From Aromatoleum anaerobium (GTDB lineage: Bacteria; Pseudomonadota; Gammaproteobacteria; Burkholderiales; Rhodocyclaceae): a stretch of 64,000 nucleotides of DNA. The DNA lies in assembly GCF_012910705.2 (NCBI RefSeq), contig NZ_WTVG02000040.1:186001-250000 (forward strand), given 5' to 3'. Positions 1 to 64,000 of the stretch are shown here, piece by piece. Below the pieces are notes generated by a model. It searched no databases. It was not told the DNA's origin and worked only from the letters and a program-made list of their open reading frames with translations. Within the stretch, counting starts at the first letter, position 1; the number at the start of each line of letters is the position of its first letter. A program made the translations under genes and the position numbers.

Positions 1-467
1 AGCACCTTGTGCAGGCGGTTCTTCTCGGAGGCCAGCAGACCCACCAGTTTCTGCCGCTGCCGCGAAATCAGACGCAACTCACGCAGCCGTGCCGGCGGCA
101 CGAACGAACCGCGCAGCAATCCGGCACGCGAGAGCGTCGCCAACCATTGCGCATCGCCGACATCGGTCTTGCGTCCGGGAACATTCTTGACGTGCCGGGC
201 ATTGACCACTTGCCCACGGATGCCCACCGCTTCCAGTGCGGCATACGGGCTCTTCCAGTAGATGCCCGTGCTCTCCATCACCACCTGATCGGGAGCAAGC
301 GATGCCGCCCAGTCGGCCAGTGCGCGCCGATCGCGTTTGAACGCACCGAATTGCCGCTGTTCGATACGCGTCGTGCCGTCGGCCTCTTCGAGGATCGCGC
401 AGGCCGTAATTTGCGCCTGATGCACATCCAGTCCGATGACTCGTTTGTGTAGCGCTACCAGTTCCAT
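1..467 (-). CDS. IS110-family transposase, N-terminal part (cut by window edge)
   Basis: This reads from an ATG at 467-465 leftwards off the window edge, so only about 155 residues are visible. The N-terminus contains VIGLDVH with an acidic residue at position 14. MESTGIYW (Glu65) and TDVGDAQW (Asp102, Asp105) follow. This is the spacing of the DEDD RuvC-like catalytic domain of IS110/IS1111 transposases, which move DNA through a circular intermediate. The C-terminal serine-containing domain lies outside the window. The protein differs clearly from the IS110-type transposase near 19 kb, so the two are not copies of one element. The family assignment is firm; whether the gene is intact cannot be seen. 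Confidence 0.85.
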   Translation of the reverse strand, partial: MELVALHKRVIGLDVHQAQITACAILEEADGTTRIEQRQFGAFKRDRRALADWAASLAPDQVVMESTGIYWKSPYAALEAVGIRGQVVNARHVKNVPGRKTDVGDAQWLATLSRAGLLRGSFVPPARLRELRLISRQRQKLVGLLASEKNRLHKV

Positions 468-562
468 GCCATCTCCCGTCGAATTACACTCAACAGTGGA
501 AGGGGGCGGGTGCCAGAACTGAAAGTGCCTGAAGGCGACAAGTCGCCGACGGCCTGTTTAAC
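468..562 (-). other. Non-coding segment upstream of the IS110-type transposase
   Basis: About 95 bases without a gene lie between the transposase start and the next plausible reading frame. A small perfect hairpin sits at 534-547 (GGCGAC, two-base loop, GTCGCC). In IS110-group elements the non-coding DNA beside the transposase encodes the bridge RNA that guides target choice. That role is inferred here from position only. No element end could be defined by eye. Confidence 0.3.
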
Positions 563-946
563 GTGCGCTCTCTATGGAAGCAATCCGGGGTACGAGTCAG
601 TTCGGCGGGTCACGTTAGCTTGCGGGGTCGAGCCGCCAAAAAATTGCGCGACCTCTTCCCGCCTCCTTCCACCCCGAATTCTCTTTCATCATCAGGGGTG
701 GCGGCCATCGCAATCACCGTTAGCGACGTAGCCGAGGTCGTCGGGATTTATACGGAGGGACGCTGGAGCCGCACGGCGAATGGGTACGAACTGACGCCGT
801 GGGAGGGGCACTTCAGCGCGTACCGCCGCCACCAGGGAGTGCTCGTGCCCTCCAGCGGTGAGGTCGGCTGGTATGCGAACGGGCGGCTGGAAATCGTCTG
901 GAAGGGCGAGATCACTTCGCTTGAGTACGAATTCGAACGGGTCTAG
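563..946 (+). CDS. Hypothetical protein, probably 5'-truncated
   Basis: A reading frame of up to 127 codons starts at a GTG and ends three bases before the downstream hydrolase start. Only the last 75 or so residues look like a folded protein: they are rich in Trp, Tyr and Gly (RWSRTANGYELTPWEGHF, GEVGWYANGRLEIVWKGEIT). The first 50 residues are low in order and have no clear start signal. The most likely reading is that the true N-terminus was lost near the IS110-type element to the left. I do not recognise the family. The tight spacing to the next gene suggests co-transcription with it. Confidence 0.4.
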   Translation: MRSLWKQSGVRVSSAGHVSLRGRAAKKLRDLFPPPSTPNSLSSSGVAAIAITVSDVAEVVGIYTEGRWSRTANGYELTPWEGHFSAYRRHQGVLVPSSGEVGWYANGRLEIVWKGEITSLEYEFERV

Positions 947-949
947 GGG

Positions 950-1915
950 ATGAAACGAACCGTGCTTGTTGCTGGAACCCTCCTGATCCTGGCCGTCGGA
1001 TTGATGTACGTTCAGTACCGATCCGATCTTTCAGCTGCCCGCCGGGAATTGCGGGCGGGCAGCCAGATCGCTCAGACGGCGTGTGGCCCTGTCGAGTACG
1101 CCGTAGCGGGATCGGGACCGGCCGTGCTGGTCATCCACGGCGCCGGCGGTGGCTACTCGCAGGTGGCAGCAATCAGCGAATTGCTCGCGACCTCGGGCTT
1201 CCAGGCGATCGCGATGTCGCGCTTCGGCTACCTGCGGACGCCGCTGCCGGTAGATGCGTCGCCGTCTGCGCAGGCTGACGCCCACGCCTGCCTTCTGGAT
1301 GCGCTGGGTGTATCGAAAGCTTCAGCCTTGGGACTATCGGCCGGAGCCCCCTCGGCCATCCAGTTTGGCCTGCGCCATGCGGCGCGCTGTTTCGCTCTCG
1401 TCCTGCTCGTACCAGCCATCACCGTGCCCGGGCGTGATGTCGCCGAAACGACCCCGCCATCTGCGTTCTGGCAGCTCGTATTCGACTACGTGCTCAGATC
1501 GGACTTCGCGATCTGGGTTGTGACCTGGTTTTGGCCGGAGATGCTCGTTGAAACGGTACTGGCCACTCCTTTGGACGAATTTCGTCACGCGAGCGGGGCA
1601 GAGCGGCAGCGCGGTCTCGGCGTGATCCGGGATATTTTCCCGGTGAGCCTCAAGGTCGACGGCTTAAAGAACGACACCCTCGTTACGATAACGACGACCG
1701 CTCACCACTTGGAGCGGATAACGGTCCCAACGCTGGCAATCAGTGCGAAGGACGATCTATATAGGACCGATGGTGGTGCGCAACATGCGGCAGAACAGAT
1801 ACCAGGAGCGCGTCTGATCTTGTTTCCCACAGGCGGACATGCCTGGCTGGGACATGATGCCGAAGTCCGTGATGAGTTAGTGACCTTCCTGCGCGGGGCC
1901 ACTTCATCTCAGTAA
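950..1915 (+). CDS. Alpha/beta-hydrolase fold protein, membrane-anchored or exported
   Basis: A 321-residue protein with a hydrophobic N-terminal helix (about residues 4-20), so it is probably exported or anchored on the periplasmic side. The alpha/beta-hydrolase signature is complete. HGAGGG at 63-68 fits the oxyanion-hole loop, GLSAGA places the nucleophile at Ser130, an Asp in SAKDDLY near 265 fits the acid, and the His of GGHAW near 298 fits the base. The substrate cannot be told from the sequence; an esterase or lipase-like role is a family-level guess. It follows the previous small gene by three bases, which suggests one transcript. Confidence 0.8.
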   Translation: MKRTVLVAGTLLILAVGLMYVQYRSDLSAARRELRAGSQIAQTACGPVEYAVAGSGPAVLVIHGAGGGYSQVAAISELLATSGFQAIAMSRFGYLRTPLPVDASPSAQADAHACLLDALGVSKASALGLSAGAPSAIQFGLRHAARCFALVLLVPAITVPGRDVAETTPPSAFWQLVFDYVLRSDFAIWVVTWFWPEMLVETVLATPLDEFRHASGAERQRGLGVIRDIFPVSLKVDGLKNDTLVTITTTAHHLERITVPTLAISAKDDLYRTDGGAQHAAEQIPGARLILFPTGGHAWLGHDAEVRDELVTFLRGATSSQ

Positions 1916-2081
1916 CGAACGACAGGATTTGGGCGGCCAATTTGACGCTCTGATAGGCGCCTTCGGGTCCTCTGGCGAAGTTGGACACACCAACGCCATT
2001 GCGACGTCCTGCCACGAAAAACCTGATCCACTGGCAAGCACCGTCCGTGCTACGGTACGACTTTCCGCGAGAAGCAAATCG

Positions 2082-2447
2082 ATGAGCCCGCAGCCCCCTT
2101 CCCCTCCACCCGCCGACAGCCGCGGCACTCGCGCCGCGCTGCTCTTCGCCTTGACGGCCGAACGCCTGTCGGTCTTCTATGAGCACGGGCAGTGGCCTAC
2201 CGCGGCGCAAGGCGCGAGTCTCGTCGCAGCGTGGCTCGGTCGCAGCGGGCGCAGTCTTCCGCTGGCCGATCGTCGCCTCCTGTCGGAGCTCAGTGATGAG
2301 TTGGCCCGCCAGCTTGTCGGCTCGCTGCCGCGCGAGGCGGGGCTACAGACGGTGCACGAGATGATGGAGGCGCTCGACCCCAGGTACGAATCCGACCTGG
2401 CCCGCGCACTGATGGCCGAATGCACGAAGCTGCTCGACGCGGCCTGA
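2082..2447 (+). CDS. Hypothetical protein, 121 residues
   Basis: The frame is open from 1929, but the upstream 51 codons are low in order. The ATG at 2082 gives a protein that begins MSPQPPSPPPADSRG and then runs into a helical domain rich in Leu, Ala, Glu and Arg. There is no membrane segment or signal peptide. Codon use matches the surrounding GC-rich genes. I do not recognise the family. It lies between the hydrolase and the 3' end of the broken arfB gene, which is transcribed towards it. Confidence 0.45.
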   Translation: MSPQPPSPPPADSRGTRAALLFALTAERLSVFYEHGQWPTAAQGASLVAAWLGRSGRSLPLADRRLLSELSDELARQLVGSLPREAGLQTVHEMMEALDPRYESDLARALMAECTKLLDAA

Positions 2448-2501
2448 TTCCTTGTCGCGTGCCGCGGCGCGCCGAGATGCGCCATCGGCCAGCCCCACGC
2501 C

Positions 2502-2887
2502 CTAATCGCCCACCTTCCCCCGCCCCGCTTTCACTGATGCGCGCCGCGCCTTACCCTCCAGGCGCCGGGTAACGGCGGCACGCGTCGGCCGGGTGGCGCG
2601 GCGGGCCTTGGGCGGTGCCGCCACGCGGTTGATCAGCTCCTCCAGCCGCCGCAGCGCGTCGGCCCGGTTCTTCTCCAGGCTGCGGAACTTCTGCGCCTTG
2701 ATGATCACGACGCCGTCCTTGCTGATGCGCTGGTCGCCGAGTTGCAGCAGGCGCGTGCGGATCGCCTCCGGCAGGGTGGAGGCGGTGATGTCGAAGCGCA
2801 GATGCACCGCGTTCGACACCTTGTTCACGTTCTGCCCGCCCGCGCCCTGGGCGCGGATCGCGGTGATCTCGACTTCGTCGGGTGAGA
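2502..2887 (-). pseudogene. arfB: arfB (alternative ribosome-rescue factor B), 3' part, interrupted by IS1182-type element
   Basis: Read on the minus strand, this encodes [22 protein letters not shown] and then a basic tail ending in KAGRGKVGD. It matches ArfB (YaeJ), a small release-factor-like protein that frees stalled ribosomes. The GGQ peptidyl-hydrolysis motif and the basic C-terminal tail that enters the empty mRNA channel are both present. The N-terminus is missing: immediately upstream lies an IS1182-type element. The first seven codons are found on its far side at 4427, and removing the element plus one copy of the TGAGA repeat restores one frame beginning MRPHVIVSPDEVEI. Inside the element I see no good start codon in frame, so the gene is probably non-functional. 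Confidence 0.88.
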
Positions 2888-4408
2888 GGCTGTGAAAATT
2901 TCCGGCATGATATATGCGTTTAGTATAATTGCTGCTTGAGATTGGAACTGGACTGCACAGCTGATGAAGACGCGAGCACGGGTGTTGTTGCCCAACCGGG
3001 GGCAGATGGAGTTTCGGGCGAGCGACCTGGAGTCGCTGCTGCCGGCAGGACATCGGGCGCGGCTGGTGTGGGCCTATGTCGAACGGCAGGATCTGACGCG
3101 GTTCTACGCGGGCATTCGTGCGGTCGACGGTGGCGTGGGACGGGCGGCGATCGCGCCCGAGATCTTGCTGGCGCTGTGGCTGTACGCCACCCTCGACGGG
3201 GTGGGCAGCGCGCGGGCAGTGTCGCGACTGATCGAATCGCACGATGCCTACCGCTGGTTGTGCGGGGGCGTTCAGGTCAATCACCACACCTTGTCGGACT
3301 TTCGCAAGGACCACGGCGAGGCGCTCGACGAGTTGCTCTCGGTGAGCATCGCCAGTCTGATGGCCGCTGGCGTGGTCAAGCTGCGTCAGGTGGCGCAGGA
3401 TGGCATGCGGGTGCGGGCGAGCGCCGGGGCGGGCTCGTTCCGCCGGCACGAGAAGCTCGAAGCTTACCTGGAGGCGGCGCGTGGGCAGGTGAGCCGGCTC
3501 AAGGCCGAGCTCGAAGCCGACCCGGCGCAGGCCGAACGGGCACGGCAAGCGGCGCGGCTGCGGGCGGCCAAGGAACGTGAAGCGCGGCTGGAGCAGGCGC
3601 TCTCAAGGCTGCCCGAGATCGAAGCGATCAAGCAGCGGCAAGGCAAGAAGGCGGCTGAGGCGCGCGCATCGATGACCGATGCTGAGGCGACGGTGATGAA
3701 GATGGGCGACGGCGGCTTTCGGCCCGCCTACAACCCGCAACTGGCCTCGGATGCCGACAGTCTGGTGATCGTCGGCGTCGAAGTGGCCACCGTCGGCAGC
3801 GACCAGGGGCAGCTGGTGCCGATGCTCGAGCAGGTCACCGCGCGCTGTGGCCAGGCGCCCGACGCCTGGCTGGTCGATGGTGGCTTCGTCGGCCACGAAC
3901 AGATCGAGCGCGCCGCCGAGCACACGGTCGTGTATGGCCCGGTGCCCGCGCCCAAGGACAAAACGGTCGATCCCCACCAGCCCAAGCTCGGCGACAGCGC
4001 TGCGGTGGCGGACTGGCGGCAGCGCATGGGCACCGACGAGGCCAAGGCCATCTACAAGCGGCGCGCGGCCACCGCCGAATGCGTCAATGCGCAGGCGCGC
4101 AACCGCGGCTTGCTGCAGTTTCGGGTGCGCGGGCTGGCCAAGGTCAAGTGCGTGATGCTGATGTTTGCCCTGGCGCACAACCTGATGCGCATGGCCGCCC
4201 TCGCGCCGGAGTTGCTCGGGATAGGGACAGGTGCGTCCACAATCCCCGGAATCGGGGCTTGAGGGCGAAAAATCGGCGGAAATTGGTCAGATGAGCAGGC
4301 TATAGCGGCACAAACGATGCAAAACACATATCCCGCCCGGCGCCACGGCGTCAGAACCGCTTGCGTGACCAGCGGGTCGCGTGAACGAAAGATTCACAAG
4401 CTCTGAGA
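2883..4408. mobile_element. IS1182-type insertion sequence with 5-bp target duplication TGAGA
   Basis: TGAGA occurs at 2883-2887 and at 4404-4408 on either side of a segment of about 1.5 kb that carries one transposase. The ends are imperfect inverted repeats: AGAGGCTGTGAAAATTTC at 2885-2902 matches the complement of 4387-4404 at 14 of 18 positions. The repeats and the duplication overlap by a few bases, so the exact tip is uncertain by up to four bases. The element sits inside arfB, which reads through once the insertion is removed. That independently confirms the boundaries. Confidence 0.85.
2964..4262 (+). CDS. IS1182-family transposase
   Basis: A 432-residue protein. The N-terminal part ([19 protein letters not shown] and the [12 protein letters not shown] stretch) is typical of IS1182/IS5-like DDE transposases. 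Candidate catalytic acids are the Asp in [11 protein letters not shown], the Asp in WLVDGGF and the Glu in [16 protein letters not shown] long charged coiled-coil insert lies between the first and second acids. The protein is full length and uninterrupted, so the element may still be active. It reads opposite to arfB, which it splits. Confidence 0.9.
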
Positions 4409-4427
4409 CGATCACGTGAGGGCGCAT
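4404..4427 (-). pseudogene. arfB: arfB, 5' end (codons 1-8) beyond the insertion
   Basis: On the minus strand this gives MRPHVIVS, starting at the ATG 4427-4425, 18 bases after the RIO-kinase stop codon. The last codon falls in the TGAGA target duplication. It joins in frame to [13 protein letters not shown] at 2885 when the IS is removed. This is the natural start of arfB, and its position shows arfB was the third gene of the VF530-RIO operon. Confidence 0.8.
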
Positions 4428-4445
4428 CGGAGTCCAGCTTGCGGT

Positions 4446-5300
4446 TCAGGCGGTGCCGGCCGCCGCCCTGCCCGCCTGGCGCGCGGCCTCTTCCTTGCGC
4501 GCCGCCTCGATGATCTGCATGACTTCGTCGACATCGGCGCAGCCGTCTTCCGTCCTGAAGATTCCGGTGAGCTCACTGTCGGGCAGCAGCCTGCCGGATT
4601 CGTACAGCGCCCAGATCTCCTTGCCGTAGTCGGTGTCGCGCAGATCGGGGGCGAACTGGCCGAAGTAGGCGCCGAGGTTGTCGACATCGCGCTCGAGCAT
4701 GGCGCGCGCATTGTTGTTGGCCGCCGCATCGACGGCCTGCGGCAGATCGATGATCACCGGCCCGTCGCGATCGACGAGCACGTTGTATTCGGACAGATCC
4801 CCATGCACGATCCCGGCGCACAGCATGCGCACGACCTGGCGCACGAGCTCGGCGTGGTAGCGCCGCGCATCGTCCTCGCTGAGCACGACGTCGTTGAGCC
4901 GCGGGGCCGGTTCGCCGTCCTCATCGGTCACCAGCTCCATCAGCAGCACACCCTCGTGAAAGTCGTAGGGCGTCGGCACACGCACGCCGGCCGCGGCGAG
5001 CAGGCGCAGCGCGTCGACCTCGGCGTGCTGCCACGCGGCTTCCTGCTCCTGCCGACCGTAGCGCGAGCCCTTGGCCATCGCGCGCGCCTGGCGGCTGTTC
5101 TTGACCTTGCGCCCCTCAGTGTAGTCGGCCGCCTTGTGGAAACCGCGCTTGTTGGCTTCCTTGTACACCTTGGCGCAGCGCACCGCGTCGCCGCACTGCA
5201 CGACATAGACCATGGCTTCCTTGCCGCTCATGAGTTGACGCAGGACGGCATCGACGAGCCCGTCGGCCACCAGTGGTTCAATTCTGCTCGGGGTCTTCAT
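4446..5300 (-). CDS. RIO1-family serine/threonine protein kinase
   Basis: A 284-residue protein with the RIO kinase core. SGKEAMVY at 25-32 is the shortened nucleotide loop, Lys44 in CAKVYK is the likely ATP-anchoring lysine, HGDLSEYN at 166-173 is the catalytic loop (Asp168), and IIDLPQ at 183-188 carries the metal-binding Asp185. This LPQ version is the RIO signature. Archaeal and eukaryotic RIO1 act in small-subunit ribosome maturation; the bacterial role is not settled. Its ATG overlaps the VF530 stop codon as ATGA, and the arfB start follows after 18 bases. The original operon VF530-RIO-ArfB would fit a ribosome-related job, which is an inference. Confidence 0.88.
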
Positions 5301-5566
5301 GCTTTGGGGCCACTCCTCGGCGCCTTGCCGTCGATCGCAGCGGCCGCTGCGCGCAGCGCGTCAAGATACAGTGCTTCCACCTGTTCGCGCGCCCACGGCG
5401 TGCGGCGCAGGAACTTAAGGCTCGAGGCGATGCTCGGCTCGTGGTTGAAGCAGCGAATGTCGATCCGCCGCCCGAGCCCCGCCCAACCGAGGCGGGTCAC
5501 CAGTTCGTTCAGGATCCGCTCCAGCGTGAGACCGTGCAGCGGGTTGTTGGGCTGGGGTGCTGTCAT
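5297..5566 (-). CDS. VF530-family DNA-binding protein
   Basis: The ATG at 5566 gives 89 residues starting [19 protein letters not shown]. The core [19 protein letters not shown] and [20 protein letters not shown] is the VF530 (DUF2132) fold, a small helical protein originally studied from Vibrio fischeri and described as DNA-binding. The frame is open further upstream, but those residues are low in order and have no similar family. The stop codon overlaps the start of the RIO kinase by four bases, so the two are translationally coupled. Confidence 0.85.
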
Positions 5567-5892
5567 CGCGTTCTCTCGCCTCCGGGCCGGCGGTGGTGTG
5601 GATCGATTGCGCCAGGGAATCGTGTGTGGAGGGGGTCGGTCGGTTTTGCTCACGGCATAAGTTCGGCCACGGTCGCCCTCGCCCACCAAAGCACGTTTCA
5701 AACATGCCTTCGTAACCCATTGATTTGTATATGTCGCGTGCGAAACCGCCTTTCGCACAAACAGAGAGTAGAGAGCCCTCTCTGCCTAATTTTTGTGCAA
5801 TTTATGACGAATGTGGGGTTTCAGGTGCGCCCGCACCTTTCGCACGGATCGCCGGAACCCGCGCCAGTGCTGGCGTTTCGGGCAGATAAGAC
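5567..5892. other. Intergenic stretch upstream of the VF530-RIO operon
   Basis: No convincing gene is present. It must contain the promoter of the minus-strand operon, but I could not fix one. A perfect hairpin lies at 5738-5758 (GTGCGAAA, five-base loop, TTTCGCAC). A second short dyad, AGAGAGCCCTCTCT, starts near 5771 and is followed on the plus strand by a T-rich run. These may be an operator, or the terminator of something to the left. Confidence 0.4.
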
Positions 5893-5917
5893 AAAGCCCG
5901 GAGCGAGTCCGGGCTTT
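5893..5917. terminator. Terminator-like hairpin just outside the integrated element
   Basis: AAAGCCCGGA and TCCGGGCTTT form a perfect 10-bp stem with a five-base loop (GCGAG). The outer A and T runs make it usable as a factor-independent terminator in either direction. It lies about 80 bases left of the ATACCGTCA repeats that mark the element's left side. Confidence 0.65.
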
Positions 5918-5996
5918 GAGGGTGTGGCCGAAAGGCTATCTAACAATCGGTTAAAAGCCTTATGTCGCAAGGGATAAGAAAGCTGCATCGCTTCGT

Positions 5997-6017
5997 ATAC
6001 CGTCAAAAATACCGTCA
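5997..6017 (+). repeat. Two ATACCGTCA repeats, left end of the element
   Basis: Copies lie at 5997-6005 and 6009-6017, in the same orientation and 12 bases apart. The same 9-mer occurs three times at the other end of the element beside the integrase. This pattern is expected for arm-type binding sites of a tyrosine integrase at attL and attR. The integrase role is inferred. Confidence 0.6.
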
Positions 6018-6235
6018 CCCGTAAGACATCATCCGCGCAAGCTTCCCCGGTAGCGGGTTGTAAAGGTGCCGGATGTTGCCGAGCAAGGACGACTCTGCGG
6101 GCCTTGCGGTTGCCGCCATCCGGCGTTGAAGGGTAGGCAGGCCAGCGCGCCCTGGTAAACGCGCTGGCCATGCGGGCGACCATGAAACACCCTTGCCCGT
6201 TGAAACAGATCAGGAATTCATGCTTGGGCTCGGTG

Positions 6236-6296
6236 ATTCGATCGAATAGAACTCAACCCCTACCCCCTGTCGAAAAAGTCGACTAACTCGAATAAC
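6236..6296. repeat. Repeat cluster A: palindrome plus 34-bp repeat shared with 15307-15340
   Basis: The segment 6263-6296 matches 15307-15340 at 29 of 34 bases in the same orientation. Its core is built of TCGA words spaced by AT-rich triplets (CTGTCGAAAAAGTCGACTAA). Just before it, ATTCGATCGAAT at 6236-6247 is a perfect palindrome. Cluster A lies after the last minus-strand gene, and its partner lies just before the packaging block, so the pair brackets the late genes. Confidence 0.6.
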
Positions 6297-6346
6297 ACGC
6301 GGTGCGGGGAGTGCATTGCTGTTGGTCGAGTTGGGGGCGAAGTCCA

Positions 6347-6574
6347 TCAGGCGCGATCCGCAAGCGTCGTCCGGATCTTATCCAGATAAACCGCCACGTC
6401 CTGCGAGTGGAAATACGGGATCTGCCCGCGACGAATGACCGGGATACCGAGCGTCCGCGCGCTGAGCTGGTTGCGCACGGTTCCCGGCGCCAGGTGCAGG
6501 ACTTCGCTCAGCTGCGCGACGGTGAGCAGCGGGCCGTATTTTTCGAGCAGGTAGGCGTGAACAAGCAGGGACAT
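6347..6574 (-). CDS. Small helix-turn-helix DNA-binding protein
   Basis: A 75-residue protein from the ATG at 6574. LTVAQLSEVLHLAPGTVRNQ is a helix-turn-helix of the MerR/excisionase kind, followed by RRGQIPYFHSQDVAVYLDKI, the usual wing and helix. Such proteins act as excisionases or local repressors. It is the leftmost gene of the element, and its far position from the integrase makes a regulatory role as likely as an excisionase role. Confidence 0.65.
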   Translation of the reverse strand: MSLLVHAYLLEKYGPLLTVAQLSEVLHLAPGTVRNQLSARTLGIPVIRRGQIPYFHSQDVAVYLDKIRTTLADRA

Positions 6575-6634
6575 GGTGTGACTCCGCGATTCTGTCGAAC
6601 GAGGGCGGCGCGGCGCACAGCCCTCGGCTTTGTC

Positions 6635-6676
6635 GTTGAACCCCATCCCCCGGCGGAAGCGGGGATGGGGTTCAAC
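6635..6676. repeat. Perfect 16-bp inverted repeat
   Basis: GTTGAACCCCATCCCC at 6635-6650 is followed by a 10-base loop and its exact complement at 6661-6676. No T run follows on either strand, so it is not a typical terminator. It sits between the small HTH gene and the tail-type genes. It could be a mobile palindromic repeat, an RNA stability element or a protein-binding site. Confidence 0.6.
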
Positions 6677-6780
6677 AGCGCGGGTGACCTGCCCTGCTGT
6701 CGGTCGATCCGGGCTTAGAGGGCCGCCGCCTACAGACCGGTGAAACGACTGCTTGGGGCGTGGGCGATGAAGAATACCGT

Positions 6781-7104
6781 TTACGGGTGCTCCGCGGGGT
6801 CGGGCGGCGTTGGGGTGGGGATGAGGCTGGCCGCTGCAGCAGGGGCGTGCACGCCGGTGTGATCGTAGGAGATGACGGTGTAGCCGGCGCCGTTCTGGCG
6901 GGGGGCGATCCCGTCGAATGCCCAGGCGCCGGCGGCATCGCTCCATGTTTTTGCAACAAGCACCGGTACGTTCACACTGCGCAACAGCTGCACGCGGCGC
7001 GAGGTTGGAATATTCGGCGAGCCGGCGATGGAGGTTGTGCCGCGGAGCCTATTCAGGCCGCGATCGGCACGATGGATCGTCAGGGTCGTCAGTCGCATCA
7101 TCAT
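6781..7104 (-). CDS. Phage tail-associated small beta-sandwich protein
   Basis: This has 107 residues from the first of three ATGs at 7104. The central stretch (ISGSPN-like TTSIAGSPNIPTSRRVQLL, then KTWSDAAGAWAFDGIA and YTVISYDHTG) resembles the short carboxypeptidase-regulatory-like or Ig-like domains carried by many phage tail and tail-fibre proteins. The C-terminus is Pro-rich. It starts 13 bases after the stop codon of the larger structural gene upstream, so the two form a pair. The exact tail role is not clear. Confidence 0.55.
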   Translation of the reverse strand: MMMRLTTLTIHRADRGLNRLRGTTSIAGSPNIPTSRRVQLLRSVNVPVLVAKTWSDAAGAWAFDGIAPRQNGAGYTVISYDHTGVHAPAAAASLIPTPTPPDPAEHP

Positions 7105-7117
7105 GGCCTTGTCCCCG

Positions 7118-8263
7118 TCAGTCCCATTTGCCGTTGGCGCCGAGGTCGATTGCGTAGAAGCAGTTGTGAGCGGCGACGATTCGCAGGCCATCGCCCGGCA
7201 CGCCACGTAGGCCTTCGTACGAGCCAGCGCTGAAAGGCAGGTGTCGCACTTGCGGCGCAACACCGCGGGGGATGCCTGCTGTACTGTCGTTTTCGAGGAT
7301 CTGCACCGGCTCGCTCGGCAGCGCGTCGCCAGATATTGGCGTCGCATAGCTCGCGGCGCCGGTGACATAGCTTCCCGCGAATATCGGTTTCGCCAACACC
7401 GCCCCTGCCACTCCTGCTCCGTTCCGGGCCAGGAACACTCCGTTTGTCGAGTTGCCGGTTCGGGAGTGCGGTAGGTTCCCGCTGCGTGGAGTCTGCCCGG
7501 TGTACATCGTAATTGCCTCCCCCGAAGAGTATGGCCCGCTGCACAGGGACGCGTACGCATCCCCGGCTGCAGCCCCGAGCAGATCTCCGAATGTCGCGTG
7601 ATTAAAGAGGTTCGAGTAGTACGGCGCAGAGAAAATCGCGAACCGGCGGCCGTCCGCTACCAAACGCCACGGCCTGGCGGTTCCAGAGGCGGCGTACGAT
7701 TTACCGACCCACAGTCCGCCGGATAGCTGCGTGTCCGTGGGGTACGGCCCCGTACCGGTGTCGGCGTCGCTCATCTCCTCGAACCCGCGCAGGCGCGCCG
7801 TGGTGGTGCCAGTGTCGTCGACTCGCACAAAGTGACGCAGGCCCGCAACGTCCAAGCCGCGATAGACCGCCGTATTGGTCGCCGCAAACACTTTCTCCCA
7901 TCCCGCGGGTGCCCGCATCGCGGTGATCGTGCCGGTCGCGCTGCCGGCGGCAATGCCGAGTCCGGCGACCGACCATACCGCCGTCGACCCCGTCACCGAG
8001 GCGAGCCGCCAGGCGCCGTTGAGCGCGGCAGGGGTCGCACCGGCGACGCGGATCACGTCGCCCTCCCCGTAGAAGTGACCGGCGCTGATCTGCGCGGTGG
8101 CGATGCCGTCGGCGACCGTCAGAGAGTTGATCACGCGCACGTCCCAGCCGTCGACGAGGCAGGCGTCGAGCACGCTGATCAGCGCGCCGGCCGTGCCGGA
8201 CAGCACCGGCGCGCCGGCCATGTCGGAGCGGTAGTAGCGGACCTTGTTGCTGATTGTCGTCAT
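7118..8263 (-). CDS. Phage structural (tail-tip-like) protein
   Basis: A 381-residue protein starting MTTISNKVRYYRSDM, with a good ribosome site (CCCGGAGGCATC) before the ATG at 8263. It is rich in Gly, Ala, Thr and Ser, with an N-terminal part like the appendage domains found in phage tail-tip proteins (VLSGTAGALISVLDACLVDGW). It has no signal peptide or membrane segment. Its ATG overlaps the stop codon of the preceding small gene. The call as a virion surface protein rests on composition and on resemblance to tail-end genes of other prophages. Confidence 0.55.
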   Translation of the reverse strand: MTTISNKVRYYRSDMAGAPVLSGTAGALISVLDACLVDGWDVRVINSLTVADGIATAQISAGHFYGEGDVIRVAGATPAALNGAWRLASVTGSTAVWSVAGLGIAAGSATGTITAMRAPAGWEKVFAATNTAVYRGLDVAGLRHFVRVDDTGTTTARLRGFEEMSDADTGTGPYPTDTQLSGGLWVGKSYAASGTARPWRLVADGRRFAIFSAPYYSNLFNHATFGDLLGAAAGDAYASLCSGPYSSGEAITMYTGQTPRSGNLPHSRTGNSTNGVFLARNGAGVAGAVLAKPIFAGSYVTGAASYATPISGDALPSEPVQILENDSTAGIPRGVAPQVRHLPFSAGSYEGLRGVPGDGLRIVAAHNCFYAIDLGANGKWD

Positions 8264-8478
8264 GATGCCTCCGGGTTACGGGCGGCGCCGGGGGCGGACA
8301 AACCACAACCCTCCGCCCCTTCGCCAAGAGGTTCGGCTGCACCCTGCTGGCCGCTCGGGCTCAAGCTGTCGGCCACATCTTTCTCCCGCGTGAATCGCAT
8401 CATGACCGGGCGTTTCTCTGCCTCGTCAACGGGGGCAGAGAGGACCATTGGAATGTGACCGCGCTTATTGGCAGGCAT
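8260..8478 (-). CDS. Hypothetical small protein of the element
   Basis: The ATG at 8478 gives 72 residues (MPANKRGHIPMVLSAPVDEAEK). It overlaps the 3' end of the coiled-coil gene and ends with a four-base overlap with the structural gene downstream. This coupling supports a real gene. The C-terminal half is Gly, Ala and Pro-rich and looks disordered. I do not recognise the family. Confidence 0.5.
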   Translation of the reverse strand: MPANKRGHIPMVLSAPVDEAEKRPVMMRFTREKDVADSLSPSGQQGAAEPLGEGAEGCGLSAPGAARNPEAS

Positions 8479-9361
8479 GTTCAACCCCCTCCGTCGCTTC
8501 CGGCAGGGTGATTTCTTCTACCAGCCGCCTGATGCTCCGGCCGGTCAGGCTGCCTGCGTTCGGCGCCAGGCGGTCGATATTGAGTTTGCGGAACAGGTAG
8601 TGGGCGTCCGTCCCGGCCAGGGATCGCGCCGCGACGATACGGGCGCCGATCAGGGAAAGCTGCTCGACAACGTCATCCCACTGGGCGGCGTATTTGGCTT
8701 CGATGGCGGTTCCCATCTGGAATCGCGCTTCCTTCGCACGCTCTTTCGCAGCGGCGTCCAAGTCATCGAGTTTTGCGGTTTCGGCCTGCAGCGCGTCGAG
8801 CACGACACGTTGGCGCTGCGTGGCCTCAACCGTATCCTGCGCGGCTTTGAGGGCTGCATCGGCTGTCTTCTGGGCTTTCTCGTCGCCACTGGCAACAGCT
8901 TGTGCATACACCTCTGCGGCAGCCTTTGCCGCGGCGTCCGTTTGCTCGGATGCGCTCGCGAGCTGTGATTGAAGTGCCGTCAGCTTGGCGGCGACCTGGT
9001 TGCGGCGCACGGCGATGGATTGCGATTCGGCGTGCGCTGCAGCATGTGCCGTGCGTGCCGCCTTGATGTCGCTTTCCGCGCTCTCGGTCTTGAGGCAGAA
9101 GGCCAGGCGCTTTTCCAGATCCGGGAGCTTGAAGTTACGCAGGTCGTCGACGGTCGCCTGCTCGCGGCTCAGGGTGGCGGCGATTTCTTGCGCACGGAGG
9201 TGGGCGGAGGTGGCGGCGCCCTGGTAGTTTTGCGGCAGGCGGATCTCGGCGTATTCGGCCGACAGCGCAGCAATGTGCTCGTCGAGTGCCGCGATTTGGC
9301 GGTTCACTTTGGCGATCTCGTCTTGCAGCGATTCAGCCTTGGTCTTGATGGCAGGAGGCAT
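8465..9361 (-). CDS. Coiled-coil protein of unknown function
   Basis: A 298-residue protein from the ATG at 9361 (MPPAIKTKAESLQDEIAKVN), which has an AAGGA site nine bases upstream; an ATG at 9391 is also possible. Residues 8 to about 220 are almost continuous heptad-rich helix (Ala, Gln, Glu, Lys), and a short ordered C-terminal domain follows (YLFRKLNIDRLAPNAGSL). There is no signal peptide or membrane segment. It takes the place where scaffold, capsid and tail genes would be expected after the terminase and portal genes. A scaffold-like or particle-modifying role is only a guess from that position. Confidence 0.6.
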   Translation of the reverse strand: MPPAIKTKAESLQDEIAKVNRQIAALDEHIAALSAEYAEIRLPQNYQGAATSAHLRAQEIAATLSREQATVDDLRNFKLPDLEKRLAFCLKTESAESDIKAARTAHAAAHAESQSIAVRRNQVAAKLTALQSQLASASEQTDAAAKAAAEVYAQAVASGDEKAQKTADAALKAAQDTVEATQRQRVVLDALQAETAKLDDLDAAAKERAKEARFQMGTAIEAKYAAQWDDVVEQLSLIGARIVAARSLAGTDAHYLFRKLNIDRLAPNAGSLTGRSIRRLVEEITLPEATEGVEHACQ

Positions 9362-9444
9362 GGTCTGTCCTTGAGGAGGGAAGCCCATCATTCCATCGCC
9401 GCGCCGCGGGCGCCTGTGGAGGAATTTCCGCGTTACGGCGTCCT

Positions 9445-9819
9445 TTATGGCGTGCTGAACACCATCGGGAGCAGGCCGATCGCTTCGGCCTCGGCGCGGC
9501 AGCGCCCGACCTGCTTGGTGCTGACGCCGACCAGGTCGGCGACGTCGCGGGCGCCTGTGCCGGCGCGCAGGAGCCCGGCGACGCGGCGCACGCGCCGCAG
9601 GCGGTGGAAATCCTCGGCGCCGGCGAGGTCGAGCTGCTCGCGTCCGAACGCGGCGGACAGGCGCAACGCGGCCTCGAGGCCGAGGGCGCGGACGATGACG
9701 TGGTCGGCCTCGATGGTTTCGGGGACGTAGAGCCGCGTGCCGCCGAAGAGCGCGAGCAGGCGCAGCGTGGCGGTGGTGCCGATGGCGGCGCCGATGTCGT
9801 CGATGAGGTTGGTTTGTAT
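9445..9819 (-). CDS. Mor-family transcription activator-like protein, second copy, likely ATA start
   Basis: The protein is collinear with the Mor-like protein at 13679-14056: IGAAIGTTATLRLLALFGGTRLYVP here against LGAVMGTEAAMRLVAVFGGGQLYVP there. Both end in a helix-turn-helix. There is no ATG, GTG or TTG between the terminase stop codon and the conserved part. The codon aligned with the paralogue's start is ATA at 9819-9817, preceded by AGGGAG at a normal distance. ATA is a rare start codon, so the start is tentative, and the alternative is translation by re-initiation after the terminase. Mor proteins activate middle or late phage genes in Mu. Confidence 0.65.
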   Translation of the reverse strand: MQTNLIDDIGAAIGTTATLRLLALFGGTRLYVPETIEADHVIVRALGLEAALRLSAAFGREQLDLAGAEDFHRLRRVRRVAGLLRAGTGARDVADLVGVSTKQVGRCRAEAEAIGLLPMVFSTP

Positions 9820-9835
9820 GGTTGTCGCTCCCTGG

Positions 9836-11935
9836 TTATCGGCTGAGATAGGCGCTTCGGGTGGCGCGCCGCTGCGGGCGTGGCGCCACGGCTGGCGGGT
9901 TGTGCTCGCGGAGCTTGGGCGGCAGCACAGGTGCGGGCCCTGACAGCTCGCCATCGGCCGGCGGCTGGGTGGGCGCTTGGGTGGAAGGGGTGGCGGTCGG
10001 CGCGGTCCCTTCCGCAACGGGAACCGAAGGCGGCGCAGAGAGGAACATGTCGGACTGCAGCGGCTCGACCTTCTGGCGCACCCTCGCCCACTCCTGCGCC
10101 GTGTAGGCATGCAGCCCGAGGTAGTACACGCCGGCGAGGTTATAGACGAAGGTGTCGAGCGCTTCGTTACGGTCGCCGGGTTTCTTTACCCATTCCGCCT
10201 TGGCATGGCCCTTGAGGTAGCGCACGAGCTTCTTTTCCGCGACCAACTGATCGAAGTATTCGTCCGGCAGTTGCGTCGAGAAGTGGCAGGCGCCCGGGCC
10301 GCTTGTGAGCGGCAGGCGGCCGTGTATCCAGTCCTTTGCCACGTCTGTACCGACGAACCACAGCTCGGCGCCGTCATTGACGGTGCTGCCGCGCCACGAG
10401 ACATCCACCTTGACCGGGCGCGAAGCCATTACGGGGCGGTTCGGTTTGGACGCACCCTTGATGCCGAGGATGTTGCGGTGCCGCCGGTGCCGGACGAAGT
10501 TGTAGACGTCCTGCGTGTTCGATCCGCCGGTATCGATGCAGCACGCAGCAATGCGCATCGGCACGCCGCGATGGTTGAGCACCGGCGTATTCAGGATTTC
10601 ATCCAGGCGGCGCCACACGTCTTCCTGCGTCGGGTCGCCCCACAGCACGCGGTAAGCGACCACCCAGTTCTCCAGCCCCTCGCCCCAGGCCTTGATTTCG
10701 AGTTCCAGCCGGCTCGGTTGCGTGTCCACCGCAGCCGTGAGCGCCAGGCCGCCGAGCGGGACGATCCCCAGCGGATAGGATTCGGCGCGCGCGCGCAGCT
10801 CGTCGGCCTTGGTCGACGACACCGCCGCATCCCAGGCCTTGGCGAGCCGGGTGTTGACGAAAACCTGCATCGGCTCGGGGTCGCCCTGATCGAGCTTCTT
10901 CTTCGCCTTGAGGTACTGGCGCGCGAGGGATAGCCAGCTCACGAATCCAAGCGGCGCATACAAGGCGTTGAGGTGGAAGCTTTCGGTCTGGCCGTCGCCG
11001 ACCTGTTCCGGGCGCCACTCCGCGGTGCCGCCCATTTCGCAGTCGGGCAGGAAGCGCGCCTTGTCGGCCTCCTCGATCTCGCAGCCGCAATGCGGGCAGA
11101 CGTACCAGGCGCGCGAGGGCAGTTCGTCGTGGTCCCAGTGGATTCCGCCGTGCGCCGTTTGGCCCGTGGCGTCCCTGACGGCAACACTCCATTCGAGCAC
11201 CTGGTGCGTGTCGCAATGCGGGCACGCGATCCAGTAGCGGTTGCGCGTGCCCTGGTTGTACAGCGCGTCGATGCGGCTCAAGCCCTCGACCGTCGGGGAG
11301 CTGGTGAGCAGGATCTTGGCGTTGTATTCGAACGTGCTGGTACGGGTTTCGGCCAGCTCGACCGGGTCGCCTTCACCGCCGACGTTGCCTTCCCATCGGC
11401 CGATCTCGTCGCCATAGACGTAGCGCGCCGGAATTTCCGCCAGGTTCGAGGCGCTGCCGGCGGTGGTGATGTAGAGCACGCCGCCGTCGAACTCCTTCGT
11501 GTCGGTGGTGTTGCGGCTGTCCCGGCTGCGGGGGGCGGCCACGCGGGCGCGCATCGCCGGCACCAGCTTGATGGCATCGGCGATGCGGGCGGAGACGCGC
11601 TTGGCGATCTTATCGGTAGGCAGTAGCGCCAGCACGTTGGCGGGCGCCTGACAGATGATCGACCCCAGCCAGTTGATCGCGGTCTGCGTCTTGAGCAACT
11701 GGCTCGGCCCTTCCACGACCACGCGCCGGCACGGATGCGACGGTGACAGGCAGCGCATGATCTGGCGGGCGAACGGCGTGCGCTCGGTGCGATAGCGTCC
11801 CGGCTCCGCGCTCTTGCCCTGCGGCAGGACCATGTTGGCGTCGGACCATCGGTCAACCGGCAGGTCGGAGTCCGGAGCGAGCCCGGCCTGCGCCGCCCGC
11901 AAGGCGACCAGGCCACCGTGTGACAATCCCTTCAT
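9836..11935 (-). CDS. Phage terminase large subunit, GpA family
   Basis: A 699-residue protein. EGPSQLLKT around 75-83 is the divergent Walker A of GpA-type terminases, and YVYGDEIGRW around 172-181 is the Walker B. Two CPHC pairs form a zinc-ribbon-like insert in the middle. The C-terminal half has the acidic patches expected of the nuclease domain (AAVDTQPSR, CIDTGGSNTQD). It would pump and cut DNA at the portal. The tail of the protein is Pro and Ala-rich. It begins seven bases after the portal stop codon. In lambda the order is terminase, connector, portal; here the terminase comes last. Confidence 0.93.
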   Translation of the reverse strand: MKGLSHGGLVALRAAQAGLAPDSDLPVDRWSDANMVLPQGKSAEPGRYRTERTPFARQIMRCLSPSHPCRRVVVEGPSQLLKTQTAINWLGSIICQAPANVLALLPTDKIAKRVSARIADAIKLVPAMRARVAAPRSRDSRNTTDTKEFDGGVLYITTAGSASNLAEIPARYVYGDEIGRWEGNVGGEGDPVELAETRTSTFEYNAKILLTSSPTVEGLSRIDALYNQGTRNRYWIACPHCDTHQVLEWSVAVRDATGQTAHGGIHWDHDELPSRAWYVCPHCGCEIEEADKARFLPDCEMGGTAEWRPEQVGDGQTESFHLNALYAPLGFVSWLSLARQYLKAKKKLDQGDPEPMQVFVNTRLAKAWDAAVSSTKADELRARAESYPLGIVPLGGLALTAAVDTQPSRLELEIKAWGEGLENWVVAYRVLWGDPTQEDVWRRLDEILNTPVLNHRGVPMRIAACCIDTGGSNTQDVYNFVRHRRHRNILGIKGASKPNRPVMASRPVKVDVSWRGSTVNDGAELWFVGTDVAKDWIHGRLPLTSGPGACHFSTQLPDEYFDQLVAEKKLVRYLKGHAKAEWVKKPGDRNEALDTFVYNLAGVYYLGLHAYTAQEWARVRQKVEPLQSDMFLSAPPSVPVAEGTAPTATPSTQAPTQPPADGELSGPAPVLPPKLREHNPPAVAPRPQRRATRSAYLSR

Positions 11936-11941
11936 GCGGGA

Positions 11942-13396
11942 TCACGCCCCGCGGCCGGAACCCCCGGCAGGCCTGACGCGCCTGTCGCGTTCGGCATCCT
12001 CGGCCCGGAGCTTGTCGACTTCGTCGGGGTCTTCGCCGGTCGCGGCGATCACTTGGCTGCGGGCACGGAAACCAGCCTCGACTTCGATTCGCTTCGCCTG
12101 GACATCCTGCACCGGGTGAATGTAGGCCCACGCCTCGGGCGCCCAGGTGACCCGCTTCGCCTCCCGGACTTCGGCCCCCGAGAGGTGGCCGCCCAGCCCT
12201 GCATGGACGGCCCAGGCGTCGCGCACGGGCTGGCACAGCATCGGAATGATGATCTGCCATTGCCGCTGTCCGCAGTGCCGGCGGAACTCGTTGAGGATGA
12301 TGCGCAGGCTGCGATCGGACACGTCCTTGAGGTCGCCGGTCAGCAGTTCATACGGCAGCCCCTGCCCAGCCGAGACGCCGAGGTGCTGGGCACGGACGAA
12401 TTCGCTGTAGTTCGCCCCCGAGTCCGGCGGCTCGGAAAACTTCACGTCCTCGCCCGGCGCGAGCTCCTGCACGAGTCCGGGCTCCATCATGATGACCGGC
12501 GAGCCATCGCTTTCGGTTGCGCTGTAGGGCTGGCCGGTGGTCACATCGATCGGCATCGGCCCGGTAGGGGTCGGTCGGGTGACGAAGAGCGTGAAGAGGT
12601 TGGCCAGGCGCTGGCGCTCGAGCACCGCGTCGTCGAAATCCATCACGCCGCGCAGCTTGGCCAGCACCGGCGCGAGGTCGGACACGCCGCGAAGCTGGCC
12701 CGGCCGCAGCGGCTCGAACATGTGCCGCATCTGGTCGACCGGCACGCGCACCAGTTCGGAGAAGTTCGCGGCGCCGAAGACCTGGTCGCCCGGATGAGTG
12801 CGGTACACCCAGTAGGCGACGCGGCGGCCGATGCGGTTGAACTCGATGCCGGAGCGGATGACGTTGCCGGCCGGCAATGGGCGGTCGATCGTCGGCACCA
12901 TGTCCGACTCGATGAGCTGGACCTGCAGCGGCACGGTAAGGCCGTCGTCGCGACGCCGAGGGCGCAGGCGAAAGAAGACTTCCCCCGAGGTGATCCACGA
13001 TCGCGTGGCGAGCGTCTGCAGGCCGTAGAAGTCGAGCACGCCGTCAGCGTCGGCCTCGCGCACCCACGAATCCCACAGCTCGATCAGCTTCGCCTTGAGC
13101 TTTGGGTCGGTGGTGCGCGGGCGCGGAACAATGCCCGAGCCGATCAGGTTGGTGACCAAGGAACGGGCGCCGGCCGCTGCGCTCCAGTCGTTGCGTACGG
13201 CATCGCGGGTGCGGTTGCGGATGGTTTCGAGGCCGGCCGTGGCGCGATTGGGTCCGGTGCTGGGGGCGCGCCAGCCCCGCATGCGCCGGCCCTGCCCGGC
13301 AGCGTCGTACTGGGCACGGGCAACGAACGGGGCATCCGCGGCGGTGTGCACCGGGGCGGCCGTGGCTGTGGGGCGGCGGGTGCGCTTGCGGGCCAT
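11942..13396 (-). CDS. Phage portal protein, lambda family
   Basis: A 484-residue protein of the lambda gpB type. Typical segments are NRTRDAVRNDWSAAAGARSLV, SWITSGEVFFRLRPRR, RVPVDQMRHMFEPLRPGQLRGVSDLAPVL and GQGLPYELLTGDLKDVSDRSLR. The portal ring forms the DNA entry channel at one vertex of the capsid and docks the terminase. Its ATG overlaps the gpW-like stop codon by one base (TGATG), so the two are coupled. The gene is full length. No capsid gene accompanies it, so the capsid it would sit in must come from elsewhere if the protein is used. Confidence 0.92.
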   Translation of the reverse strand: MARKRTRRPTATAAPVHTAADAPFVARAQYDAAGQGRRMRGWRAPSTGPNRATAGLETIRNRTRDAVRNDWSAAAGARSLVTNLIGSGIVPRPRTTDPKLKAKLIELWDSWVREADADGVLDFYGLQTLATRSWITSGEVFFRLRPRRRDDGLTVPLQVQLIESDMVPTIDRPLPAGNVIRSGIEFNRIGRRVAYWVYRTHPGDQVFGAANFSELVRVPVDQMRHMFEPLRPGQLRGVSDLAPVLAKLRGVMDFDDAVLERQRLANLFTLFVTRPTPTGPMPIDVTTGQPYSATESDGSPVIMMEPGLVQELAPGEDVKFSEPPDSGANYSEFVRAQHLGVSAGQGLPYELLTGDLKDVSDRSLRIILNEFRRHCGQRQWQIIIPMLCQPVRDAWAVHAGLGGHLSGAEVREAKRVTWAPEAWAYIHPVQDVQAKRIEVEAGFRARSQVIAATGEDPDEVDKLRAEDAERDRRVRPAGGSGRGA

Positions 13397-13602
13397 CAGT
13401 AGCCCCTCCCGCCTTGAGCGAGGTAGGCGCGCCGGGGGCGCGATTGACCCGCGGCGAGTTGGCGCTGCAGATCGTCACGGGCGAGGATGAGTTCGGAAAC
13501 CGAGCGGTATTCCACCGTGCGTCCGTCGCTGAATCGCACCAGGCGCTCGCCGTGGGCAATGGCGCCGTTCAGGCTGTCAATATCGGATTGGGTAATGGGC
13601 AT
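13396..13602 (-). CDS. gpW-like head-tail connector protein
   Basis: A 68-residue protein (MPITQSDIDSLNGAIAHGE ... VRFSDGRTVEYRSVSELILARDDL). Length and pattern match gpW of lambda, the small head-completion protein that joins the portal to the tail. The stop codon overlaps the portal start. The gpW-portal order agrees with lambda-like phages, although the terminase is displaced downstream. Confidence 0.8.
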   Translation of the reverse strand: MPITQSDIDSLNGAIAHGERLVRFSDGRTVEYRSVSELILARDDLQRQLAAGQSRPRRAYLAQGGRGY

Positions 13603-13678
13603 GGCTGCATCCTGATGAGGGTTGGATGCAGTCTTTCACCTTCGACGTGCTGGCGCCTGTGGGGGAATTTCCGTGCGG

Positions 13679-14056
13679 TCAGTCGTGCGGCAGGCATCGC
13701 CCGATCAGGCGCATCCGGGCGCCCTCGTTGCGGATGTTCCTGATCGTCCTCGGCGTGTAGTCAAAGCGCCGGGCGAGTTCTTCCACGGTCACGCCATCGG
13801 CGAGCAGGCGCACGACTTGGCGCACGCGACGCAGGCGCATGAACTCCCCCGCGGCGGGTACCGATATCGTTTCACCCCTCAAGGTAGCGACCAGGTGCCG
13901 GAACGGAGTCCTGCCGACTACCAGCGCGATCGGGTGCTCCGCATCGGCCATCATGGGAACGTACAACTGGCCACCGCCGAAGACCGCGACCAGGCGCATC
14001 GCCGCTTCGGTGCCCATGACGGCGCCCAGGTCTTCGAGGGTTCCGTTCAGTTTCAT
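13679..14056 (-). CDS. Mor-family transcription activator-like protein, first copy
   Basis: A 125-residue protein. RLVAVFGGGQLYVP matches the Mor core pattern seen as FGGxxxYIP in the Mu middle-operon regulator. The C-terminal VRLLADGVTVEELARRFDYTPRTIRNIRNE is a helix-turn-helix. It lies between the small terminase gene and the connector-portal-terminase block, and a paralogue lies directly after that block. It is probably a local activator of late genes. Confidence 0.75.
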   Translation of the reverse strand: MKLNGTLEDLGAVMGTEAAMRLVAVFGGGQLYVPMMADAEHPIALVVGRTPFRHLVATLRGETISVPAAGEFMRLRRVRQVVRLLADGVTVEELARRFDYTPRTIRNIRNEGARMRLIGRCLPHD

Positions 14057-14192
14057 TCTGCGCGGTCACCTGTGATCATTCGTTGCCGGGCGCCGTGTCG
14101 CGCCGGCCCTGCGCTCGATGCGGGGGACGAAATCGAGCGATGAACGGGGGTCGTGTCGGGGGCAACGAGGCACCGGCAAGCGGGCTGCAGCG

Positions 14193-14708
14193 TCACTTTC
14201 CATCCTCCTGTTCGGCAATCCGGGCCAACGTCTCGTCGTTCAACTGGCTGAATTCCTCCAGGCATCGGCGGATCTCCGCACGCATGAGCTCGGCAGCCGC
14301 CTGCGGGGTGAGCCCGACCACCTGCGCGGCCAGCCGGTTCGGCACCGACAGGAGTTGATCGCGCAGCATGCGGTGCGCGGCGTACAGGGCGCGGTGCACG
14401 CGCTCGACTTCGCACAGGCCGTGCTTGGCGCGGGCGAGCTCGATCTCGGCGAGTTCAGCCTGCGCCGTCTCCTTGCGCGCCCTCGAGGCCAGGAATTCGG
14501 CCGAGGCGTTTGCACTGGCGGCGCCGTGCGCACCGCCCTCGCCGCGCGCTTCCGGGCTCCAGGACGGGTGAAGGTTCTCGGCTCGCCACGCCCGAGCGGC
14601 TGCCACGCTGTCGGTGGGCATGCCTTTGGCCGCGAGCTTGCTGATCTGCCCCTTGGAGAGCCCGAGGGCTTCGCCAAGGCCGGTCATGGTCATGGTGCTG
14701 TCATCCAT
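14193..14708 (-). CDS. Phage terminase small subunit-like protein (Nu1 type)
   Basis: The ATG at 14708 gives 171 residues. The N-terminus MTGLGEALGLSKGQISKLAAKG is a helix-turn-helix like that of lambda Nu1, which binds the packaging site. The middle is an Ala and Glu-rich helix, and the C-terminal part (LLSVPNRLAAQVVGLTPQAA) is common in small terminase proteins of this class. It precedes the connector and portal genes. The separation of small and large terminase genes by about 2.3 kb is unusual. Confidence 0.75.
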   Translation of the reverse strand: MDDSTMTMTGLGEALGLSKGQISKLAAKGMPTDSVAAARAWRAENLHPSWSPEARGEGGAHGAASANASAEFLASRARKETAQAELAEIELARAKHGLCEVERVHRALYAAHRMLRDQLLSVPNRLAAQVVGLTPQAAAELMRAEIRRCLEEFSQLNDETLARIAEQEDGK

Positions 14709-14836
14709 CGTATCGATGTGTCCTGTTTCCTGATTTTGAAAGCCAGCCACTACCGAAGGCTCGCGCTCTCCGTTACCCGTGTTCGGCGGCGATGTGCAGG
14801 GGCCCCCGGTTTCGCGTGAGGCGCCCGCTGCCCTGG

Positions 14837-15196
14837 TCATACCCAGTGCATTCCGGGGGCACGATCCATCAACTCCTTGACCTTGACGCGCATCGTTTCG
14901 ATATCGTCGAAGAGGCCCGACTCTCTGAGTTCGGCCTCCATCCCCGAAGCCGTCACGGTGTCGCCTCGACGGTCGGCCACGAAGTAGGCACGGCGCAGTT
15001 CGGCGGCGTCGGACAGATCCACCGGAACCGCGGTCGCGATCCATACTTCGAACGCCAGTCGGCCGTCGATCTGCGGGTGATCCGCCATCCAGTCGAGGAA
15101 CACGGGCTGCAGATCGGTATCGAGCGCCAACATGGTTTCGGTGAGGAAGTGGGCGAAATGCTGTTCGGGGCGGGTTTCCTGCTGGTGATGCGTCAT
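14837..15196 (-). CDS. Hypothetical protein of the element
   Basis: The ATG at 15196 (MTHHQQETRPEQHFAHF) has AAGGAG at a good distance and gives 119 residues. The frame is open further upstream but without a comparable start. The protein is acidic and helical, with no membrane segment. The start overlaps the stop codon of the small gene at 15193-15390 as ATGA. I do not recognise the family. Confidence 0.6.
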   Translation of the reverse strand: MTHHQQETRPEQHFAHFLTETMLALDTDLQPVFLDWMADHPQIDGRLAFEVWIATAVPVDLSDAAELRRAYFVADRRGDTVTASGMEAELRESGLFDDIETMRVKVKELMDRAPGMHWV

Positions 15197-15390
15197 GTCG
15201 AACTCCTTGCAGTGATTGCGTCGGGGCCGGTCGGCTTGGTAGCGGCCAGGAAGCCGGCCGTTTGTCTTGATGGGCACTCTTTCGCGAGCAGTGACCCGTC
15301 CGCCTTCCCCCTGTCGAATAAGTCGAATAAGTCGATCAACCGGCTCTCACTCAGATGGGGAGGATTCCGGTTGTTCGAGTTAGTCGACAT
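15193..15390 (-). CDS. Small hypothetical protein encoded across repeat cluster B
   Basis: It has 65 residues (MSTNSNNRNPPHLSESRLID). The LFDLFDRGK stretch is encoded by the TCGA repeats of cluster B. The stop codon overlaps the next start as ATGA, which supports translation. There is no clear ribosome site. It could instead be a leader frame running through a regulatory repeat. I do not recognise the family. Confidence 0.4.
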   Translation of the reverse strand: MSTNSNNRNPPHLSESRLIDLFDLFDRGKADGSLLAKECPSRQTAGFLAATKPTGPDAITARSST

Positions 15391-15405
15391 ATTCGGTAGT
15401 CGATG
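15307..15405. repeat. Repeat cluster B: TCGA-based direct and inverted repeats
   Basis: The words GTCGAATAA and AGTCGAATAAGTCGA are tandem at 15313-15335. Inverted relatives (TTCGAGTTAGTCGACA) lie about 66 bases further right, near 15380. The first 34 bases match cluster A at 6263-6296 in 29 positions. This kind of array is common at phage operators, replication origins and packaging sites. It lies between the DUF3987 gene and the small terminase gene, where a packaging start or a late promoter would make sense. Confidence 0.6.
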
Positions 15406-15474
15406 TGCCTTATGGCGTAATGTGTTAATAAGAAAGAAAAAAGGTTAAAAATTTCTTCTAGGCGAATATCCCGG

Positions 15475-17031
15475 CTACGTCGATAGAGCCTTCGGATTCA
15501 CCGCGCACATCGGCGTCGCTCTGGCGCCCTTGTTGCGGCGTTCGTAGCAGCGCACCACGTACTGGTGCTCCAGGCGCTGCAGGGCTTTGGTCAGGCGCTC
15601 GACGGTGCGGAATCGCCCTTCCATCGCCTTCTGGCAATCCGGCCGGCTGAACTCCTGCAGGTCGTTGGCACGCACCCATTTGAGGATGGCCGCCGCGTCG
15701 GTGTCCGTCGCATCGGTGCCGAGCAGGCCGAAGGCGGCTTGCGCGTGGGAAATCAGCAGGCAGCCGAGCTTCACCGCCCGCTCCATCGCCGACTGACTGA
15801 CCGCCTCCGAGTGAAGTCCCATCTCCCCGAGTTCGAGCAGCGCGGCGATGCGCGCGACTGCGCCGGGTAGCTTGCTGGTCCAGTCGCTGATGGACTCGTA
15901 CCGCCCGCCTTCGCCCTGGTTGTCCTCAATCTCCTGCGCGAAGTCGAGCCAGTGGTCGCGCGCTGGGTCGGTCATTTCGAGCACGCGCGGCTTGCCCGGC
16001 CGCACCTGGATGTCTTCGAGCAGGCGGAAGATTGCCGCCTCGTAGTCATCCCGCACCGCGCGAGGGATCGGCACATGGCGGCGCACGTCGCGCTTGCCGA
16101 CGTTGCTGATCGGCATCGCGTAGAGGAAGCGGGCCAGCAGGCCGGAATCCCGGAAGCGCCGCGAGCCGGCCGCCTCGGACAGCACGCCCGGCTGCAGCGC
16201 CAGGCCAAACGACAGGGCCGGCTTATCGACGTGCGCCGACCGCCCCGCTCGATCCACGCGCATCGCGGTGCCGGCGTGCCCCTGCAGATACACGTCGTTG
16301 TTCGCCTGCCCGCCCGAGTAGAGGCCGGCGAGGTTCGCGAAGATGCCGCCCTCGTCCGACAGCACGGCCATGCGTTCGCCGTGCTCCACGAGCAGCGATT
16401 GCAGCCGCTCGCCCGTCACGTCCCCGGTGAAGAGGCGCGGCGCATAAACCTCCTCGGGCATGGCCTCTTCCTCGCGCTGGATGTCCGCGCGGTAGCCTTC
16501 GCGTTCGGCGTCGTCCTTGGCCTTGGCGGATTCGGCGAGGAGGCGCTCGATGCGCTTCTTTGCCACCGCACGCGCCGACGAAACGCGCACGATCTCGGAA
16601 CGCATGCGGTCGCGCTGGACCTTCTCCCAGTGCAGCAATGGCTCCGTCAGCGCTTTGATGACGCTCGTCTTGCGCGCCCCGCTCGGCAATGCCGTGAGCG
16701 TCCACAGCGCCAGCGGCTCGGTGTAATCGTCGCCGAAGGGGGCCACCTCGAAGCGCCGTTGCAGCACTGTGGCGAGCACGGACAGGCCGACCATGACCGC
16801 CAGCGCAGGCGGCGTCTGGCTGGATTCGGCGACCGCGCCAGCCATCGCCCCCAGCCAGCTCGGCAGGACGTCGGCGGGGATATCGGGCGTGCGGATCGTC
16901 CCCGGCAGGATCGGGTCCGGCCATTCCGGCGCCGGCGTTTGCACGGGCTGAACCGCTTGTGCGACCACTTCCCGCACCGCATCGAGCCCGACAACCTGCG
17001 CCATGTCATTGAAGTCGGTGAGCTTACCCAT
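15475..17031 (-). CDS. DUF3987-domain protein (replication-associated ATPase-like)
   Basis: A 518-residue protein. ALPSGARKTSVIKAL near residue 120 is a degenerate P-loop, and SDEGGIFANLAGLYSGG further on looks like the following acidic strand. The sequence follows the DUF3987 (YfjI-like) family found next to primase-like proteins in prophages and islands. A long charged helix lies between about 145 and 200. Its ATG overlaps the stop codon of the Toprim gene by eight bases, so the two make a pair. Together they probably form the element's replication module. Confidence 0.8.
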   Translation of the reverse strand: MGKLTDFNDMAQVVGLDAVREVVAQAVQPVQTPAPEWPDPILPGTIRTPDIPADVLPSWLGAMAGAVAESSQTPPALAVMVGLSVLATVLQRRFEVAPFGDDYTEPLALWTLTALPSGARKTSVIKALTEPLLHWEKVQRDRMRSEIVRVSSARAVAKKRIERLLAESAKAKDDAEREGYRADIQREEEAMPEEVYAPRLFTGDVTGERLQSLLVEHGERMAVLSDEGGIFANLAGLYSGGQANNDVYLQGHAGTAMRVDRAGRSAHVDKPALSFGLALQPGVLSEAAGSRRFRDSGLLARFLYAMPISNVGKRDVRRHVPIPRAVRDDYEAAIFRLLEDIQVRPGKPRVLEMTDPARDHWLDFAQEIEDNQGEGGRYESISDWTSKLPGAVARIAALLELGEMGLHSEAVSQSAMERAVKLGCLLISHAQAAFGLLGTDATDTDAAAILKWVRANDLQEFSRPDCQKAMEGRFRTVERLTKALQRLEHQYVVRCYERRNKGARATPMCAVNPKALST

Positions 17032-17848
17032 GCGCCATCTCCCCGAACTTCGGCAGCGCCACGCGTCCGCCTACCGCCTTCGCTGCGGCATGTGCCGCCG
17101 ACACCCCGGGGTTTCCCTTGGTCTCGCGGTCATCGTCGGCGCATACGACGAAGCGCAGCCTCGGAAACTTGCTCCGCAAAGCCCGGGCCACCGGGAGCAA
17201 ATTCCCTGCATTGAAGGCGACCGCCACCGCGTTGCCCGTCGCCTGGTAGAGCGTCGCGCCGGTCGCGTACCCTTCGGCCAGCAGCAGCACGTCCGCCGGG
17301 CGGCCGATCGCGAAGTAACAGCCGGCGAGGCGCCCGCCGGTGAGGAAGCGCTTGGTGCCGTCCGGGCTGATGAACTGCAGCGTGTGGAGCCGCCCTTCCG
17401 CATCGCGCGCCGGCACCATGATTTGGTCGCGCAGCACCCGCAGTCCGAACGCATGCACGCCCTTGGCGCGTAGGTACAAGTTATCGTCCGTGGCCGGCTT
17501 CGCCCCGTTCCAGAGCTTCAACGCGCGTGCTGCCGCCGCTGCTCTGACGCGCGCCTCTTCGTCACATCGAGCGCGCTGTGCGGCCTGCAGCTTGCGCTGC
17601 AGCTCGGCACGCTCGGCGGGCGTCATGGTCTCGTTGCTGTTTGCGCGCCAGGTGTGGTGTTCGCCCGTCTTCCACGAACCGAAGGCGCCGGCTGCGACCG
17701 GCTGGCGGTGCAAGACCGCCCAGCCGTTGCGGCTGCCGGCCTTGTCACCCTGCACCCGAAAGCGCACGAGCTTGCCCTCGGGCAGATCGAAGGGCTTGAG
17801 CGGCGCCAAGCCTGCCGCCGCGATGGCCCCCAGAAATTCAGAATCCAT
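17024..17848 (-). CDS. Toprim-domain protein (primase-like)
   Basis: The ATG at 17848 gives 274 residues. The N-terminal part has the short DUF7146-like region (GSWKTGEHHTWRANSN). The C-terminal half has the Toprim pattern: LLAEGYATGATLYQATG with the conserved Glu, then FVVCADDDRETKGNPG with the acidic triad. In related phages such proteins act as primases for element replication. It has no zinc finger at its N-terminus. It overlaps both neighbours, by 11 bases upstream and eight downstream. Confidence 0.82.
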   Translation of the reverse strand: MDSEFLGAIAAAGLAPLKPFDLPEGKLVRFRVQGDKAGSRNGWAVLHRQPVAAGAFGSWKTGEHHTWRANSNETMTPAERAELQRKLQAAQRARCDEEARVRAAAAARALKLWNGAKPATDDNLYLRAKGVHAFGLRVLRDQIMVPARDAEGRLHTLQFISPDGTKRFLTGGRLAGCYFAIGRPADVLLLAEGYATGATLYQATGNAVAVAFNAGNLLPVARALRSKFPRLRFVVCADDDRETKGNPGVSAAHAAAKAVGGRVALPKFGEMAHG

Positions 17849-18179
17849 CGAGCGCCTCCACAACCGCACCGGGAAACTGAGTGCAAATCTCGTTCGCCGT
17901 CGAGAGCTTCGGGCAGACAACCCGGAACGGCTCCTGCCCCGGCAGCGAGACCATCCATTCCCGGCTGGTGCGAGCGGCTGCAAAAGCCTGCATGTCCGCG
18001 AGCATCCTCTCGGCACCGGGCTGGCCTTGGCGCTTGTACATCTTCAACTGACGCACGATCTCGCGCCGCTGCGAGCGCGAGCCGTACTGCATCGTCCATT
18101 CGTAATCGACCAAGCCGGGCTGACGCGGGTTGGCATCACGGCCAAGGCCAGCCCCACGGGGATAGTTATCGTGAGCCAT
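17838..18179 (-). CDS. Hypothetical protein of the element
   Basis: The ATG at 18179 gives 113 residues (MAHDNYPRGAGLGRDANP); a GTG one codon upstream is possible. Its start overlaps the preceding stop codon as TGATG. The protein has a basic helical centre (SRSQRREIVRQLKMYKRQ) that could bind nucleic acid. No family is recognised. Its place before the Toprim gene suggests a replication or regulatory accessory role. Confidence 0.6.
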   Translation of the reverse strand: MAHDNYPRGAGLGRDANPRQPGLVDYEWTMQYGSRSQRREIVRQLKMYKRQGQPGAERMLADMQAFAAARTSREWMVSLPGQEPFRVVCPKLSTANEICTQFPGAVVEALDGF

Positions 18180-18448
18180 CACTTATCTCCATCCGGCAGA
18201 TGCAGCTCGGGCGGCTTCGTGTGCACGCGCAGATGCCCGTGCCCGGCGAGGAAGTTCCGGTACGTCGCGATCGCGACATTCCATGCCGCGTGCTCTACCG
18301 CGGCGCCGGCCTCGAGGATGTTGCCGTCAACGTCGATCACGGCGAGGCGGGCGGGGCGGCCGTCGAGGGTGGTGATGGTGAGGCCTTCGTGGACGACGCC
18401 GCTCATTGCGACGGTTTTCAGCGGGGCTCTTTTCGGGGCGGGGATCAT
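18179..18448 (-). CDS. Hypothetical protein of the element
   Basis: An 89-residue protein starting MIPAPKRAPLKTVAMSG. It contains a beta-rich region (TITTLDGRPARLAVIDVDGN) and no membrane segment. The stop codon overlaps the start of the next gene by one base. I do not recognise the family. Confidence 0.55.
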   Translation of the reverse strand: MIPAPKRAPLKTVAMSGVVHEGLTITTLDGRPARLAVIDVDGNILEAGAAVEHAAWNVAIATYRNFLAGHGHLRVHTKPPELHLPDGDK

Positions 18449-18517
18449 GACGTGCTTATATGGACGCCTCCCGTTTGCAAGGACGATTTGGTGTGTTGGG
18501 ACAGATAGGCTGCAGTT

Positions 18518-18706
18518 TTATATCCGGCCTGTGGTGCAGGCCGATGCCTGCTGGCCCTGATGGAATCCGCTGACCCGCGCCTCATTTCCTTTGGTGGACT
18601 CGAAGTCCGGAACGTCATACAGGCTTGGCGGGTCACGGTCTGACCTGTTTGCCATCACACGTTTTCGTACCTTCGCAACCTTTACGGCGGCCACTCCTTT
18701 CTTCAA
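18518..18706 (-). CDS. Doubtful small ORF beside the IS110 element
   Basis: A possible 62-residue protein (MKKGVAAVKVAKVRKRVMAN) lies directly left of the IS110 transposase. It may be the rest of a gene broken by the insertion, or part of the element's own flank. Nothing else in 18449-18728 looks coding. Treat as low confidence. Confidence 0.25.
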   Translation of the reverse strand: MKKGVAAVKVAKVRKRVMANRSDRDPPSLYDVPDFESTKGNEARVSGFHQGQQASACTTGRI

Positions 18707-18728
18707 AGTGGTTGATTGACGTTGTGCT

Positions 18729-19760
18729 TCAGCCCTGCGCGGGTTGAGTCACAAACTCCCTTTGGTACGTCCGTTCATGAGCGAGAATCGCCCAGATCGT
18801 CCGCGCCATCTTGTTGGCCAAGGCCACCACCGCGACGTTGAGCGGTCGGCGCTGGCGTAATGCAGTCACCCACGGGCCCGGATCCTTCGCGTTCGTAAGA
18901 ACCGCCCGGGCGCCGTGGATGAGCAGCGTTCGAAGGTAGGTGTCGCCGCGCTTGCTGATGCCAAGCAATTTGACTCGCCCGCCCGTGCCGGTCTGTCGTG
19001 GCACCAGTCCGGCGAAAGCGGCAAACTCCCGCCCGGACTTGAAGGTCTTGGCATCGCCCATGATGGCGACGGCGGCGGTCGCGGTCAGCGGCCCGACGCC
19101 AGGAATCTCGGCAATGCGCCGGCAGGCAGCGTCTTGCTTGAGCCAGTCTTTGATGCGCCGCTCGATAGTGGCGATCTCGGCATCCATCTTCTCGATGCGC
19201 GCCCACTGCTCGCGCAGGGTGTCGATGACGATCGCCGGCAGGCGATCCGACAGTCGTGCCAGGGCTTGCGTGATGCCCTTCCGGATGGCGGCTTTTCCCT
19301 GCGCCATGACTTCGCCGTATTCGGTGAGCAATCCCCGCAGGCCGTTGATCTGGGCGGTGCGGAACTTGACCAGCTGGCTGCGCATGCGATGCAGCGCCAG
19401 GATCGCTTGCTGTTCCTCGCTCTTGATGGCGACGGCCTTGACGTGCGGCTGCTGTACCGCCGTCCAGATCGCCCGCGCATCGTGGCGGTCATTCTTGTTG
19501 CCCGTCACGAAGGGCTTGACCGCCTTGCCAGGAAGAAGCTTGACCTGGTGCCCCAGCGCCGTGAGGCTCCGCGCCCAGTGCTGCGCGCCGCCGCAGGCCT
19601 CCATGCCGATCAGGCAGGGCTGCCGGTTGGCGAAGTGCTCGAGAAACTTCTCGCGCTTGAGCGGCAAACTCACGATCTCTCCCGTCTCCATGTCGATCCA
19701 GTGCAACTGGAACACCCGCTTGGCAATGTCGATGCCGACGACCGTTTTGCTATCATTCAT
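18729..19760 (-). CDS. IS110-family transposase
   Basis: The ATG at 19760 gives 343 residues (MNDSKTVVGIDIAKRVFQLH). The DEDD catalytic part shows VGIDIAK, GMEACGGAQHW and NDRHDARAI. The C-terminal transposase_20 part shows IPGVGPLTATAAVAIMGD and GLVPRQTGTGGRVKLLGISKRGD. It is full length. It interrupts a run of overlapping element genes between about 18.7 and 19.9 kb. IS110 elements have no classic terminal repeats and make no target duplication, so the exact ends were not determined. Confidence 0.92.
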   Translation of the reverse strand: MNDSKTVVGIDIAKRVFQLHWIDMETGEIVSLPLKREKFLEHFANRQPCLIGMEACGGAQHWARSLTALGHQVKLLPGKAVKPFVTGNKNDRHDARAIWTAVQQPHVKAVAIKSEEQQAILALHRMRSQLVKFRTAQINGLRGLLTEYGEVMAQGKAAIRKGITQALARLSDRLPAIVIDTLREQWARIEKMDAEIATIERRIKDWLKQDAACRRIAEIPGVGPLTATAAVAIMGDAKTFKSGREFAAFAGLVPRQTGTGGRVKLLGISKRGDTYLRTLLIHGARAVLTNAKDPGPWVTALRQRRPLNVAVVALANKMARTIWAILAHERTYQREFVTQPAQG

Positions 19761-19866
19761 CTCGGACCCTCCGGTTTGCCTGTGAAGATCTTCGTATCTT
19801 CCACCTTGGCACTTTGATGCCGTCGGCCCGTGAGGGTCCACCTCTCGATCGACCACCCCCGCAGAG
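19761..19866 (-). ncRNA. Candidate bridge-RNA region of the IS110 element
   Basis: The DNA upstream of the transposase holds no gene for about 105 bases and contains a hairpin at 19784-19801 (GAAGAT, six-base loop, ATCTTC). In IS110-group elements the left non-coding end is transcribed into the bridge RNA that pairs with donor and target DNA. The call rests on position and hairpin only; the guide loops were not identified. Confidence 0.35.
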
Positions 19867-20136
19867 TTATCCACGGCGCCGGGCGCCGCAGGTCCCTCTA
19901 TCACCGCAGGCGACCGGCGCGGTGGGTAACTCGTGTTCAGCGCTCACGGGGGGCGGGAGGCGTCCATACCATTTCCTTGAAGGAAACTCACTGGGCGCAG
20001 GCTCTGCACCCCTTTGGAAATTGCCGTGCGGCATGGCAATCCGCTTTCCGAACACGCCGCAGATTGGTGAGCCAGACATGCGGCGATTCCCGGCCCGGCT
20101 CGGGTCGGCACTCTCAGGATAGTTAGCGCGCGACAT
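19867..20136 (-). CDS. Hypothetical protein, possibly truncated by the IS110 insertion
   Basis: The ATG at 20136 is preceded by GGAG at a good distance and overlaps the end of the upstream gene by 14 bases. This gives 89 residues (MSRANYPESADPSRAGNRRM). The last third is Pro and Arg-rich and may already be IS sequence. No family is recognised. The strong start signal and the coupling are the reasons for listing it. Confidence 0.45.
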   Translation of the reverse strand: MSRANYPESADPSRAGNRRMSGSPICGVFGKRIAMPHGNFQRGAEPAPSEFPSRKWYGRLPPPVSAEHELPTAPVACGDRGTCGARRRG

Positions 20137-20563
20137 GACAATCTCCTTTCCGGATGCGGCGCAGGTTGTCGATTCGGATACACGTACGCCAGGCCTGTCC
20201 GGTGCGCTCGCCCGTCGCAACGTCGTAGGTTTCCATCGGGATCGAGAGGGCGGCGATATCCGCAAAACCATCGGCGCTGATGCCCACCACCTGCACCTGC
20301 TTGCCGTGGTTCTCGGGCAGTGCGCCGCGGCACAGTTCGCATACGTCGCCAATGGCCAGCCGCGGGCGGCTGGTGAAGCGCACGACGTTTCGCGGCAGCC
20401 GTCCGCGTCGGCGAGGAGGGTTGGCGACAGGCGGGCGCTCGTCGGTGAAGAGGCAGACGACGTTCGGCGCCAGCCGGCGGGAGGGATGAGTGGGGGCCGC
20501 GAACTGCCGTCTGGCGACGCCAGCGCCGATTGCAAACGCGGCGAGAATGGCGGGGGTTTTCAT
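20123..20563 (-). CDS. Hypothetical protein with N-terminal hydrophobic segment
   Basis: A 146-residue protein (MKTPAILAAFAIGAGVARRQ). The first 17 residues are hydrophobic and may be a signal or anchor. A CELC pair occurs near the middle (GDVCELCRGALPEN). The start overlaps the preceding stop codon as ATGA. Family unknown. Confidence 0.55.
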   Translation of the reverse strand: MKTPAILAAFAIGAGVARRQFAAPTHPSRRLAPNVVCLFTDERPPVANPPRRRGRLPRNVVRFTSRPRLAIGDVCELCRGALPENHGKQVQVVGISADGFADIAALSIPMETYDVATGERTGQAWRTCIRIDNLRRIRKGDCHVAR

Positions 20564-20850
20564 GCATCGCCCCCTGTCTCCGGGAGGGCGATCCGCACGC
20601 GCCCCGCGATATCTGTAGTCCGTTCTAGTTCGTCGTCGAGGGCGGAGATAGCGGCGTTCGACAGGTCGAGCAGCCGCGCGACAAAGCCTCGCATGGCGCG
20701 CGAATCGATTTCGCATGCAGGATCAAGAGTGCTATGCATCACGAGGCACAGCGCCGCGATTTCCGCAGCCGCTTCCACCAGAAGACCGTGCCGGGCCGCA
20801 CCCAAGGTCACGACGCCATTCTTCTTGCTCAAGTCGGGAGCGGCGCTCAT
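20560..20850 (-). CDS. Hypothetical helical protein
   Basis: The ATG at 20850 gives 96 residues (MSAAPDLSKKNGVVTLGAAR). It is helical and acidic at the C-terminus. It overlaps its neighbours on both sides by four bases (ATGA). No family is recognised. The coupling is the main support. Confidence 0.55.
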   Translation of the reverse strand: MSAAPDLSKKNGVVTLGAARHGLLVEAAAEIAALCLVMHSTLDPACEIDSRAMRGFVARLLDLSNAAISALDDELERTTDIAGRVRIALPETGGDA

Positions 20851-21140
20851 TTTCCACTCCCCTCGTTGTTGATGGACGGCATCTCCAGCGCCGCGCTCAA
20901 CACGGCGAAGTGCCTTTCCATCTCTTCTCTCTCGCTGTCGTGCGTGCTTGCCCAATCAGAGGCCAGATAGCCTCCGATATTGGCCAGCTTGTGGGCTTGC
21001 GAACCTTCGTTAGAGGAGTCGGCAATCGCCTGGAAGAGCGCACCCAAATCGGTGAAGCAGGAATACGCCAAGTTGGCAGTGCCATGGGCGCGGCTGACGG
21101 ATTTCCATGCAGCCAGGACAGTCGGATTGTTGGTTTTCAT
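20847..21140 (-). CDS. Hypothetical protein
   Basis: A 97-residue protein (MKTNNPTVLAAWKSVSRAHG) of mixed composition, probably a small helical cytosolic protein. The stop codon overlaps the next start and the start overlaps the previous stop, both as ATGA. Family unknown. Confidence 0.55.
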   Translation of the reverse strand: MKTNNPTVLAAWKSVSRAHGTANLAYSCFTDLGALFQAIADSSNEGSQAHKLANIGGYLASDWASTHDSEREEMERHFAVLSAALEMPSINNEGSGK

Positions 21141-21472
21141 GACCGGCCCTCCTGTGCAATCCGGAGAGCAGCGCGCGCCTGTTCAATCGACAGGTCGTGC
21201 ACGAGGTAATAACCGGCGTTGTCAGGCCCCACGCCCGCGCAATCGGCCACGATCGCGGCCAGCGCGGCGAACAGATCCGGCGCGGCGACGATCAGATGCT
21301 CGTTCGCGTCGGCTTGCTCGACGCCGACACCGGCGGGCAGGACTTGGCAGACAGGTAGCCCGGCGCCATGAGCGGCGACGATGAAGCGTTGTCCGAGGCT
21401 GCGCCACGGGCCGAGGGTGAAACGGGGGGAATTCGGGGTGTGGGCGTGCGTGCCCGATGCGGTATTACGCAT
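21137..21472 (-). CDS. Hypothetical protein
   Basis: The ATG at 21472 gives 111 residues (MRNTASGTHAHTPNSPRFTL). The segment VCQVLPAGVGVEQADANEHLIVAAPDLFAAL resembles small phage proteins that include an NAxLIAxAPDLLAAL pattern, which are frequent in early regions and of unknown role. It overlaps the previous gene by eight bases and the next by four. Confidence 0.6.
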   Translation of the reverse strand: MRNTASGTHAHTPNSPRFTLGPWRSLGQRFIVAAHGAGLPVCQVLPAGVGVEQADANEHLIVAAPDLFAALAAIVADCAGVGPDNAGYYLVHDLSIEQARAALRIAQEGRS

Positions 21473-21842
21473 GGCTGAAGCTCCGTGTCGTTTGGTCTGG
21501 AGCCAGCATCCCCACGCCAATGGGGCGGCTGGCGCGTGCGGGATTGGCGTACCGGGACAACGGAACCGGCGAGCCTTGCGGCTCTCCCGCAGCGCCAGCC
21601 ATAGAAACGGCAGCACATGCGGTGGACGTAAAAAATCCGCCTGGGTGGCGGAATCGTCCGCCGTCATCATTCGGGACGCCAATCCCGTTGCCTGTTGTTT
21701 GCAGGCGAGATGGATCATGCCTGCGAAGGGGCGAGTAGGTCAAGCACGCCGACATGCCGGCGGCGATCTTCCTGCGCTTCCAGGTCCGTTTCTGCCGGCG
21801 CTCCTGCCGGGAGGGTTTTTCGTAGGGGATCGGCGCGTTCAT
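21465..21842 (-). CDS. Ash/Icd-like phage protein (tentative)
   Basis: A 125-residue protein with a strongly basic N-terminus (RQERRQKRTWKRRK). The segment SMAGAAGEPQGSPVPLSRYAN resembles the GRAGxPxGxPVS pattern of Ash-type and Icd-like proteins from P4-like elements, some of which inhibit host cell division. Pattern memory only supports this. It lies between the KilA-N gene and the small coupled genes and overlaps both. Confidence 0.45.
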   Translation of the reverse strand: MNAPIPYEKPSRQERRQKRTWKRRKIAAGMSACLTYSPLRRHDPSRLQTTGNGIGVPNDDGGRFRHPGGFFTSTACAAVSMAGAAGEPQGSPVPLSRYANPARASRPIGVGMLAPDQTTRSFSHA

Positions 21843-22540
21843 GCGGCAACCTCCAGCCGCGCCGGCCCGGCCAGCGTGAAGGCCCGGTGCTCAGTGGCGA
21901 AAACTTCGAGCGCGCATTTCCGCTCCGCGTAGTCCAGCCCTGCGCCGAGCAGCACCGCGTTCCGCTCCTCGACCTGAACGAGTAGCGCCAGGTCTTCCGA
22001 GCTCAACGCGGACCGATCGAGGGATCTGAAAACCCCGGTCAATACCCAGGCAACGAGCCGCGCCTCGTTGATGAAGTGCCGCGACTCGGCTGCCTTCCCC
22101 TGCAGCTCATGGGTCAGCCGCAGGATTTCGGACATCACGCGGAACGATGCGGCCGCTTCCCGGCGCAGTCGCTCCTGATCGAGTTGCGGGTGCGTGCCCC
22201 GGAGCAGGTTGTCAATCTGCTCGTCACACCAGATTGAAAAATCGATGTCCAGCCATCGAGCGAATGGAACACCGAGCTTCGGGTGAAGCCATGTTCCTGA
22301 ATTACAAGCCTGTCTGGTATTTCCGCCGCGGCGGGTTCTTACAAAGTGGGATTTTCCCACTTTGAACTTTCGGCACAGCGCGTCGACGTAACGCTCCGTC
22401 TCCGGCAGCCGAAGCCATTCAATCGGCTTCTTTCCGAATCGCGTGGCTGAGGCCGTCGCATTGAACCAACCTTCCCGATCGAACTGGACAGGCTGGCCCG
22501 CGTAGTCGAGCGGGACGATCTTGCCGAGGCGCGAGCTCAT
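21839..22540 (-). CDS. KilA-N domain protein (phage DNA-binding/antirepressor type)
   Basis: A 233-residue protein. FNATASATRFGKKPIEWLRL and TWLHPKLGVPFARWLDIDFSIWCDEQI are the KilA-N motif, a DNA-binding fold common in phage antirepressors and Rha/KilA-like proteins. The C-terminal part is helical (RREAAASFRVMSEILRLTHEL). Its ATG overlaps the stop codon of the AlpA-like gene, so the pair is probably a regulatory unit of the element. Confidence 0.85.
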   Translation of the reverse strand: MSSRLGKIVPLDYAGQPVQFDREGWFNATASATRFGKKPIEWLRLPETERYVDALCRKFKVGKSHFVRTRRGGNTRQACNSGTWLHPKLGVPFARWLDIDFSIWCDEQIDNLLRGTHPQLDQERLRREAAASFRVMSEILRLTHELQGKAAESRHFINEARLVAWVLTGVFRSLDRSALSSEDLALLVQVEERNAVLLGAGLDYAERKCALEVFATEHRAFTLAGPARLEVAA

Positions 22541-22773
22541 TCCGAACCACCCGACAGTGCAGCCAGGTGACGACGGATCGCTCCGACGTTCCAGCGGGTG
22601 CAGGCCGGGCCCGTCTTAATCGGCTGAAGTTTTCCGGTTCTGGCATCACGCCAGATTGAGGATTCAGACTTGCCTAGGATTGCGGCGACGGTTTTTACGT
22701 CGACCATTGCCGCGTCGGGCAGGCTATCGAAATTCGACAGTGCTGTGGGGATGGTGCTGCTATGAGGTTGCAT
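22537..22773 (-). CDS. AlpA-type helix-turn-helix regulator
   Basis: A 78-residue protein. MVDVKTVAAILGKSESSIWR followed by GKLQPIKTGPACTRWNVGAIRRHL is the AlpA/excisionase HTH pattern. AlpA of P4-like elements activates the integrase gene and excision. It starts a run of overlapping genes down to at least 19.9 kb. The 96 bases between it and the hypothetical gene to the right must hold its promoter, but I could not fix it. Confidence 0.75.
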   Translation of the reverse strand: MQPHSSTIPTALSNFDSLPDAAMVDVKTVAAILGKSESSIWRDARTGKLQPIKTGPACTRWNVGAIRRHLAALSGGSE

Positions 22774-22869
22774 CGGTTGCCTCTCCTTGCGCCGGGTGGC
22801 GCTTCGTTGAGGCGGATGATGCTCAGCCGCTTAATCCGAGAGGAGCGGCAATAATTTCTGATTTACCTG

Positions 22870-23511
22870 CTAATTTTTACCCCCCTCGTCACGACAGGAC
22901 ATGATAGATGCGACGCACTCCGCCGCATACGCCGGGGGGCTGTCAATTGGGATGAAGCAGTCAATGTCTCCATGTTCGGCACGGCCGCCGCCCCATTGGC
23001 ATAACCAGACACGCCCTTTCACCCGCAAACCGTTGCCAGTCCATTCCAAGATTGCGTCCTTTCTGACCACGATTGCCAAGCGCCCGTCTCCGCCGGCATC
23101 GCCCGAAAAGGTCAAAATGCTCTGAAAACCGTCGAGGGCTGCTTCAACGCCGGCATGCCTTGCGTGAGTCCGGATGTACTTTGCAGCCTCTTTTTCGTCA
23201 TCTCCTCCTAGACACAGCGCCCGCGCGGCACGGACACGTGCGCTCGTCTTGGATTCTCCTGTGGTCTCGGCACCGCAGAGGGCCATCTTCTCGTGAAGGT
23301 GTATTGCGACTTTGCGTGGCTGATTACTCGGACGCCCTCGTCGACGGGCTTTCTTCAGTTCGAAGAATTCTTTTGGAAAACGCCCTCGTACGGTGGCTAA
23401 GTATTCGCCATTCTGGCCCGTCATGACGCCACCAAACGGGTATGAACCGTCATGAGACTTTGCAACAGATGCATGAATTTTGAATAGGGGAGTAGGTATC
23501 TGCTGGGTCAT
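22870..23511 (-). CDS. Hypothetical protein next to the integrase
   Basis: The ATG at 23511 gives 213 residues (MTQQIPTPLFKIHASVAKSH). It has a basic segment (FFELKKARRRGRPSNQPRKV), an Ala-rich middle and a beta-rich C-terminus (WTGNGLRVKGRVWLCQWGGG). No signal peptide is present. It follows the integrase by 11 bases and shares its direction. Family unknown; a cargo or accessory role is possible. Confidence 0.6.
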   Translation of the reverse strand: MTQQIPTPLFKIHASVAKSHDGSYPFGGVMTGQNGEYLATVRGRFPKEFFELKKARRRGRPSNQPRKVAIHLHEKMALCGAETTGESKTSARVRAARALCLGGDDEKEAAKYIRTHARHAGVEAALDGFQSILTFSGDAGGDGRLAIVVRKDAILEWTGNGLRVKGRVWLCQWGGGRAEHGDIDCFIPIDSPPAYAAECVASIMSCRDEGGKN

Positions 23512-23522
23512 GCTCGAGTTTC

Positions 23523-24749
23523 CTATCTCAAACGTGCCTGGTCGATCTGTACCACTTCCGCCCCCTTTCGCAGGCGGTCGAGGTAGTCCGCCCACTGCTG
23601 CATCATCATCTTGCGCTGGGGCAGGAACTTCGTCCGGTTGTACGCGGCGCCCAAGGCATCCGGCACACGGTGCGCGAGCTGATGCTCGATCACCGCTGCG
23701 TCGACGCCCAGGGTCTCATGCAGGATCGTCCGGGCCATGGCCCGGAAACCGTGTCCGGTGATCTCGGTGCGTGTGTCGTATCCCAGGCGTCGTAAAGCGG
23801 CATTGATGGCGGCATTGGACATGGGGTGCGCCCGGGTGCGCGCACCGGGAAAGACGTACCGCCCCTGCCCGGTGAAGGGTTCCAGGTCACGCAGGATTGC
23901 AACCGCCTGCGTCGGCAGCGGGACAAGGTGATCGCGGCGGGTCTTCATCTTCTCGCCCGAAATCGACCATTCGGCCTTGTCGAGCTCGATCTCCGTCCAT
24001 TCCATTTGCCGCAGCTCGCCAGGGCGGACGAACAGCATCGGCGCCAGGCGCAGCGCACTGCGAACGATCAGCGTCCCCGTGAAACCTTCCACGGCCCGCA
24101 GCAGTGCCCCCACTTCGGCGGTGTCCGTGATCGAGGCGAAGTGCTTGCCCTTGGGCGGCGCCAGTGCGCCGCGCAGATCCGCGGACGGGTCGCGCTCAGC
24201 GCGCCCAGTGGCGATGGCATAGCGGAAGATCTGCCCGGCTGTCTGCTTGGCACGGTGCGACGTGTCGACCGCGCCCCGCTCCTCGATTCGCCGTAGGGTG
24301 GTGAGCAGTTCCACGGCGCTGACCTCCGATGCGGGCCTCTTCCCCAGCCAGGGGAAGATATCGCGCTCGAGCAGGCCGAGCACCTTGGAGCTGTGCGACG
24401 GCGCCCAGCTCGGAAGCTGGCGCGCAAACCACTCACGGGCGATGGCCTCGAACGAGTTCGACGCGGCCGTAACACGGGCGAACTTTTCGGCTTTGCGGAC
24501 TTGGCCGGGGTCATCTCCGCCAGCGAGCTGTTCCCGCGCCTGGTCGCGTCCCTTGCGGGCGGCGGCGAGGCTGACATCCGGGTAGGCACCAAGGGCGAGC
24601 GTCTTGCGCTTGCCCTCGAAGCGGTAATCGAGCCGCCACAGCTTGCCGCCGGTCGGCTGAATCAGCAGGTATAGCCCGCGCTCATCGGCGAGCTTGCGGG
24701 CCTTTTCGGCGGGTTTGGCTTGACGTACAGCGGTGTCGGTCAGTGGCAT
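23523..24749 (-). CDS. Tyrosine integrase, P4-like (DUF4102 N-terminal domain)
   Basis: The ATG at 24749 gives 408 residues. The N-terminal arm-binding domain is of the DUF4102 kind (LTDTAVRQAKPAEKARKLAD, LALGAYPDVSLAAARKGRD). The catalytic tyrosine-recombinase residues are Arg242 (RPGELR), His333 and Arg336 (HGFR), His360 (AHR) and Tyr370. All are present, so it should be active. It lies about 190 bases from the tRNA-Ala gene, with three ATACCGTCA repeats between. That is the usual arrangement of an integrase beside its own attachment site. Confidence 0.93.
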   Translation of the reverse strand: MPLTDTAVRQAKPAEKARKLADERGLYLLIQPTGGKLWRLDYRFEGKRKTLALGAYPDVSLAAARKGRDQAREQLAGGDDPGQVRKAEKFARVTAASNSFEAIAREWFARQLPSWAPSHSSKVLGLLERDIFPWLGKRPASEVSAVELLTTLRRIEERGAVDTSHRAKQTAGQIFRYAIATGRAERDPSADLRGALAPPKGKHFASITDTAEVGALLRAVEGFTGTLIVRSALRLAPMLFVRPGELRQMEWTEIELDKAEWSISGEKMKTRRDHLVPLPTQAVAILRDLEPFTGQGRYVFPGARTRAHPMSNAAINAALRRLGYDTRTEITGHGFRAMARTILHETLGVDAAVIEHQLAHRVPDALGAAYNRTKFLPQRKMMMQQWADYLDRLRKGAEVVQIDQARLR

Positions 24750-24777
24750 GGCGGCATCCTTCCCAGCGTCCGTTTTC

Positions 24778-24836
24778 ACGGTATACCGTCAAGGGTAGCG
24801 CGATACCGTCAGGTGTACCGACACCTTTGACGGTAT
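24778..24836. repeat. Three ATACCGTCA repeats and a palindrome, right end of the element
   Basis: Direct copies lie at 24783-24791 and 24803-24811, exactly 20 bases apart, and an inverted copy lies at 24828-24836. The first copy is part of the palindrome ACGGTATACCGT at 24778-24789. The same word occurs twice at the left end. These are probably integrase arm sites, and they also overlap the integrase promoter region. Confidence 0.65.
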
Positions 24837-24865
24837 GGCTTGCTTCTTGGTGACACTGCCTGACA

Positions 24866-24900
24866 CAAGAAAAAACCCGCAGAGCCTTTAGCTGTGCGGG
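24866..24900 (-). terminator. Terminator of the tRNA-Ala transcription unit
   Basis: AAAACCCGCA and TGCGGGTTTT form a 10-bp stem, with a run of six T on the minus strand after it. It is downstream of the tRNA-Ala 3' end on the same strand and probably ends the folD-purE-purK-tsaC-tRNA transcript. Its presence suggests that host DNA continues past the tRNA to about this point. Confidence 0.7.
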
Positions 24901-24936
24901 TTTTGGTCTTTCTTGCCACGAGGTGACATGAGGAAT

Positions 24937-25012
24937 TGGTGGACCGAAAGGGGATCGAACCCTCGACCTCTGCATTGCGAACGCAGCGCTCTCCCAGCTG
25001 AGCTATCGGCCC
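24937..25012 (-). tRNA. tRNA-Ala (anticodon CGC)
   Basis: The 76-nt gene includes an encoded CCA. The acceptor stem is GGGCCGA with TCGGTCC, including the G3:U70 pair that marks alanine tRNAs. The anticodon loop is TTCGCAA with anticodon CGC, reading GCG. The T loop TTCGATC and the D arm AGCTCAGCTGGGAGAGC are standard. It lies 50 bases after the tsaC stop codon in the same direction. Confidence 0.97.
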
Positions 25013-25062
25013 TTAAGAGCGGCGAATTATAGCGGTGCTGTTTTCATTTTGAAAGGGATTTT

Positions 25063-26118
25063 TCAGGTTTCGTCTGCGTCGCCGGAGCCGGCGGCGGCGC
25101 GGCCGAGGCGGTCGTTGACCGCTTGCCAGTCCTCGGTTGCGGGCAGGGTTTCGACGACGATGAAATCGGCGCCGCAGGCGTCGAGGTCGCGCAGGTTCGC
25201 GTAGAGCGCGTGCGCATAGCCGGCAGCGTCGATCGGCGCGGCGCGCCAGATCAGGCGCGCGTCCTGCGGGTCGTCGCAGCGGTGCGCAAGAACGGCGACA
25301 CGGCTTCCTTCGGCGGCGAGCGTTGCCGCGAGTTCAACGAGGTGCGAAGCGGGTGCGACCTGCAGTGGCGTGCGCGGCGCGTAATGCGCCGACAGCGAGC
25401 CCGATACGCGGGGCTCGCCCTCGTCGGTGCCGCCATCGCTGTCGGTCCTGGCGCTGGCCTCGTCGGCCGCCGTCGCGCGGGACCGGGGATGGCGACCGAT
25501 GACGCGGGCGATGTCTTCGGCGGCGATCGCGCCGGGGCGCAGGATCTCCGGTACGTCGCGCGACAGGTCGAGGATCGTGGACTCGATGCCGACTGCGCAC
25601 GGGCCGCCGTCGAGGATCAGCGCGACCTTGTCGCCGAGTTCCTGGCGCACGTGCTCGGCGGTCGTCGGGCTGATGCGCCCGAAGCGATTGGCGGACGGCG
25701 CGGCGATGCCGGAATCGAAAGCCTGCAGCAGCGCGAGCGCGACCGGGTGGTTCGGCACGCGCAGGCCGACCGTGTCCTGGCCGCCGGTGACGGCATCAGG
25801 CACGCCGTGCTGGCGCTTCAGGATGAGGGTCAGCGGTCCGGGCCAGAATGCGCGGGCGAGCGCGAGGGCATCATCCGGAATGTCGCGCGCCCAGCGCGGG
25901 AGATGGCCGGCGTCGGGCAGGTGGACGATCAGCGGGTGGTCGGCGGGGCGGCCTTTCGCGGCGAAGATCCTGCCGACCGCGGCAACATTGAGCGCATCAG
26001 CGGCGAGCCCGTAGACCGTCTCGGTCGGCATGCCGACGAGTTCGCCCGCGCGCAGCAGCTCGGTGGCGCGACGGATCTCGTCGTCCGGGACTGCCGCAGC
26101 GGTGTCAGCGCTCGTCAT
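25063..26118 (-). CDS. tsaC: L-threonylcarbamoyladenylate synthase, Sua5/YrdC family with C-terminal domain
   Basis: A 351-residue protein. It makes threonylcarbamoyl-AMP from threonine, bicarbonate and ATP for the t6A modification of tRNAs that read ANN codons. The YrdC fold is clear: MPTETVYGLAADAL, FAAKGRPADHPLIVHL, FWPGPLTLIL and IAAPSANRFGRISPTTAEHV. After about residue 205 there is a charged linker, then a Sua5-type C-terminal domain (SGSLSAHYAPRTPL), so it is the long Sua5 form rather than short TsaC. Its start overlaps the purK end by 14 bases. Confidence 0.93.
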   Translation of the reverse strand: MTSADTAAAVPDDEIRRATELLRAGELVGMPTETVYGLAADALNVAAVGRIFAAKGRPADHPLIVHLPDAGHLPRWARDIPDDALALARAFWPGPLTLILKRQHGVPDAVTGGQDTVGLRVPNHPVALALLQAFDSGIAAPSANRFGRISPTTAEHVRQELGDKVALILDGGPCAVGIESTILDLSRDVPEILRPGAIAAEDIARVIGRHPRSRATAADEASARTDSDGGTDEGEPRVSGSLSAHYAPRTPLQVAPASHLVELAATLAAEGSRVAVLAHRCDDPQDARLIWRAAPIDAAGYAHALYANLRDLDACGADFIVVETLPATEDWQAVNDRLGRAAAGSGDADET

Positions 26119-27265
26119 CGCGGATGCCGATCGCCGCTCGCGCCCGCAGCGCCACGGCCAGCGCTTTTTCGGCGTCGTCGCCGATCACGGTGAAATGCCC
26201 CATCTTTCGCCCTGCGCGGGCGTGATGCTTCGCGTACAGGTGCAGGCGGAGATTCGGCACCGCATGCAGCGCAGACCAGTCCGGCTCGCGGTATGTGCCG
26301 CCGACGTGCGCGCCGTCATACCAGAGTTCGCCGAGCAGATTCACCATCACCGCCGCGCTGTGCGCACGCGGCTCGCCGAGCGGCAGCCCGCACAGCGCCC
26401 TCACCTGCTGCTCGTACTGGCTGGTGACGCAGGCATCGATCGTGTGATGGCCGCTGTTGTGCGGGCGCGGCGCCATTTCGTTCACGTAAAGTGCGCCGCC
26501 GCAGACGAAGAATTCGACGCCGAGCGTGCCGACATAGCCGAGCTTCCCGGCGATTTGCCCGGCGACCTCGCGGGCCCGCGCGAGGAGCGCCGGGGCGACC
26601 CCGGCCGGCGCGATGGTGATGTCGAGAATGCCATGGCGGTGGCGGTTTTCGGATGGATCGAAAGAGCGCACGTTGCCCGCCTCGTCGCGCGCGAGGACAA
26701 CTGACAATTCGCAGTCGAGGTCCAGCATTTTCTCGAGCACGCAGGCTTCGCCGCCGAACTGGTGGAAGGCGTGCAAGGCTTCGTCAGGGTTCGCGACGCG
26801 CGCCTGGCCCTTGCCGTCGTAGCCGAAGCGCGCCACCTTGAGGACCGCAGGGAACAGGACCGCGTCGGCGTCGCGGACCTCGGCCTCGCTGCGGATCACG
26901 GCGAACGGGCCGTGCGGCAGGCCGTTGTCGGCGAGAAAAGTCTTCTCTGCAATGCGGTTCTGGCACACCGCCACGGCACTCGCCGAAGGGTGCACCGAAA
27001 GGAATTTGGCGAGGTAATCGAGGGTCGCGGCCGGGACGTTTTCGAACTCGGTCGTCACCCCGGCACAGGCTGCGGCGAGTTCGTCGAGTGCGGCGTAGTC
27101 ATCGTAGGCAGCGACGAGGTGGCGGTCGGCGATCAGGCCGGCCGGGCTGTGCGGGTCCGGATCGAGCACCCACACGCGGTAACCCATTTCGTGGGCGGCA
27201 GAAACGAAGAAGCGGCCGAGTTGGCCGCCACCGAGCATGCCGAGGGTTGCGGGAGGGAGGATCAT
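26105..27265 (-). CDS. purK: 5-(carboxyamino)imidazole ribonucleotide synthase
   Basis: A 386-residue ATP-grasp enzyme that uses ATP and bicarbonate to make N5-CAIR from AIR in purine synthesis. The N-terminus LGMLGGGQLGRFF is the substrate-binding glycine loop. FPAVLKVARFGYDGKGQ is the ATP-grasp lysine region, and YVNEMAPRPHNSGHHTIDAC carries metal and substrate contacts. The ATG at 27265 has a GGAGG site; a GTG one codon earlier is an alternative. purE lies 82 bases upstream. Confidence 0.96.
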   Translation of the reverse strand: MILPPATLGMLGGGQLGRFFVSAAHEMGYRVWVLDPDPHSPAGLIADRHLVAAYDDYAALDELAAACAGVTTEFENVPAATLDYLAKFLSVHPSASAVAVCQNRIAEKTFLADNGLPHGPFAVIRSEAEVRDADAVLFPAVLKVARFGYDGKGQARVANPDEALHAFHQFGGEACVLEKMLDLDCELSVVLARDEAGNVRSFDPSENRHRHGILDITIAPAGVAPALLARAREVAGQIAGKLGYVGTLGVEFFVCGGALYVNEMAPRPHNSGHHTIDACVTSQYEQQVRALCGLPLGEPRAHSAAVMVNLLGELWYDGAHVGGTYREPDWSALHAVPNLRLHLYAKHHARAGRKMGHFTVIGDDAEKALAVALRARAAIGIRDDER

Positions 27266-27347
27266 CACGCCCTCCGCCGGAGCAGCCCCGGAAGGACGTT
27301 CGTCCTCAGGGGCAGCGTAGCGGCTAGCGCCGCGAGCGTGGGGACTG

Positions 27348-27842
27348 TCATACCGGATCCAGGGTCATGTCGAGCACCGCCTGCGTCTGGCGGGCGCGGA
27401 ACGCGGCGAGTTTTTCGGCGAGTGCGGCGTCCTCGTTGGCGAGCAGCGCGACGGCGAAAAGCGCCGCATTGGCTGCACCGGCTTCACCGATTGCGAAAGT
27501 CGCGACCGGGATGCCTTTCGGCATCTGCACGATCGACAACAGCGAATCCTGCCCCGACAGCGCTTTCGACTGCACCGGCACGCCGAGCACGGGCAGCGTC
27601 GTCTTCGCCGCGACCATGCCGGGCAGGTGTGCCGCGCCGCCTGCGCCGGCGATGATCGCCTTGAGGCCGCGTTCGCGCGCGCTGTCGGCATAGACGAACA
27701 TCAGGTCCGGCGTGCGGTGGGCGGACACTACGCGAGCCTCGTACGGCACGTCGAATTCGGCGAGCATCTTCGCCGCCGCCTGCATCGTCGGCCAGTCGGA
27801 ATTCGAGCCCATGATGATCCCGACGAGGGGCTTGTCGCTCAT
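27348..27842 (-). CDS. purE: N5-carboxyaminoimidazole ribonucleotide mutase
   Basis: A 164-residue protein that converts N5-CAIR to CAIR, the step after PurK. It shows [25 protein letters not shown] with the catalytic His, [16 protein letters not shown], and [20 protein letters not shown], all typical of class I PurE. It starts four bases after folD ends, so folD, purE and purK are likely on one transcript. Confidence 0.97.
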
Positions 27843-27846
27843 CGTC

Positions 27847-28719
27847 TCAACCTTTGCGGCGCGCGACGCGCTCGGCCGACTCGACCGTGTTCGCGAGCAG
27901 CATCGTGATCGTCATCGGGCCGACGCCGCCCGGCACCGGCGTGATCAGCGACGCAACCTCCTTCGCCGATTCGAAGTCGACGTCGCCGCACAGCTTGCCG
28001 GCATCCGGCCCTTCGGTCAGGCGGTTTATGCCGACGTCGATGACGACGGCACCCGGCTTGATCATGTCGCCGGTGACGAAACGCGGCTTGCCGATCGCGG
28101 CGACGAGGATGTCGGCGCGGCGGGTGTGGAACGCGAGGTCGCGTGTCTTCGAGTGGGTGACGGTGACAGTCGCGCCGGCGTTGGTCAGCAGCATCGCCAT
28201 CGGCTTGCCGACGATATTCGAGCGGCCGATGATGACTGCCTCCGCGCCCTGCACCGGCACGTCCCCGGCTTCGAGCATCTTCATGACGCCGTGCGGTGTG
28301 CACGGCAGGAACGCTTCCTGGCCCTGCGACAGGCGGCCGACGTTCTCGGCGTGGAAACCGTCGACGTCCTTCTCGACGCGGATCGCCTCGAGGACTTCAG
28401 CTTCATTGAACTGCTTGGGCAACGGCAGCTGCACGAGGATGCCATGCACGGCCGGGTCGGCATTCAGCTCGGCGATCTTCGCCATGACTTCGGCGGCCTC
28501 GACATCGGCGGCGAAATCGAAGCGCAGCGAACGGATGCCCGCCTTCTCGCACGCGGCAACCTTGTTGCGCACATACACTGCCGACGCGGGATTCGCGCCG
28601 ACCAGGAGCACCGCGAGACACGGCTGCACGCCCCGGGCGGCAAGGGCCGCGGCGCGCTCGGCGAGTTCGCCGCGGACGCGCGCGGAAAGGGCGTTGCCGT
28701 CAAGAATGCGAGCGGTCAT
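27847..28719 (-). CDS. folD: Bifunctional methylenetetrahydrofolate dehydrogenase/cyclohydrolase
   Basis: The ATG at 28719 ([19 protein letters not shown]) gives 290 residues; the frame is open further upstream but without homology. It interconverts methylene-, methenyl- and 10-formyl-THF, supplying the formyl group for purines. [14 protein letters not shown] carries the catalytic Lys, QLPLP is present, and [14 protein letters not shown] is the NADP-binding loop. Being next to purE and purK fits this supply role. Confidence 0.96.
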
Positions 28720-28781
28720 CGTCGTTATCCCAAAAACCGGCGATTTTATCGCACGATCAGGGGCTTGTGCGCGTGCGACGC

Positions 28782-29399
28782 TCACGCGGCGAGCGTTTCT
28801 CCCGCGACCGCGCGCCGGCCGGCTTCGAATGCCTCGCGATTGACGTCGACGAGCTTCGGTTTGCGGCTGCCGAAGCGCGCCAGCACCGCGTCGCGCAGCA
28901 CTTCCGCCGGGAACGGCAGCCAGTCCGAACTCGCGCCGAGCATCACGGTATTGCCGAGCCGGATGTTGCCGAGCTGCACCGCGAGCGCCGTCGCGTCGAA
29001 ATCATGCACCCGCAGGCCGAGCGCGCGCATCTGCGCGACCGGTTGCTCGGGATAGTCGAACAGCCCGATATTGACGACCGGCGGCACGATGCGTCCGCTG
29101 TTGACGAGCGCGACCCCGCCGGGGCGCAGCATGTGACCCCAGCGCAGCGCTTCGGCCGACTCGAAGCCGATCAGCAGGTCGGCCTCGCCCGGAAGAATCT
29201 GCGGCGACAGCACTTCGGAGCCGAAGCGCAGGTGCGACGTGACGACGCCGCCGCGCTGGCTCATGCCGGCGACTTCGGTTTTCTTGACGTCGAAACCGAG
29301 CGAGATCGCCGCTTCGGCGAGGATTTCGGTCGCGGTCATGACGCCCTGCCCGCCGACGCCGCACACGAGAATGTTGGTGACTTTCGACATGTCGCTCAT
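28782..29399 (-). CDS. iorB: Indolepyruvate ferredoxin oxidoreductase, beta subunit
   Basis: A 205-residue gamma-type domain of 2-oxoacid:ferredoxin oxidoreductases. It shows [39 protein letters not shown] and the [13 protein letters not shown] stretch. With IorA it oxidises arylpyruvates (indolepyruvate, phenylpyruvate) to aryl-acetyl-CoA and reduces ferredoxin. The ATG at 29399 overlaps the iorA stop codon as ATGA, so the subunits are coupled. A second in-frame ATG three codons later is less likely. Confidence 0.93.
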
Positions 29400-31267
29400 T
29401 TCCTGACGAACTGCACGGGCTGCAGCGTTTGCACGGGCTCGGCGTGGATGATCGCTTCGGGGGCGCACGGCTGAACGCACAGGCCGCAACCGGTGCAGGC
29501 TGAAGTGTCGATGCGCACGAACGACAGGTCGACTTCCTTGCCGGACGCCTTGACCTCCTTGTCGCGACGGATCACGTGGATCGCCGGACAGCCGACATCG
29601 ACGCAGTTGCCGCAGCCGGTGCAGCGATCCTCCTTCACCAGGTACGGCTTCGTCGGCACGTAATGATCGATCAACACGCACGGGCGATCGGTGATGATGA
29701 CCGACGGCTCCTCGATCTTCGTCTCTTCGCGCAGCGCCTTGAACAGCACCGGCAGCTGGTAGGGATCGAGGACGCGGATGCGCTCCTTCTTCACGCCGAG
29801 CGCCTCGCACAGCTTGGCGAAATCGATGCGCGTCGTTTCCTTGCCATGGAGGTCGCGCCCGCTGCCGGGGTTGTCCTGCCCGCCCGTCATGCCGACGGCG
29901 CGGTTGTCGAGCAGCAGCACGGTGACGTTGCCGCGGTTCCACGTGATATCGAGCAGGCCCTGCATGCCCATGTGCATGAAAGTCGAGTCGCCGATGACCG
30001 CGACGACCTTCTTGTTCTCATCGACCTTGCCGCGGCCCTTGTCCATGCCGAGCGCGGTGCCCATCGACGCGCCCATCGAGATGCAGGAATCGAGCGCGTT
30101 CCACGGATGGCCGGCGCCGAGCGTGTAGCAGCCGATGTCGCCGGCGATCATCACGTTGCGCATCTGCGACAGCGTGTAATAGACGCCGAGATGCGGACAC
30201 GCGACGCACATCGTCGGCGGACGCGGGAACACTTGCTGCGGCACGACGTGCTCGGGCTCGGCGACGACTTCGCCGCGCAAGCGGGCGACGCCGAGATGCA
30301 GCGCATCGGGCGCGAGTTCGCCGGTACGCGGCAGCACGTCCTTGCCGTGGCATGCGATGCCGGCGGCCTTGAGCTCGGTTTCGAGCAGCGGCTCGGTCTC
30401 CTCGACGACCAGCACGCTATCGACGCTGGCGGCGAATTTCCTCAGGCTTTCGAGCGGCGCCGGACAGGACAGGCCGAGCTTGAACACTGGCGCATCCGGA
30501 AAGGCCTCGCGCACGTGCATGAACGCCGGGCCGGACGTGACGAAGCCGATACGCCGGTCAGTGCCGTCGACGCGGAAGTTCAACGGTGAATTCTCGGCTT
30601 CCGCGCGCACCGCGGCTTCGCGTTCGAACATCAGCGGCAGGCGCGGCTTCGCGTTGCCCGGCACCATCACCCAGCGGCGCGGGTCCTTCGTGAAGCCGCC
30701 GGGTTCGACCGCCTCGCGCTCGCCGGCGACGACGACGCCCTTGACGTGGCAGATGCGCGTCGTCAGGCGCAGGATCACCGGCGTGCGAAAGCGCTCGGAC
30801 AGTTCGAACGCTGCACGCGTCATCGCATAGGCTTCCTGCGAGTCGGCGGGCTCGAGCACCGGCAGATGCGCGAAGCGCCCCCAGTAGCGCGAATCCTGCT
30901 CGTTCTGCGACGACGACATGCCGACGTCGTCGGCAATGGCGATCACGAGCCCGCCTTCGGTGCCGGTCACGGTCATCGTCATCAGCGCGTCGGAGGCGAC
31001 ATTCATCCCGACGTGCTTCATCGCGCAGAACGCACGTGCACCGACCATCGATGCACCGAGCGCGACTTCGAGCGACACTTTCTCGTTGATCGACCATTCG
31101 GTGTACAGGTCAGGGTACTTCGCCAGCACCTCGAGAATTTCGGTCGACGGGGTGCCGGGATAGGCTGCGGCGACACGTGTCCCCGCCTCCCACACCGCAC
31201 GCGCCACGGCTTCGTTACCGGACAGGAAAAGCCGGGCCGCTGCCGGCACGGGCTGGGACGCAGACAT
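29396..31267 (-). CDS. iorA: Indolepyruvate ferredoxin oxidoreductase, alpha subunit
   Basis: The ATG at 31267 gives 623 residues. The N-terminal pyrimidine-binding domain has AAYPGTPSTEILE. The thiamine-diphosphate domain has GDIGCYTLGAGHPWNALDSC and VIGDSTFMHMGMQGL. The C-terminus has two cluster motifs, CTGCGNCVDVGCP and CTGCGLCVQPCAP, for two [4Fe-4S] clusters. This is the fused form typical of indolepyruvate oxidoreductase. It would serve breakdown of aromatic amino acids without oxygen. An FNR-type box about 60 bases upstream agrees with induction under oxygen limitation. Confidence 0.95.
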   Translation of the reverse strand: MSASQPVPAAARLFLSGNEAVARAVWEAGTRVAAAYPGTPSTEILEVLAKYPDLYTEWSINEKVSLEVALGASMVGARAFCAMKHVGMNVASDALMTMTVTGTEGGLVIAIADDVGMSSSQNEQDSRYWGRFAHLPVLEPADSQEAYAMTRAAFELSERFRTPVILRLTTRICHVKGVVVAGEREAVEPGGFTKDPRRWVMVPGNAKPRLPLMFEREAAVRAEAENSPLNFRVDGTDRRIGFVTSGPAFMHVREAFPDAPVFKLGLSCPAPLESLRKFAASVDSVLVVEETEPLLETELKAAGIACHGKDVLPRTGELAPDALHLGVARLRGEVVAEPEHVVPQQVFPRPPTMCVACPHLGVYYTLSQMRNVMIAGDIGCYTLGAGHPWNALDSCISMGASMGTALGMDKGRGKVDENKKVVAVIGDSTFMHMGMQGLLDITWNRGNVTVLLLDNRAVGMTGGQDNPGSGRDLHGKETTRIDFAKLCEALGVKKERIRVLDPYQLPVLFKALREETKIEEPSVIITDRPCVLIDHYVPTKPYLVKEDRCTGCGNCVDVGCPAIHVIRRDKEVKASGKEVDLSFVRIDTSACTGCGLCVQPCAPEAIIHAEPVQTLQPVQFVRK

Positions 31268-31325
31268 CAGATGAACCCCGGGGATTGTGGAGCGCAAAGC
31301 TTACCGATCGGTCGACTTTACTCCG

Positions 31326-31339
31326 TTGATTCAGATCAA
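31326..31339 (-). promoter_or_regulatory. FNR/ANR-type box upstream of iorAB
   Basis: TTGAT, four bases and ATCAA form a perfect match to the FNR/ANR consensus. The centre is about 66 bases upstream of the iorA start codon. If the box is centred near -41.5 (class II activation), transcription would begin near 31291, leaving a leader of about 24 bases. The box lies in the only gap between iorA and the chemoreceptor gene. Confidence 0.7.
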
Positions 31340-31374
31340 GCGGCGCAACGTTGCCGCGGCCGGAGACGAAAAAC

Positions 31375-33015
31375 TCAGCCGATGCGGAATCCGGTCGTCA
31401 GCTGCTCCAGCGCTTCGGCGCTGTGCCTGAGCCGCGCCGTCGACTCGTTGCTGCTGCGGATCTCGGCGCTGCTGCGTTCGGCGACCTCGGCGACTTCCTG
31501 CATGTTCGTCGCGACGCTGTTGCTCGCCGACAACAACTCCTTCATCGATGACACCACTTCCTCGAGGCGCACCAGCGTGTCCCGCGCGCCCTCGCGAATC
31601 TCGTGCAACGCGTCAGCGGCCTGCTTGGACAGGCGCGCGCCCGAATCGACCTTCGACACGATCTGCTCGATGCTGGCGACCGCGCTTTCGGTTTCCGCCT
31701 GCACCGAGACGATGACCTGCGAGATTTGCGTCGTCGCCGCGCCGGTGCGCTCGGCGAGCTTGCGCACCTCGTCCGCGACGACCGCGAAGCCGCGTCCCTG
31801 TTCGCCTGCCCGCGCGGCCTCGATCGCGGCATTGAGAGCGAGCAGGTTCGTCTGGTCGGAAATCTCGCGGATCACGTTGGCGATCTTGCCGATTTCACCG
31901 GAGCGGTCGCGCAGCACCTGGATCTGTGCTGCGGCGTTGGTGACGGTGGCGGAGATCTGGGCGATACCGTCCGAGGCGTCGCGCGCAAGCCCTTCGCCGC
32001 GCAGCGCGACTTCCACCGTGCGCTGCGAGTTGCCGCACACCTCTTCGGCGTTCTCCGACACATGCGCGATGCTCACCGCCATCTGTTCGATCGCCGCCGC
32101 GGTACCGCCCGCGACTTCCGACTGGCGCATCGACGCTTCGTGGATCGAGCGCCCGGTGTCGGCCGCTTCGCGCACCGCCACCGTCACGTCGCGGGCGTTG
32201 TCGCGCACCCGCCGGATCACCTCGGCAAGGCGCGACTGCATCTGCTGCATCGCATACGTGATGCTGCGCGTGTCGCCCGCCGCGACCTTGACGTGCGAGG
32301 TCAGATCGCGCTTGGCGATCTGTCCGGCCACCTGCTGCAGCTCCGACGGCTCACCGCCGAGCTGGCGCAGAATTCCGCGCCCGATGCGCCACGACAGCAG
32401 GATCACCAGCAGCGCCGCAAGGGCGCCAAAGATGAAGGTGTAGCGCGTGTGCTGCCAGAAAGTCTCATCGACATCGTTGACATACACGCCGCTGCCAATC
32501 AACCAGCCCCACGGCGCGAACCCCTGCACGTAGGTGACTTTCGGCTGCGGATCGCTCTTGCCCGCTTTCGGCCATACGTAGTCGACGTAACCGGCGCCGG
32601 ACTTTTTCACGACCTCGACGAACTCGACAGCCATGCGCTTTCCGCTCGGATCGGCAACCTCCCGCTGGTCCATGCCCTCGAGCTCGGGCTTGACCGGATG
32701 CATCAGCATGCGCGGATGCATGTCGAGGATGATGAAATATTCCCCGCCGCCGTAACGCATGCTCTTGACGACGGCCATCGCCGCGGCCTGCGCCTCGTCG
32801 CGGGTCATCTCGCCGGCAAGCTCGCGCCGCTGGAAATGTTCGAGCACGCCGTGCGCCGATTCGACCGCGTGCCGGGTGCTGCTCTTGCGTTCGTCGAGCA
32901 TCACCTGGCCAAGAGAGCTGAGCGACTGCCACATGACCACGGCGAACAGCCCGAACGCGATCAGGATGATGAGACGCAGGCGTGTGCCCACTTTCAGATG
33001 AAAAAAACTTGGCAC
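31375..33015 (-). CDS. Methyl-accepting chemotaxis protein with single-Cache sensor
   Basis: A 546-residue protein with a first membrane segment at about 15-35 ([18 protein letters not shown]), a periplasmic sCache_2 domain ([38 protein letters not shown]), a second membrane segment near 195-213, a HAMP region and the signalling coiled coil. The conserved hairpin reads [20 protein letters not shown]. There is no CheR-binding pentapeptide at the C-terminus. sCache_2 receptors often sense small organic acids. The regulator and kinase genes are directly upstream, which hints at a shared stimulus. Confidence 0.93.
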
Positions 33016-33137
33016 GAAACACCCCGGGGGAAATATTGAAGCGGAAACCGATGGAGTTCTTATCGGACTGGCGCAGCGAAACTTTAGGCGCCCCCGCCCG
33101 CGCCGGCCTGCCGGCGGCTTCCCGGGAGTGAAACCGC

Positions 33138-33773
33138 TCAGGGCGCCGCGTCCGGCTCGGCGGAAATGACGTGCCGGACCAGTTTGGCGAGCGAGTGGGC
33201 GCCCATCTTCTCCATCACCCTTGCGCGATGCACTTCGACGGTCTTGATGCTGATGCCGAGGACGTCAGCGATCTGCTTGTTGAGCTTGCCGGCGATGATC
33301 AGGTCGAGCACTTCGCGTTCGCGCTGGGTCAGGCTGCCGAGCCGGCGCGCAGTGTCGGCTTCGAGCCGGCGCTTGCCGCGGCTTTCCTGTTCGGCGGCGA
33401 GACACCGTTCGATCAGCCCGAGCATGTCGCGGTCGCCGAACGGCTTCTCGATGAAATCGACCGCGCCTTTCTTGACCGCCGACACCGCCATCGGCACGTC
33501 GCCGTGCCCGGTGATGAAGATCACCGGCAGCGTCGAACGCTGTCGGCGCAGCTCCTCGAACAGTTCGAAACCGCTCATGCCCGGCATCCGCACGTCGAGC
33601 ACCAGGCAGCCGGTCATCGCCGGCTGGTACGCGGCGAGAAACTGCTCCGCCGATTCGAATGCGATCGCGCGGTAACCGCTCGATTCGAGCAGCCACACGA
33701 GCGAATCGCGCAGGGCCTCGTCGTCATCGACGATGTAGATGTTCTGGTCAGGCACGCCGGACGACTCGCTCAC
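33138..33773 (-). CDS. FixJ/NarL-type response regulator
   Basis: The most likely start is the GTG at 33773, giving 211 residues; a GTG at 33755 is possible. The receiver domain has [14 protein letters not shown], the phospho-acceptor in [13 protein letters not shown] and the conserved Lys in FIEKPF. The LuxR-type output domain is [22 protein letters not shown] and [18 protein letters not shown]. The gene overlaps the kinase stop codon, so kinase and regulator are a pair. The order and type resemble FixLJ, DctSR and StySR systems. Confidence 0.93.
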
Positions 33774-36564
33774 TGGCAACCTCCGTAGGCAGCGTAAAGG
33801 AGAAGATGGTACCGCCATCCGGGTTCGAGTCGACCACTAGGCGGCCATCGTGGAACTCGATGATCGAACGGCAGATGTTCAGCCCCATCCCCATGCCCTC
33901 GGCCTTGGTCGTATAGAACGGCGTGAAGAGGCGTGCACGGTCGTCCTCGTCAATGCCGTGGCCGCGGTCGATGACCGACACCTCGACGGCGCTCGGCCCG
34001 AGCGCGCGCGCGCGCACGACCAGCACGCGTTCATCGCGCGGCAGCTCGGCCATCGAATCGATGCCGTTCTTGACCAGGTTCAGCACCACCTGCTCGATCA
34101 TGATGCGGTCGGCAAACACCGCCGGCAGTCCGGCCGCGACGTCCGCGACGATGCGCGAGCTCATCCGTTTGGCGTCGATCTCCGCGAACCCGATCGCGTC
34201 GTCGAGCACTTCGGAAATCTGCACCGCGCTGCGGCGCGGCTCGCTCTTCTTCACGAACTCGCGCACGCGGCGGATGATCTTGCCGGCCCGCTCGGCCTGG
34301 AAGCTCGCCTTCTGCATCGCCGCGAGCAGGTCTTCCCCGCGGACATTCCCCGACTGGATGCGGGTCACGCAGCCCATGCAATAGTTGGCGATCGCCGCCA
34401 GCGGCTGGTTGAGTTCATGCGCCAGCGTCGAAGCCATCTCGCCCATCGTGATCAGGCGCGACGTGCGCTGCAGGCGCTCGGCCTGCTGGCGCGAGACCTC
34501 GGCGGTCTGCTTGCGCTCGGTGATGTCGGTGGCGATCCCCATGCGCACGACGCGGCCGTCGACCCAGCGGGTCGCGCGCTCGCGCACGTGGTACCAGCGC
34601 CCCGACAGCGGATGCTGCAGTTCGCCGTCGAACAGCTCGCGCGGCACGTCGGCCGGCTTGAGGGCGCGTGGATCGAGCCGGTAGTCGCCGCGCTCGGGCT
34701 GCGGCACCGCGACGCCACGCACCGTCCGCCCGACGGCGTCGAAACCGTGGATGTTCTTGAATGCGCGGTTCGCGAACAGGATTTCGTCGGTGCCTGCGTC
34801 GGCGACGAACACCGCCGCTTCGAGCCCGTCGAGCACCGCCTCGAAGCGCTCGTGTGCGGCTTCGAGCGCCGCGCGGATGCGCTTCGGCTCGGTGATGTCG
34901 GTCACCGAGGCCATCCAGCCGGTCTGCGTGCCGCTGTTGTCGATCAGCGGCGACAGGTAGAAGCGCGCGTCGAGGCGTTCGCCGTTCTTGCGCCGGATGC
35001 GCATCTCGAAGCCCGCCCGCGGCGCCTGCCCGAGCAGCGTCAGGTCGAGGTTGTCGCTGCACAGCTGCAGGTCTTCGGGCGGCCAGTACGGAAACGGCCG
35101 CGACGCGCCGATGAGCTCGTCGGGCTCGAAACCGACCAGGCGGCAAAACGCGGGGTTCACATAGATGATGCGCCCGTTGAGATCGATCGCCCGCATCCCG
35201 GTGACGACCGACTCCTCCATCGCCTTGCGGAACGACGACTCGGCGCGCAGCGCATCTTCGCCCGCCTTGCGGCCGGTGATGTCGTGCGCGACGGCATAGA
35301 CGAGCTTCTCCTCGCGCACCGGGTTGATGCTCCACGCCAGCCACTTGAAGCTGCCGTCGATGCAGCGGCAACGGTTCTCCAGGCTCACCGGCTCGCCGCC
35401 CGCGAGCCGGCGCATCTGCTCGACGGTATCCGAGACGTCGTCGGGGTGCACCAGATCGAGCAGCGGGTGGCCGGGCAGGTCGTCCGGCGCGTAGCCCAGA
35501 ATCCGCTCGAACGCGGGGTTCGCGCGGCGGAACACGCCATCGAGGCCGACGATGCACAGCAGGTCGAGCGACAGGTTGAAGAGGCGGTCGCGCTCCTTCT
35601 CGACCTGTACGCGACGCTGCACGTGGGTGCGCAGCAGCCACAGGCTCCACAGCACGATCACCGACAGGCCGAGGATCATCGCCGTCGGCAAGGCCTGGGG
35701 CAGCTGGCTGCCGGTGCGGAACGCCGTGGCCCGCAGCGTGAGCCCGTTGCCCGGCGGATCGAGCGGGATCTGGTACGACACGCTCTCGTCGAGATCGCGC
35801 ACGCGCGAATTGACCGCGAGGCTCTCGCCCTTGTCGCTGATCAGCGCGAGGCGGTATTTCTCGGCGAACCAGCTCGGCACGAGGTGGCGGACCATGCGGT
35901 CGATCGAATACACGCCGACCACCGCGCCGAGGAATTCGCGCCCGCGCCGCGCCGGCACATAGACTTCGAGCACCACCTTGTCGCGCGGATTCGCATAGGG
36001 CGCGCCATAACTCGGCCGTGAAAGTTCGCGCGCGCGGTAGAACGCCTGCGTCTGCAGCCCGGACAGCCCGTCGCCGACGAGCCAGTCGGTAGTGTCGAAC
36101 GGCGCCGACCAGCGCACCGCCTCCTCCGGGCCGACCCACACGATGTTCACCAGCTCGCCGTTGTTCGCGATGTGCTGGTTCGCGCGCACCTGGAAGCCGT
36201 CGCTGTCGAGCGCGTCGGCAGCCAGGTCGCGCGCGAGCTGCCCGAGAAACTCCTCGGTGCCCTGCATGTGCAGGCGCATCGTCTGCTCTGCCCACTGGAC
36301 GTCGCGCGCCACCGCGTTGCGCTCGCTCTCGGCTTCGCGCGTCTGCAGCAGCCACACCAGCGCGAGCATCGTCAGCGCGAACACGCCGACGGCCACGTAC
36401 GGCGCGGTCCAGTACCAGCGGGCTCGCGTGAAACGGGACGAATCGATGTCGTTCATGAAAGCGAAGGCCAGGGCAGACGGCAGTTCCGGAATGAAGCGCA
36501 CGGCAGCGAAAGCGTCGCCCGATGGCTCGAGCGCATTCTTGCCGCGGCGCGTCATCGGCGACAT
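33748..36564 (-). CDS. Membrane sensor histidine kinase with periplasmic sensor and PAS domains
   Basis: A 938-residue protein; a shorter start at the ATG 36456 is possible. After a membrane segment near residue 60 comes a periplasmic region of about 220 residues that looks like a double-Cache sensor, then a second membrane segment (TAMILGLSVIVLWSLWLLRTH). Three PAS domains follow, with FRRANPAFERILGYAP, IIYVNPAFCRLVGFEP and ILFANRAFKNIHGFDA. The kinase core has LAHELNQPLAAIANYCMG with the phospho-His, NLVKNGIDSM, DRGHGIDED and GMGMGLNICRS. The core is of the DctS/FixL class. The ligand is unknown. Confidence 0.93.
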   Translation of the reverse strand: MSPMTRRGKNALEPSGDAFAAVRFIPELPSALAFAFMNDIDSSRFTRARWYWTAPYVAVGVFALTMLALVWLLQTREAESERNAVARDVQWAEQTMRLHMQGTEEFLGQLARDLAADALDSDGFQVRANQHIANNGELVNIVWVGPEEAVRWSAPFDTTDWLVGDGLSGLQTQAFYRARELSRPSYGAPYANPRDKVVLEVYVPARRGREFLGAVVGVYSIDRMVRHLVPSWFAEKYRLALISDKGESLAVNSRVRDLDESVSYQIPLDPPGNGLTLRATAFRTGSQLPQALPTAMILGLSVIVLWSLWLLRTHVQRRVQVEKERDRLFNLSLDLLCIVGLDGVFRRANPAFERILGYAPDDLPGHPLLDLVHPDDVSDTVEQMRRLAGGEPVSLENRCRCIDGSFKWLAWSINPVREEKLVYAVAHDITGRKAGEDALRAESSFRKAMEESVVTGMRAIDLNGRIIYVNPAFCRLVGFEPDELIGASRPFPYWPPEDLQLCSDNLDLTLLGQAPRAGFEMRIRRKNGERLDARFYLSPLIDNSGTQTGWMASVTDITEPKRIRAALEAAHERFEAVLDGLEAAVFVADAGTDEILFANRAFKNIHGFDAVGRTVRGVAVPQPERGDYRLDPRALKPADVPRELFDGELQHPLSGRWYHVRERATRWVDGRVVRMGIATDITERKQTAEVSRQQAERLQRTSRLITMGEMASTLAHELNQPLAAIANYCMGCVTRIQSGNVRGEDLLAAMQKASFQAERAGKIIRRVREFVKKSEPRRSAVQISEVLDDAIGFAEIDAKRMSSRIVADVAAGLPAVFADRIMIEQVVLNLVKNGIDSMAELPRDERVLVVRARALGPSAVEVSVIDRGHGIDEDDRARLFTPFYTTKAEGMGMGLNICRSIIEFHDGRLVVDSNPDGGTIFSFTLPTEVASERVVRRA

Positions 36565-36708
36565 CGGGTCTTTCCCCTACCGTCGGAGCTGACTCAGGAG
36601 GCCTGCACGCGAGATGGGGGCGGTCCCGCGCTGCGGGTTTTCGCCAATTCTTGCCCGGCCGCATGTTGCGTAAATTGCGTCTTCGACGACAACCACGGCG
36701 GACTTCGC

Positions 36709-37887
36709 GTGCCACGCCTGATCCTTGCCCTGTTGTGCCTGCTCGCGCTGTCGGTCCACGGCGCGCCGCCGCTGCGGATCGGCGTGTCCGGTCCCTTCAC
36801 GGGCGGCTCGAGCCCGATGGGCATCTCGACGCGCGAGGGGATCCGCATCGCCGCGGCTGAAATCAACGCCGGCGGCGGCGTCCTCGGCCGGCCGATCGAA
36901 CTCGTCGAACGCGACGACGAGGCGCGCAACGAGCGCGGCGCCCAGGTCGTCCAGGAACTCATCGAGAAGGAGCACGTCGTCGCCGGCCTCGGCGTCGTCA
37001 ACACCGGCGTCGCGCTCGCGAGCCAGCGCGCGTACCAGCACGCGCGCATTCCGGTGATCACGTCGGTGGCCACCGGCTCGGTCATCACGAAGCAGTTCGT
37101 GCCGCCGCAATATCCGGACAACTTCGTCTTCCGCATCTCGGCGAATGACACCCTGCAGGCGGCGATGATCGTCATGGAGGCGATCGACCGGCGCGGCCTG
37201 AAGCGGGTGTCGATCTTCCACGACGCGACCAATTACGGCCAGCTCGGCCGCGAGGACCTCGAGCGGGCGCTCGCCGCACACGGCGTCCATCCGGTCACGG
37301 TCGAACGCTTCCAGATCCGCGAATCCGACATGACGACGCAGCTGCGCCGCGCACGCGAGGCCGGCGCCGAAGCGATCCTCACGTACGGCATCGGCCCCGA
37401 ACTCGCGCAGATCGCCAACGGCATGGCGCGGATGAACTGGCGCGTGCCGCTGATCGGCAGCTGGACGCTGGCGATGTCGAATTTCATCGACAACGCCGGG
37501 CCGAACGCCGAGGGCGCGCGGATGCCGCAGACCTTCATCGCCGAGCCGACGACGCCGCGGCGCCGCGCGTTCCTCGGCGCCTGGAAAAAATCCAGCGGCA
37601 GCGAGCGCATCCCGGTGCCGCCAGCCGCCGCGCAAGGGTATGATTCCCTCCTATTGCTCGCCGCCGCAATCCGGCAGGCAGGCAGCACGGAAGGCGACCG
37701 GATACGCGAGGCGCTAGAAGAACTGCGCGAGAAGGTCGAGGGAGTCATCATGACTTATCACCAGCCCTTCTCGAAGGACAACCACGAGACCATCACCAGC
37801 GTTCATGACATATTCATGGGCGAGGTGCGAAACGGCAAAGTGGTGTTCGCCTACGACGAGGATCGGCGCAGAGCGTCAGGCAAATGA
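36709..37887 (+). CDS. Branched-chain amino acid-type ABC transporter substrate-binding protein, solitary
   Basis: The likely start is a GTG at 36709, followed by a short signal peptide (VPRLILALLCLLALSVHGA), giving 392 residues. The mature part has the Leu/Ile/Val-binding fold (Peripl_BP_6): RIGVSGPFTGGSSPMGIS, GREIRIAAAEINAGGGVLG-like GIRIAAAEINAGGGVLGRP, and RISANDTLQAAMIVMEAI. No permease or ATPase gene is nearby. It diverges from the kinase gene across a gap of 144 bases. A role as the ligand-binding partner of the kinase, rather than in transport, is a reasonable inference. Substrates in this family include amino acids, short amides and aromatic acids. Confidence 0.88.
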   Translation: MPRLILALLCLLALSVHGAPPLRIGVSGPFTGGSSPMGISTREGIRIAAAEINAGGGVLGRPIELVERDDEARNERGAQVVQELIEKEHVVAGLGVVNTGVALASQRAYQHARIPVITSVATGSVITKQFVPPQYPDNFVFRISANDTLQAAMIVMEAIDRRGLKRVSIFHDATNYGQLGREDLERALAAHGVHPVTVERFQIRESDMTTQLRRAREAGAEAILTYGIGPELAQIANGMARMNWRVPLIGSWTLAMSNFIDNAGPNAEGARMPQTFIAEPTTPRRRAFLGAWKKSSGSERIPVPPAAAQGYDSLLLLAAAIRQAGSTEGDRIREALEELREKVEGVIMTYHQPFSKDNHETITSVHDIFMGEVRNGKVVFAYDEDRRRASGK

Positions 37888-37915
37888 GCCGGGCGCCTCC
37901 TCTCCCGTTTTACCC

Positions 37916-37962
37916 ATCGGCCGGGGACCTCTCCCTCCCTCCCTCTCCCCGGCCGATTTTTT
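37916..37962 (+). terminator. Strong factor-independent terminator after the binding-protein gene
   Basis: ATCGGCCGGGGA at 37916-37927 pairs perfectly with TCCCCGGCCGAT at 37946-37957, forming a 12-bp stem with an 18-base pyrimidine loop. Six T follow at 37957-37962. It separates the binding-protein gene from the pyruvate dehydrogenase operon. Confidence 0.88.
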
Positions 37963-38173
37963 CCGCTGCTCCGCACCCTCCGCCGTCCCGCACTTTTGCG
38001 CGACTCCGCGCCGCAGCGCCCCCTTCCGCCGGCCCCTTCGCTTGGCAGCTTCGCCCCGCGCTGCCGCGAAACACGTTCGACCTGTCCATCCGCTTCCCGC
38101 GACGAATTGCCTGCAATCCTGTTTGCAAGATCCCCGCCGCGAACCACTCGCCATGAAATTTGCTGCGCCTTTA
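37963..38173. other. Gene-free DNA upstream of aceE
   Basis: This stretch of about 210 bases between the terminator and the aceE promoter has a GC-rich, repetitive composition and no convincing gene or RNA. I found no clear operator. Regulatory sites for the pyruvate dehydrogenase operon would be expected here. Confidence 0.4.
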
Positions 38174-38202
38174 TTGCACATCACGAAAACACATTTTATC
38201 AT
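38174..38202 (+). promoter_or_regulatory. Predicted sigma70 promoter of the aceE-aceF-lpdA operon
   Basis: TTGCAC at 38174-38179 and TATCAT at 38197-38202 are separated by 17 bases. Transcription would start near 38209, giving a leader of about 97 bases before the aceE ATG. The AT-rich setting in otherwise GC-rich DNA supports the call. Confidence 0.65.
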
Positions 38203-38305
38203 GTGAAACTTGCCGATCAGACGCAGGGGTCGGCGATCCACGCTTCCGCCCCGACCGCTCCACAAGAGCGAAAACCGCAAACCTCAATCGATGAGGAGAC
38301 AGAGA

Positions 38306-40981
<2,676 letters not shown>

Positions 40982-41002
40982 GCGCCCCAGGGAGACAACA
41001 AC

Positions 41003-41428
41003 ATGAGCGAACTCATTGAAGTGAAAGTCCCGGACATCGGCGATTACGCCGACGTGCCGGTGATCGAGCTGTTCGTCAAGCCCGGCGACACGATCAAGGT
41101 CGAGGACCCGATCGCGACGCTCGAGTCGGACAAGGCGACGATGGACGTGCCCTCGACCGCCGCCGGCGTCGTGCGCGATGTGCTGGTGCAGGTCGGCGAC
41201 CGCGTTGCCGAAGGCAAGGTGCTGATCAAGGTCGAGGCAACCGGCGCCGGCACCGCTGCGGCAGCGGAAGCCGCCGGCAGCGCTGCGGCGCAGGCGACGC
41301 CTGCGAGTTCCGGCGCCGCGCGCTGGAACAGTCGTGCGTCTGCCTGCCTGGCGCCGCGCCGCCCCTGCCCCTGCCTCGCCTCGCCCTGTTCTCGCACCCG
41401 CCGCGACCTGGCCGCCCCACCGAAGTGA
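41003..41428 (+). CDS. aceF: Pyruvate dehydrogenase E2, N-terminal lipoyl domain (gene split by frameshift)
   Basis: It has 141 residues. The first 80 are a complete lipoyl domain (VKVPDIGDYADVPVIELFVK, lipoyl-Lys in ESDKATM). After an Ala-rich linker begins (AAAQATPASSGAA), the sequence turns into Trp, Cys and Arg-rich residues that do not fit. The Ala-Pro linker continues in another frame (AAPAPASPRPVLAPAA), and the second lipoyl domain is in a third frame. So at least two small indels lie between about 41325 and 41420. The stop codon overlaps the next start as GTGA. The gene is either truly split into a free lipoyl protein plus a shorter E2, or the sequence has errors here. Confidence 0.85.
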   Translation: MSELIEVKVPDIGDYADVPVIELFVKPGDTIKVEDPIATLESDKATMDVPSTAAGVVRDVLVQVGDRVAEGKVLIKVEATGAGTAAAAEAAGSAAAQATPASSGAARWNSRASACLAPRRPCPCLASPCSRTRRDLAAPPK

Positions 41429-42756
41429 GAGTCCCGGACATCGGCGATTTCTCGGACGTCCCGGTGATCGAACTGTTCGTCAAGATCGGCGACACGATCA
41501 AGGTCGAGGACTCGATCGCGACGCTCGAATCGGACAAGGCGACGATGGACGTGCCGTCATCGGCCGCCGGCGTCGTCAGGGAAGTGAAGGTAAAGGTCGG
41601 CGACCGGGTTTCCGAAGGCGCGGTGCTGATCGTCGTCGACAGCGCGGCTGGTGTGGCTGCCGCTCCGGCCGCCGCACCCGCTCCCGCTGCAACGCCCGCC
41701 GCCGCCCGCATCGCAGCCGCCGACGCGACGCCCGCCGATGCACCCGAGGCGTTCGAGCAGTCGAAGCTGTCCGCTCCTGCGTTGGCGCAGGCGGCTGCCG
41801 GCGCCCCGTCCGCGGTGGCCCTTGGCGGCAGGGTGCATGCGAGCCCGTCCGTGCGTGCCTACGCCCGCGAACTCGGCGTCGATCTCGCGCAGGTCCGCGC
41901 GACCGGACCGAAAGGCCGCATCGTCCGCGAGGATGTCACCACGTTCGTCAAGGGCGCGATGCAAAGCGGCATCATACCGGGCAAGGCAGCGGCGGCCGGT
42001 GCCGGCGTAAGTCTCGGCGGCGGGCTCGATCTGCTGCCGTGGCCGAAGGTCGATTTCTCGAAGTTCGGCGAGATCGAATCGAAGCCGCTGTCGCGCATCA
42101 AGAAGATCTCCGGCCAGAACCTCGCCCGCAACTGGGTGATGATCCCGGCGGTGACCTACCACGAGGACGCCGACATCACGGATCTCGAGGCCTTCCGCGT
42201 CGCGATCAACAAGGAGAACGAGAAGTCGGGCAAGAAGCTGACGATGCTCGCGTTCATCATCAAGGCATCGGTGCGCGCGCTGCAGCAGTTCCCCGAGTTC
42301 AACACTTCGCTCGACGGCGACAATCTCATCTACAAGAAGTACTTCAACATCGCCTTCGCGGCCGACACGCCGAACGGGCTCGTCGTGCCGGTCATCAAGA
42401 ACGCCGACAAGAAGAGCGTATTCGAGATCGCCGCGGAGTCGGGCGAGCTCGCGAAGAAAGCGCGCGACGGCAAGCTGGGCCCCGCCGACATGTCCGGCGC
42501 ATGCTTCACGATTTCGAGCCTCGGCGGCATCGGCGGCACGTACTTCGCGCCGATCGTCAATGCGCCGGAAGTCGCGATCCTCGGCGTCAACAAGTCGGTG
42601 ATGAAGCCGGTGTGGGACGGCAAGCAGTTCGTGCCGCGCCTCACCTTGCCGATGTCGCTGACTGCCGACCATCGGGTCATCGACGGGGCGCTCGCGACGC
42701 GCTTCAACGTCTATCTCGCCCAACTCTTGTCCGACTTCCGTCGGGTCATGCTGTAA
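41425..42756 (+). CDS. aceF: Pyruvate dehydrogenase E2, second lipoyl, peripheral-binding and catalytic domains
   Basis: It has 443 residues from a GTG at 41425, which has no ribosome site and would rely on coupling to the preceding frame. A lipoyl domain (VRVPDIGDFSDV, ESDKATM) is followed by an Ala-Pro linker, the E1/E3-binding domain (SPSVRAYARELGVDLAQVRATGPKGRI) and the acetyltransferase domain. The active-site motif near the end is SLTADHRVIDGALATRF with the catalytic His and Asp. An E2 of this class normally has two or three lipoyl domains in one chain, which agrees with the split reading of the upstream frame. Confidence 0.93.
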   Translation: MRVPDIGDFSDVPVIELFVKIGDTIKVEDSIATLESDKATMDVPSSAAGVVREVKVKVGDRVSEGAVLIVVDSAAGVAAAPAAAPAPAATPAAARIAAADATPADAPEAFEQSKLSAPALAQAAAGAPSAVALGGRVHASPSVRAYARELGVDLAQVRATGPKGRIVREDVTTFVKGAMQSGIIPGKAAAAGAGVSLGGGLDLLPWPKVDFSKFGEIESKPLSRIKKISGQNLARNWVMIPAVTYHEDADITDLEAFRVAINKENEKSGKKLTMLAFIIKASVRALQQFPEFNTSLDGDNLIYKKYFNIAFAADTPNGLVVPVIKNADKKSVFEIAAESGELAKKARDGKLGPADMSGACFTISSLGGIGGTYFAPIVNAPEVAILGVNKSVMKPVWDGKQFVPRLTLPMSLTADHRVIDGALATRFNVYLAQLLSDFRRVML

Positions 42757-42768
42757 GGAGGCCGCGAC

Positions 42769-44634
42769 ATGAGCCAGATTGTTGAAGTGAAAGTCCCGGA
42801 CATCGGCGATTTCTCCGACGTCCCGGTCATCGAGCTGTTCGTCAAGCCCGGTGATGCGATCAAGGTCGACGAGTCGATCTGCACGCTCGAATCGGACAAG
42901 GCGACGATGGACGTGCCGTCGTCGGCCGAGGGCGTCATCCGTGAAGTGCTCGTCAAGGTCGGCGACCGCGTCGGCGAAGGCGCGGTGCTGCTGAAGGTCG
43001 AGGCCGAAGGCGCCGGCGCGGCGCCGGCCGGGGCGGGCGAAGCGAAGGCGGCGCCGGTTTCGTCCAGCGCGGCAGCGACGCCTACCGCACCCGCGGCTCC
43101 TGCCGCGCCGCCTGCGCCCGCCCCCACGGCCGCCAAACACGCCGGCGGCGCCGACCTCGAGTGCGACATGCTCGTGCTCGGCGCCGGCCCCGGCGGCTAC
43201 TCGGCCGCGTTCCGCGCCGCCGATCTGGGCCTGAAGACCGTCATCGTCGAACGTTATGCGACGCTCGGCGGCGTGTGCCTCAATGTCGGCTGCATCCCGT
43301 CGAAGGCGCTGCTGCACGTCGCGCAAGTGATCGACGAAGCCGGGCACATGGCGGCGGCCGGCATCACGTTCGCGAAGCCCGCCGTCGACCTCGACGCGCT
43401 GCGCGCGCACAAGGACAAGGTCGTCGGCAAGCTCACCGCCGGCCTCGCCGGCATGGCCAAAGGCCGCAAGGTCGAGGTCGTGCGCGGCCTCGGCACGTTC
43501 CTCGACGCGAACCACGTCGAAGTCGAGCTGACCTCCGGCAGCGGTCAGGACAAGACCGGCGAGAAGAAGGTCGTGCGCTTCGGCCAGTGCATCATCGCCG
43601 CCGGCTCGGCCGCGGTGCATCTGCCGTTCATCCCGAAGGATCCGCGCGTCGTCGATTCGACCGGCGCGCTCGAACTGCGCACATCCGGCGGCAAGGCGCC
43701 CGCGAAGATGCTCGTCATCGGCGGCGGCATCATCGGCCTCGAGATGGCGACCGTCTATTCGACGCTCGGCACGCGCGTCGATGTCGTCGAGATGCTCGAT
43801 GCGCTGATGCAGGGCCCGGACCGCGACGCTGTCAAGGTGTGGGAGAAGCAGAACGCGCAGCGCTTCGACAACATCATGCTGAAGACGAAGACCGTCGCCG
43901 TCGAGGCGAAGGACGACGGGCTGTGGGTCACATTCGAAGGTGCCGAGGGTAGCAAAAGCGCCCCGCAAGGCCCGCAGCGCTACGACATGATCCTGCAGGC
44001 GGCCGGGCGCAGCCCGAACGGCGGCAAGATCGGCGCGGAGAATGCCGGCGTCGTCGTCACGGATCGCGGCTTCATCCCGGTCGATGCGCAGATGCGCACG
44101 AACGTGCCGCACATCTTCGCGATCGGCGACGTCAATGGCAACCCGATGCTTGCGCACAAGGCGGTGCACGAGGGGCACGTCGCAGCCGAAGTCGCGGCCG
44201 GCGAGACACAAGGCAAGTCGGAGCTTGCCCGCTCGGCGTTCGACGCGACCGTGATCCCGAGCGTCGCCTACACGCACCCGGAAGTCGCGTGGGTCGGCTT
44301 CACCGAAGAGCAGGCAAAGCGAGAAGGCCGCAAGATCGAGACCGCGAAGTTCCCGTGGGCCGCTTCGGGGCGCGCGATCGCGAACGGCGCCGACTACGGC
44401 TTCACCAAGCTGATTTTCGACGCCGAAACGCATCGCGTCATCGGCGGCGCGATCGTCGGCCCGTCGGCCGGCGACATGATCGGCGAAGTGTGCCTCGCGA
44501 TCGAGATGGGCGCGGATGCCGTCGATATCGGCAAGACGATCCACCCGCACCCGACCTTGGGCGAGACCATCGGCCTGGCGGCCGAAGTGGCGCACGGCAG
44601 CTGCACCGACATCCCGTCGATGCGCAAGAAATAG
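42769..44634 (+). CDS. lpdA: Dihydrolipoamide dehydrogenase (E3) with N-terminal lipoyl domain
   Basis: A 621-residue fusion. Residues 1-80 are a lipoyl domain very close to those of E2 (VEVKVPDIGDFSDVPVIELF), and an Ala-Pro linker follows to about 125. The flavoprotein part has the FAD loop LGAGPGGYSAAF, the redox pair in GGVCLNVGCIPSKALLH, the NAD loop GGGIIGLEMATV and the C-terminal catalytic KTIHPHPTLGET. It reoxidises dihydrolipoyl-E2 with NAD. Lipoylated E3 is characteristic of beta-proteobacterial and neisserial complexes. It ends the operon, and a terminator follows. Confidence 0.96.
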   Translation: MSQIVEVKVPDIGDFSDVPVIELFVKPGDAIKVDESICTLESDKATMDVPSSAEGVIREVLVKVGDRVGEGAVLLKVEAEGAGAAPAGAGEAKAAPVSSSAAATPTAPAAPAAPPAPAPTAAKHAGGADLECDMLVLGAGPGGYSAAFRAADLGLKTVIVERYATLGGVCLNVGCIPSKALLHVAQVIDEAGHMAAAGITFAKPAVDLDALRAHKDKVVGKLTAGLAGMAKGRKVEVVRGLGTFLDANHVEVELTSGSGQDKTGEKKVVRFGQCIIAAGSAAVHLPFIPKDPRVVDSTGALELRTSGGKAPAKMLVIGGGIIGLEMATVYSTLGTRVDVVEMLDALMQGPDRDAVKVWEKQNAQRFDNIMLKTKTVAVEAKDDGLWVTFEGAEGSKSAPQGPQRYDMILQAAGRSPNGGKIGAENAGVVVTDRGFIPVDAQMRTNVPHIFAIGDVNGNPMLAHKAVHEGHVAAEVAAGETQGKSELARSAFDATVIPSVAYTHPEVAWVGFTEEQAKREGRKIETAKFPWAASGRAIANGADYGFTKLIFDAETHRVIGGAIVGPSAGDMIGEVCLAIEMGADAVDIGKTIHPHPTLGETIGLAAEVAHGSCTDIPSMRKK

Positions 44635-44658
44635 GCTTGACCGCTTCACACGGCTAGC

Positions 44659-44682
44659 ACGGGGGCGCTGCGGCGCCCCTGT
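44659..44682 (+). terminator. Terminator after lpdA
   Basis: ACGGGGGCGC and GCGCCCCTGT form a 10-bp stem with one G-T pair and a four-base loop (TGCG), followed by TTTC. It lies 25 bases after the lpdA stop codon. The T run is short, so efficiency is uncertain. Confidence 0.65.
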
Positions 44683-44751
44683 TTCATCCGGGCCTTGGCC
44701 GTCCAGGAAAACCCGGGTCAGAGCTCGACTGCGGGACCTGTTTCCCCGCTT

Positions 44752-46143
44752 TCAGGCGTTCGCCGTTGCCGCTTCCGACAACGAGTGCGCCAACGTATCG
44801 ACTGCTTCCTGTCGCGCGTCGTCCGCCCGCCCGGCGCCGAAAAGCCCCGACCATTCGCGATGCGCCCGCGCGCGCAGCAAGGGCTCCGGGATCGGGCCTT
44901 CACGCCATTGCCGCAGCTGCGGGTCGACCAGCCGGATCGGCGCCATCGCAGCGTGGCCGCGGGCTTCGAGCGCGTCGATGAGGCGCAGCTGGCGCAGTGC
45001 GAGCAAGCGCAGGATCGCGTCGTCGACGCTGAGCTCGCGCTGCCCGCGCAGCTTCTCGACCACGCGGTCGCCGAACTGCCGCACCGCCTGCCAGCCTCCG
45101 CCGGCAAGCGCCCCGAGCGCAGCGGCGGTGCCGAGCGTCAGCCCGCCGAGCATCAGGTCGATACCGACGCCGGCGGCTGCTCCCGCCGCCGCGCCGGAGC
45201 CGACGCTGACGCCCATCGCGCGGAAGGTCTCCGGGTTGAAGAGATCGTTCTCCCAGCGGCCGTCGAGCAGCGGCAGCTCGCCCGCATCGACGTCGTCCGG
45301 GCGGAACCGGTACAACGCGAGCAGCGCCTCGACGCAGCTCTGCTCGCGCCGCCGCACCCGCTCGTGCAGATCCGCGACCGCCCGGCCGATCACCGCTTGC
45401 GGCCCGCTGGCGACAGCGACCCGCGCGGCGGCGACGTCGACCAGCAGTTCGGCAACGAGCCTCAGCGCGGCGACATGCCGCGCCCGCGCCTCGCGCTCCC
45501 GGCACGCGACGAGGCGTTCAAGCGCCGAGCGATGCGCGTCGACGAGCGTCGCGAGCTTCTCGTACAAGCGGCGCTCGCCGTCGCGCTCAGGTGCGACCGT
45601 GTCGAAGCGCACGACGGCATGCAGTCCGAGCCGCGCGAGCGCCTCGCGCCACGAGGATTCGTTGGCCGCCGGGTCGCGCACGAAGTTCAGCACCGGCAGC
45701 AGCGGGATCGCGCAGCCGCCGAGGATCGCGAGCTCGTCGCGATGCTTCGCGAGGACGGGATCGCGCACATCGACGACATAGAACGCCGCGTCGCTCGCGA
45801 GCATCTGGCGCAGCACCTTCGCTTCCTGCTCGAAGCGGTGGCCGGCCACCGGAGTCGCGAGGAAGCGCTCGATCCGTGCCGTATCGTCGAGCCGTTCGCC
45901 GCCGGGCGCCTCGATCGCCTCGAGCCGTTCGAGCAGCGCGATCGGGTCTTCGAGCCCCGGCGTGTCGTACAGCTCGACGAGCACCTCGCCGTCGGCGAGC
46001 AGCCGCGCGCCTTCGACATGGCGGGTCGTGCTCGGCCGGCTCGACACCTCGCCGAAGCCGGTGTCGCGCGTCAGCGTGCGCATCAGCGACGTCTTGCCGG
46101 TGTTGGTGTGCCCGACGACGGCGATGCGCAGCGGTCTAGTCAT
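44752..46143 (-). CDS. DUF3482-family GTPase
   Basis: A 463-residue protein. The G1 loop is GHTNTGKTSLM at 11-21, G3 is DTPG at 60-63, and the Asn-Phe-Val-Arg-Asp stretch (LPVLNFVRDP) sits where G4 would be. The C-terminal half holds a Gly and Ala-rich hydrophobic hairpin (GSGAAAGAAAGVGIDLMLGG) that could enter the membrane. The start overlaps the end of the DUF2868 gene by eight bases. DUF2868 and DUF3482 genes are often neighbours, which suggests a membrane-linked pair. The function is unknown. Confidence 0.88.
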   Translation of the reverse strand: MTRPLRIAVVGHTNTGKTSLMRTLTRDTGFGEVSSRPSTTRHVEGARLLADGEVLVELYDTPGLEDPIALLERLEAIEAPGGERLDDTARIERFLATPVAGHRFEQEAKVLRQMLASDAAFYVVDVRDPVLAKHRDELAILGGCAIPLLPVLNFVRDPAANESSWREALARLGLHAVVRFDTVAPERDGERRLYEKLATLVDAHRSALERLVACREREARARHVAALRLVAELLVDVAAARVAVASGPQAVIGRAVADLHERVRRREQSCVEALLALYRFRPDDVDAGELPLLDGRWENDLFNPETFRAMGVSVGSGAAAGAAAGVGIDLMLGGLTLGTAAALGALAGGGWQAVRQFGDRVVEKLRGQRELSVDDAILRLLALRQLRLIDALEARGHAAMAPIRLVDPQLRQWREGPIPEPLLRARAHREWSGLFGAGRADDARQEAVDTLAHSLSEAATANA

Positions 46144-47556
46144 TTTCGGCGCCCGTCCCCGCGCCGCGCAGCCAGTCCATCGCGGCGGCCGGCGTGCCGA
46201 TGACCCGTTCGGCCCTCATGCCGATGCCATCGAGCGACTCCCGCCAGTGTGACGCATGCCCGCCGGCGCCATCGCCCCCTGTCAGCCACACCCGGCAGTC
46301 GCCCGCGTGGCGCGACAGCTCGGCAATCAGTTCGAGGCTGCCGCGATCCGGGGTTTGACGCGCGTCGCACGCGACCAGCAGCCGCGCCGGCGGGTCGGCC
46401 TGCAGTTCGGCGACGAGGCGTTTGCGCTGCTCGCGGCTGTCGATGACGCCCGCATCGCGCACCCCGCCGGCAGCGCTGGCGGCCACCCCGCCCCCGTCGG
46501 CAGCTCAAGCCCGACCGCCAGCGGCGAGCCGCTGCCGGCCGAGTGTGCGCCATCCGCCCGCGGCCCCCAGAGACGCCCCGGATCGGCGTCGGTGACGCCA
46601 ATCCGCTCGCTCGCCGGCGCGAGCCGCGCGGCGAGCACCGCGTAGCCGGGCAATGCCAGGTCGAGCCGCAGGCGCGCGCGCCCGACACGCCACAGGACGA
46701 GACACACCGCCCCCAACAGCGCCCGCGGCACGATGCCGTACATCGTCACGCAGCCCAGGAGCCACGACGACCACGCGATGCGCGCCACCTCGTCGACGGC
46801 GGCGGCCACGCCGCTCGCGCGCACATGCTCCGCGTCGGGCACCGCGAAGCCGACCTGCGCCGGCAGCCAGCCGACGATGCGCACGAGATCCACGAACACG
46901 TCTGCCGACAGGATCGTCGTTTCCCAGGCGAAGCCGTAGCGCCGCGCGGACAGCGTCGCGAGCAGGCCGACCAGCGCGCCGCACAGCGCAGCGAACCACA
47001 ATCCGTGCGTCACCGCCCCGAGCCACCAGCGCAACAGTCGCGCGCGCCCGAGCAGGCCCGCGAGCGCCCTCGCGACGTACACCGCTGCGGGACCAGCCGG
47101 CGACAGCCGCGTCGATAGCCACAGCCAGACGCGCCCGAGTGCACCGCCCGCATCCCGCCCGCCAAACGACAATCCGAGCGCCCACAGCAGCAGGCTCACC
47201 AGGTGCACGCCGAGCAGGCCGCCCAGCGTCCACACGACGTTGACCGCACGCGTGCCGTCGCCCAGCACCGCGAGCGCGGCGCCGAATCCGCTCGTCAGCG
47301 CGACGATCGACGCCAGCATCAACACCAGCCGGGAGCGCGCGCGCCACGCCGCGATCATCCCGACCATTCCCTCGCGCTCGCCCAACAGCAGTGCGCGGCG
47401 CACGATCCGCTCCTCGACGCCGCCGTCGGTCGCGCGCACCGCGGCTACCGCATCGCGGTCGTCGAGCGGGCCGGCCGCCTCCTCGCGCAGCCGGAGCGCC
47501 TCCGCCAGCCAGCGCGATTCGAAGGCTGTCAATCGCGTGGAATCGGGGGCAGGCAT
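46136..47556 (-). pseudogene. DUF2868 membrane protein, frameshifted near 46465
   Basis: From the ATG at 47556 (MPAPDSTRLTAFESRWLAEA) the frame encodes a DUF2868 protein with several membrane segments (LVLMLASIVALTSGFGAALAVL, VHLVSLLLWALGLSF, GLWFAALCGALVGLLATL). After VGLELPTGAGWPPALPAG the family continues as VRDAGVIDSREQRKRLVAEL in the next frame, ending at 46136. The break falls in the CACCCCGCC run at 46461-46469 and looks like one missing base. The C-terminal quarter is otherwise well kept, which favours a recent mutation or a sequence error. Confidence 0.8.
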
Positions 47557-47712
47557 GCGCGAAATCGGGTCCGGGTCACGATCAGGACGACAGGATAGCG
47601 GATCGGCGCCCGCGGTCCCGCCCTGGCGCGCCGTCGGCGCGCCTTTCACCTTGGTCCGTGCTCAACGACAAGGCATAATCCGCGGACCCAAACCGGATGA
47701 AAGACGCTGACG

Positions 47713-49515
47713 ATGCCCGCCCCGACCCAGCCTTCGGATATCGCCCGCGAAGTCCTGCGACTTTTCGCCTCGCGCCGCCTGCCGCCCACGCCGGACAACT
47801 TCCGCACGCTGTATCACGAAGTCTCCGGCATTCCCGCGCCTGACGGGCCGTTCCCCGAAAAATTCGTCCGCTCCCTCGCCCGCCAGCTGCCGCGCGACAC
47901 CTCCGAGCGCGCGCGGTTCGCCCGGCTGCTCGACCAGGCGCTGGCTGTCGGCAAGGCGGAGGTCGCCCGGCAGGCGCTGGCGGAGTATTTCGACAATCTC
48001 AAGGCCGAACGGCCACCGGCGTGGAACGAGCTGATCGCCGAACTGCTGCGCCAGTGGGAAAGCCGCCAGACCGGCTGGACCGTCGCACGCAAGCGCGAAT
48101 CGCTCGAACGCGTGCTCGCGGCCAGCGACCCGCAAACGCTTCACGCCCGCCTGCAGGCACTCGTCCGTTCCTGGAGCCACGCCCCGGCGGAGTCCGGGAC
48201 GACGTCGCCGCCCGACATGCCGGTGCAAGCTGTTGCCGCCAGGCCAGCGGAAACAGCGGCGCCCGAAGTCCGCCTCGTCGCAGCCAGCGAAACGGGCGGA
48301 CTGCTCGCGGGGCTGCGCGAACTCCTGCTCCTGACGCTCGAATCGATCGCTCCGGTGTTCCTCGCCGACCAGCCCGAACTCACCCGCGACGCGGCCGGGT
48401 TCTCCGCCTCGGTCCGGAGCGCACAGGACGCCGGGGCGCTGCAGGCCATCGCCAAGCAGCTGCGCAAGTTCGCCTACCGGCTGGAAATGCTCGCCGGCGA
48501 CCGCGCCGAAGTGCACACCGGCCTGCTCAATCTCCTGCGCCTGCTGCTCGAGAACATCGACCAGATCGTCATCGACGACCAGTGGCTGCACGGCCAGATG
48601 GACACGCTGCGCGACATCGTCGGCAACCCGACCAGCCTGCGCATGATCGACGACGCCGAACGCCGCCTGAAGGAAATCATCTACAAGCAGAGCCAGCTCA
48701 AGCACAACCATTCCGAAGCGCAGCGTTCGCTGAAGAAGATGCTCGCGGGTTTCGTCGACCACCTCGCGAGCTTCGCCGACACCACCAGCAGTTATCACGA
48801 CCGCATCGAAGAGTGCGCCGACAGGATCTCGGCGGCGCGCGACATCGGCGAGATTGGCGACGTGCTCGACGAAGTCATGCGCGAGACGCTGGCGATCCGC
48901 GACGAGGCGCGCCGCTCGCGCGACGAACTGCGCGCGACCCGCGAACGCGTCCGCGAAGCCGAAGCGCAGATGGCCGAAATGCAGCGCGCGCTCGACGAAA
49001 GCAGCCGCCTCGTGCGCCAGGACCAGCTCACCGGCCTGCTCAACCGCCGCGGCCTTGAAGAAACCTTCGACAAGGAAGCCGGCCGCGCGCGGCGCCACCG
49101 CAACCCGCTCAGCATCGCCCTGCTCGACCTCGACAACTTCAAGAAAATCAACGACACCCACGGCCACCAGGCCGGCGACGACGCGCTCGTGCATCTCGCC
49201 CGCATCGTCCGCGCCAACCTCCGCCCGCAGGACACTCTCGCCCGCCACGGCGGCGAGGAATTCATCCTGCTCTACCCCGACACCGGCCTCGAGCAGGCGC
49301 ACGTCGCAGTCGTCCGCCTGCAGCGCGAACTCACCCGCGCGTTCTTCCTTGCCGACGACAAGAAGATCCTGATCACCTTCAGCGCCGGCATCACGGTGTG
49401 GAACCCGGGTGAAACGCTCGATGCGGCGCTCAAGCGCGCCGACGCCGCGATGTACGAGGCGAAGGAGACGGGGAAGAACAAGGTGGTGGTGGCCGCAACG
49501 GGCGGCTTCACCTGA
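47713..49515 (+). CDS. Diguanylate cyclase (GGDEF domain), DgcP-like
   Basis: A 600-residue cytosolic protein. The N-terminus (LRLFASRRLPPTPDNFRTLYHEVSG) is typical of a large group of soluble GGDEF proteins. A long helical region leads to a coiled coil at about 405-440 and then the GGDEF domain (DQLTGLLNRRGLEETFDKEA). The active-site loop is GGEEF at 513-517, and an inhibitory RxxD site (RPQD) sits at 504-507, so it should be active and product-inhibited. It makes c-di-GMP. It faces the cellulose operon and overlaps the end of bcsC by eight bases, tail to tail. BcsA needs c-di-GMP, so a link is plausible. Confidence 0.94.
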   Translation: MPAPTQPSDIAREVLRLFASRRLPPTPDNFRTLYHEVSGIPAPDGPFPEKFVRSLARQLPRDTSERARFARLLDQALAVGKAEVARQALAEYFDNLKAERPPAWNELIAELLRQWESRQTGWTVARKRESLERVLAASDPQTLHARLQALVRSWSHAPAESGTTSPPDMPVQAVAARPAETAAPEVRLVAASETGGLLAGLRELLLLTLESIAPVFLADQPELTRDAAGFSASVRSAQDAGALQAIAKQLRKFAYRLEMLAGDRAEVHTGLLNLLRLLLENIDQIVIDDQWLHGQMDTLRDIVGNPTSLRMIDDAERRLKEIIYKQSQLKHNHSEAQRSLKKMLAGFVDHLASFADTTSSYHDRIEECADRISAARDIGEIGDVLDEVMRETLAIRDEARRSRDELRATRERVREAEAQMAEMQRALDESSRLVRQDQLTGLLNRRGLEETFDKEAGRARRHRNPLSIALLDLDNFKKINDTHGHQAGDDALVHLARIVRANLRPQDTLARHGGEEFILLYPDTGLEQAHVAVVRLQRELTRAFFLADDKKILITFSAGITVWNPGETLDAALKRADAAMYEAKETGKNKVVVAATGGFT

Positions 49516-52500
49516 AATCGGCGTAAGGCGTCAGCGGCGCCGCTGGCAGAGGCAAGCTGCCTTGCCAGGGTTCGAGGGTATAGCGCAGGTAAAGCATGGC
49601 ACGGCTCGGCGCGTAGTCTTCGCTGTGCTGCCACGAAAGATGGCCGCCAAGCACCAGGTGATCCGACAGCCGCCGCTCGATGCTGGCCTGCAGATGCAGG
49701 CTGGCGCCGCCGCCGCTGTCGCTGGGGTTGACCAGGCGCCCTTCCTCCAGCACGTAGTCGTCCGGATTCCTGCCGTCGAACAGCTGCGCCATCATCCTGC
49801 GCAGCGGATAGAGTTCGCTATCCTTCGACTGCGCCTGCGACCAGCCGAACGACCCTTCGAACTGCACCGACCAATCGGCGTTGCGCCGCGCGTAGCTGAG
49901 CGGGATGCCTACCGAGTAGTAGTGGCGCGGGCTGTAATAGCCGCCTTGCCCCAGCGTGTATTCGCCGAGGTCGTGCCGGTAGCCCCGGTACATCACCGAT
50001 ACGCCGGCGCGCAGGCGCTCATCGACCCGGTCGATGAAGCGGTGGTAGTAACCCGCCATCGCCGTGCCGCGCTGATTGTCGGCAACGTTCTCGCCGCGCA
50101 ACCGGTGCAGGCCGAGACTGGCCCAGACGCCGCCGGCGCCGCCCTGGTCGTGGCTGAGGCCGAGGGTGAAGCCGTTCGCGGTGACGCCGCCCCAGCGGAT
50201 CCCGGTCTGCGGGTCCACCGCCCCGGCGTAAGAAAGCAGGGAATTGCTCAGCGGCCGGCGCGACGCCGTCAACGTCCAGCCCAGCTCACCCCAGTCGCCC
50301 TCATGGCTGACGCTGCCCAGCCAGTTGCCGACCTCGAAACCCTGCGGCGAATGCCCGACATCGAAACTCCAGCGTCGGCCACTCCAGCCCAGCGCCACGG
50401 CGGTACCGCGAGCACGCTGGGCACCGTCCCGGCAGCCGGCCGGGTACGCGGCCCCGCTCTCCCGGTGGCGCCACTGCAGCGCGCAGGAACCGAATTCTTC
50501 ATGATGCCGGCCACTGTCGTCGGTGTCGAAGCTGCCGACATCGAGGTCCACTCGTTCGGCGCGCAGAAAACCGTCGCCACCCGCGAAAGGCAGGTCGACC
50601 TGGAGGATGCTGGTCTGCGCCCCCAGGTCGGAGATGCCCGGCGTCGCATCGTCGCTGCGCCAGGCATACTCGTGGTGCACATGCACGGTCGGGTTGTGTC
50701 GCCGGTAGAGCGCGTCGACGTCGCCGCGCAGGCTGCCGATGAGCCAGCCATCCTCTTGGCGGGCGCGGCTGGCGCGGGTCAAGGCGCGCGGGTCGGGCGA
50801 CCCGGATTGCGCGTGCGTGAGCAAACCGGCCGCGGTCATCGCCTGGGCATATAGCCCCATCGCGCGTCCGGGCTGCTGGGCGGCGAACAGGCGCGCCGCG
50901 TCGCGCAGCAGCAACGGGTCCCACTGCCCCTCCTGCCCCAGTTCATCGAGCAGGATGCCGGCCTCGTCCTTTGCGCCCAGGGCGATCCAGGCGTTGGCCA
51001 GGCGCCGGCGTGCATTCAGCGCCCCGGAGGGCAGTTGCAGCGGTTCCTGCCGCAGCAGCGTCCGTGCCTCATCCGGGTGGCCGCCGGCGATCAGGCTTTC
51101 GACCAGCCCCAGGCGCGCCTCGGCATGTCCGGGCGCGCGCTGCAGCAGTTGCCGGTAGTAGCGTTCGGCCTGCGCAGGCGCGTTGCGCTCCGCCGCCCAC
51201 TCAGCGACGCGCAACAGATCCTCGTCGAGAGGATCGCGCAGCAGCAAGGCCGCCGCTTCGTCCTCGCGGCCGGCCGCGCGCAACGCCGCGGCGCGTGCCA
51301 GCAGTTGCCGGCGCTGCAGCCTCGCCGCCAGTGCGTGCATGTCCTCGTCCCAGGCGGCCGGGGAAATCCGTCCCAGCGATGCCAGCGCTTCTTCATCGTG
51401 CCCGGTGCTCGACAGGTACAGTCCGTGCGCGTAGCGTGCCTGGCGATCGTCGCCGTGGCGCTCCAGGAGGCGCTGGAAGCCGGCTTCTGCAACGGCATCG
51501 CGCCCGAGCTCGCGCTGCGCGTTGGCGAGGCGGTAAACCAGCCAGGGATCGTCCGGTGCCGCCACCGCGGCCTCTTCGAGCAGCGCCACGGCGCGCTCCC
51601 GCTCCCCCCGGGCGCGGGCGGCTTCGGCCTCGCGTTCGAGGCGCTCGCGGCGCAAGGCGCGCAACGAGTCGGCGAATTCACCCCGCAGGGTTATCGGCAG
51701 ACCGGCGAGCAAGGCCTCCGCGCGCTCGGGCTGCCGATCGCGGTACAGCCGCACCAGGGCGCGAACGACATCGCCGCTTGCCGGGTCGAGCCGATACGCC
51801 TCCAGCAGCAGGCGTTCGGCTTCGGCATCGTCGCCCTGTGCCTGCGCCACCCGGCCCAGGCCAACGAGGGCGAAGGCATCGCCCGGCTTCACCCCCCGGG
51901 CCTCGCGGTACAGCCGATGCGCGGCGGCGGAATCGCTGGCGTCGAGCGCCTGGTCGGCCTGCTTCAGCAGCATCCAGTAGCGGCTGGTGATCATCAAGTC
52001 GCGCCACCGGCTGATCGCCGAGTCGTCCTGCTCCATAGCCAGGGCCTGGCGCAAGGCCGTGTACGCAGCGTCGTGGCGCCCCAGCCGCAGCAGGGCATAA
52101 CCCAGTTCGCCGTGCAGGCTGGCGTCCTCCGGATATCGACGCAGCGCCCGGCGCAATTCCATCTCGGCGGCAGCAATCTCTCCCTGCCCCAGCAGCCGCT
52201 TGCCGCGCTGCCCGGCTTGCCAGGAGGGGTCGGCAAGCAGCCGCTGCTGGGCCTGGAGACGGGTTTGCGCGTCGCCGCGCCGGGACGAATCCGGGTAGCG
52301 CACAAGGAACCGCTGCCAGGCCCGGGCGCTGTCGCGACTGACCGGCAATTCGGCCAGGTAGTCGAATTCCCTTTGCGCGGCGGCATCGCGCGCGGCCGGA
52401 TCGGCCGCGAGCTGCCCGAGCACCCGCAACGCTTCTTCGTTGTGCCGGGCGGCGAACAGCAGGTCGACCAGGGCTTGGCGCAGGGCGACGTTTCCCGGGT

Positions 52501-53032
52501 ATTGCCGGTCCAGCGCGCGCAACTGTTCGATCGCTTGCCGCGGCTGGCCATCGATGGCGGCACGCAGGCGCCAGTATTCCAGCGCGAGCGCCATGTCCGG
52601 CGGCTCGATACCGAACAGTTGCTCGTAGAGCGCGCGCGCCTGCACGCGCCGGCCGCCGGCGGCAAGCAGCCGGGCCTGCTGCAGCGTGCGCTGGCTGGTG
52701 GCGTCGTGCAGGCGCAGCAGCACTTCCCCGTGCCGCAGCAGCGGCGAATCCGGTGCCACGCGGCGCAGGCGCTCGAGCAGGCGACCGGCCTGGCCGGCGT
52801 CCCGCTTTCGCAGCGACAGCCGCAGGCTCGCGAACAGGGTTTCCGGGTTGTCCGGGGCGATGCGTTCGAGCCGCGCCAGCGAATCGCGCACCAGTTCCTC
52901 GCGGTACTGTGCTTCGCCGATCCTGACCTGCTCCAGCAGCCAGCGCTGCTGTTCGATCCGGTCCAGCGGTTCAGCCAGCGCCAGCCCGGACAGGCTGCCG
53001 AGCAGCAGCACCCACCCGCTCAATCTTTGCAT
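49508..53032 (-). CDS. bcsC: Cellulose synthase outer-membrane export protein BcsC
   Basis: A 1174-residue protein. It has a signal peptide (WVLLLGSLSGLALA), then a long array of TPR-type helical repeats to about residue 800 that would span the periplasm. A C-terminal outer-membrane beta-barrel follows (BCSC_C: GISDLGAQTSILQVDLPFAGGD, WRHRESGAAYPAGCRDGAQ). It guides the glucan chain through the outer membrane. Its start lies within the last codons of bcsZ (13-base overlap). It is the last gene of the operon, and no terminator is visible because the opposing gene overlaps. Confidence 0.94.
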   Translation of the reverse strand: MQRLSGWVLLLGSLSGLALAEPLDRIEQQRWLLEQVRIGEAQYREELVRDSLARLERIAPDNPETLFASLRLSLRKRDAGQAGRLLERLRRVAPDSPLLRHGEVLLRLHDATSQRTLQQARLLAAGGRRVQARALYEQLFGIEPPDMALALEYWRLRAAIDGQPRQAIEQLRALDRQYPGNVALRQALVDLLFAARHNEEALRVLGQLAADPAARDAAAQREFDYLAELPVSRDSARAWQRFLVRYPDSSRRGDAQTRLQAQQRLLADPSWQAGQRGKRLLGQGEIAAAEMELRRALRRYPEDASLHGELGYALLRLGRHDAAYTALRQALAMEQDDSAISRWRDLMITSRYWMLLKQADQALDASDSAAAHRLYREARGVKPGDAFALVGLGRVAQAQGDDAEAERLLLEAYRLDPASGDVVRALVRLYRDRQPERAEALLAGLPITLRGEFADSLRALRRERLEREAEAARARGERERAVALLEEAAVAAPDDPWLVYRLANAQRELGRDAVAEAGFQRLLERHGDDRQARYAHGLYLSSTGHDEEALASLGRISPAAWDEDMHALAARLQRRQLLARAAALRAAGREDEAAALLLRDPLDEDLLRVAEWAAERNAPAQAERYYRQLLQRAPGHAEARLGLVESLIAGGHPDEARTLLRQEPLQLPSGALNARRRLANAWIALGAKDEAGILLDELGQEGQWDPLLLRDAARLFAAQQPGRAMGLYAQAMTAAGLLTHAQSGSPDPRALTRASRARQEDGWLIGSLRGDVDALYRRHNPTVHVHHEYAWRSDDATPGISDLGAQTSILQVDLPFAGGDGFLRAERVDLDVGSFDTDDSGRHHEEFGSCALQWRHRESGAAYPAGCRDGAQRARGTAVALGWSGRRWSFDVGHSPQGFEVGNWLGSVSHEGDWGELGWTLTASRRPLSNSLLSYAGAVDPQTGIRWGGVTANGFTLGLSHDQGGAGGVWASLGLHRLRGENVADNQRGTAMAGYYHRFIDRVDERLRAGVSVMYRGYRHDLGEYTLGQGGYYSPRHYYSVGIPLSYARRNADWSVQFEGSFGWSQAQSKDSELYPLRRMMAQLFDGRNPDDYVLEEGRLVNPSDSGGGASLHLQASIERRLSDHLVLGGHLSWQHSEDYAPSRAMLYLRYTLEPWQGSLPLPAAPLTPYADFR

Positions 53033-54135
53033 CTGTCGATCCAGGCCGGCAGCAGCCGGCCGTCCTTGTCGAAGCGGTAACGTCCTTCATCCCAGCCCCG
53101 GCCGAACAGGTACAGGACTTGGCCATAGTACGCATCCGGGGCCGGCGGAGTGCGCTGCAGGAGGTCACGCTGCGCCTGCAGCGCCACCCCCTCTCCGGTC
53201 GCCGCGAGCAGTGGCAGCAGGGCGGCGGAGAAACCCGCCGGGCCGACTCCCCGATGATCGCCGCTGCGCGCGTCGATATGTTCCGGCGGCTGGCCGAGGC
53301 GCGCAGTCAGTTGCGCCATCGGCGCGAAATGCCCCTGCAGCCGCTCCCGTTCCGGCGCCTCGTCGGCGAGCATGCCGAGCCACAGGTAGACGCGGATGGC
53401 ATCGTAGCTCCCTGCCGCGCCGTGTTCCGGGTCGACCGCCCAGCCCTGCCCCGTTTTCCACTGCAGCCAGTCCGGGGCGAAGCCTTTCGGCGCCCCCGCC
53501 AGCAGCAGACGCCGGGTGTTGGCGGCGAGTTCGCCCCAGACCGTGTCCACGAGGGCGAAACGCGCCAGTTGCTGCAGCGGCAGGTAGGCGGGATTGAGAC
53601 GCCAGCCTTCGGCGCCGTCGAAGCCGTAGTCGCCGGGCAGCAGCATCAGCCCCAGCCCCGGCAGCTTGCGCACGGTCTGAGCGGCGCTGCGCCGGAGCAG
53701 CTGCTGCCCGAGCGCGGCGTAGTCCGCGCGCCGCCACAGGCGACCGGCCTCCAGCAGGCTGTAGGCGAGCCACAGGTCGGCGTCGCTGGCATTGTTGTCG
53801 TCGAGCACGCGCCAGTCGCCATCGCCGGCGCGTCCCCACTGCCAGGCCGGCAGGCGATGGCCGAGCTTGCCGGCGGCGAGATTGTTCCCCGTCCACTGCA
53901 GCAGGCGGGCGAAGCTGTCGCGATCGTCGGCGAGCAAGGCAAAGAACAGGCCGTAGCTCTGCCCTTCCGAGGTGGTGATCAGGCGTGGCGAGGAGCGGTC
54001 GATGACACGTCCGTCCACACTCACCATCGCCTGCTTGAACGATTCCCACGCCGGCCAGGGGCACTGCGCCGCTGCGCTGACGCGCCCCGGCACGCCCAGC
54101 AACAGGACGAAGAGACACACGGCAAAGCTGCGCAT
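53020..54135 (-). CDS. bcsZ: Endo-1,4-beta-glucanase, GH8 family
   Basis: The ATG at 54135 gives 371 residues with a clear signal peptide (MRSFAVCLFVLLLGVPGRVSA). The GH8 catalytic region has WESFKQAMVSVDGRVIDRSS with the proton-donor Glu, TSEGQSYGLFFALLADDR, and DNNASDADLWLAYSLLEAG with the conserved Asp. BcsZ cuts cellulose in the periplasm and is needed for normal export. It lies four bases after bcsB and overlaps bcsC by 13 bases. Confidence 0.95.
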   Translation of the reverse strand: MRSFAVCLFVLLLGVPGRVSAAAQCPWPAWESFKQAMVSVDGRVIDRSSPRLITTSEGQSYGLFFALLADDRDSFARLLQWTGNNLAAGKLGHRLPAWQWGRAGDGDWRVLDDNNASDADLWLAYSLLEAGRLWRRADYAALGQQLLRRSAAQTVRKLPGLGLMLLPGDYGFDGAEGWRLNPAYLPLQQLARFALVDTVWGELAANTRRLLLAGAPKGFAPDWLQWKTGQGWAVDPEHGAAGSYDAIRVYLWLGMLADEAPERERLQGHFAPMAQLTARLGQPPEHIDARSGDHRGVGPAGFSAALLPLLAATGEGVALQAQRDLLQRTPPAPDAYYGQVLYLFGRGWDEGRYRFDKDGRLLPAWIDRCKD

Positions 54136-54139
54136 GCGC

Positions 54140-56401
54140 TCAGGCGTCCCCGGGCAGGCGCCGGCGCGCCGCCCAGCGCAGCACGCGCCACAGCAGGAAG
54201 GCGGCCAGCGCGACACTGATCGTGGCGAGCACGGCAAGCAGCACCGGATACGCGGACAAGTGGAACCAGGTCAGCAGCCACCAAGGCAGGCTGCCGACGA
54301 AGTAGCGCTCACCGGCAGCCTGGCTGACGATGCCGCTGCTGCGGATCAGCGACACCGAGCCGGCAACCGCCTCGAGCCGCTGTGGATCGGCCAGGGCGGC
54401 CCGCAGCAGTTCGTAATCGCCCTCCTCCGATGCGAGCAGGGCGACGATGCTGCGCTGCGCGTGGGACGGCGACTGCATGCCGACGATGGCGGCGATCGGC
54501 GCCCCCGCGGAGATGTCGACCCGGCTCTCCACCCCCGCGGTGTGGGCGCTGCCGGGCTGCCGCAAGCCGTCGCGCGAACGTTCGAGCAGCAACTCGAGGT
54601 CGGGATCGTCGCGCAGTTCGTCAGGCAGGCGGCCGAGCAGCAGCAGATCGGCATCGGTCGCCGCGGCGGTGCGCCAGTCGTCGCTCACGCGCAGCCCGAG
54701 CGCCGGGTAGCCGGTACGCGCGGCAATCCCCGCCACCACGTCGAGAAGGACGCCGACCTGCGTCGCCCCGGCGCCGGCGGGCACCACCGCCAGCGTTTCC
54801 GAAAGATCGGCCATGCGGCTGAAGGGGAAACCGCTGCGCACGAAGACGCCCAGGTCTGGCATGCGGATGTAATGGTGATAACCGGACAGGTCGATCGACG
54901 ACTCCTCGTCGATGATGGCGCGCATATCCACCGGCAGCATCGTCTGGCAGCGGTCGCGCTGCGCGCTGGCGAGCACGCTGGCGAAGTTGAAGTCGAAGCG
55001 GATCCGGTTGTGGTCCCCCAGTTTGAGCGCCGGCACCAGCAGCTTGTCGCTGAAGGCGCCGGCATCGCCGGAAAGCACGTTGAGGCGCAGTTCTTCCAGG
55101 CGGACGCGCCCCTGTTCGCTGCTCTGCAGCGGCAGGCCGCTGATGAATTGATCGTTGATGCTGACGTTCAGGCGCGACTCGTCGCTCAGGTTCGGCGCCG
55201 TGTAGCGGTACACCGTGCGCAGCGGCACCCCCTGGTTGCGCCAGACGAACAGGTCCGGCGGCAGGTTGACGTCCACCACCACTGGCCGCGGCTGCAGCCC
55301 GCTGACCTGCAACTGCCCGGGGTAGTCGATCAGTTCGCCGAAACGCACCGGCCGGTCGGTGCGCATCCAGTTCGGCGCATCGTAAGGCTTGCGCGGTTCG
55401 AGCCGCTGCACCCGATTCACCGTCACCCGCGCGCCGCGGAACAGTTCTCCGCCCAACACGAGGGCAGTGGCCGCGGCGGCCAGATCGTCGGCGTCGCGGC
55501 CGAGCACCAGCAGAATCTTGGCGTAGGGGTCGTGCGGATGATCGATCAGTTCCACCACCGGAGCATCGACCGGCGGATATTTTTCCGTGTCGGCGAGAAA
55601 CGCCGGGCGGCGGTCGTTGCTGGCGAAGACAATCGCGGATTGCGGCGCCTTCCCTGCCTCTGCCTCGGGCAGGCGATCGAACAGGACGGGAAAGCTCGCC
55701 CCGCGCCATCCCGCCTCGCTGCCGAAGTAGGAGGCCAGGATCGCCGCCGCGCGTTGTTCGCCGAGACCGGGCGCGGCGGCGAAAACGATCGGTACCACCA
55801 GGCGCGCGGTCTCGCGGGGGTCGAAAAAGGGCGCCGGGAAGTACGCCAGGTCGTTGTGCAGCCCCAGCGCCTGCTCCCGCACGACAACACTGCTGTCGCG
55901 GCTGACGCTGAGCCACAAGGCGCTGTGGGCAGGGTCTTCGCAGATGTCGGTGTAATGGCCGATGAACTCGATACGGACACGGTTGAAGTCGGCGACCAGC
56001 CGCGGATCGAGTGCGATCTGCTGATGCACTGGCCGGCCGAGGTGTTCCTTCTCGATCGGCAGCACGCTCATCAGCGCATCGTTGAGGTAGATGCGCAGGT
56101 GCGACAGCGTCGGCAGCAGCGCCGGCGAGGGGGTGTACTGGAGCCGCAGGCCGGCTTCGCTGGCGATGCGGTCGCGGCGCAGGCCGAATTCGATCTGGTC
56201 GCTGTTGCGGATGCCCAGCAGCAGCGTGTCATCCGGACGGCCGAGGCGGGCGAAGGTACGCGTCGTCTGCCAGGCCGGAGGCGGGGGTGGCGTCACGGAC
56301 CTGGTTGCGGCCGTCGCAGGGGGCGCCGTCGCGGCCAAGGCGCCGGCGGCGAGCAGCAGCGCGAGGCCGCCAAACAGGAATTTGCGGAAGTGGCGGTTCA
56401 T
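54140..56401 (-). CDS. bcsB: Cellulose synthase periplasmic subunit BcsB
   Basis: The ATG at 56401 gives 753 residues with a signal peptide (FLFGGLALLLAAGALAATAPP). The body contains the carbohydrate-binding and flavodoxin-like repeats of BcsB (SDQIEFGLRRDRIASEA, LRIYLNDALMSVLPI, DLFVWRNQGVPLRTVYRYTA). It ends with a membrane helix (YPVLLAVLATISVALAAFLL) that docks onto BcsA. Its ATG overlaps the bcsA stop codon as ATGA. It is required for catalysis and guides the polymer. Confidence 0.95.
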   Translation of the reverse strand: MNRHFRKFLFGGLALLLAAGALAATAPPATAATRSVTPPPPPAWQTTRTFARLGRPDDTLLLGIRNSDQIEFGLRRDRIASEAGLRLQYTPSPALLPTLSHLRIYLNDALMSVLPIEKEHLGRPVHQQIALDPRLVADFNRVRIEFIGHYTDICEDPAHSALWLSVSRDSSVVVREQALGLHNDLAYFPAPFFDPRETARLVVPIVFAAAPGLGEQRAAAILASYFGSEAGWRGASFPVLFDRLPEAEAGKAPQSAIVFASNDRRPAFLADTEKYPPVDAPVVELIDHPHDPYAKILLVLGRDADDLAAAATALVLGGELFRGARVTVNRVQRLEPRKPYDAPNWMRTDRPVRFGELIDYPGQLQVSGLQPRPVVVDVNLPPDLFVWRNQGVPLRTVYRYTAPNLSDESRLNVSINDQFISGLPLQSSEQGRVRLEELRLNVLSGDAGAFSDKLLVPALKLGDHNRIRFDFNFASVLASAQRDRCQTMLPVDMRAIIDEESSIDLSGYHHYIRMPDLGVFVRSGFPFSRMADLSETLAVVPAGAGATQVGVLLDVVAGIAARTGYPALGLRVSDDWRTAAATDADLLLLGRLPDELRDDPDLELLLERSRDGLRQPGSAHTAGVESRVDISAGAPIAAIVGMQSPSHAQRSIVALLASEEGDYELLRAALADPQRLEAVAGSVSLIRSSGIVSQAAGERYFVGSLPWWLLTWFHLSAYPVLLAVLATISVALAAFLLWRVLRWAARRRLPGDA

Positions 56402-58983
56402 GGTCCGGCGGTCGGCAAAGGAGAGGAAAGCAGGGGCAAGGGATTGCGCGGCAAGTAGCTGCCCAACCAGCACCCCACACGCCCAAAGTGGCGCAGCGGT
56501 GCGCGCAACGGGCGCGGCAGGTGCAGGTACAGCCGGCGATAGCCTTCGCAGCCCAGCTTCAGGACGTCGGCGAAACTGCGCAGAGGCCGATCGCCGCCGA
56601 ATTCGTGGTGCCAGTCCAGCCAGGCGTCGGCACGGGCAAAGGTGCACTGGACGAAATCGATCTTCTGCTGGGGCGAGAGCGTTTCGAAGCCGATCCCGAG
56701 CAGATCGCCTTCGTAACGGCGGACGATGCCGGGAAAGGCGAATTCGCGCTCGCCGCGGCGTAGCAGCAGGTTCACTTCGATGCCGGACGACAGCGGCAGC
56801 GGCACCTGCAGCCTGACAGCGACGCCAGCGACGGAGTAGTCCGCCAGGACGCCGGGGAAAAGATGGCCGTCGGGCAGGCGCAGCGCCACCGGCAGTGGCG
56901 TCTGCACCCGATGGCTCTGGCGCACCTGGCGCGCCTCGGCGGCCACCGACATGGCGGCACCGATGATCAGCAAGTTGTAGCCCACCCACAGCGAACTGAC
57001 GATTACGGTGGCGATCTCCCCCGCCGGGCCGTATGACAGGCGCCAGACGGCAAAGCCGAGGCCGAGAAAATTCAGCGCCGCCAGGACAAGACACGGCAGG
57101 GCGATTTTCCAGTTGAACTGGTCTTCCTGGATCAGGCCGCCTTTCGCGGTGACATTGAAGCTGCCCTTCTTCGGGTTGAACAGGGCGACCGTCGTCGGCC
57201 AGGCGATATACCAGGCCAGCACCGTCTCGTACACCTCGCCCCAGAAGGTTTTCCGGTAAGCGCCCTGCATGCGCGAGGTGGCCAGGCTGGCATGGATCAT
57301 GTGCGGCAGGACGTAGAGCAGGATCATCAGCGCCGGCGCATAGATGATGTAGGCATGCAACAGCAGGAACGCCAGTGGCGCGGTGAGAAACACCAGCCGC
57401 GGCAGGCCGTACAGAAAGTGCAGCATGGCGTTGGCGTAGCAAAGGCGCTGCAACAGGTTCAGTCCCTTGCCCAGCAGGGGGTTGTCGATACGGAAGATCT
57501 GCGCCATGCCGCGCGCCCAGCGGATGCGCTGGCCGACGTGGGCAGGCAGGCTTGCGGTGGCCAGACCGGCGGCCTGCGAGACGCGCAGGTAGGCCGAGTT
57601 CCAGCCGTTGCGGTGCAGGCGCAGCGCGGTATGCGCATCCTCGGTCACCGTCTCGACGGCGAAGCCGTCGACCGAGTCCAGCGCGGAACGGCGCAGCACC
57701 GCGCAGGAACCACAGAAGAACGCTGCGTTCCACATGTCGTTGCCATCCTGAACCAGGCCATAGAACAGGTCGCCCTCGTTGGGCTGGCGGCGGAAGATGC
57801 CGAGATTGCGTTCGAACGGGTCCGGCGAGAAGAAATGGTGTGGCGTCTGCACGAGCGCCAGTTTCGGGTCGCGCAGGAACCAGCCCACGGTAACCTGGAG
57901 AAAGGAATGCACCGGCACGTGGTCACAGTCGAACACCGCCACCAGTTCACCGTCCGTATGGCTCAGCGCGTGGTTGAGGTTGCCGGCCTTGGCGTGGCGG
58001 TTATCCGGGCGGGCGAGATAACCGACGCCGACCTCGGCGGCGAAGCGGCGAAAACTGTCGCGCCGGCCGTCGTCGAGAATGTGGATGCGCAGCTTCTCCT
58101 GTGGCCAGTCGATCCCCAGCGCCGCATAGACAGTAGTGCGCACCACGTCGAGGTCCTCGTTGTAGGTCGGAATGAACAGGTCCACGCTCGGCCACTGCCG
58201 GGTGTCGGGCGTCAGCTGCGCGGGACGGCGCCCCAGCGGCCAGCAGGTCTGGACGTAGCCAAGCATCAGGATCAGCCAGGAATAGCTTTCCGCCGCCAGC
58301 AGGATCAGCCCGCAGGCCAGATCGAGGGCGTCGTTCCAGTTCAGGGTCGCGGTATAGCGCCACCACAGGTAGCGGCAGGACACGATCACCGACAGCACGA
58401 GCAGCAGCAGCGTGGGAAAGCGCCCCGGCATGCGCCTGATCACCATGGCCAGGGTCCACAGCAGGAGGACGAACACCGACTGGGCCAGGTAATCGAAAGG
58501 TTCGGTGACGCACAGCAGCGCCAGGCCGGCGGCGAGGATACCGATCACGCCGTACAGCAGTAGCCGGCGGCGCGGGCCGATTCGCTCCAGCCAGTCCGCA
58601 CCGCGGCGCAGCCTGGTACTGCGCCGCACGCGTGGCGGCATCTGCCCGACGTCGGCAAACAGGCGCCCGCAGGCCCGCTCCACACTCGACCATGCAGCCA
58701 GCCAGTTCCGGTGCGGCGAATGCACCGGAGCGGCCGGGCGGATCATCAGCAGCCATAACGTCTGCACGGCGTAACGCAACGGGTCGCCAGGGCTCGGCCG
58801 CTTGTCCGCCAAGTGCGGATACCAGCGCTGCCGCTCATCGAGCAACGCACGCCAGGCATGTGACTCCAGGCGCAGCACGAGCCAGGCCAGCAGGTTGATC
58901 ATGCTCATCAGCAGCGCGGCCACGGCCGAACAGCCATGCCGCTGGCGCAGCCGACGATAAGGAAAGCAGCACGCGAGCGTCAC
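56398..58983 (-). CDS. bcsA: Cellulose synthase catalytic subunit (UDP-glucose dependent), with PilZ domain
   Basis: The GTG at 58983 overlaps the bcsQ stop codon (GTGA), and the N-terminus it gives (YRRLRQRHGCSAVAALL) aligns with E. coli BcsA, so 861 residues is the likely length. Membrane helices surround the GT2 domain: PTYNED near 272, ILDDG near 302, DCDH near 352, TED near 447, and the processive QRIRW motif near 485. The PilZ domain has RQVRQSHR at 685-692 and DYSVAG at 715-720, the c-di-GMP contacts. It makes beta-1,4-glucan and moves it through the inner membrane. Confidence 0.97.
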   Translation of the reverse strand: MTLACCFPYRRLRQRHGCSAVAALLMSMINLLAWLVLRLESHAWRALLDERQRWYPHLADKRPSPGDPLRYAVQTLWLLMIRPAAPVHSPHRNWLAAWSSVERACGRLFADVGQMPPRVRRSTRLRRGADWLERIGPRRRLLLYGVIGILAAGLALLCVTEPFDYLAQSVFVLLLWTLAMVIRRMPGRFPTLLLLVLSVIVSCRYLWWRYTATLNWNDALDLACGLILLAAESYSWLILMLGYVQTCWPLGRRPAQLTPDTRQWPSVDLFIPTYNEDLDVVRTTVYAALGIDWPQEKLRIHILDDGRRDSFRRFAAEVGVGYLARPDNRHAKAGNLNHALSHTDGELVAVFDCDHVPVHSFLQVTVGWFLRDPKLALVQTPHHFFSPDPFERNLGIFRRQPNEGDLFYGLVQDGNDMWNAAFFCGSCAVLRRSALDSVDGFAVETVTEDAHTALRLHRNGWNSAYLRVSQAAGLATASLPAHVGQRIRWARGMAQIFRIDNPLLGKGLNLLQRLCYANAMLHFLYGLPRLVFLTAPLAFLLLHAYIIYAPALMILLYVLPHMIHASLATSRMQGAYRKTFWGEVYETVLAWYIAWPTTVALFNPKKGSFNVTAKGGLIQEDQFNWKIALPCLVLAALNFLGLGFAVWRLSYGPAGEIATVIVSSLWVGYNLLIIGAAMSVAAEARQVRQSHRVQTPLPVALRLPDGHLFPGVLADYSVAGVAVRLQVPLPLSSGIEVNLLLRRGEREFAFPGIVRRYEGDLLGIGFETLSPQQKIDFVQCTFARADAWLDWHHEFGGDRPLRSFADVLKLGCEGYRRLYLHLPRPLRAPLRHFGRVGCWLGSYLPRNPLPLLSSPLPTAGP

Positions 58984-59708
58984 GCTGCCCTCGCCCGCTG
59001 CGCCAGGCACCAGATGGCCACGCTGAGGGCGTCTTTCGCCACCAGGCTGGCGGGAGCGTAGTGACCGACCGGGGCCTTGCAGGCCAGCGCCTCGCGCATT
59101 GCCGCATCGGCGTGGACGTTTACCGGCAGCAGCCGGCCGCCATGGCGCTGCTGCCAGAGCAGCAGCACATCGCGCTGCAACTGGCAGAGCGGATCGTAGC
59201 GATTGACGAGCATGAGGTCGCAGGACCGCTCTGGCCGACGCTGCAGCAGCGCATGGCAGGCGGCATCGGCCTCCACCACCCGGATCGGCAGATCGCACGG
59301 ACCGACGCTGGCGGCATGAGCCGGATGGCCGCGCGGCAGATCGAACAGCAGCCAGTCGAAATGCTCCGCCAAGCTGGCCCGGCGGCGCCGCCACAGCGCG
59401 GGCTCGGCACCCAGCCGTCGCTCCATGGCGGTCTCCTCGGCCTCGTTCACCTCGCCGTATGGAAGCAGGAACAGGTTCGACCCCAGACTCCAGGCCTGTT
59501 CCTCCCACGGCCATCCATCGAGAGTGGCGCGCGCCCACCCCCTCCTCTCCGTCCAGCCCAGGTTGAAATGCAGCCGCAACAGGTTCTCCGGGCAGACATC
59601 GACCAGCAGCACCCGCTCGCCCAGGCTGTGCAGCGCATGGCCAACGGCGGCCAGCAGCGAAGTGCTGCCGACGCCGCCACGCAGTCCGCGCATCGACACG
59701 GAGGTCAC
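58980..59708 (-). CDS. bcsQ: Cellulose biosynthesis protein BcsQ (MinD/ParA-like ATPase)
   Basis: A 242-residue protein. RGLRGGVGSTSLLAAVGHAL is the deviant Walker A of the family, and VLLVDVCPENLLRLHF and WLLFDLPRGHP are the following motifs. BcsQ supports localisation and assembly of the synthase at the pole. Its start overlaps the bcsR stop codon as ATGA, and its stop overlaps the bcsA start. The protein is slightly short for the family but complete. Confidence 0.92.
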   Translation of the reverse strand: MTSVSMRGLRGGVGSTSLLAAVGHALHSLGERVLLVDVCPENLLRLHFNLGWTERRGWARATLDGWPWEEQAWSLGSNLFLLPYGEVNEAEETAMERRLGAEPALWRRRRASLAEHFDWLLFDLPRGHPAHAASVGPCDLPIRVVEADAACHALLQRRPERSCDLMLVNRYDPLCQLQRDVLLLWQQRHGGRLLPVNVHADAAMREALACKAPVGHYAPASLVAKDALSVAIWCLAQRARAA

Positions 59709-59917
59709 GCCGCCGCCTCCTGCCGGTCGTGCGTTGTCGGCAGGGCGTCGCTGCGATCCAGTTCATCGAGCAGGGGCCAGCGTCGCAGCGCGCGCAGCAT
59801 TTCCGCCCGCACGCCAAGGCCGACGTAATCGAACTCGGGCAGTTGCAGCGCCGCCCGCAGGCGGCCGATGTCGTCGGCCGTGGACGAATCGTCCAGGTCG
59901 TGTGCCGTCGTGCTCAT
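59705..59917 (-). CDS. bcsR: Cellulose biosynthesis protein BcsR
   Basis: The ATG at 59917 gives 70 residues (MSTTAHDLDDSSTADDIGRL). LRAALQLPEFDYVGLGVRAE and LRRWPLLDEL match the E. coli BcsR pattern of FSLPDIDYADISQRE and KRWPLLAEF. BcsR works with BcsQ at the synthase. Its start overlaps the bcsG stop codon as ATGA. Confidence 0.88.
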   Translation of the reverse strand: MSTTAHDLDDSSTADDIGRLRAALQLPEFDYVGLGVRAEMLRALRRWPLLDELDRSDALPTTHDRQEAAA

Positions 59918-61550
59918 TGCGAACGATGCGGGTAGGGCAGCCATTCACCTTGCTCCTGAATGCGTACGTAAGACATCCCGCCGTATTCCAGCACCACGGT
60001 GCCGGCGTTTTCCGCCACCGGGGCCGTCTGCGGCAGGTCCGCTACCAGGGCGTGCCGGTCGATGCCGGCACCACCGTCGTCCACCGGCGACATCACCGAC
60101 AGCCGCGCGATGATTTCCGACAATGCCAAATAGCTGCTCGGCGCGCCGACATGCAGCGGCTCGTCGCGCGCGGCCGATCCCATGCCGATCAGCTTGATCC
60201 CCACCGGCACGTGGGTGATCGACGGGCTGGGGATCTCGCGCATGCCGGCAATCTGCATGCGGTCGCCATGCAGCCCGGCGCCGTGCTCGGGGACGATGAC
60301 CAGGACCACGCGCCGGCCGCTGCGCTCGAGTTGATCGATGAAGGCGTTCAGGTCTTCGAGCAACCGCTGCGCGAGCGCCCGGTAATCGACGCGTTGAGTG
60401 CCGCCGTCGGCGCGCACCAGACGGTTGCCGTCGTGTGCAGTGTGACGGTGTTGTACAGCAGAGCCACGCGCCCGGAATCCTGCCCCTGGCGATGCTGCCA
60501 CCAGCGCTCCAGCACCTCGCGGTCGCGCCAGATCGGCGAACCGTCGAAATTCACCAGCGCGCGGCGGAAACTGCTGCCATCGAGCGCCGGCGCCGGCATG
60601 CCACCCTGGCGGCGCACCTCGCCGAGGAAATCGTCGAACTTGCCATCGTGGTTCAGCGCCAGTGCGCTGTCGAAACCCAGCCGGCGCAGGTTATCGAACA
60701 GGAGACACTGGTTCGCGGCGTGATCGTAAAGGCCGCTGTGCGAGGATTGACCGCAACTCGCGCGCAACAGGCGGATGGCCGCCGGCCCGCTGTAGGACGT
60801 CGCCGAATTGAAGTGGTCGAAGACGATGTCCATCTGCCGGAACAAGGCGTTGTCCTTCATGCCGACGGCCTCGAGATCGTCCCAGGCCAGCGAGCAGATG
60901 TTCACCAGCAACAGGTCGAAGGGCGCCGCCGCTGCGGGGGGCGGCTGGAATTCGGTGCGCCGCCCTGCCTCGTCGCCGTAGAACCGTTGCAGATATTCGT
61001 CCAGCGTGGCGCTGTCGGCTTCCCGGCCCGGCGAAGCCGGTACCGCGTGGCGCGGCTGCTCGCGGGCGACGGCGGCAACCGCAGGCTGCCCCGCCATGTC
61101 TGGCAAGCCACCGCTGGCCAGCCACCCGAGCCCGATCAGAGTGAACGTGGTCAGACGCAGCCAGCGCGAAAGGTACAGCGCCGCCACCACGAACACGAAC
61201 AGCACGCCGACAAGCGTCCAGTCGATGAAGCGTCCGGCCAGTTCGAGCAGATATTCCGCAGAAAAATCGAGCACTCCGGGCTGCGCCAGGAGGCGGGCGA
61301 ACGGCGGCAACCAGGTGTCGTGATAAAGGAGCGCCACGCCCGCCGGCAGCGCCAACAGCTTGCGCGGCAGCAGCAGCGCCGACGACACCGGTAACAGCAA
61401 GGCCGCGGCGAAAACCAGGTTGGGTACGGCCTGAAAATTCAAGTAACCGAGCCACACGAGGATGAACTTGGCCAGAAAATACAGATTCCAGCCCCCCAGC
61501 CCCGGCCACGCCAGGCCCGGCTTGCCGGGCTTACGCTCATTCACGGGCAT
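59914..61550 (-). pseudogene. bcsG: bcsG (cellulose phosphoethanolamine transferase), frameshifted near 60432
   Basis: Reading starts at the ATG 61550 (MPVNERKPGKPGLAWPGLGG); an ATG two codons earlier is possible. The N-terminal membrane part and the first half of the catalytic domain are in one frame, down to LLYNTVTLH, and include SCGQSSHSGLY with the expected Ser nucleophile. The rest (HDGNRLVRADGG, VVLVIVPEHGAGLHGDRMQI) is in another frame and ends at 59914. The break lies in CTGCACACGACGG, where an extra AC restores the frame if removed. BcsG adds phosphoethanolamine to cellulose with BcsF and BcsE. Split like this it would not be active. Confidence 0.88.
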
Positions 61551-61731
61551 CTCCATTCTCCGCGGTCCCGGCCTGCCGGCGCCGCACACCCCTGGCACGC
61601 AGATGACGGGGCGGCAGGCAGCGCTCGATCCACTCGCGCAGGGTGCGCCGCAACTCGCCGACGAGGAGGACCAGCGCCGTCGTCAACACGCAGACCACGG
61701 CGACGACCTGGAGCAGTTCGGCGTAGTTCAT
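61537..61731 (-). CDS. bcsF: Cellulose biosynthesis membrane protein BcsF
   Basis: A 64-residue protein with one membrane helix (LLQVVAVVCVLTTALVLLVG) and a basic C-terminal tail, as in E. coli BcsF. It links BcsE to BcsG. Its start overlaps the bcsE stop codon as ATGA, and it overlaps the bcsG start by 14 bases. Confidence 0.85.
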   Translation of the reverse strand: MNYAELLQVVAVVCVLTTALVLLVGELRRTLREWIERCLPPRHLRARGVRRRQAGTAENGDARE

Positions 61732-63308
61732 GTGCAGCGCTCAGCAAGATGCAAGGTTGCCGGACGCAACTGCAAGGGTGCCCGCCCCACGGCGGCCGGT
61801 TCCATGGCTTCGTCAGCTTCGGCAGCCGCCGCCATCGTCGCAGCGGTGTCGACGAAGGCGTCGCGCCGCAGGGTGGCGATGCTGTCAAGCCGCTCGCAGC
61901 CCTCGAAGAGTTCCCGCCACGGCAGGCGGCAGATGTTGGCCAGCGCCGGCTCCAGGCCATCATCGCGGCAAGCGAACAGAAACAGGTAGAGGACGCCGTC
62001 GACGACACAGGCGATATCACCGAATCGCCGCAAGCGGATCTGGCTCAGGCACTGTGCGATCCGTAGGCCGGGATGCGGCCGCAATCTCAGCAACTGGTGC
62101 ACGAGTTCTCCGAATTCGCCGGCATGGATCATCTCCAGCGCAGCAAGGAAATCGCGCGGGGCGAGCAAACCCCGCAGTTGCGGCGGCCGCAAGCGGTCGA
62201 GCAGGGAGTCGAAATCGGTCGCGAGGGCGCGCCGCCAGATTTGCCCCTGGACACTTTCGATCAGGCTGAGAAAACCGGGCAGCGGCATGCCATGCGGCAC
62301 GACCAGGGTGGCGCCGGACGACAGCAGCAGGCGCTCGTCGCGATACCGCACCCCGGGGACCATTTCGCGCAGCACGATCTTCAGGGCGTTGCCGCTGCGC
62401 TGGCGCAGCATGTGCACCTGCTGCGCGATTTCATCCACCTCGCCGATGTCGTCGATCGCCATCAGCACGCTGGCCGCACGCGCCCCGACAGCCCGTTGCA
62501 GCAGTTCGGCACGGCTGGCGACCAATTGCCAGCGACCGGACGAGGCCGACGCGCTACCGAGCACCTCGCGCTGCGCCAGCACGAGATCATCATCGTCGAC
62601 GATCACGACTTGCGGCTGAACCTGGGCCTCCGTCACCCGGCGGAATCCTTCGCCATCGACGACAAGTTCGAATGCCTGCTCGGCGCAGACGCCAACCTCG
62701 CTATGCCAGAAATCGAGCAGGTAGCGAATGGCGCCTTCGCCACGATACAGCCGCGCCAGGCCGGACAGCAGTTCATTTGCCGACGCCAGTTCGCGATACA
62801 CCTGCGACGCCTCGCCGTGGCATACCAGCAGCAGCGTGCAGCGCTGTCGTGCCAGCCAATCGCGCATCCATCGGCACCAGGCATGCAGCTGACGGGAGTC
62901 ATAATCCAGCCAGCCCTCGATCGGCAGCGCGAGCAGTAGCAAGCCGCCTGCGGCGCCGATACCGGCGCGCGTCAGTTCGGACGGCAGATGATCGAGCGTC
63001 TCCCGCAGCCGGCTCCGGGAGACGTCAAACAGCGCCAGTTCGTCCGGCCCTGTCTGCTTATCGAGGCCGTCGGCCAGTTCCTGCGGCTCGATGCCGCAGC
63101 ACAGCAGGTTGGCCGGCATCTGCTCGGGCAAACCCGCCAGCACTTGCCGGATCAGGCGCCTCGCGTCATCTTCCCGATCGATCGTCAGCCAATACAGCCC
63201 ACCTTGACGCAGGCGCGTCTGGCACTCCCGGAAAGACGGGATGGCAAGGGTGACACGATTCAGACGGGCCTCCCTGGAAGAATCGCCAAGCCGGGCACAT
63301 CGTTGCAT
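61728..63308 (-). CDS. bcsE: Cellulose biosynthesis c-di-GMP-binding protein BcsE
   Basis: The ATG at 63308 gives 526 residues, close to the E. coli length. The frame is open further upstream but without similarity. The middle and C-terminal part follow the GIL domain: ALKIVLREMVPGVRYRDERL, then SSGATLVVPHGMPLPGFLSLIESVQGQIWRR. The RYRD sequence sits where the RxGD c-di-GMP site of BcsE is expected. It binds c-di-GMP and BcsF for full cellulose output. It is the first gene of the nine-gene operon. Confidence 0.9.
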   Translation of the reverse strand: MQRCARLGDSSREARLNRVTLAIPSFRECQTRLRQGGLYWLTIDREDDARRLIRQVLAGLPEQMPANLLCCGIEPQELADGLDKQTGPDELALFDVSRSRLRETLDHLPSELTRAGIGAAGGLLLLALPIEGWLDYDSRQLHAWCRWMRDWLARQRCTLLLVCHGEASQVYRELASANELLSGLARLYRGEGAIRYLLDFWHSEVGVCAEQAFELVVDGEGFRRVTEAQVQPQVVIVDDDDLVLAQREVLGSASASSGRWQLVASRAELLQRAVGARAASVLMAIDDIGEVDEIAQQVHMLRQRSGNALKIVLREMVPGVRYRDERLLLSSGATLVVPHGMPLPGFLSLIESVQGQIWRRALATDFDSLLDRLRPPQLRGLLAPRDFLAALEMIHAGEFGELVHQLLRLRPHPGLRIAQCLSQIRLRRFGDIACVVDGVLYLFLFACRDDGLEPALANICRLPWRELFEGCERLDSIATLRRDAFVDTAATMAAAAEADEAMEPAAVGRAPLQLRPATLHLAERCT

Positions 63309-63456
63309 CGAGCCAGCCGACGATGGGGCAGTGACTGCGGCCGATGTGCAAGGCCAAGCGGGAGGTGGCTGGCGTGATCCATAAGACGGCGACGCATTCG
63401 CCGCCGTGCGGCGAAGATGCGGGAGCAATGTGAGCACAAAATCCTGATAAACATGA

Positions 63457-63477
63457 CAAATGTTACCATTTGCAAAT
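63457..63477. promoter_or_regulatory. Overlapping palindromes in the bcsE upstream region
   Basis: CAAATG at 63457-63462 and CATTTG at 63467-63472 form an inverted repeat with a four-base spacer. ATTTGCAAAT at 63468-63477 is a perfect palindrome. On the minus strand TTGCAA followed about 17 bases later by a TGTTTAT-like segment could be a promoter for bcsE. The rest of the 355-base gap between bcsE and the tmRNA promoter shows no gene. Confidence 0.4.
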
Positions 63478-63663
63478 ATGCCTATTAAACGGAAAAATGC
63501 CTGAAGCGTGAATTAATTCAGGTTTCTGGTCATTGCCCACAAAAACATTCACAACTCCCTGTTTCGGAAAAAGGGCAGGAGGGGGCGTGATTGACCTGCT
63601 TCAATTACAACGCCGTGGAACAAAGATACTGGCGCGCTGGCGTGTAAAAAAACCCCAGTACAC

Positions 63664-63693
63664 TTGAAATTGGAGGGGCACTGCCCTTATAGT
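63664..63693 (+). promoter_or_regulatory. Predicted sigma70 promoter of the tmRNA gene
   Basis: TTGAAA at 63664-63669 and TATAGT at 63688-63693 are separated by 18 bases. Transcription would start near 63700, directly before the acceptor piece. The match is strong, as expected for an abundant RNA. Confidence 0.75.
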
Positions 63694-63699
63694 GCAAAA

Positions 63700-63762
63700 C
63701 ATGGTTGTAATTCCGGCAACCCGGAGACGTTCTGGACGCGGGTTCGATTCCCGCCACCTCCA
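63700..63762 (+). ncRNA. ssrA: tmRNA acceptor piece (3' half) of a permuted ssrA gene
   Basis: The T arm is complete: stem GCGGG (63738-63742), loop TTCGATT, stem CCCGC (63750-63754). The acceptor strand CACCTCC (63755-63761) and a discriminator A at 63762 follow. A small hairpin lies at 63712-63725 (TCCGG, four-base loop, CCGGA). CCA is not encoded; the genome reads A-C-A-G, so CCA must be added after processing. The exact 5' end is inferred from the promoter. Confidence 0.88.
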
Positions 63763-63791
63763 CAGTGGGCATTCTCGAGAGTGTCCAGTGT
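63763..63791 (+). other. Intervening segment removed between the two tmRNA pieces
   Basis: The 29 bases between the discriminator A and the 5' end of the coding piece contain the hairpin CATTC, TCGA, GAGTG. In permuted tmRNA genes this segment is cut out, leaving two RNA pieces. The boundaries come from acceptor-stem pairing. Confidence 0.7.
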
Positions 63792-63973
63792 GGGGGTGCA
63801 CCGGTTTCGACAGGGCGGGCAATGGTGAGCAGGCAACCCGAGAGGCGACGGACGTAATCCGCGCAAATCCACAAACGCCAACGATGAGCGTTTCGCTGTA
63901 GCCGCTTAAGGCAACAGCCGGGGCTGCCTGAGCCCTGTTACCAAAGACGGCGGGCGGGGGCTTCGGCCCCCGC
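63792..63973 (+). ncRNA. ssrA: tmRNA coding piece (5' half) with tag ANDERFAVAA
   Basis: GGGGGTG at 63792-63798 pairs with CACCTCC at 63755-63761 over seven pairs. The third pair is G-U, the alanine identity element. TTTCGACAGG follows, as in other tmRNAs. The resume codon is GCC at 63877, and the frame reads ANDERFAVAA with a TAA stop at 63907. After it come a bulged helix (AACAG with CTGTT) and a very stable hairpin with a UUCG loop at 63954-63973, which may be the last helix or the terminator. The 3' end is approximate. Confidence 0.9.
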
Positions 63974-64000
63974 TTCACGTTCACCGCGCTTGGCCAAGCG

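Follow-up and report, generated by a model that had tools for sequence, protein, structure and literature searches.

The window, i.e. the whole stretch of 64,000 nucleotides of Aromatoleum anaerobium DNA that was analysed, contains an element of 19.0 kb (about 5925–24936) at the 3′ end of a tRNA-Ala(CGC) gene. An earlier note made from the sequence had placed it at 5997–24836; the element was indeed found there, but its left end lies at about 5925, and 5997 is the first copy of the repeat ATACCGTCA. The integration site and the ends comprise the following features.

24937–25012, minus strand: tRNA-Ala (CGC), the integration target (ARAGORN)
5923–5944, no strand: left attachment-like end, an imperfect copy of the tRNA-Ala 3′ end (shared CCGAAAGG, ATC, AAC), aligned to the unoccupied site of G662 and G685
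24936–24957, no strand: right attachment end, inside the tRNA-Ala(CGC) 3′ end
5997–6017, plus strand: two ATACCGTCA repeats, probable integrase arm sites; the same repeats occur at both ends of the cousin element G441
24783–24836, no strand: three ATACCGTCA repeats, one of them inverted, probable integrase arm sites

The five copies of ATACCGTCA (5997, 6009, 24783, 24803 and 24828, in either orientation) all lie at the two ends of the element, where they probably serve the integrase; 0.2 copies per 64 kb are expected from the base composition. Alignment of the site showed it to be empty in two sister genomes (G662 and G685). G526 was rejected as a third empty site: a weak 72% match adjoins its tRNA, and it was counted as occupied because a strong left-flank match lies ∼50 kb away. 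Insertions of about 20.5 and 11.6 kb are present at the tRNA-Ala site of G490 and G619, respectively; they were taken to be unrelated elements because none of the tested element queries matched them.

All element genes from the integrase through the coiled-coil gene are on the minus strand. The integrase, the regulators and the Toprim/DUF3987 pair reported earlier were recovered by Pfam and PHROGs scans. Missing from that inventory were an IS110-family transposase ORF, found by Pfam, and an excisionase-like HTH protein, found via phrog_1300. The integration, regulation and replication genes are listed below.

23523–24779, minus strand: tyrosine integrase (PF13356, PF22022, PF00589)
22870–23595, minus strand: ORF without a Pfam or PHROG match
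22537–22773, minus strand: small HTH/excisionase-like regulator (phrog_66, 1e-5)
21839–22540, minus strand: KilA-N domain regulator (PF04383, 2.5e-15)
21137–21718, minus strand: small ORF, longest open start taken (phrog_1273; homologue in G441)
20847–21140, minus strand: small ORF (phrog_27414)
18729–19904, minus strand: IS110-family transposase ORF within the element (PF01548, PF02371)
17024–17851, minus strand: Toprim primase-like protein (PF13362; phrog_2249, 9e-73; G441 homologue 78% identical)
15475–17031, minus strand: DUF3987 helicase-like replication protein (PF13148, 2e-101; phrog_2373; G441 homologue 73% identical)
15314–15396, no strand: iteron-like repeats TCGAATAAGTCGA, candidate origin; a further copy at 6279–6291
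6347–6574, minus strand: excisionase-like HTH protein (phrog_1300, 1.6e-5)

Within the 64 kb window, copies of TCGAATAAGTCGA with at most two mismatches are confined to the element. Within its 19.0 kb the element has an integrase, two small excisionase/HTH proteins and a Toprim plus DUF3987 pair (Pfam/PHROGs matches), which may correspond to the int, alpA-like regulator and pri-rep genes of Gram-negative PICIs (10–20 kb). The gene overlaps described in the earlier note were also observed (gpW/portal, 1 base; Toprim/DUF3987, 8 bp; HTH/KilA-N, 4 bp). No relatives of the DUF3987 protein were found in viral_contigs.

The packaging genes follow on the minus strand in the order already proposed, namely small terminase, Mor-like gene, connector, portal and large terminase.

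14711–14785, minus strand: non-coding, upstream of TerS and in part conserved in G532 (local alignment), weak candidate for a packaging signal
14193–14708, minus strand: terminase small subunit, TerS (phrog_57, 4e-30; 73% identical in G532; dN/dS 0.26)
13679–14056, minus strand: Mor-like late activator 1 (PF08765, phrog_836; dN/dS 0.20)
13396–13602, minus strand: gpW-like head–tail adaptor (phrog_2545, 6e-19; dN/dS 0.19)
11942–13396, minus strand: portal protein, lambda family (PF05136, 5e-117; 75% identical in G532; dN/dS 0.20)
9836–11935, minus strand: terminase large subunit, TerL, GpA type (PF05876, PF20454; 84% identical in G532; dN/dS 0.14)
about 9445–9828, minus strand: Mor-like late activator 2, putative start (phrog_836)
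8465–9361, minus strand: long helical coiled-coil protein; sole homologue found in G532
7118–8263, minus strand: tail-assembly-like protein, at the end of the tail module in ordinary prophages (phrog_9998, 3e-66; phrog_9600, 5e-24)
6781–7104, minus strand: small protein, which follows the tail-assembly gene in ordinary prophages also

TerL scored 2e-76 for the GpA ATPase and 1e-98 for the GpA nuclease domain. The second Mor-like protein is 89% identical to the post-TerL Mor of the ordinary prophage G490. The element had been described as devoid of capsid, protease, tail and lysis genes; capsid, protease, tail-tube and lysis genes remained undetected, but the tail-assembly pair had been overlooked. 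Because of the tail-assembly-like gene (7118–8263) and its small neighbour (6781–7104), the element is not wholly without tail genes; it has portal, gpW and tail-assembly genes together.

The 21 element ORFs scanned with PHROGs and the 20 scanned with Pfam yielded no family for capsid, protease, decoration, tail tube or lysis. When related phages' MCP, head protease and decoration protein were used as HMMs, no match was obtained in the stop-to-stop ORFs of 40 codons or more in all six frames of the element. The same MCP model detected an MCP in 36 of 85 surveyed portal loci and misses more distant phages, 30 of the 85 loci (many on short contigs) being without a detected MCP or protease. An MCP of the modelled family was not found in any of the five element-host genomes, so that no resident helper was seen. 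The P4 genes sid, psu and delta had no match among the 21 ORFs in the general PHROGs scan. The element is integrative, has integrase and replication genes and lacks a full virion set, as phage satellites in general do; an intact lambda-type siphophage would have packaging, capsid, tail and lysis modules with TerL first, an arrangement that was not found.

Portal loci were sampled from the bacterial family, from IMG/VR pattern hits and from some loci of the order; the family searches drew on part of the family (297 to 395 genomes). TerL and portal are on one strand in 70 surveyed loci. TerL comes first in 68 of these 70, and the portal lies upstream of TerL in two, the window and G532. G532 belongs to another genus of the same family and has the order TerS–Mor–gpW–portal–TerL–…–coiled-coil, as in the window element; no MCP, protease or decoration genes were found by HMM in the 39.4 kb around its block. 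The search suggested earlier for the same capsid-free order elsewhere thus yielded one other genome. None of the 85 portal loci was a close relative in which capsid genes separate TerL from the coiled-coil gene, an arrangement that would have spoken for a simple deletion.

DNA-level similarity between the window element and G532 is confined to the TerS-to-TerL stretch (77% over 4.07 kb and 76% over 0.47 kb). The coiled-coil gene is also common to both; the integrases and replication genes are unrelated and the tail genes differ. Since the alignment is restricted to TerS–TerL and the integrases and replication genes are unrelated, the packaging block acts as one unit that two different elements have retained. 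G532 retains a neck gene and a 1300-residue tape-measure gene. A shorter tape measure that would shorten its tails was considered and rejected, 1300 residues being more than the open segment of 1179 codons in G562. A repeat search found no ends for G532. The coiled-coil gene is present in two of 395 family genomes (the window host and G532), and relatives were absent from 50,697 phage records and from viral_contigs. TerL searches within genera gave matches in 2 of 6 genomes of the G532 genus and 5 of 17 of the Aromatoleum genus, with no new portal-first element in either set. TerL had one distant relative (25%) in viral_contigs, from a two-row alignment, and one match in a single scan of genome_contigs (L087, an ordinary prophage).

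The block shared with G532 is under purifying selection, as was to be checked according to the earlier note: dN/dS is 0.14–0.26 across TerS, Mor, gpW, portal and TerL, and internal stops are absent. The coiled-coil gene has a dN/dS of 0.53. The portal end branches of the window and G532 (0.17 and 0.20) are comparable to those of the ordinary prophages G490, G674 and G562 (0.11, 0.18 and 0.21). Broken frames or relaxed selection of the kind expected in a decayed prophage were not seen in these five genes, nor did the 85 portal loci include a close relative with this order together with the missing capsid-to-tail block.

Three further elements of the same family (G441, G583 and G423) carry integrase, replication genes, TerS and portal, with no TerL or capsid detected. 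G583 is flanked by perfect 49 bp repeats of tRNA-His, G441 carries two transposase ORFs and the far end of the G423 element lies beyond its contig. The three have protein Y in common, which is absent from the 50,697 phage records, from PHROGs and from viral_contigs. Protein Y was found in none of 399 genomes of the order, a search which shows little because the set included no genome known to match. The portals of the five elements do not form one clade; the proposal of a single satellite clade was not supported by the tree (three label changes, at least two of them forced).

Satellites are known to redirect packaging through a terminase subunit or adaptor, a shell-shrinking scaffold or a whole capsid module. 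According to PMC10690885, cf-PICIs and the Streptomyces satellites MulchRoom and MiniFlayer have their own TerS, TerL, portal and connectors; a major capsid protein is encoded by them as well, in cf-PICIs together with a protease, and their tails come from the helper. Terminase subunits, portal and connector are likewise present in the window element, but the scans found no major capsid protein or head protease of its own. Gram-negative PICIs, according to PMC6092414 and PMC10111431, are 10–20 kb in size and have an integrase, a small HTH/AlpA-like regulator, their own replication genes and phage-captured late genes; terS is present in some, elongated forms that have captured clusters of late genes are also noted, and the late gene carried most often encodes the major capsid protein (21 of 29 reference PICIs). 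The window element resembles them in size and in having an integrase, a small HTH regulator and replication genes, whereas its late genes are the opposite ones: it has portal, connector and both terminase subunits, and no detected capsid gene. The word ‘portal’ occurs in neither main text. For AH14b of Pseudomonas, PMC4936722 shows packaging in AH14a helper shells and states that the authors found no terminase; P4 uses the terminase of P2 and Sid (PMC4936722). An integrase and a primase of its own are shared with these satellites; the window element differs in having its own terminase and portal, and the terminase argues against P4-like membership. Homologues of the TerL, portal, gpW, Mor and tail-assembly genes occur in ordinary siphophages and prophages from this bacterial family and in Pseudomonas phage Lodos (OR683405), TerL at 51–55% to Lodos/G027 and the portal at no more than 65% in G674/L044. 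In these phages the order is TerS–TerL–(Mor)–gpW–portal–protease–decoration–MCP–tail, whereas in the window the portal precedes TerL and protease, decoration, MCP and tail tube were not found.

On balance, the window element is probably a phage satellite with a terminase, portal and connector of its own that takes its shell and tail from a helper. The satellite reading of the earlier note is favoured by the same order in G532, by purifying selection, by the coiled-coil gene found in these two elements only, by the defined ends with an empty site in G662 and G685, and by the three portal-bearing cousins; it is weakened in that the full packaging set is present in two elements only, the three cousins lacking TerL. 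The IS110 transposase, and the two transposase ORFs in G441, also count against it. The main rival, which we regard as unlikely although a serious contender, is that of decayed prophages: a siphophage with a rearranged packaging module would have lost its capsid-to-tail block, separately or in an ancestor shared with G532, the rest having not yet decayed. Both ends of the structural module (packaging and tail-end genes) are kept with the middle missing, the late genes are close to those of ordinary prophages (as for the second Mor-like protein and G490), and no resident helper MCP of the modelled family was found. The tail-assembly pair of the window and the neck and tape-measure genes of G532 are what leftovers would look like, the tail remnants of the two differ, and the tail-assembly gene, the tape-measure gene and the IS elements fit decay as well. 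Independent decays would also give portals that are not one clade. Against decay, the same capsid-less block in the same rare order is found in two genera beside unrelated integrases and replication genes, and the capsid-bearing relative is absent from the 85 portal loci. Low dN/dS and the absence of stops point the same way, although part of the selection could predate a loss. The cousin G583 is compact, intact and capsid-less with perfect att repeats.

An anti-phage island, itself not packaged, whose portal and terminase poison the assembly of infecting phages appears improbable. Purifying selection would fit, and the TerL-less, portal-keeping G441, G583 and G423 are easier to understand as portal-based interference than as complete motors; however, TerS, TerL, portal and connector would not be needed jointly, and a mobile existence is indicated by the integrase, the arm-like sites and the replication genes. 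The accessory ORFs tested gave no defence family beyond weak coiled-coil, HTH and JAB matches; the PADLOC matches of the coiled-coil protein (JetC and others, E 0.0015 or worse) were read as no more than coiled-coil similarity. It is more improbable still that the element is a complete phage with a capsid protein too diverged to recognise, encoded by an unassigned ORF such as the coiled-coil gene. Several ORFs lack a family match and the MCP model has the blind spot for distant phages given above, but an unrecognisable shell protein would be odd because the portal and TerL are close to those of phages whose MCP can be recognised. Nearly the whole coiled-coil protein is predicted to be helical, tail-tube and lysis families were not found, and 19 kb is small for siphophages of this group (related phage records are about 39–79 kb).

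As a satellite, the element would integrate at the tRNA 3′ end and replicate by its own Toprim/DUF3987 proteins. During growth of a related siphophage in the cell, the satellite portal would be built into shells of helper capsid protein, and the satellite's own terminase could dock on these heads; TerS would recognise the satellite's packaging site, so that satellite DNA is loaded. The head would then be capped by gpW and receive the helper's tail. Through the Mor-like protein(s), late genes would be switched on in time with the helper, and the coiled-coil protein may, as a guess, serve shell assembly or interference. Helper dependence, portal exchange and packaging are inferred.

More tentatively, the five elements may represent a satellite group that steals heads by portal swap: such satellites would contribute TerS and a portal, to which the fuller form adds TerL and connector, and a helper would provide the shell, the portal having been acquired from siphophages on two or more occasions. 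Hijacking would then act through the portal, which initiates shell assembly and bears the motor, rather than through the scaffold, the capsid protein or TerS alone. Motor and portal without a shell would be an intermediate form of satellite. Prophage callers will file elements of such make as broken prophages. Such an element would show that one genome can provide the shell and another the portal, and would open the specificity of portals in packaging to direct tests in nature.

The element is encoded on the minus strand of contig G000:C2 of the host genome, with its right end at the 3' end of a tRNA-Ala(CGC) gene and its left end near 5925. In two genomes of the same genus (G662 and G685) the sequence left of 5944 is contiguous with that right of 24933, and ~19.0 kb has therefore been inserted at this tRNA. 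The end repeat is imperfect (common bases CCGAAAGG...ATC.AAC). In the window, ATACCGTCA or its complement occurs exactly five times, at 5997, 6009, 24783, 24803 and 24828 (0.2 expected from composition); the same repeats stand at both ends of a reduced cousin element in genome G441, the integrase of which is 71% identical to that of the window. The tRNA is an integration hotspot, unrelated insertions being present in G526 (~50 kb between the flanks), G490 (~20.5 kb) and probably G619 (~11.6 kb); those in G490 and G619 were not matched by any of the queries. The sequence immediately beyond the left end (2900-4407, around a 432-aa ORF) has many copies in its own genome (two at 100% and many more at 83-84% identity) and is thus probably an insertion sequence.

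Gene order in the element (minus strand, read leftwards) and in related elements. TerS and TerL, terminase small and large subunits.
24937-25012: tRNA-Ala(CGC); its 3' end is the right end of the element
Window, early part: integrase, unknown ORF, small HTH, KilA-N regulator, two small ORFs, IS110-family transposase, Toprim, DUF3987, 146-aa ORF
Window, packaging part (after the 146-aa ORF): TerS, Mor-like 1, gpW-like, portal, TerL, Mor-like 2
Window, last part: coiled-coil protein, 74-aa ORF, tail-assembly-like protein, its small neighbour, excisionase-like HTH
G532, first part: integrase, RadC-like, unknown ORFs, AAA/replication protein, TerS, neck gene (phrog_27), Mor, gpW, portal, TerL
G532, after TerL: HipA-like gene, coiled-coil, tape measure (1300 aa), unknown gene, tRNA-Leu
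G441: integrase, Toprim (78%) and DUF3987 (73%) as in the window, TerS-like gene, small ORFs, portal, end
G583: integrase, helicase, Toprim primase, TerS, coiled-coil ORF, Y, Mor, two ORFs, portal (588 aa)
G423: integrase, DUF5906 primase, TerS, coiled-coil ORF, Y, Mor, portal (the contig ends 460 bp past the portal)

PHROGs (21 element ORFs) and Pfam (20 ORFs) gave no match to capsid, protease, tube or lysis families. HMMs from related phages (major capsid protein, MCP; protease; decoration; tube; others) were applied to stop-to-stop ORFs of at least 40 codons, and matches within the element were limited to TerS, Mor, gpW, portal, TerL, coiled-coil and tail-assembly genes. The earlier note had described packaging genes without a capsid in a rearranged order; these scans confirmed this, with the portal preceding TerL. 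The coiled-coil protein was predicted to form long helices (mean pLDDT 79 in a single-sequence prediction, C-terminal 50 residues unsure) and any role as a scaffold or in interference is a guess. The IS110-family transposase ORF occupies 18729-19904 in the early region. Iteron-like TCGAATAAGTCGA repeats occur at 15314-15396 and 6271-6291; they are reminiscent of paired origins and their putative role in replication is likewise a guess. At the right edge of the window (63673-64000) a tmRNA was marked as the permuted type by ARAGORN (tag ANDERFAVAA).

The survey of gene order covered 85 annotated loci in which a portal was matched: the window itself, loci from whole genomes of the same family and order, phage records, and 44 IMG/VR loci retrieved with the window's portal as query. 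The set includes near-copies and counts the G570 region twice. TerL and portal lay on one strand in 70 loci; TerL came first in 68 of these and the portal in two, the window and G532. An MCP was detected in 36 of the 85 loci, protease without MCP in 19 and neither in 30, many of the last being short contigs or more distant phages (portal ~35-40% identical), so that the MCP model is a good control for near relatives only. Twenty further family portal loci resembled ordinary phages or lay on cut contigs: 14 had MCP, three protease without MCP (L238, L241, L243) and three neither (L239 and L242 at contig ends), the latter including no portal-first locus. Related full prophages (G674, G490, G562, L047, L054, L058) have portal-protease gaps of ~1.5 to 6 kb, and some also have gaps between TerL and gpW; these gaps in the head modules, which lack a phage-HMM assignment, are possible cargo sites.

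G532 belongs to the same family as the window host but to another genus. The 39.4 kb around its element yielded no MCP, protease or decoration gene, and no repeat of at least 12 bp was seen between tRNA-Leu and the integrase side. At the protein level, identity with the window was 73% (TerS), 62% (Mor), 72% (gpW), 75% (portal), 84% (TerL) and 41% (coiled-coil); the integrases and replication proteins were unrelated by the searches made. DNA similarity was confined to 10029-14047 (77%) and 14225-14693 (76%), TerS to TerL, apart from a weakly similar stretch of ~75 bp just upstream of TerS that, on sequence conservation, could hold a candidate packaging signal. The HipA-like gene (L119 4188-5504; PF07804, N-terminal winged helix) sits as cargo within the packaging module, with TerL on one side and the coiled-coil gene on the other.

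The elements of G441, G583 and G423 are among the family loci with the closest portals, and neither TerL nor a capsid gene was detected in them. That of G583 (~11.5 kb) has at either end a perfect 49-bp repeat consisting of the 3' end of tRNA-His; that of G441 contains two transposase ORFs (by inspection). All three share protein Y (35-39% identical), which had no match in 50 697 phage records, in PHROGs, in the other loci compared or in 399 genomes of the order (none of which was known beforehand to encode it).

In cf-PICIs and Streptomyces satellites, as described in PMC10690885, terminase and portal are carried together with MCP, whereas no capsid gene was detected in the window element. 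According to PMC10111431, Gram-negative PICIs often encode a capsid protein (21 of 29 reference PICIs), and captured clusters of late genes can be present in elongated PICIs; the word 'portal' is absent from the main texts of PMC10111431, PMC6092414 and the review PMC11389934, and the account of AH14b identifies no terminase (PMC4936722). Full-text searches within the licences covered listed no paper on a satellite that has portal and terminase yet lacks a capsid gene, and we do not claim that none is published.

An MCP alignment (G490, G674, G562) had no match in the genomes G000, G532, G441, G583 and G423; five control genomes gave one or two matches each (G490, G674, G562, G503, G558), of which only G503 and G558 are independent of the alignment. 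A capsid gene of the modelled family is thus not elsewhere in these host genomes; equally, no resident helper of that kind was seen. TerL was absent from the G441 and G423 genomes. G583 may hold another prophage, since one TerL lies on another contig (C31) and a distant second portal on C165.

The dN/dS values between the window and G532 (Nei-Gojobori; dS 0.79-1.29) were 0.26 (TerS), 0.20 (Mor), 0.19 (gpW), 0.20 (portal), 0.14 (TerL) and 0.53 (coiled-coil), and the single stop in the G532 TerS stretch is the natural end of the gene. In a portal tree the two are sisters (100/100), with end branches (0.17 and 0.20) that do not exceed in length those of ordinary prophages (G490 0.11, G674 0.18, G562 0.21). 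Part of the purifying selection may be older than the loss or absence of the capsid genes. Mor-like 2 shares 89% identity with the gene that follows TerL in G490, which is a full prophage from the window's genus, and the G532 tape measure is 65% identical to that of G562, likewise a full prophage, from the genus of G532; each element therefore holds a late gene close to an own-genus phage, which fits helper exchange and, equally, descent from such a phage. A phage satellite is favoured over decay with moderate confidence, and the decayed prophage proposed as its alternative appears rather unlikely.

The DNA-side parts of a packaging motor (TerS and TerL), the portal and gpW are all in the element and constrained; no shell gene was detected. 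In tailed phages the portal nucleates shell assembly and docks the terminase. By analogy, the element's portal would act as a dodecameric gate that starts shell assembly and docks the terminase, and gpW as a plug after DNA entry. For the favoured satellite, the economical reading is that a related helper's shells would incorporate this portal, and the heads that bear it would thereby become specific for the element's own terminase.
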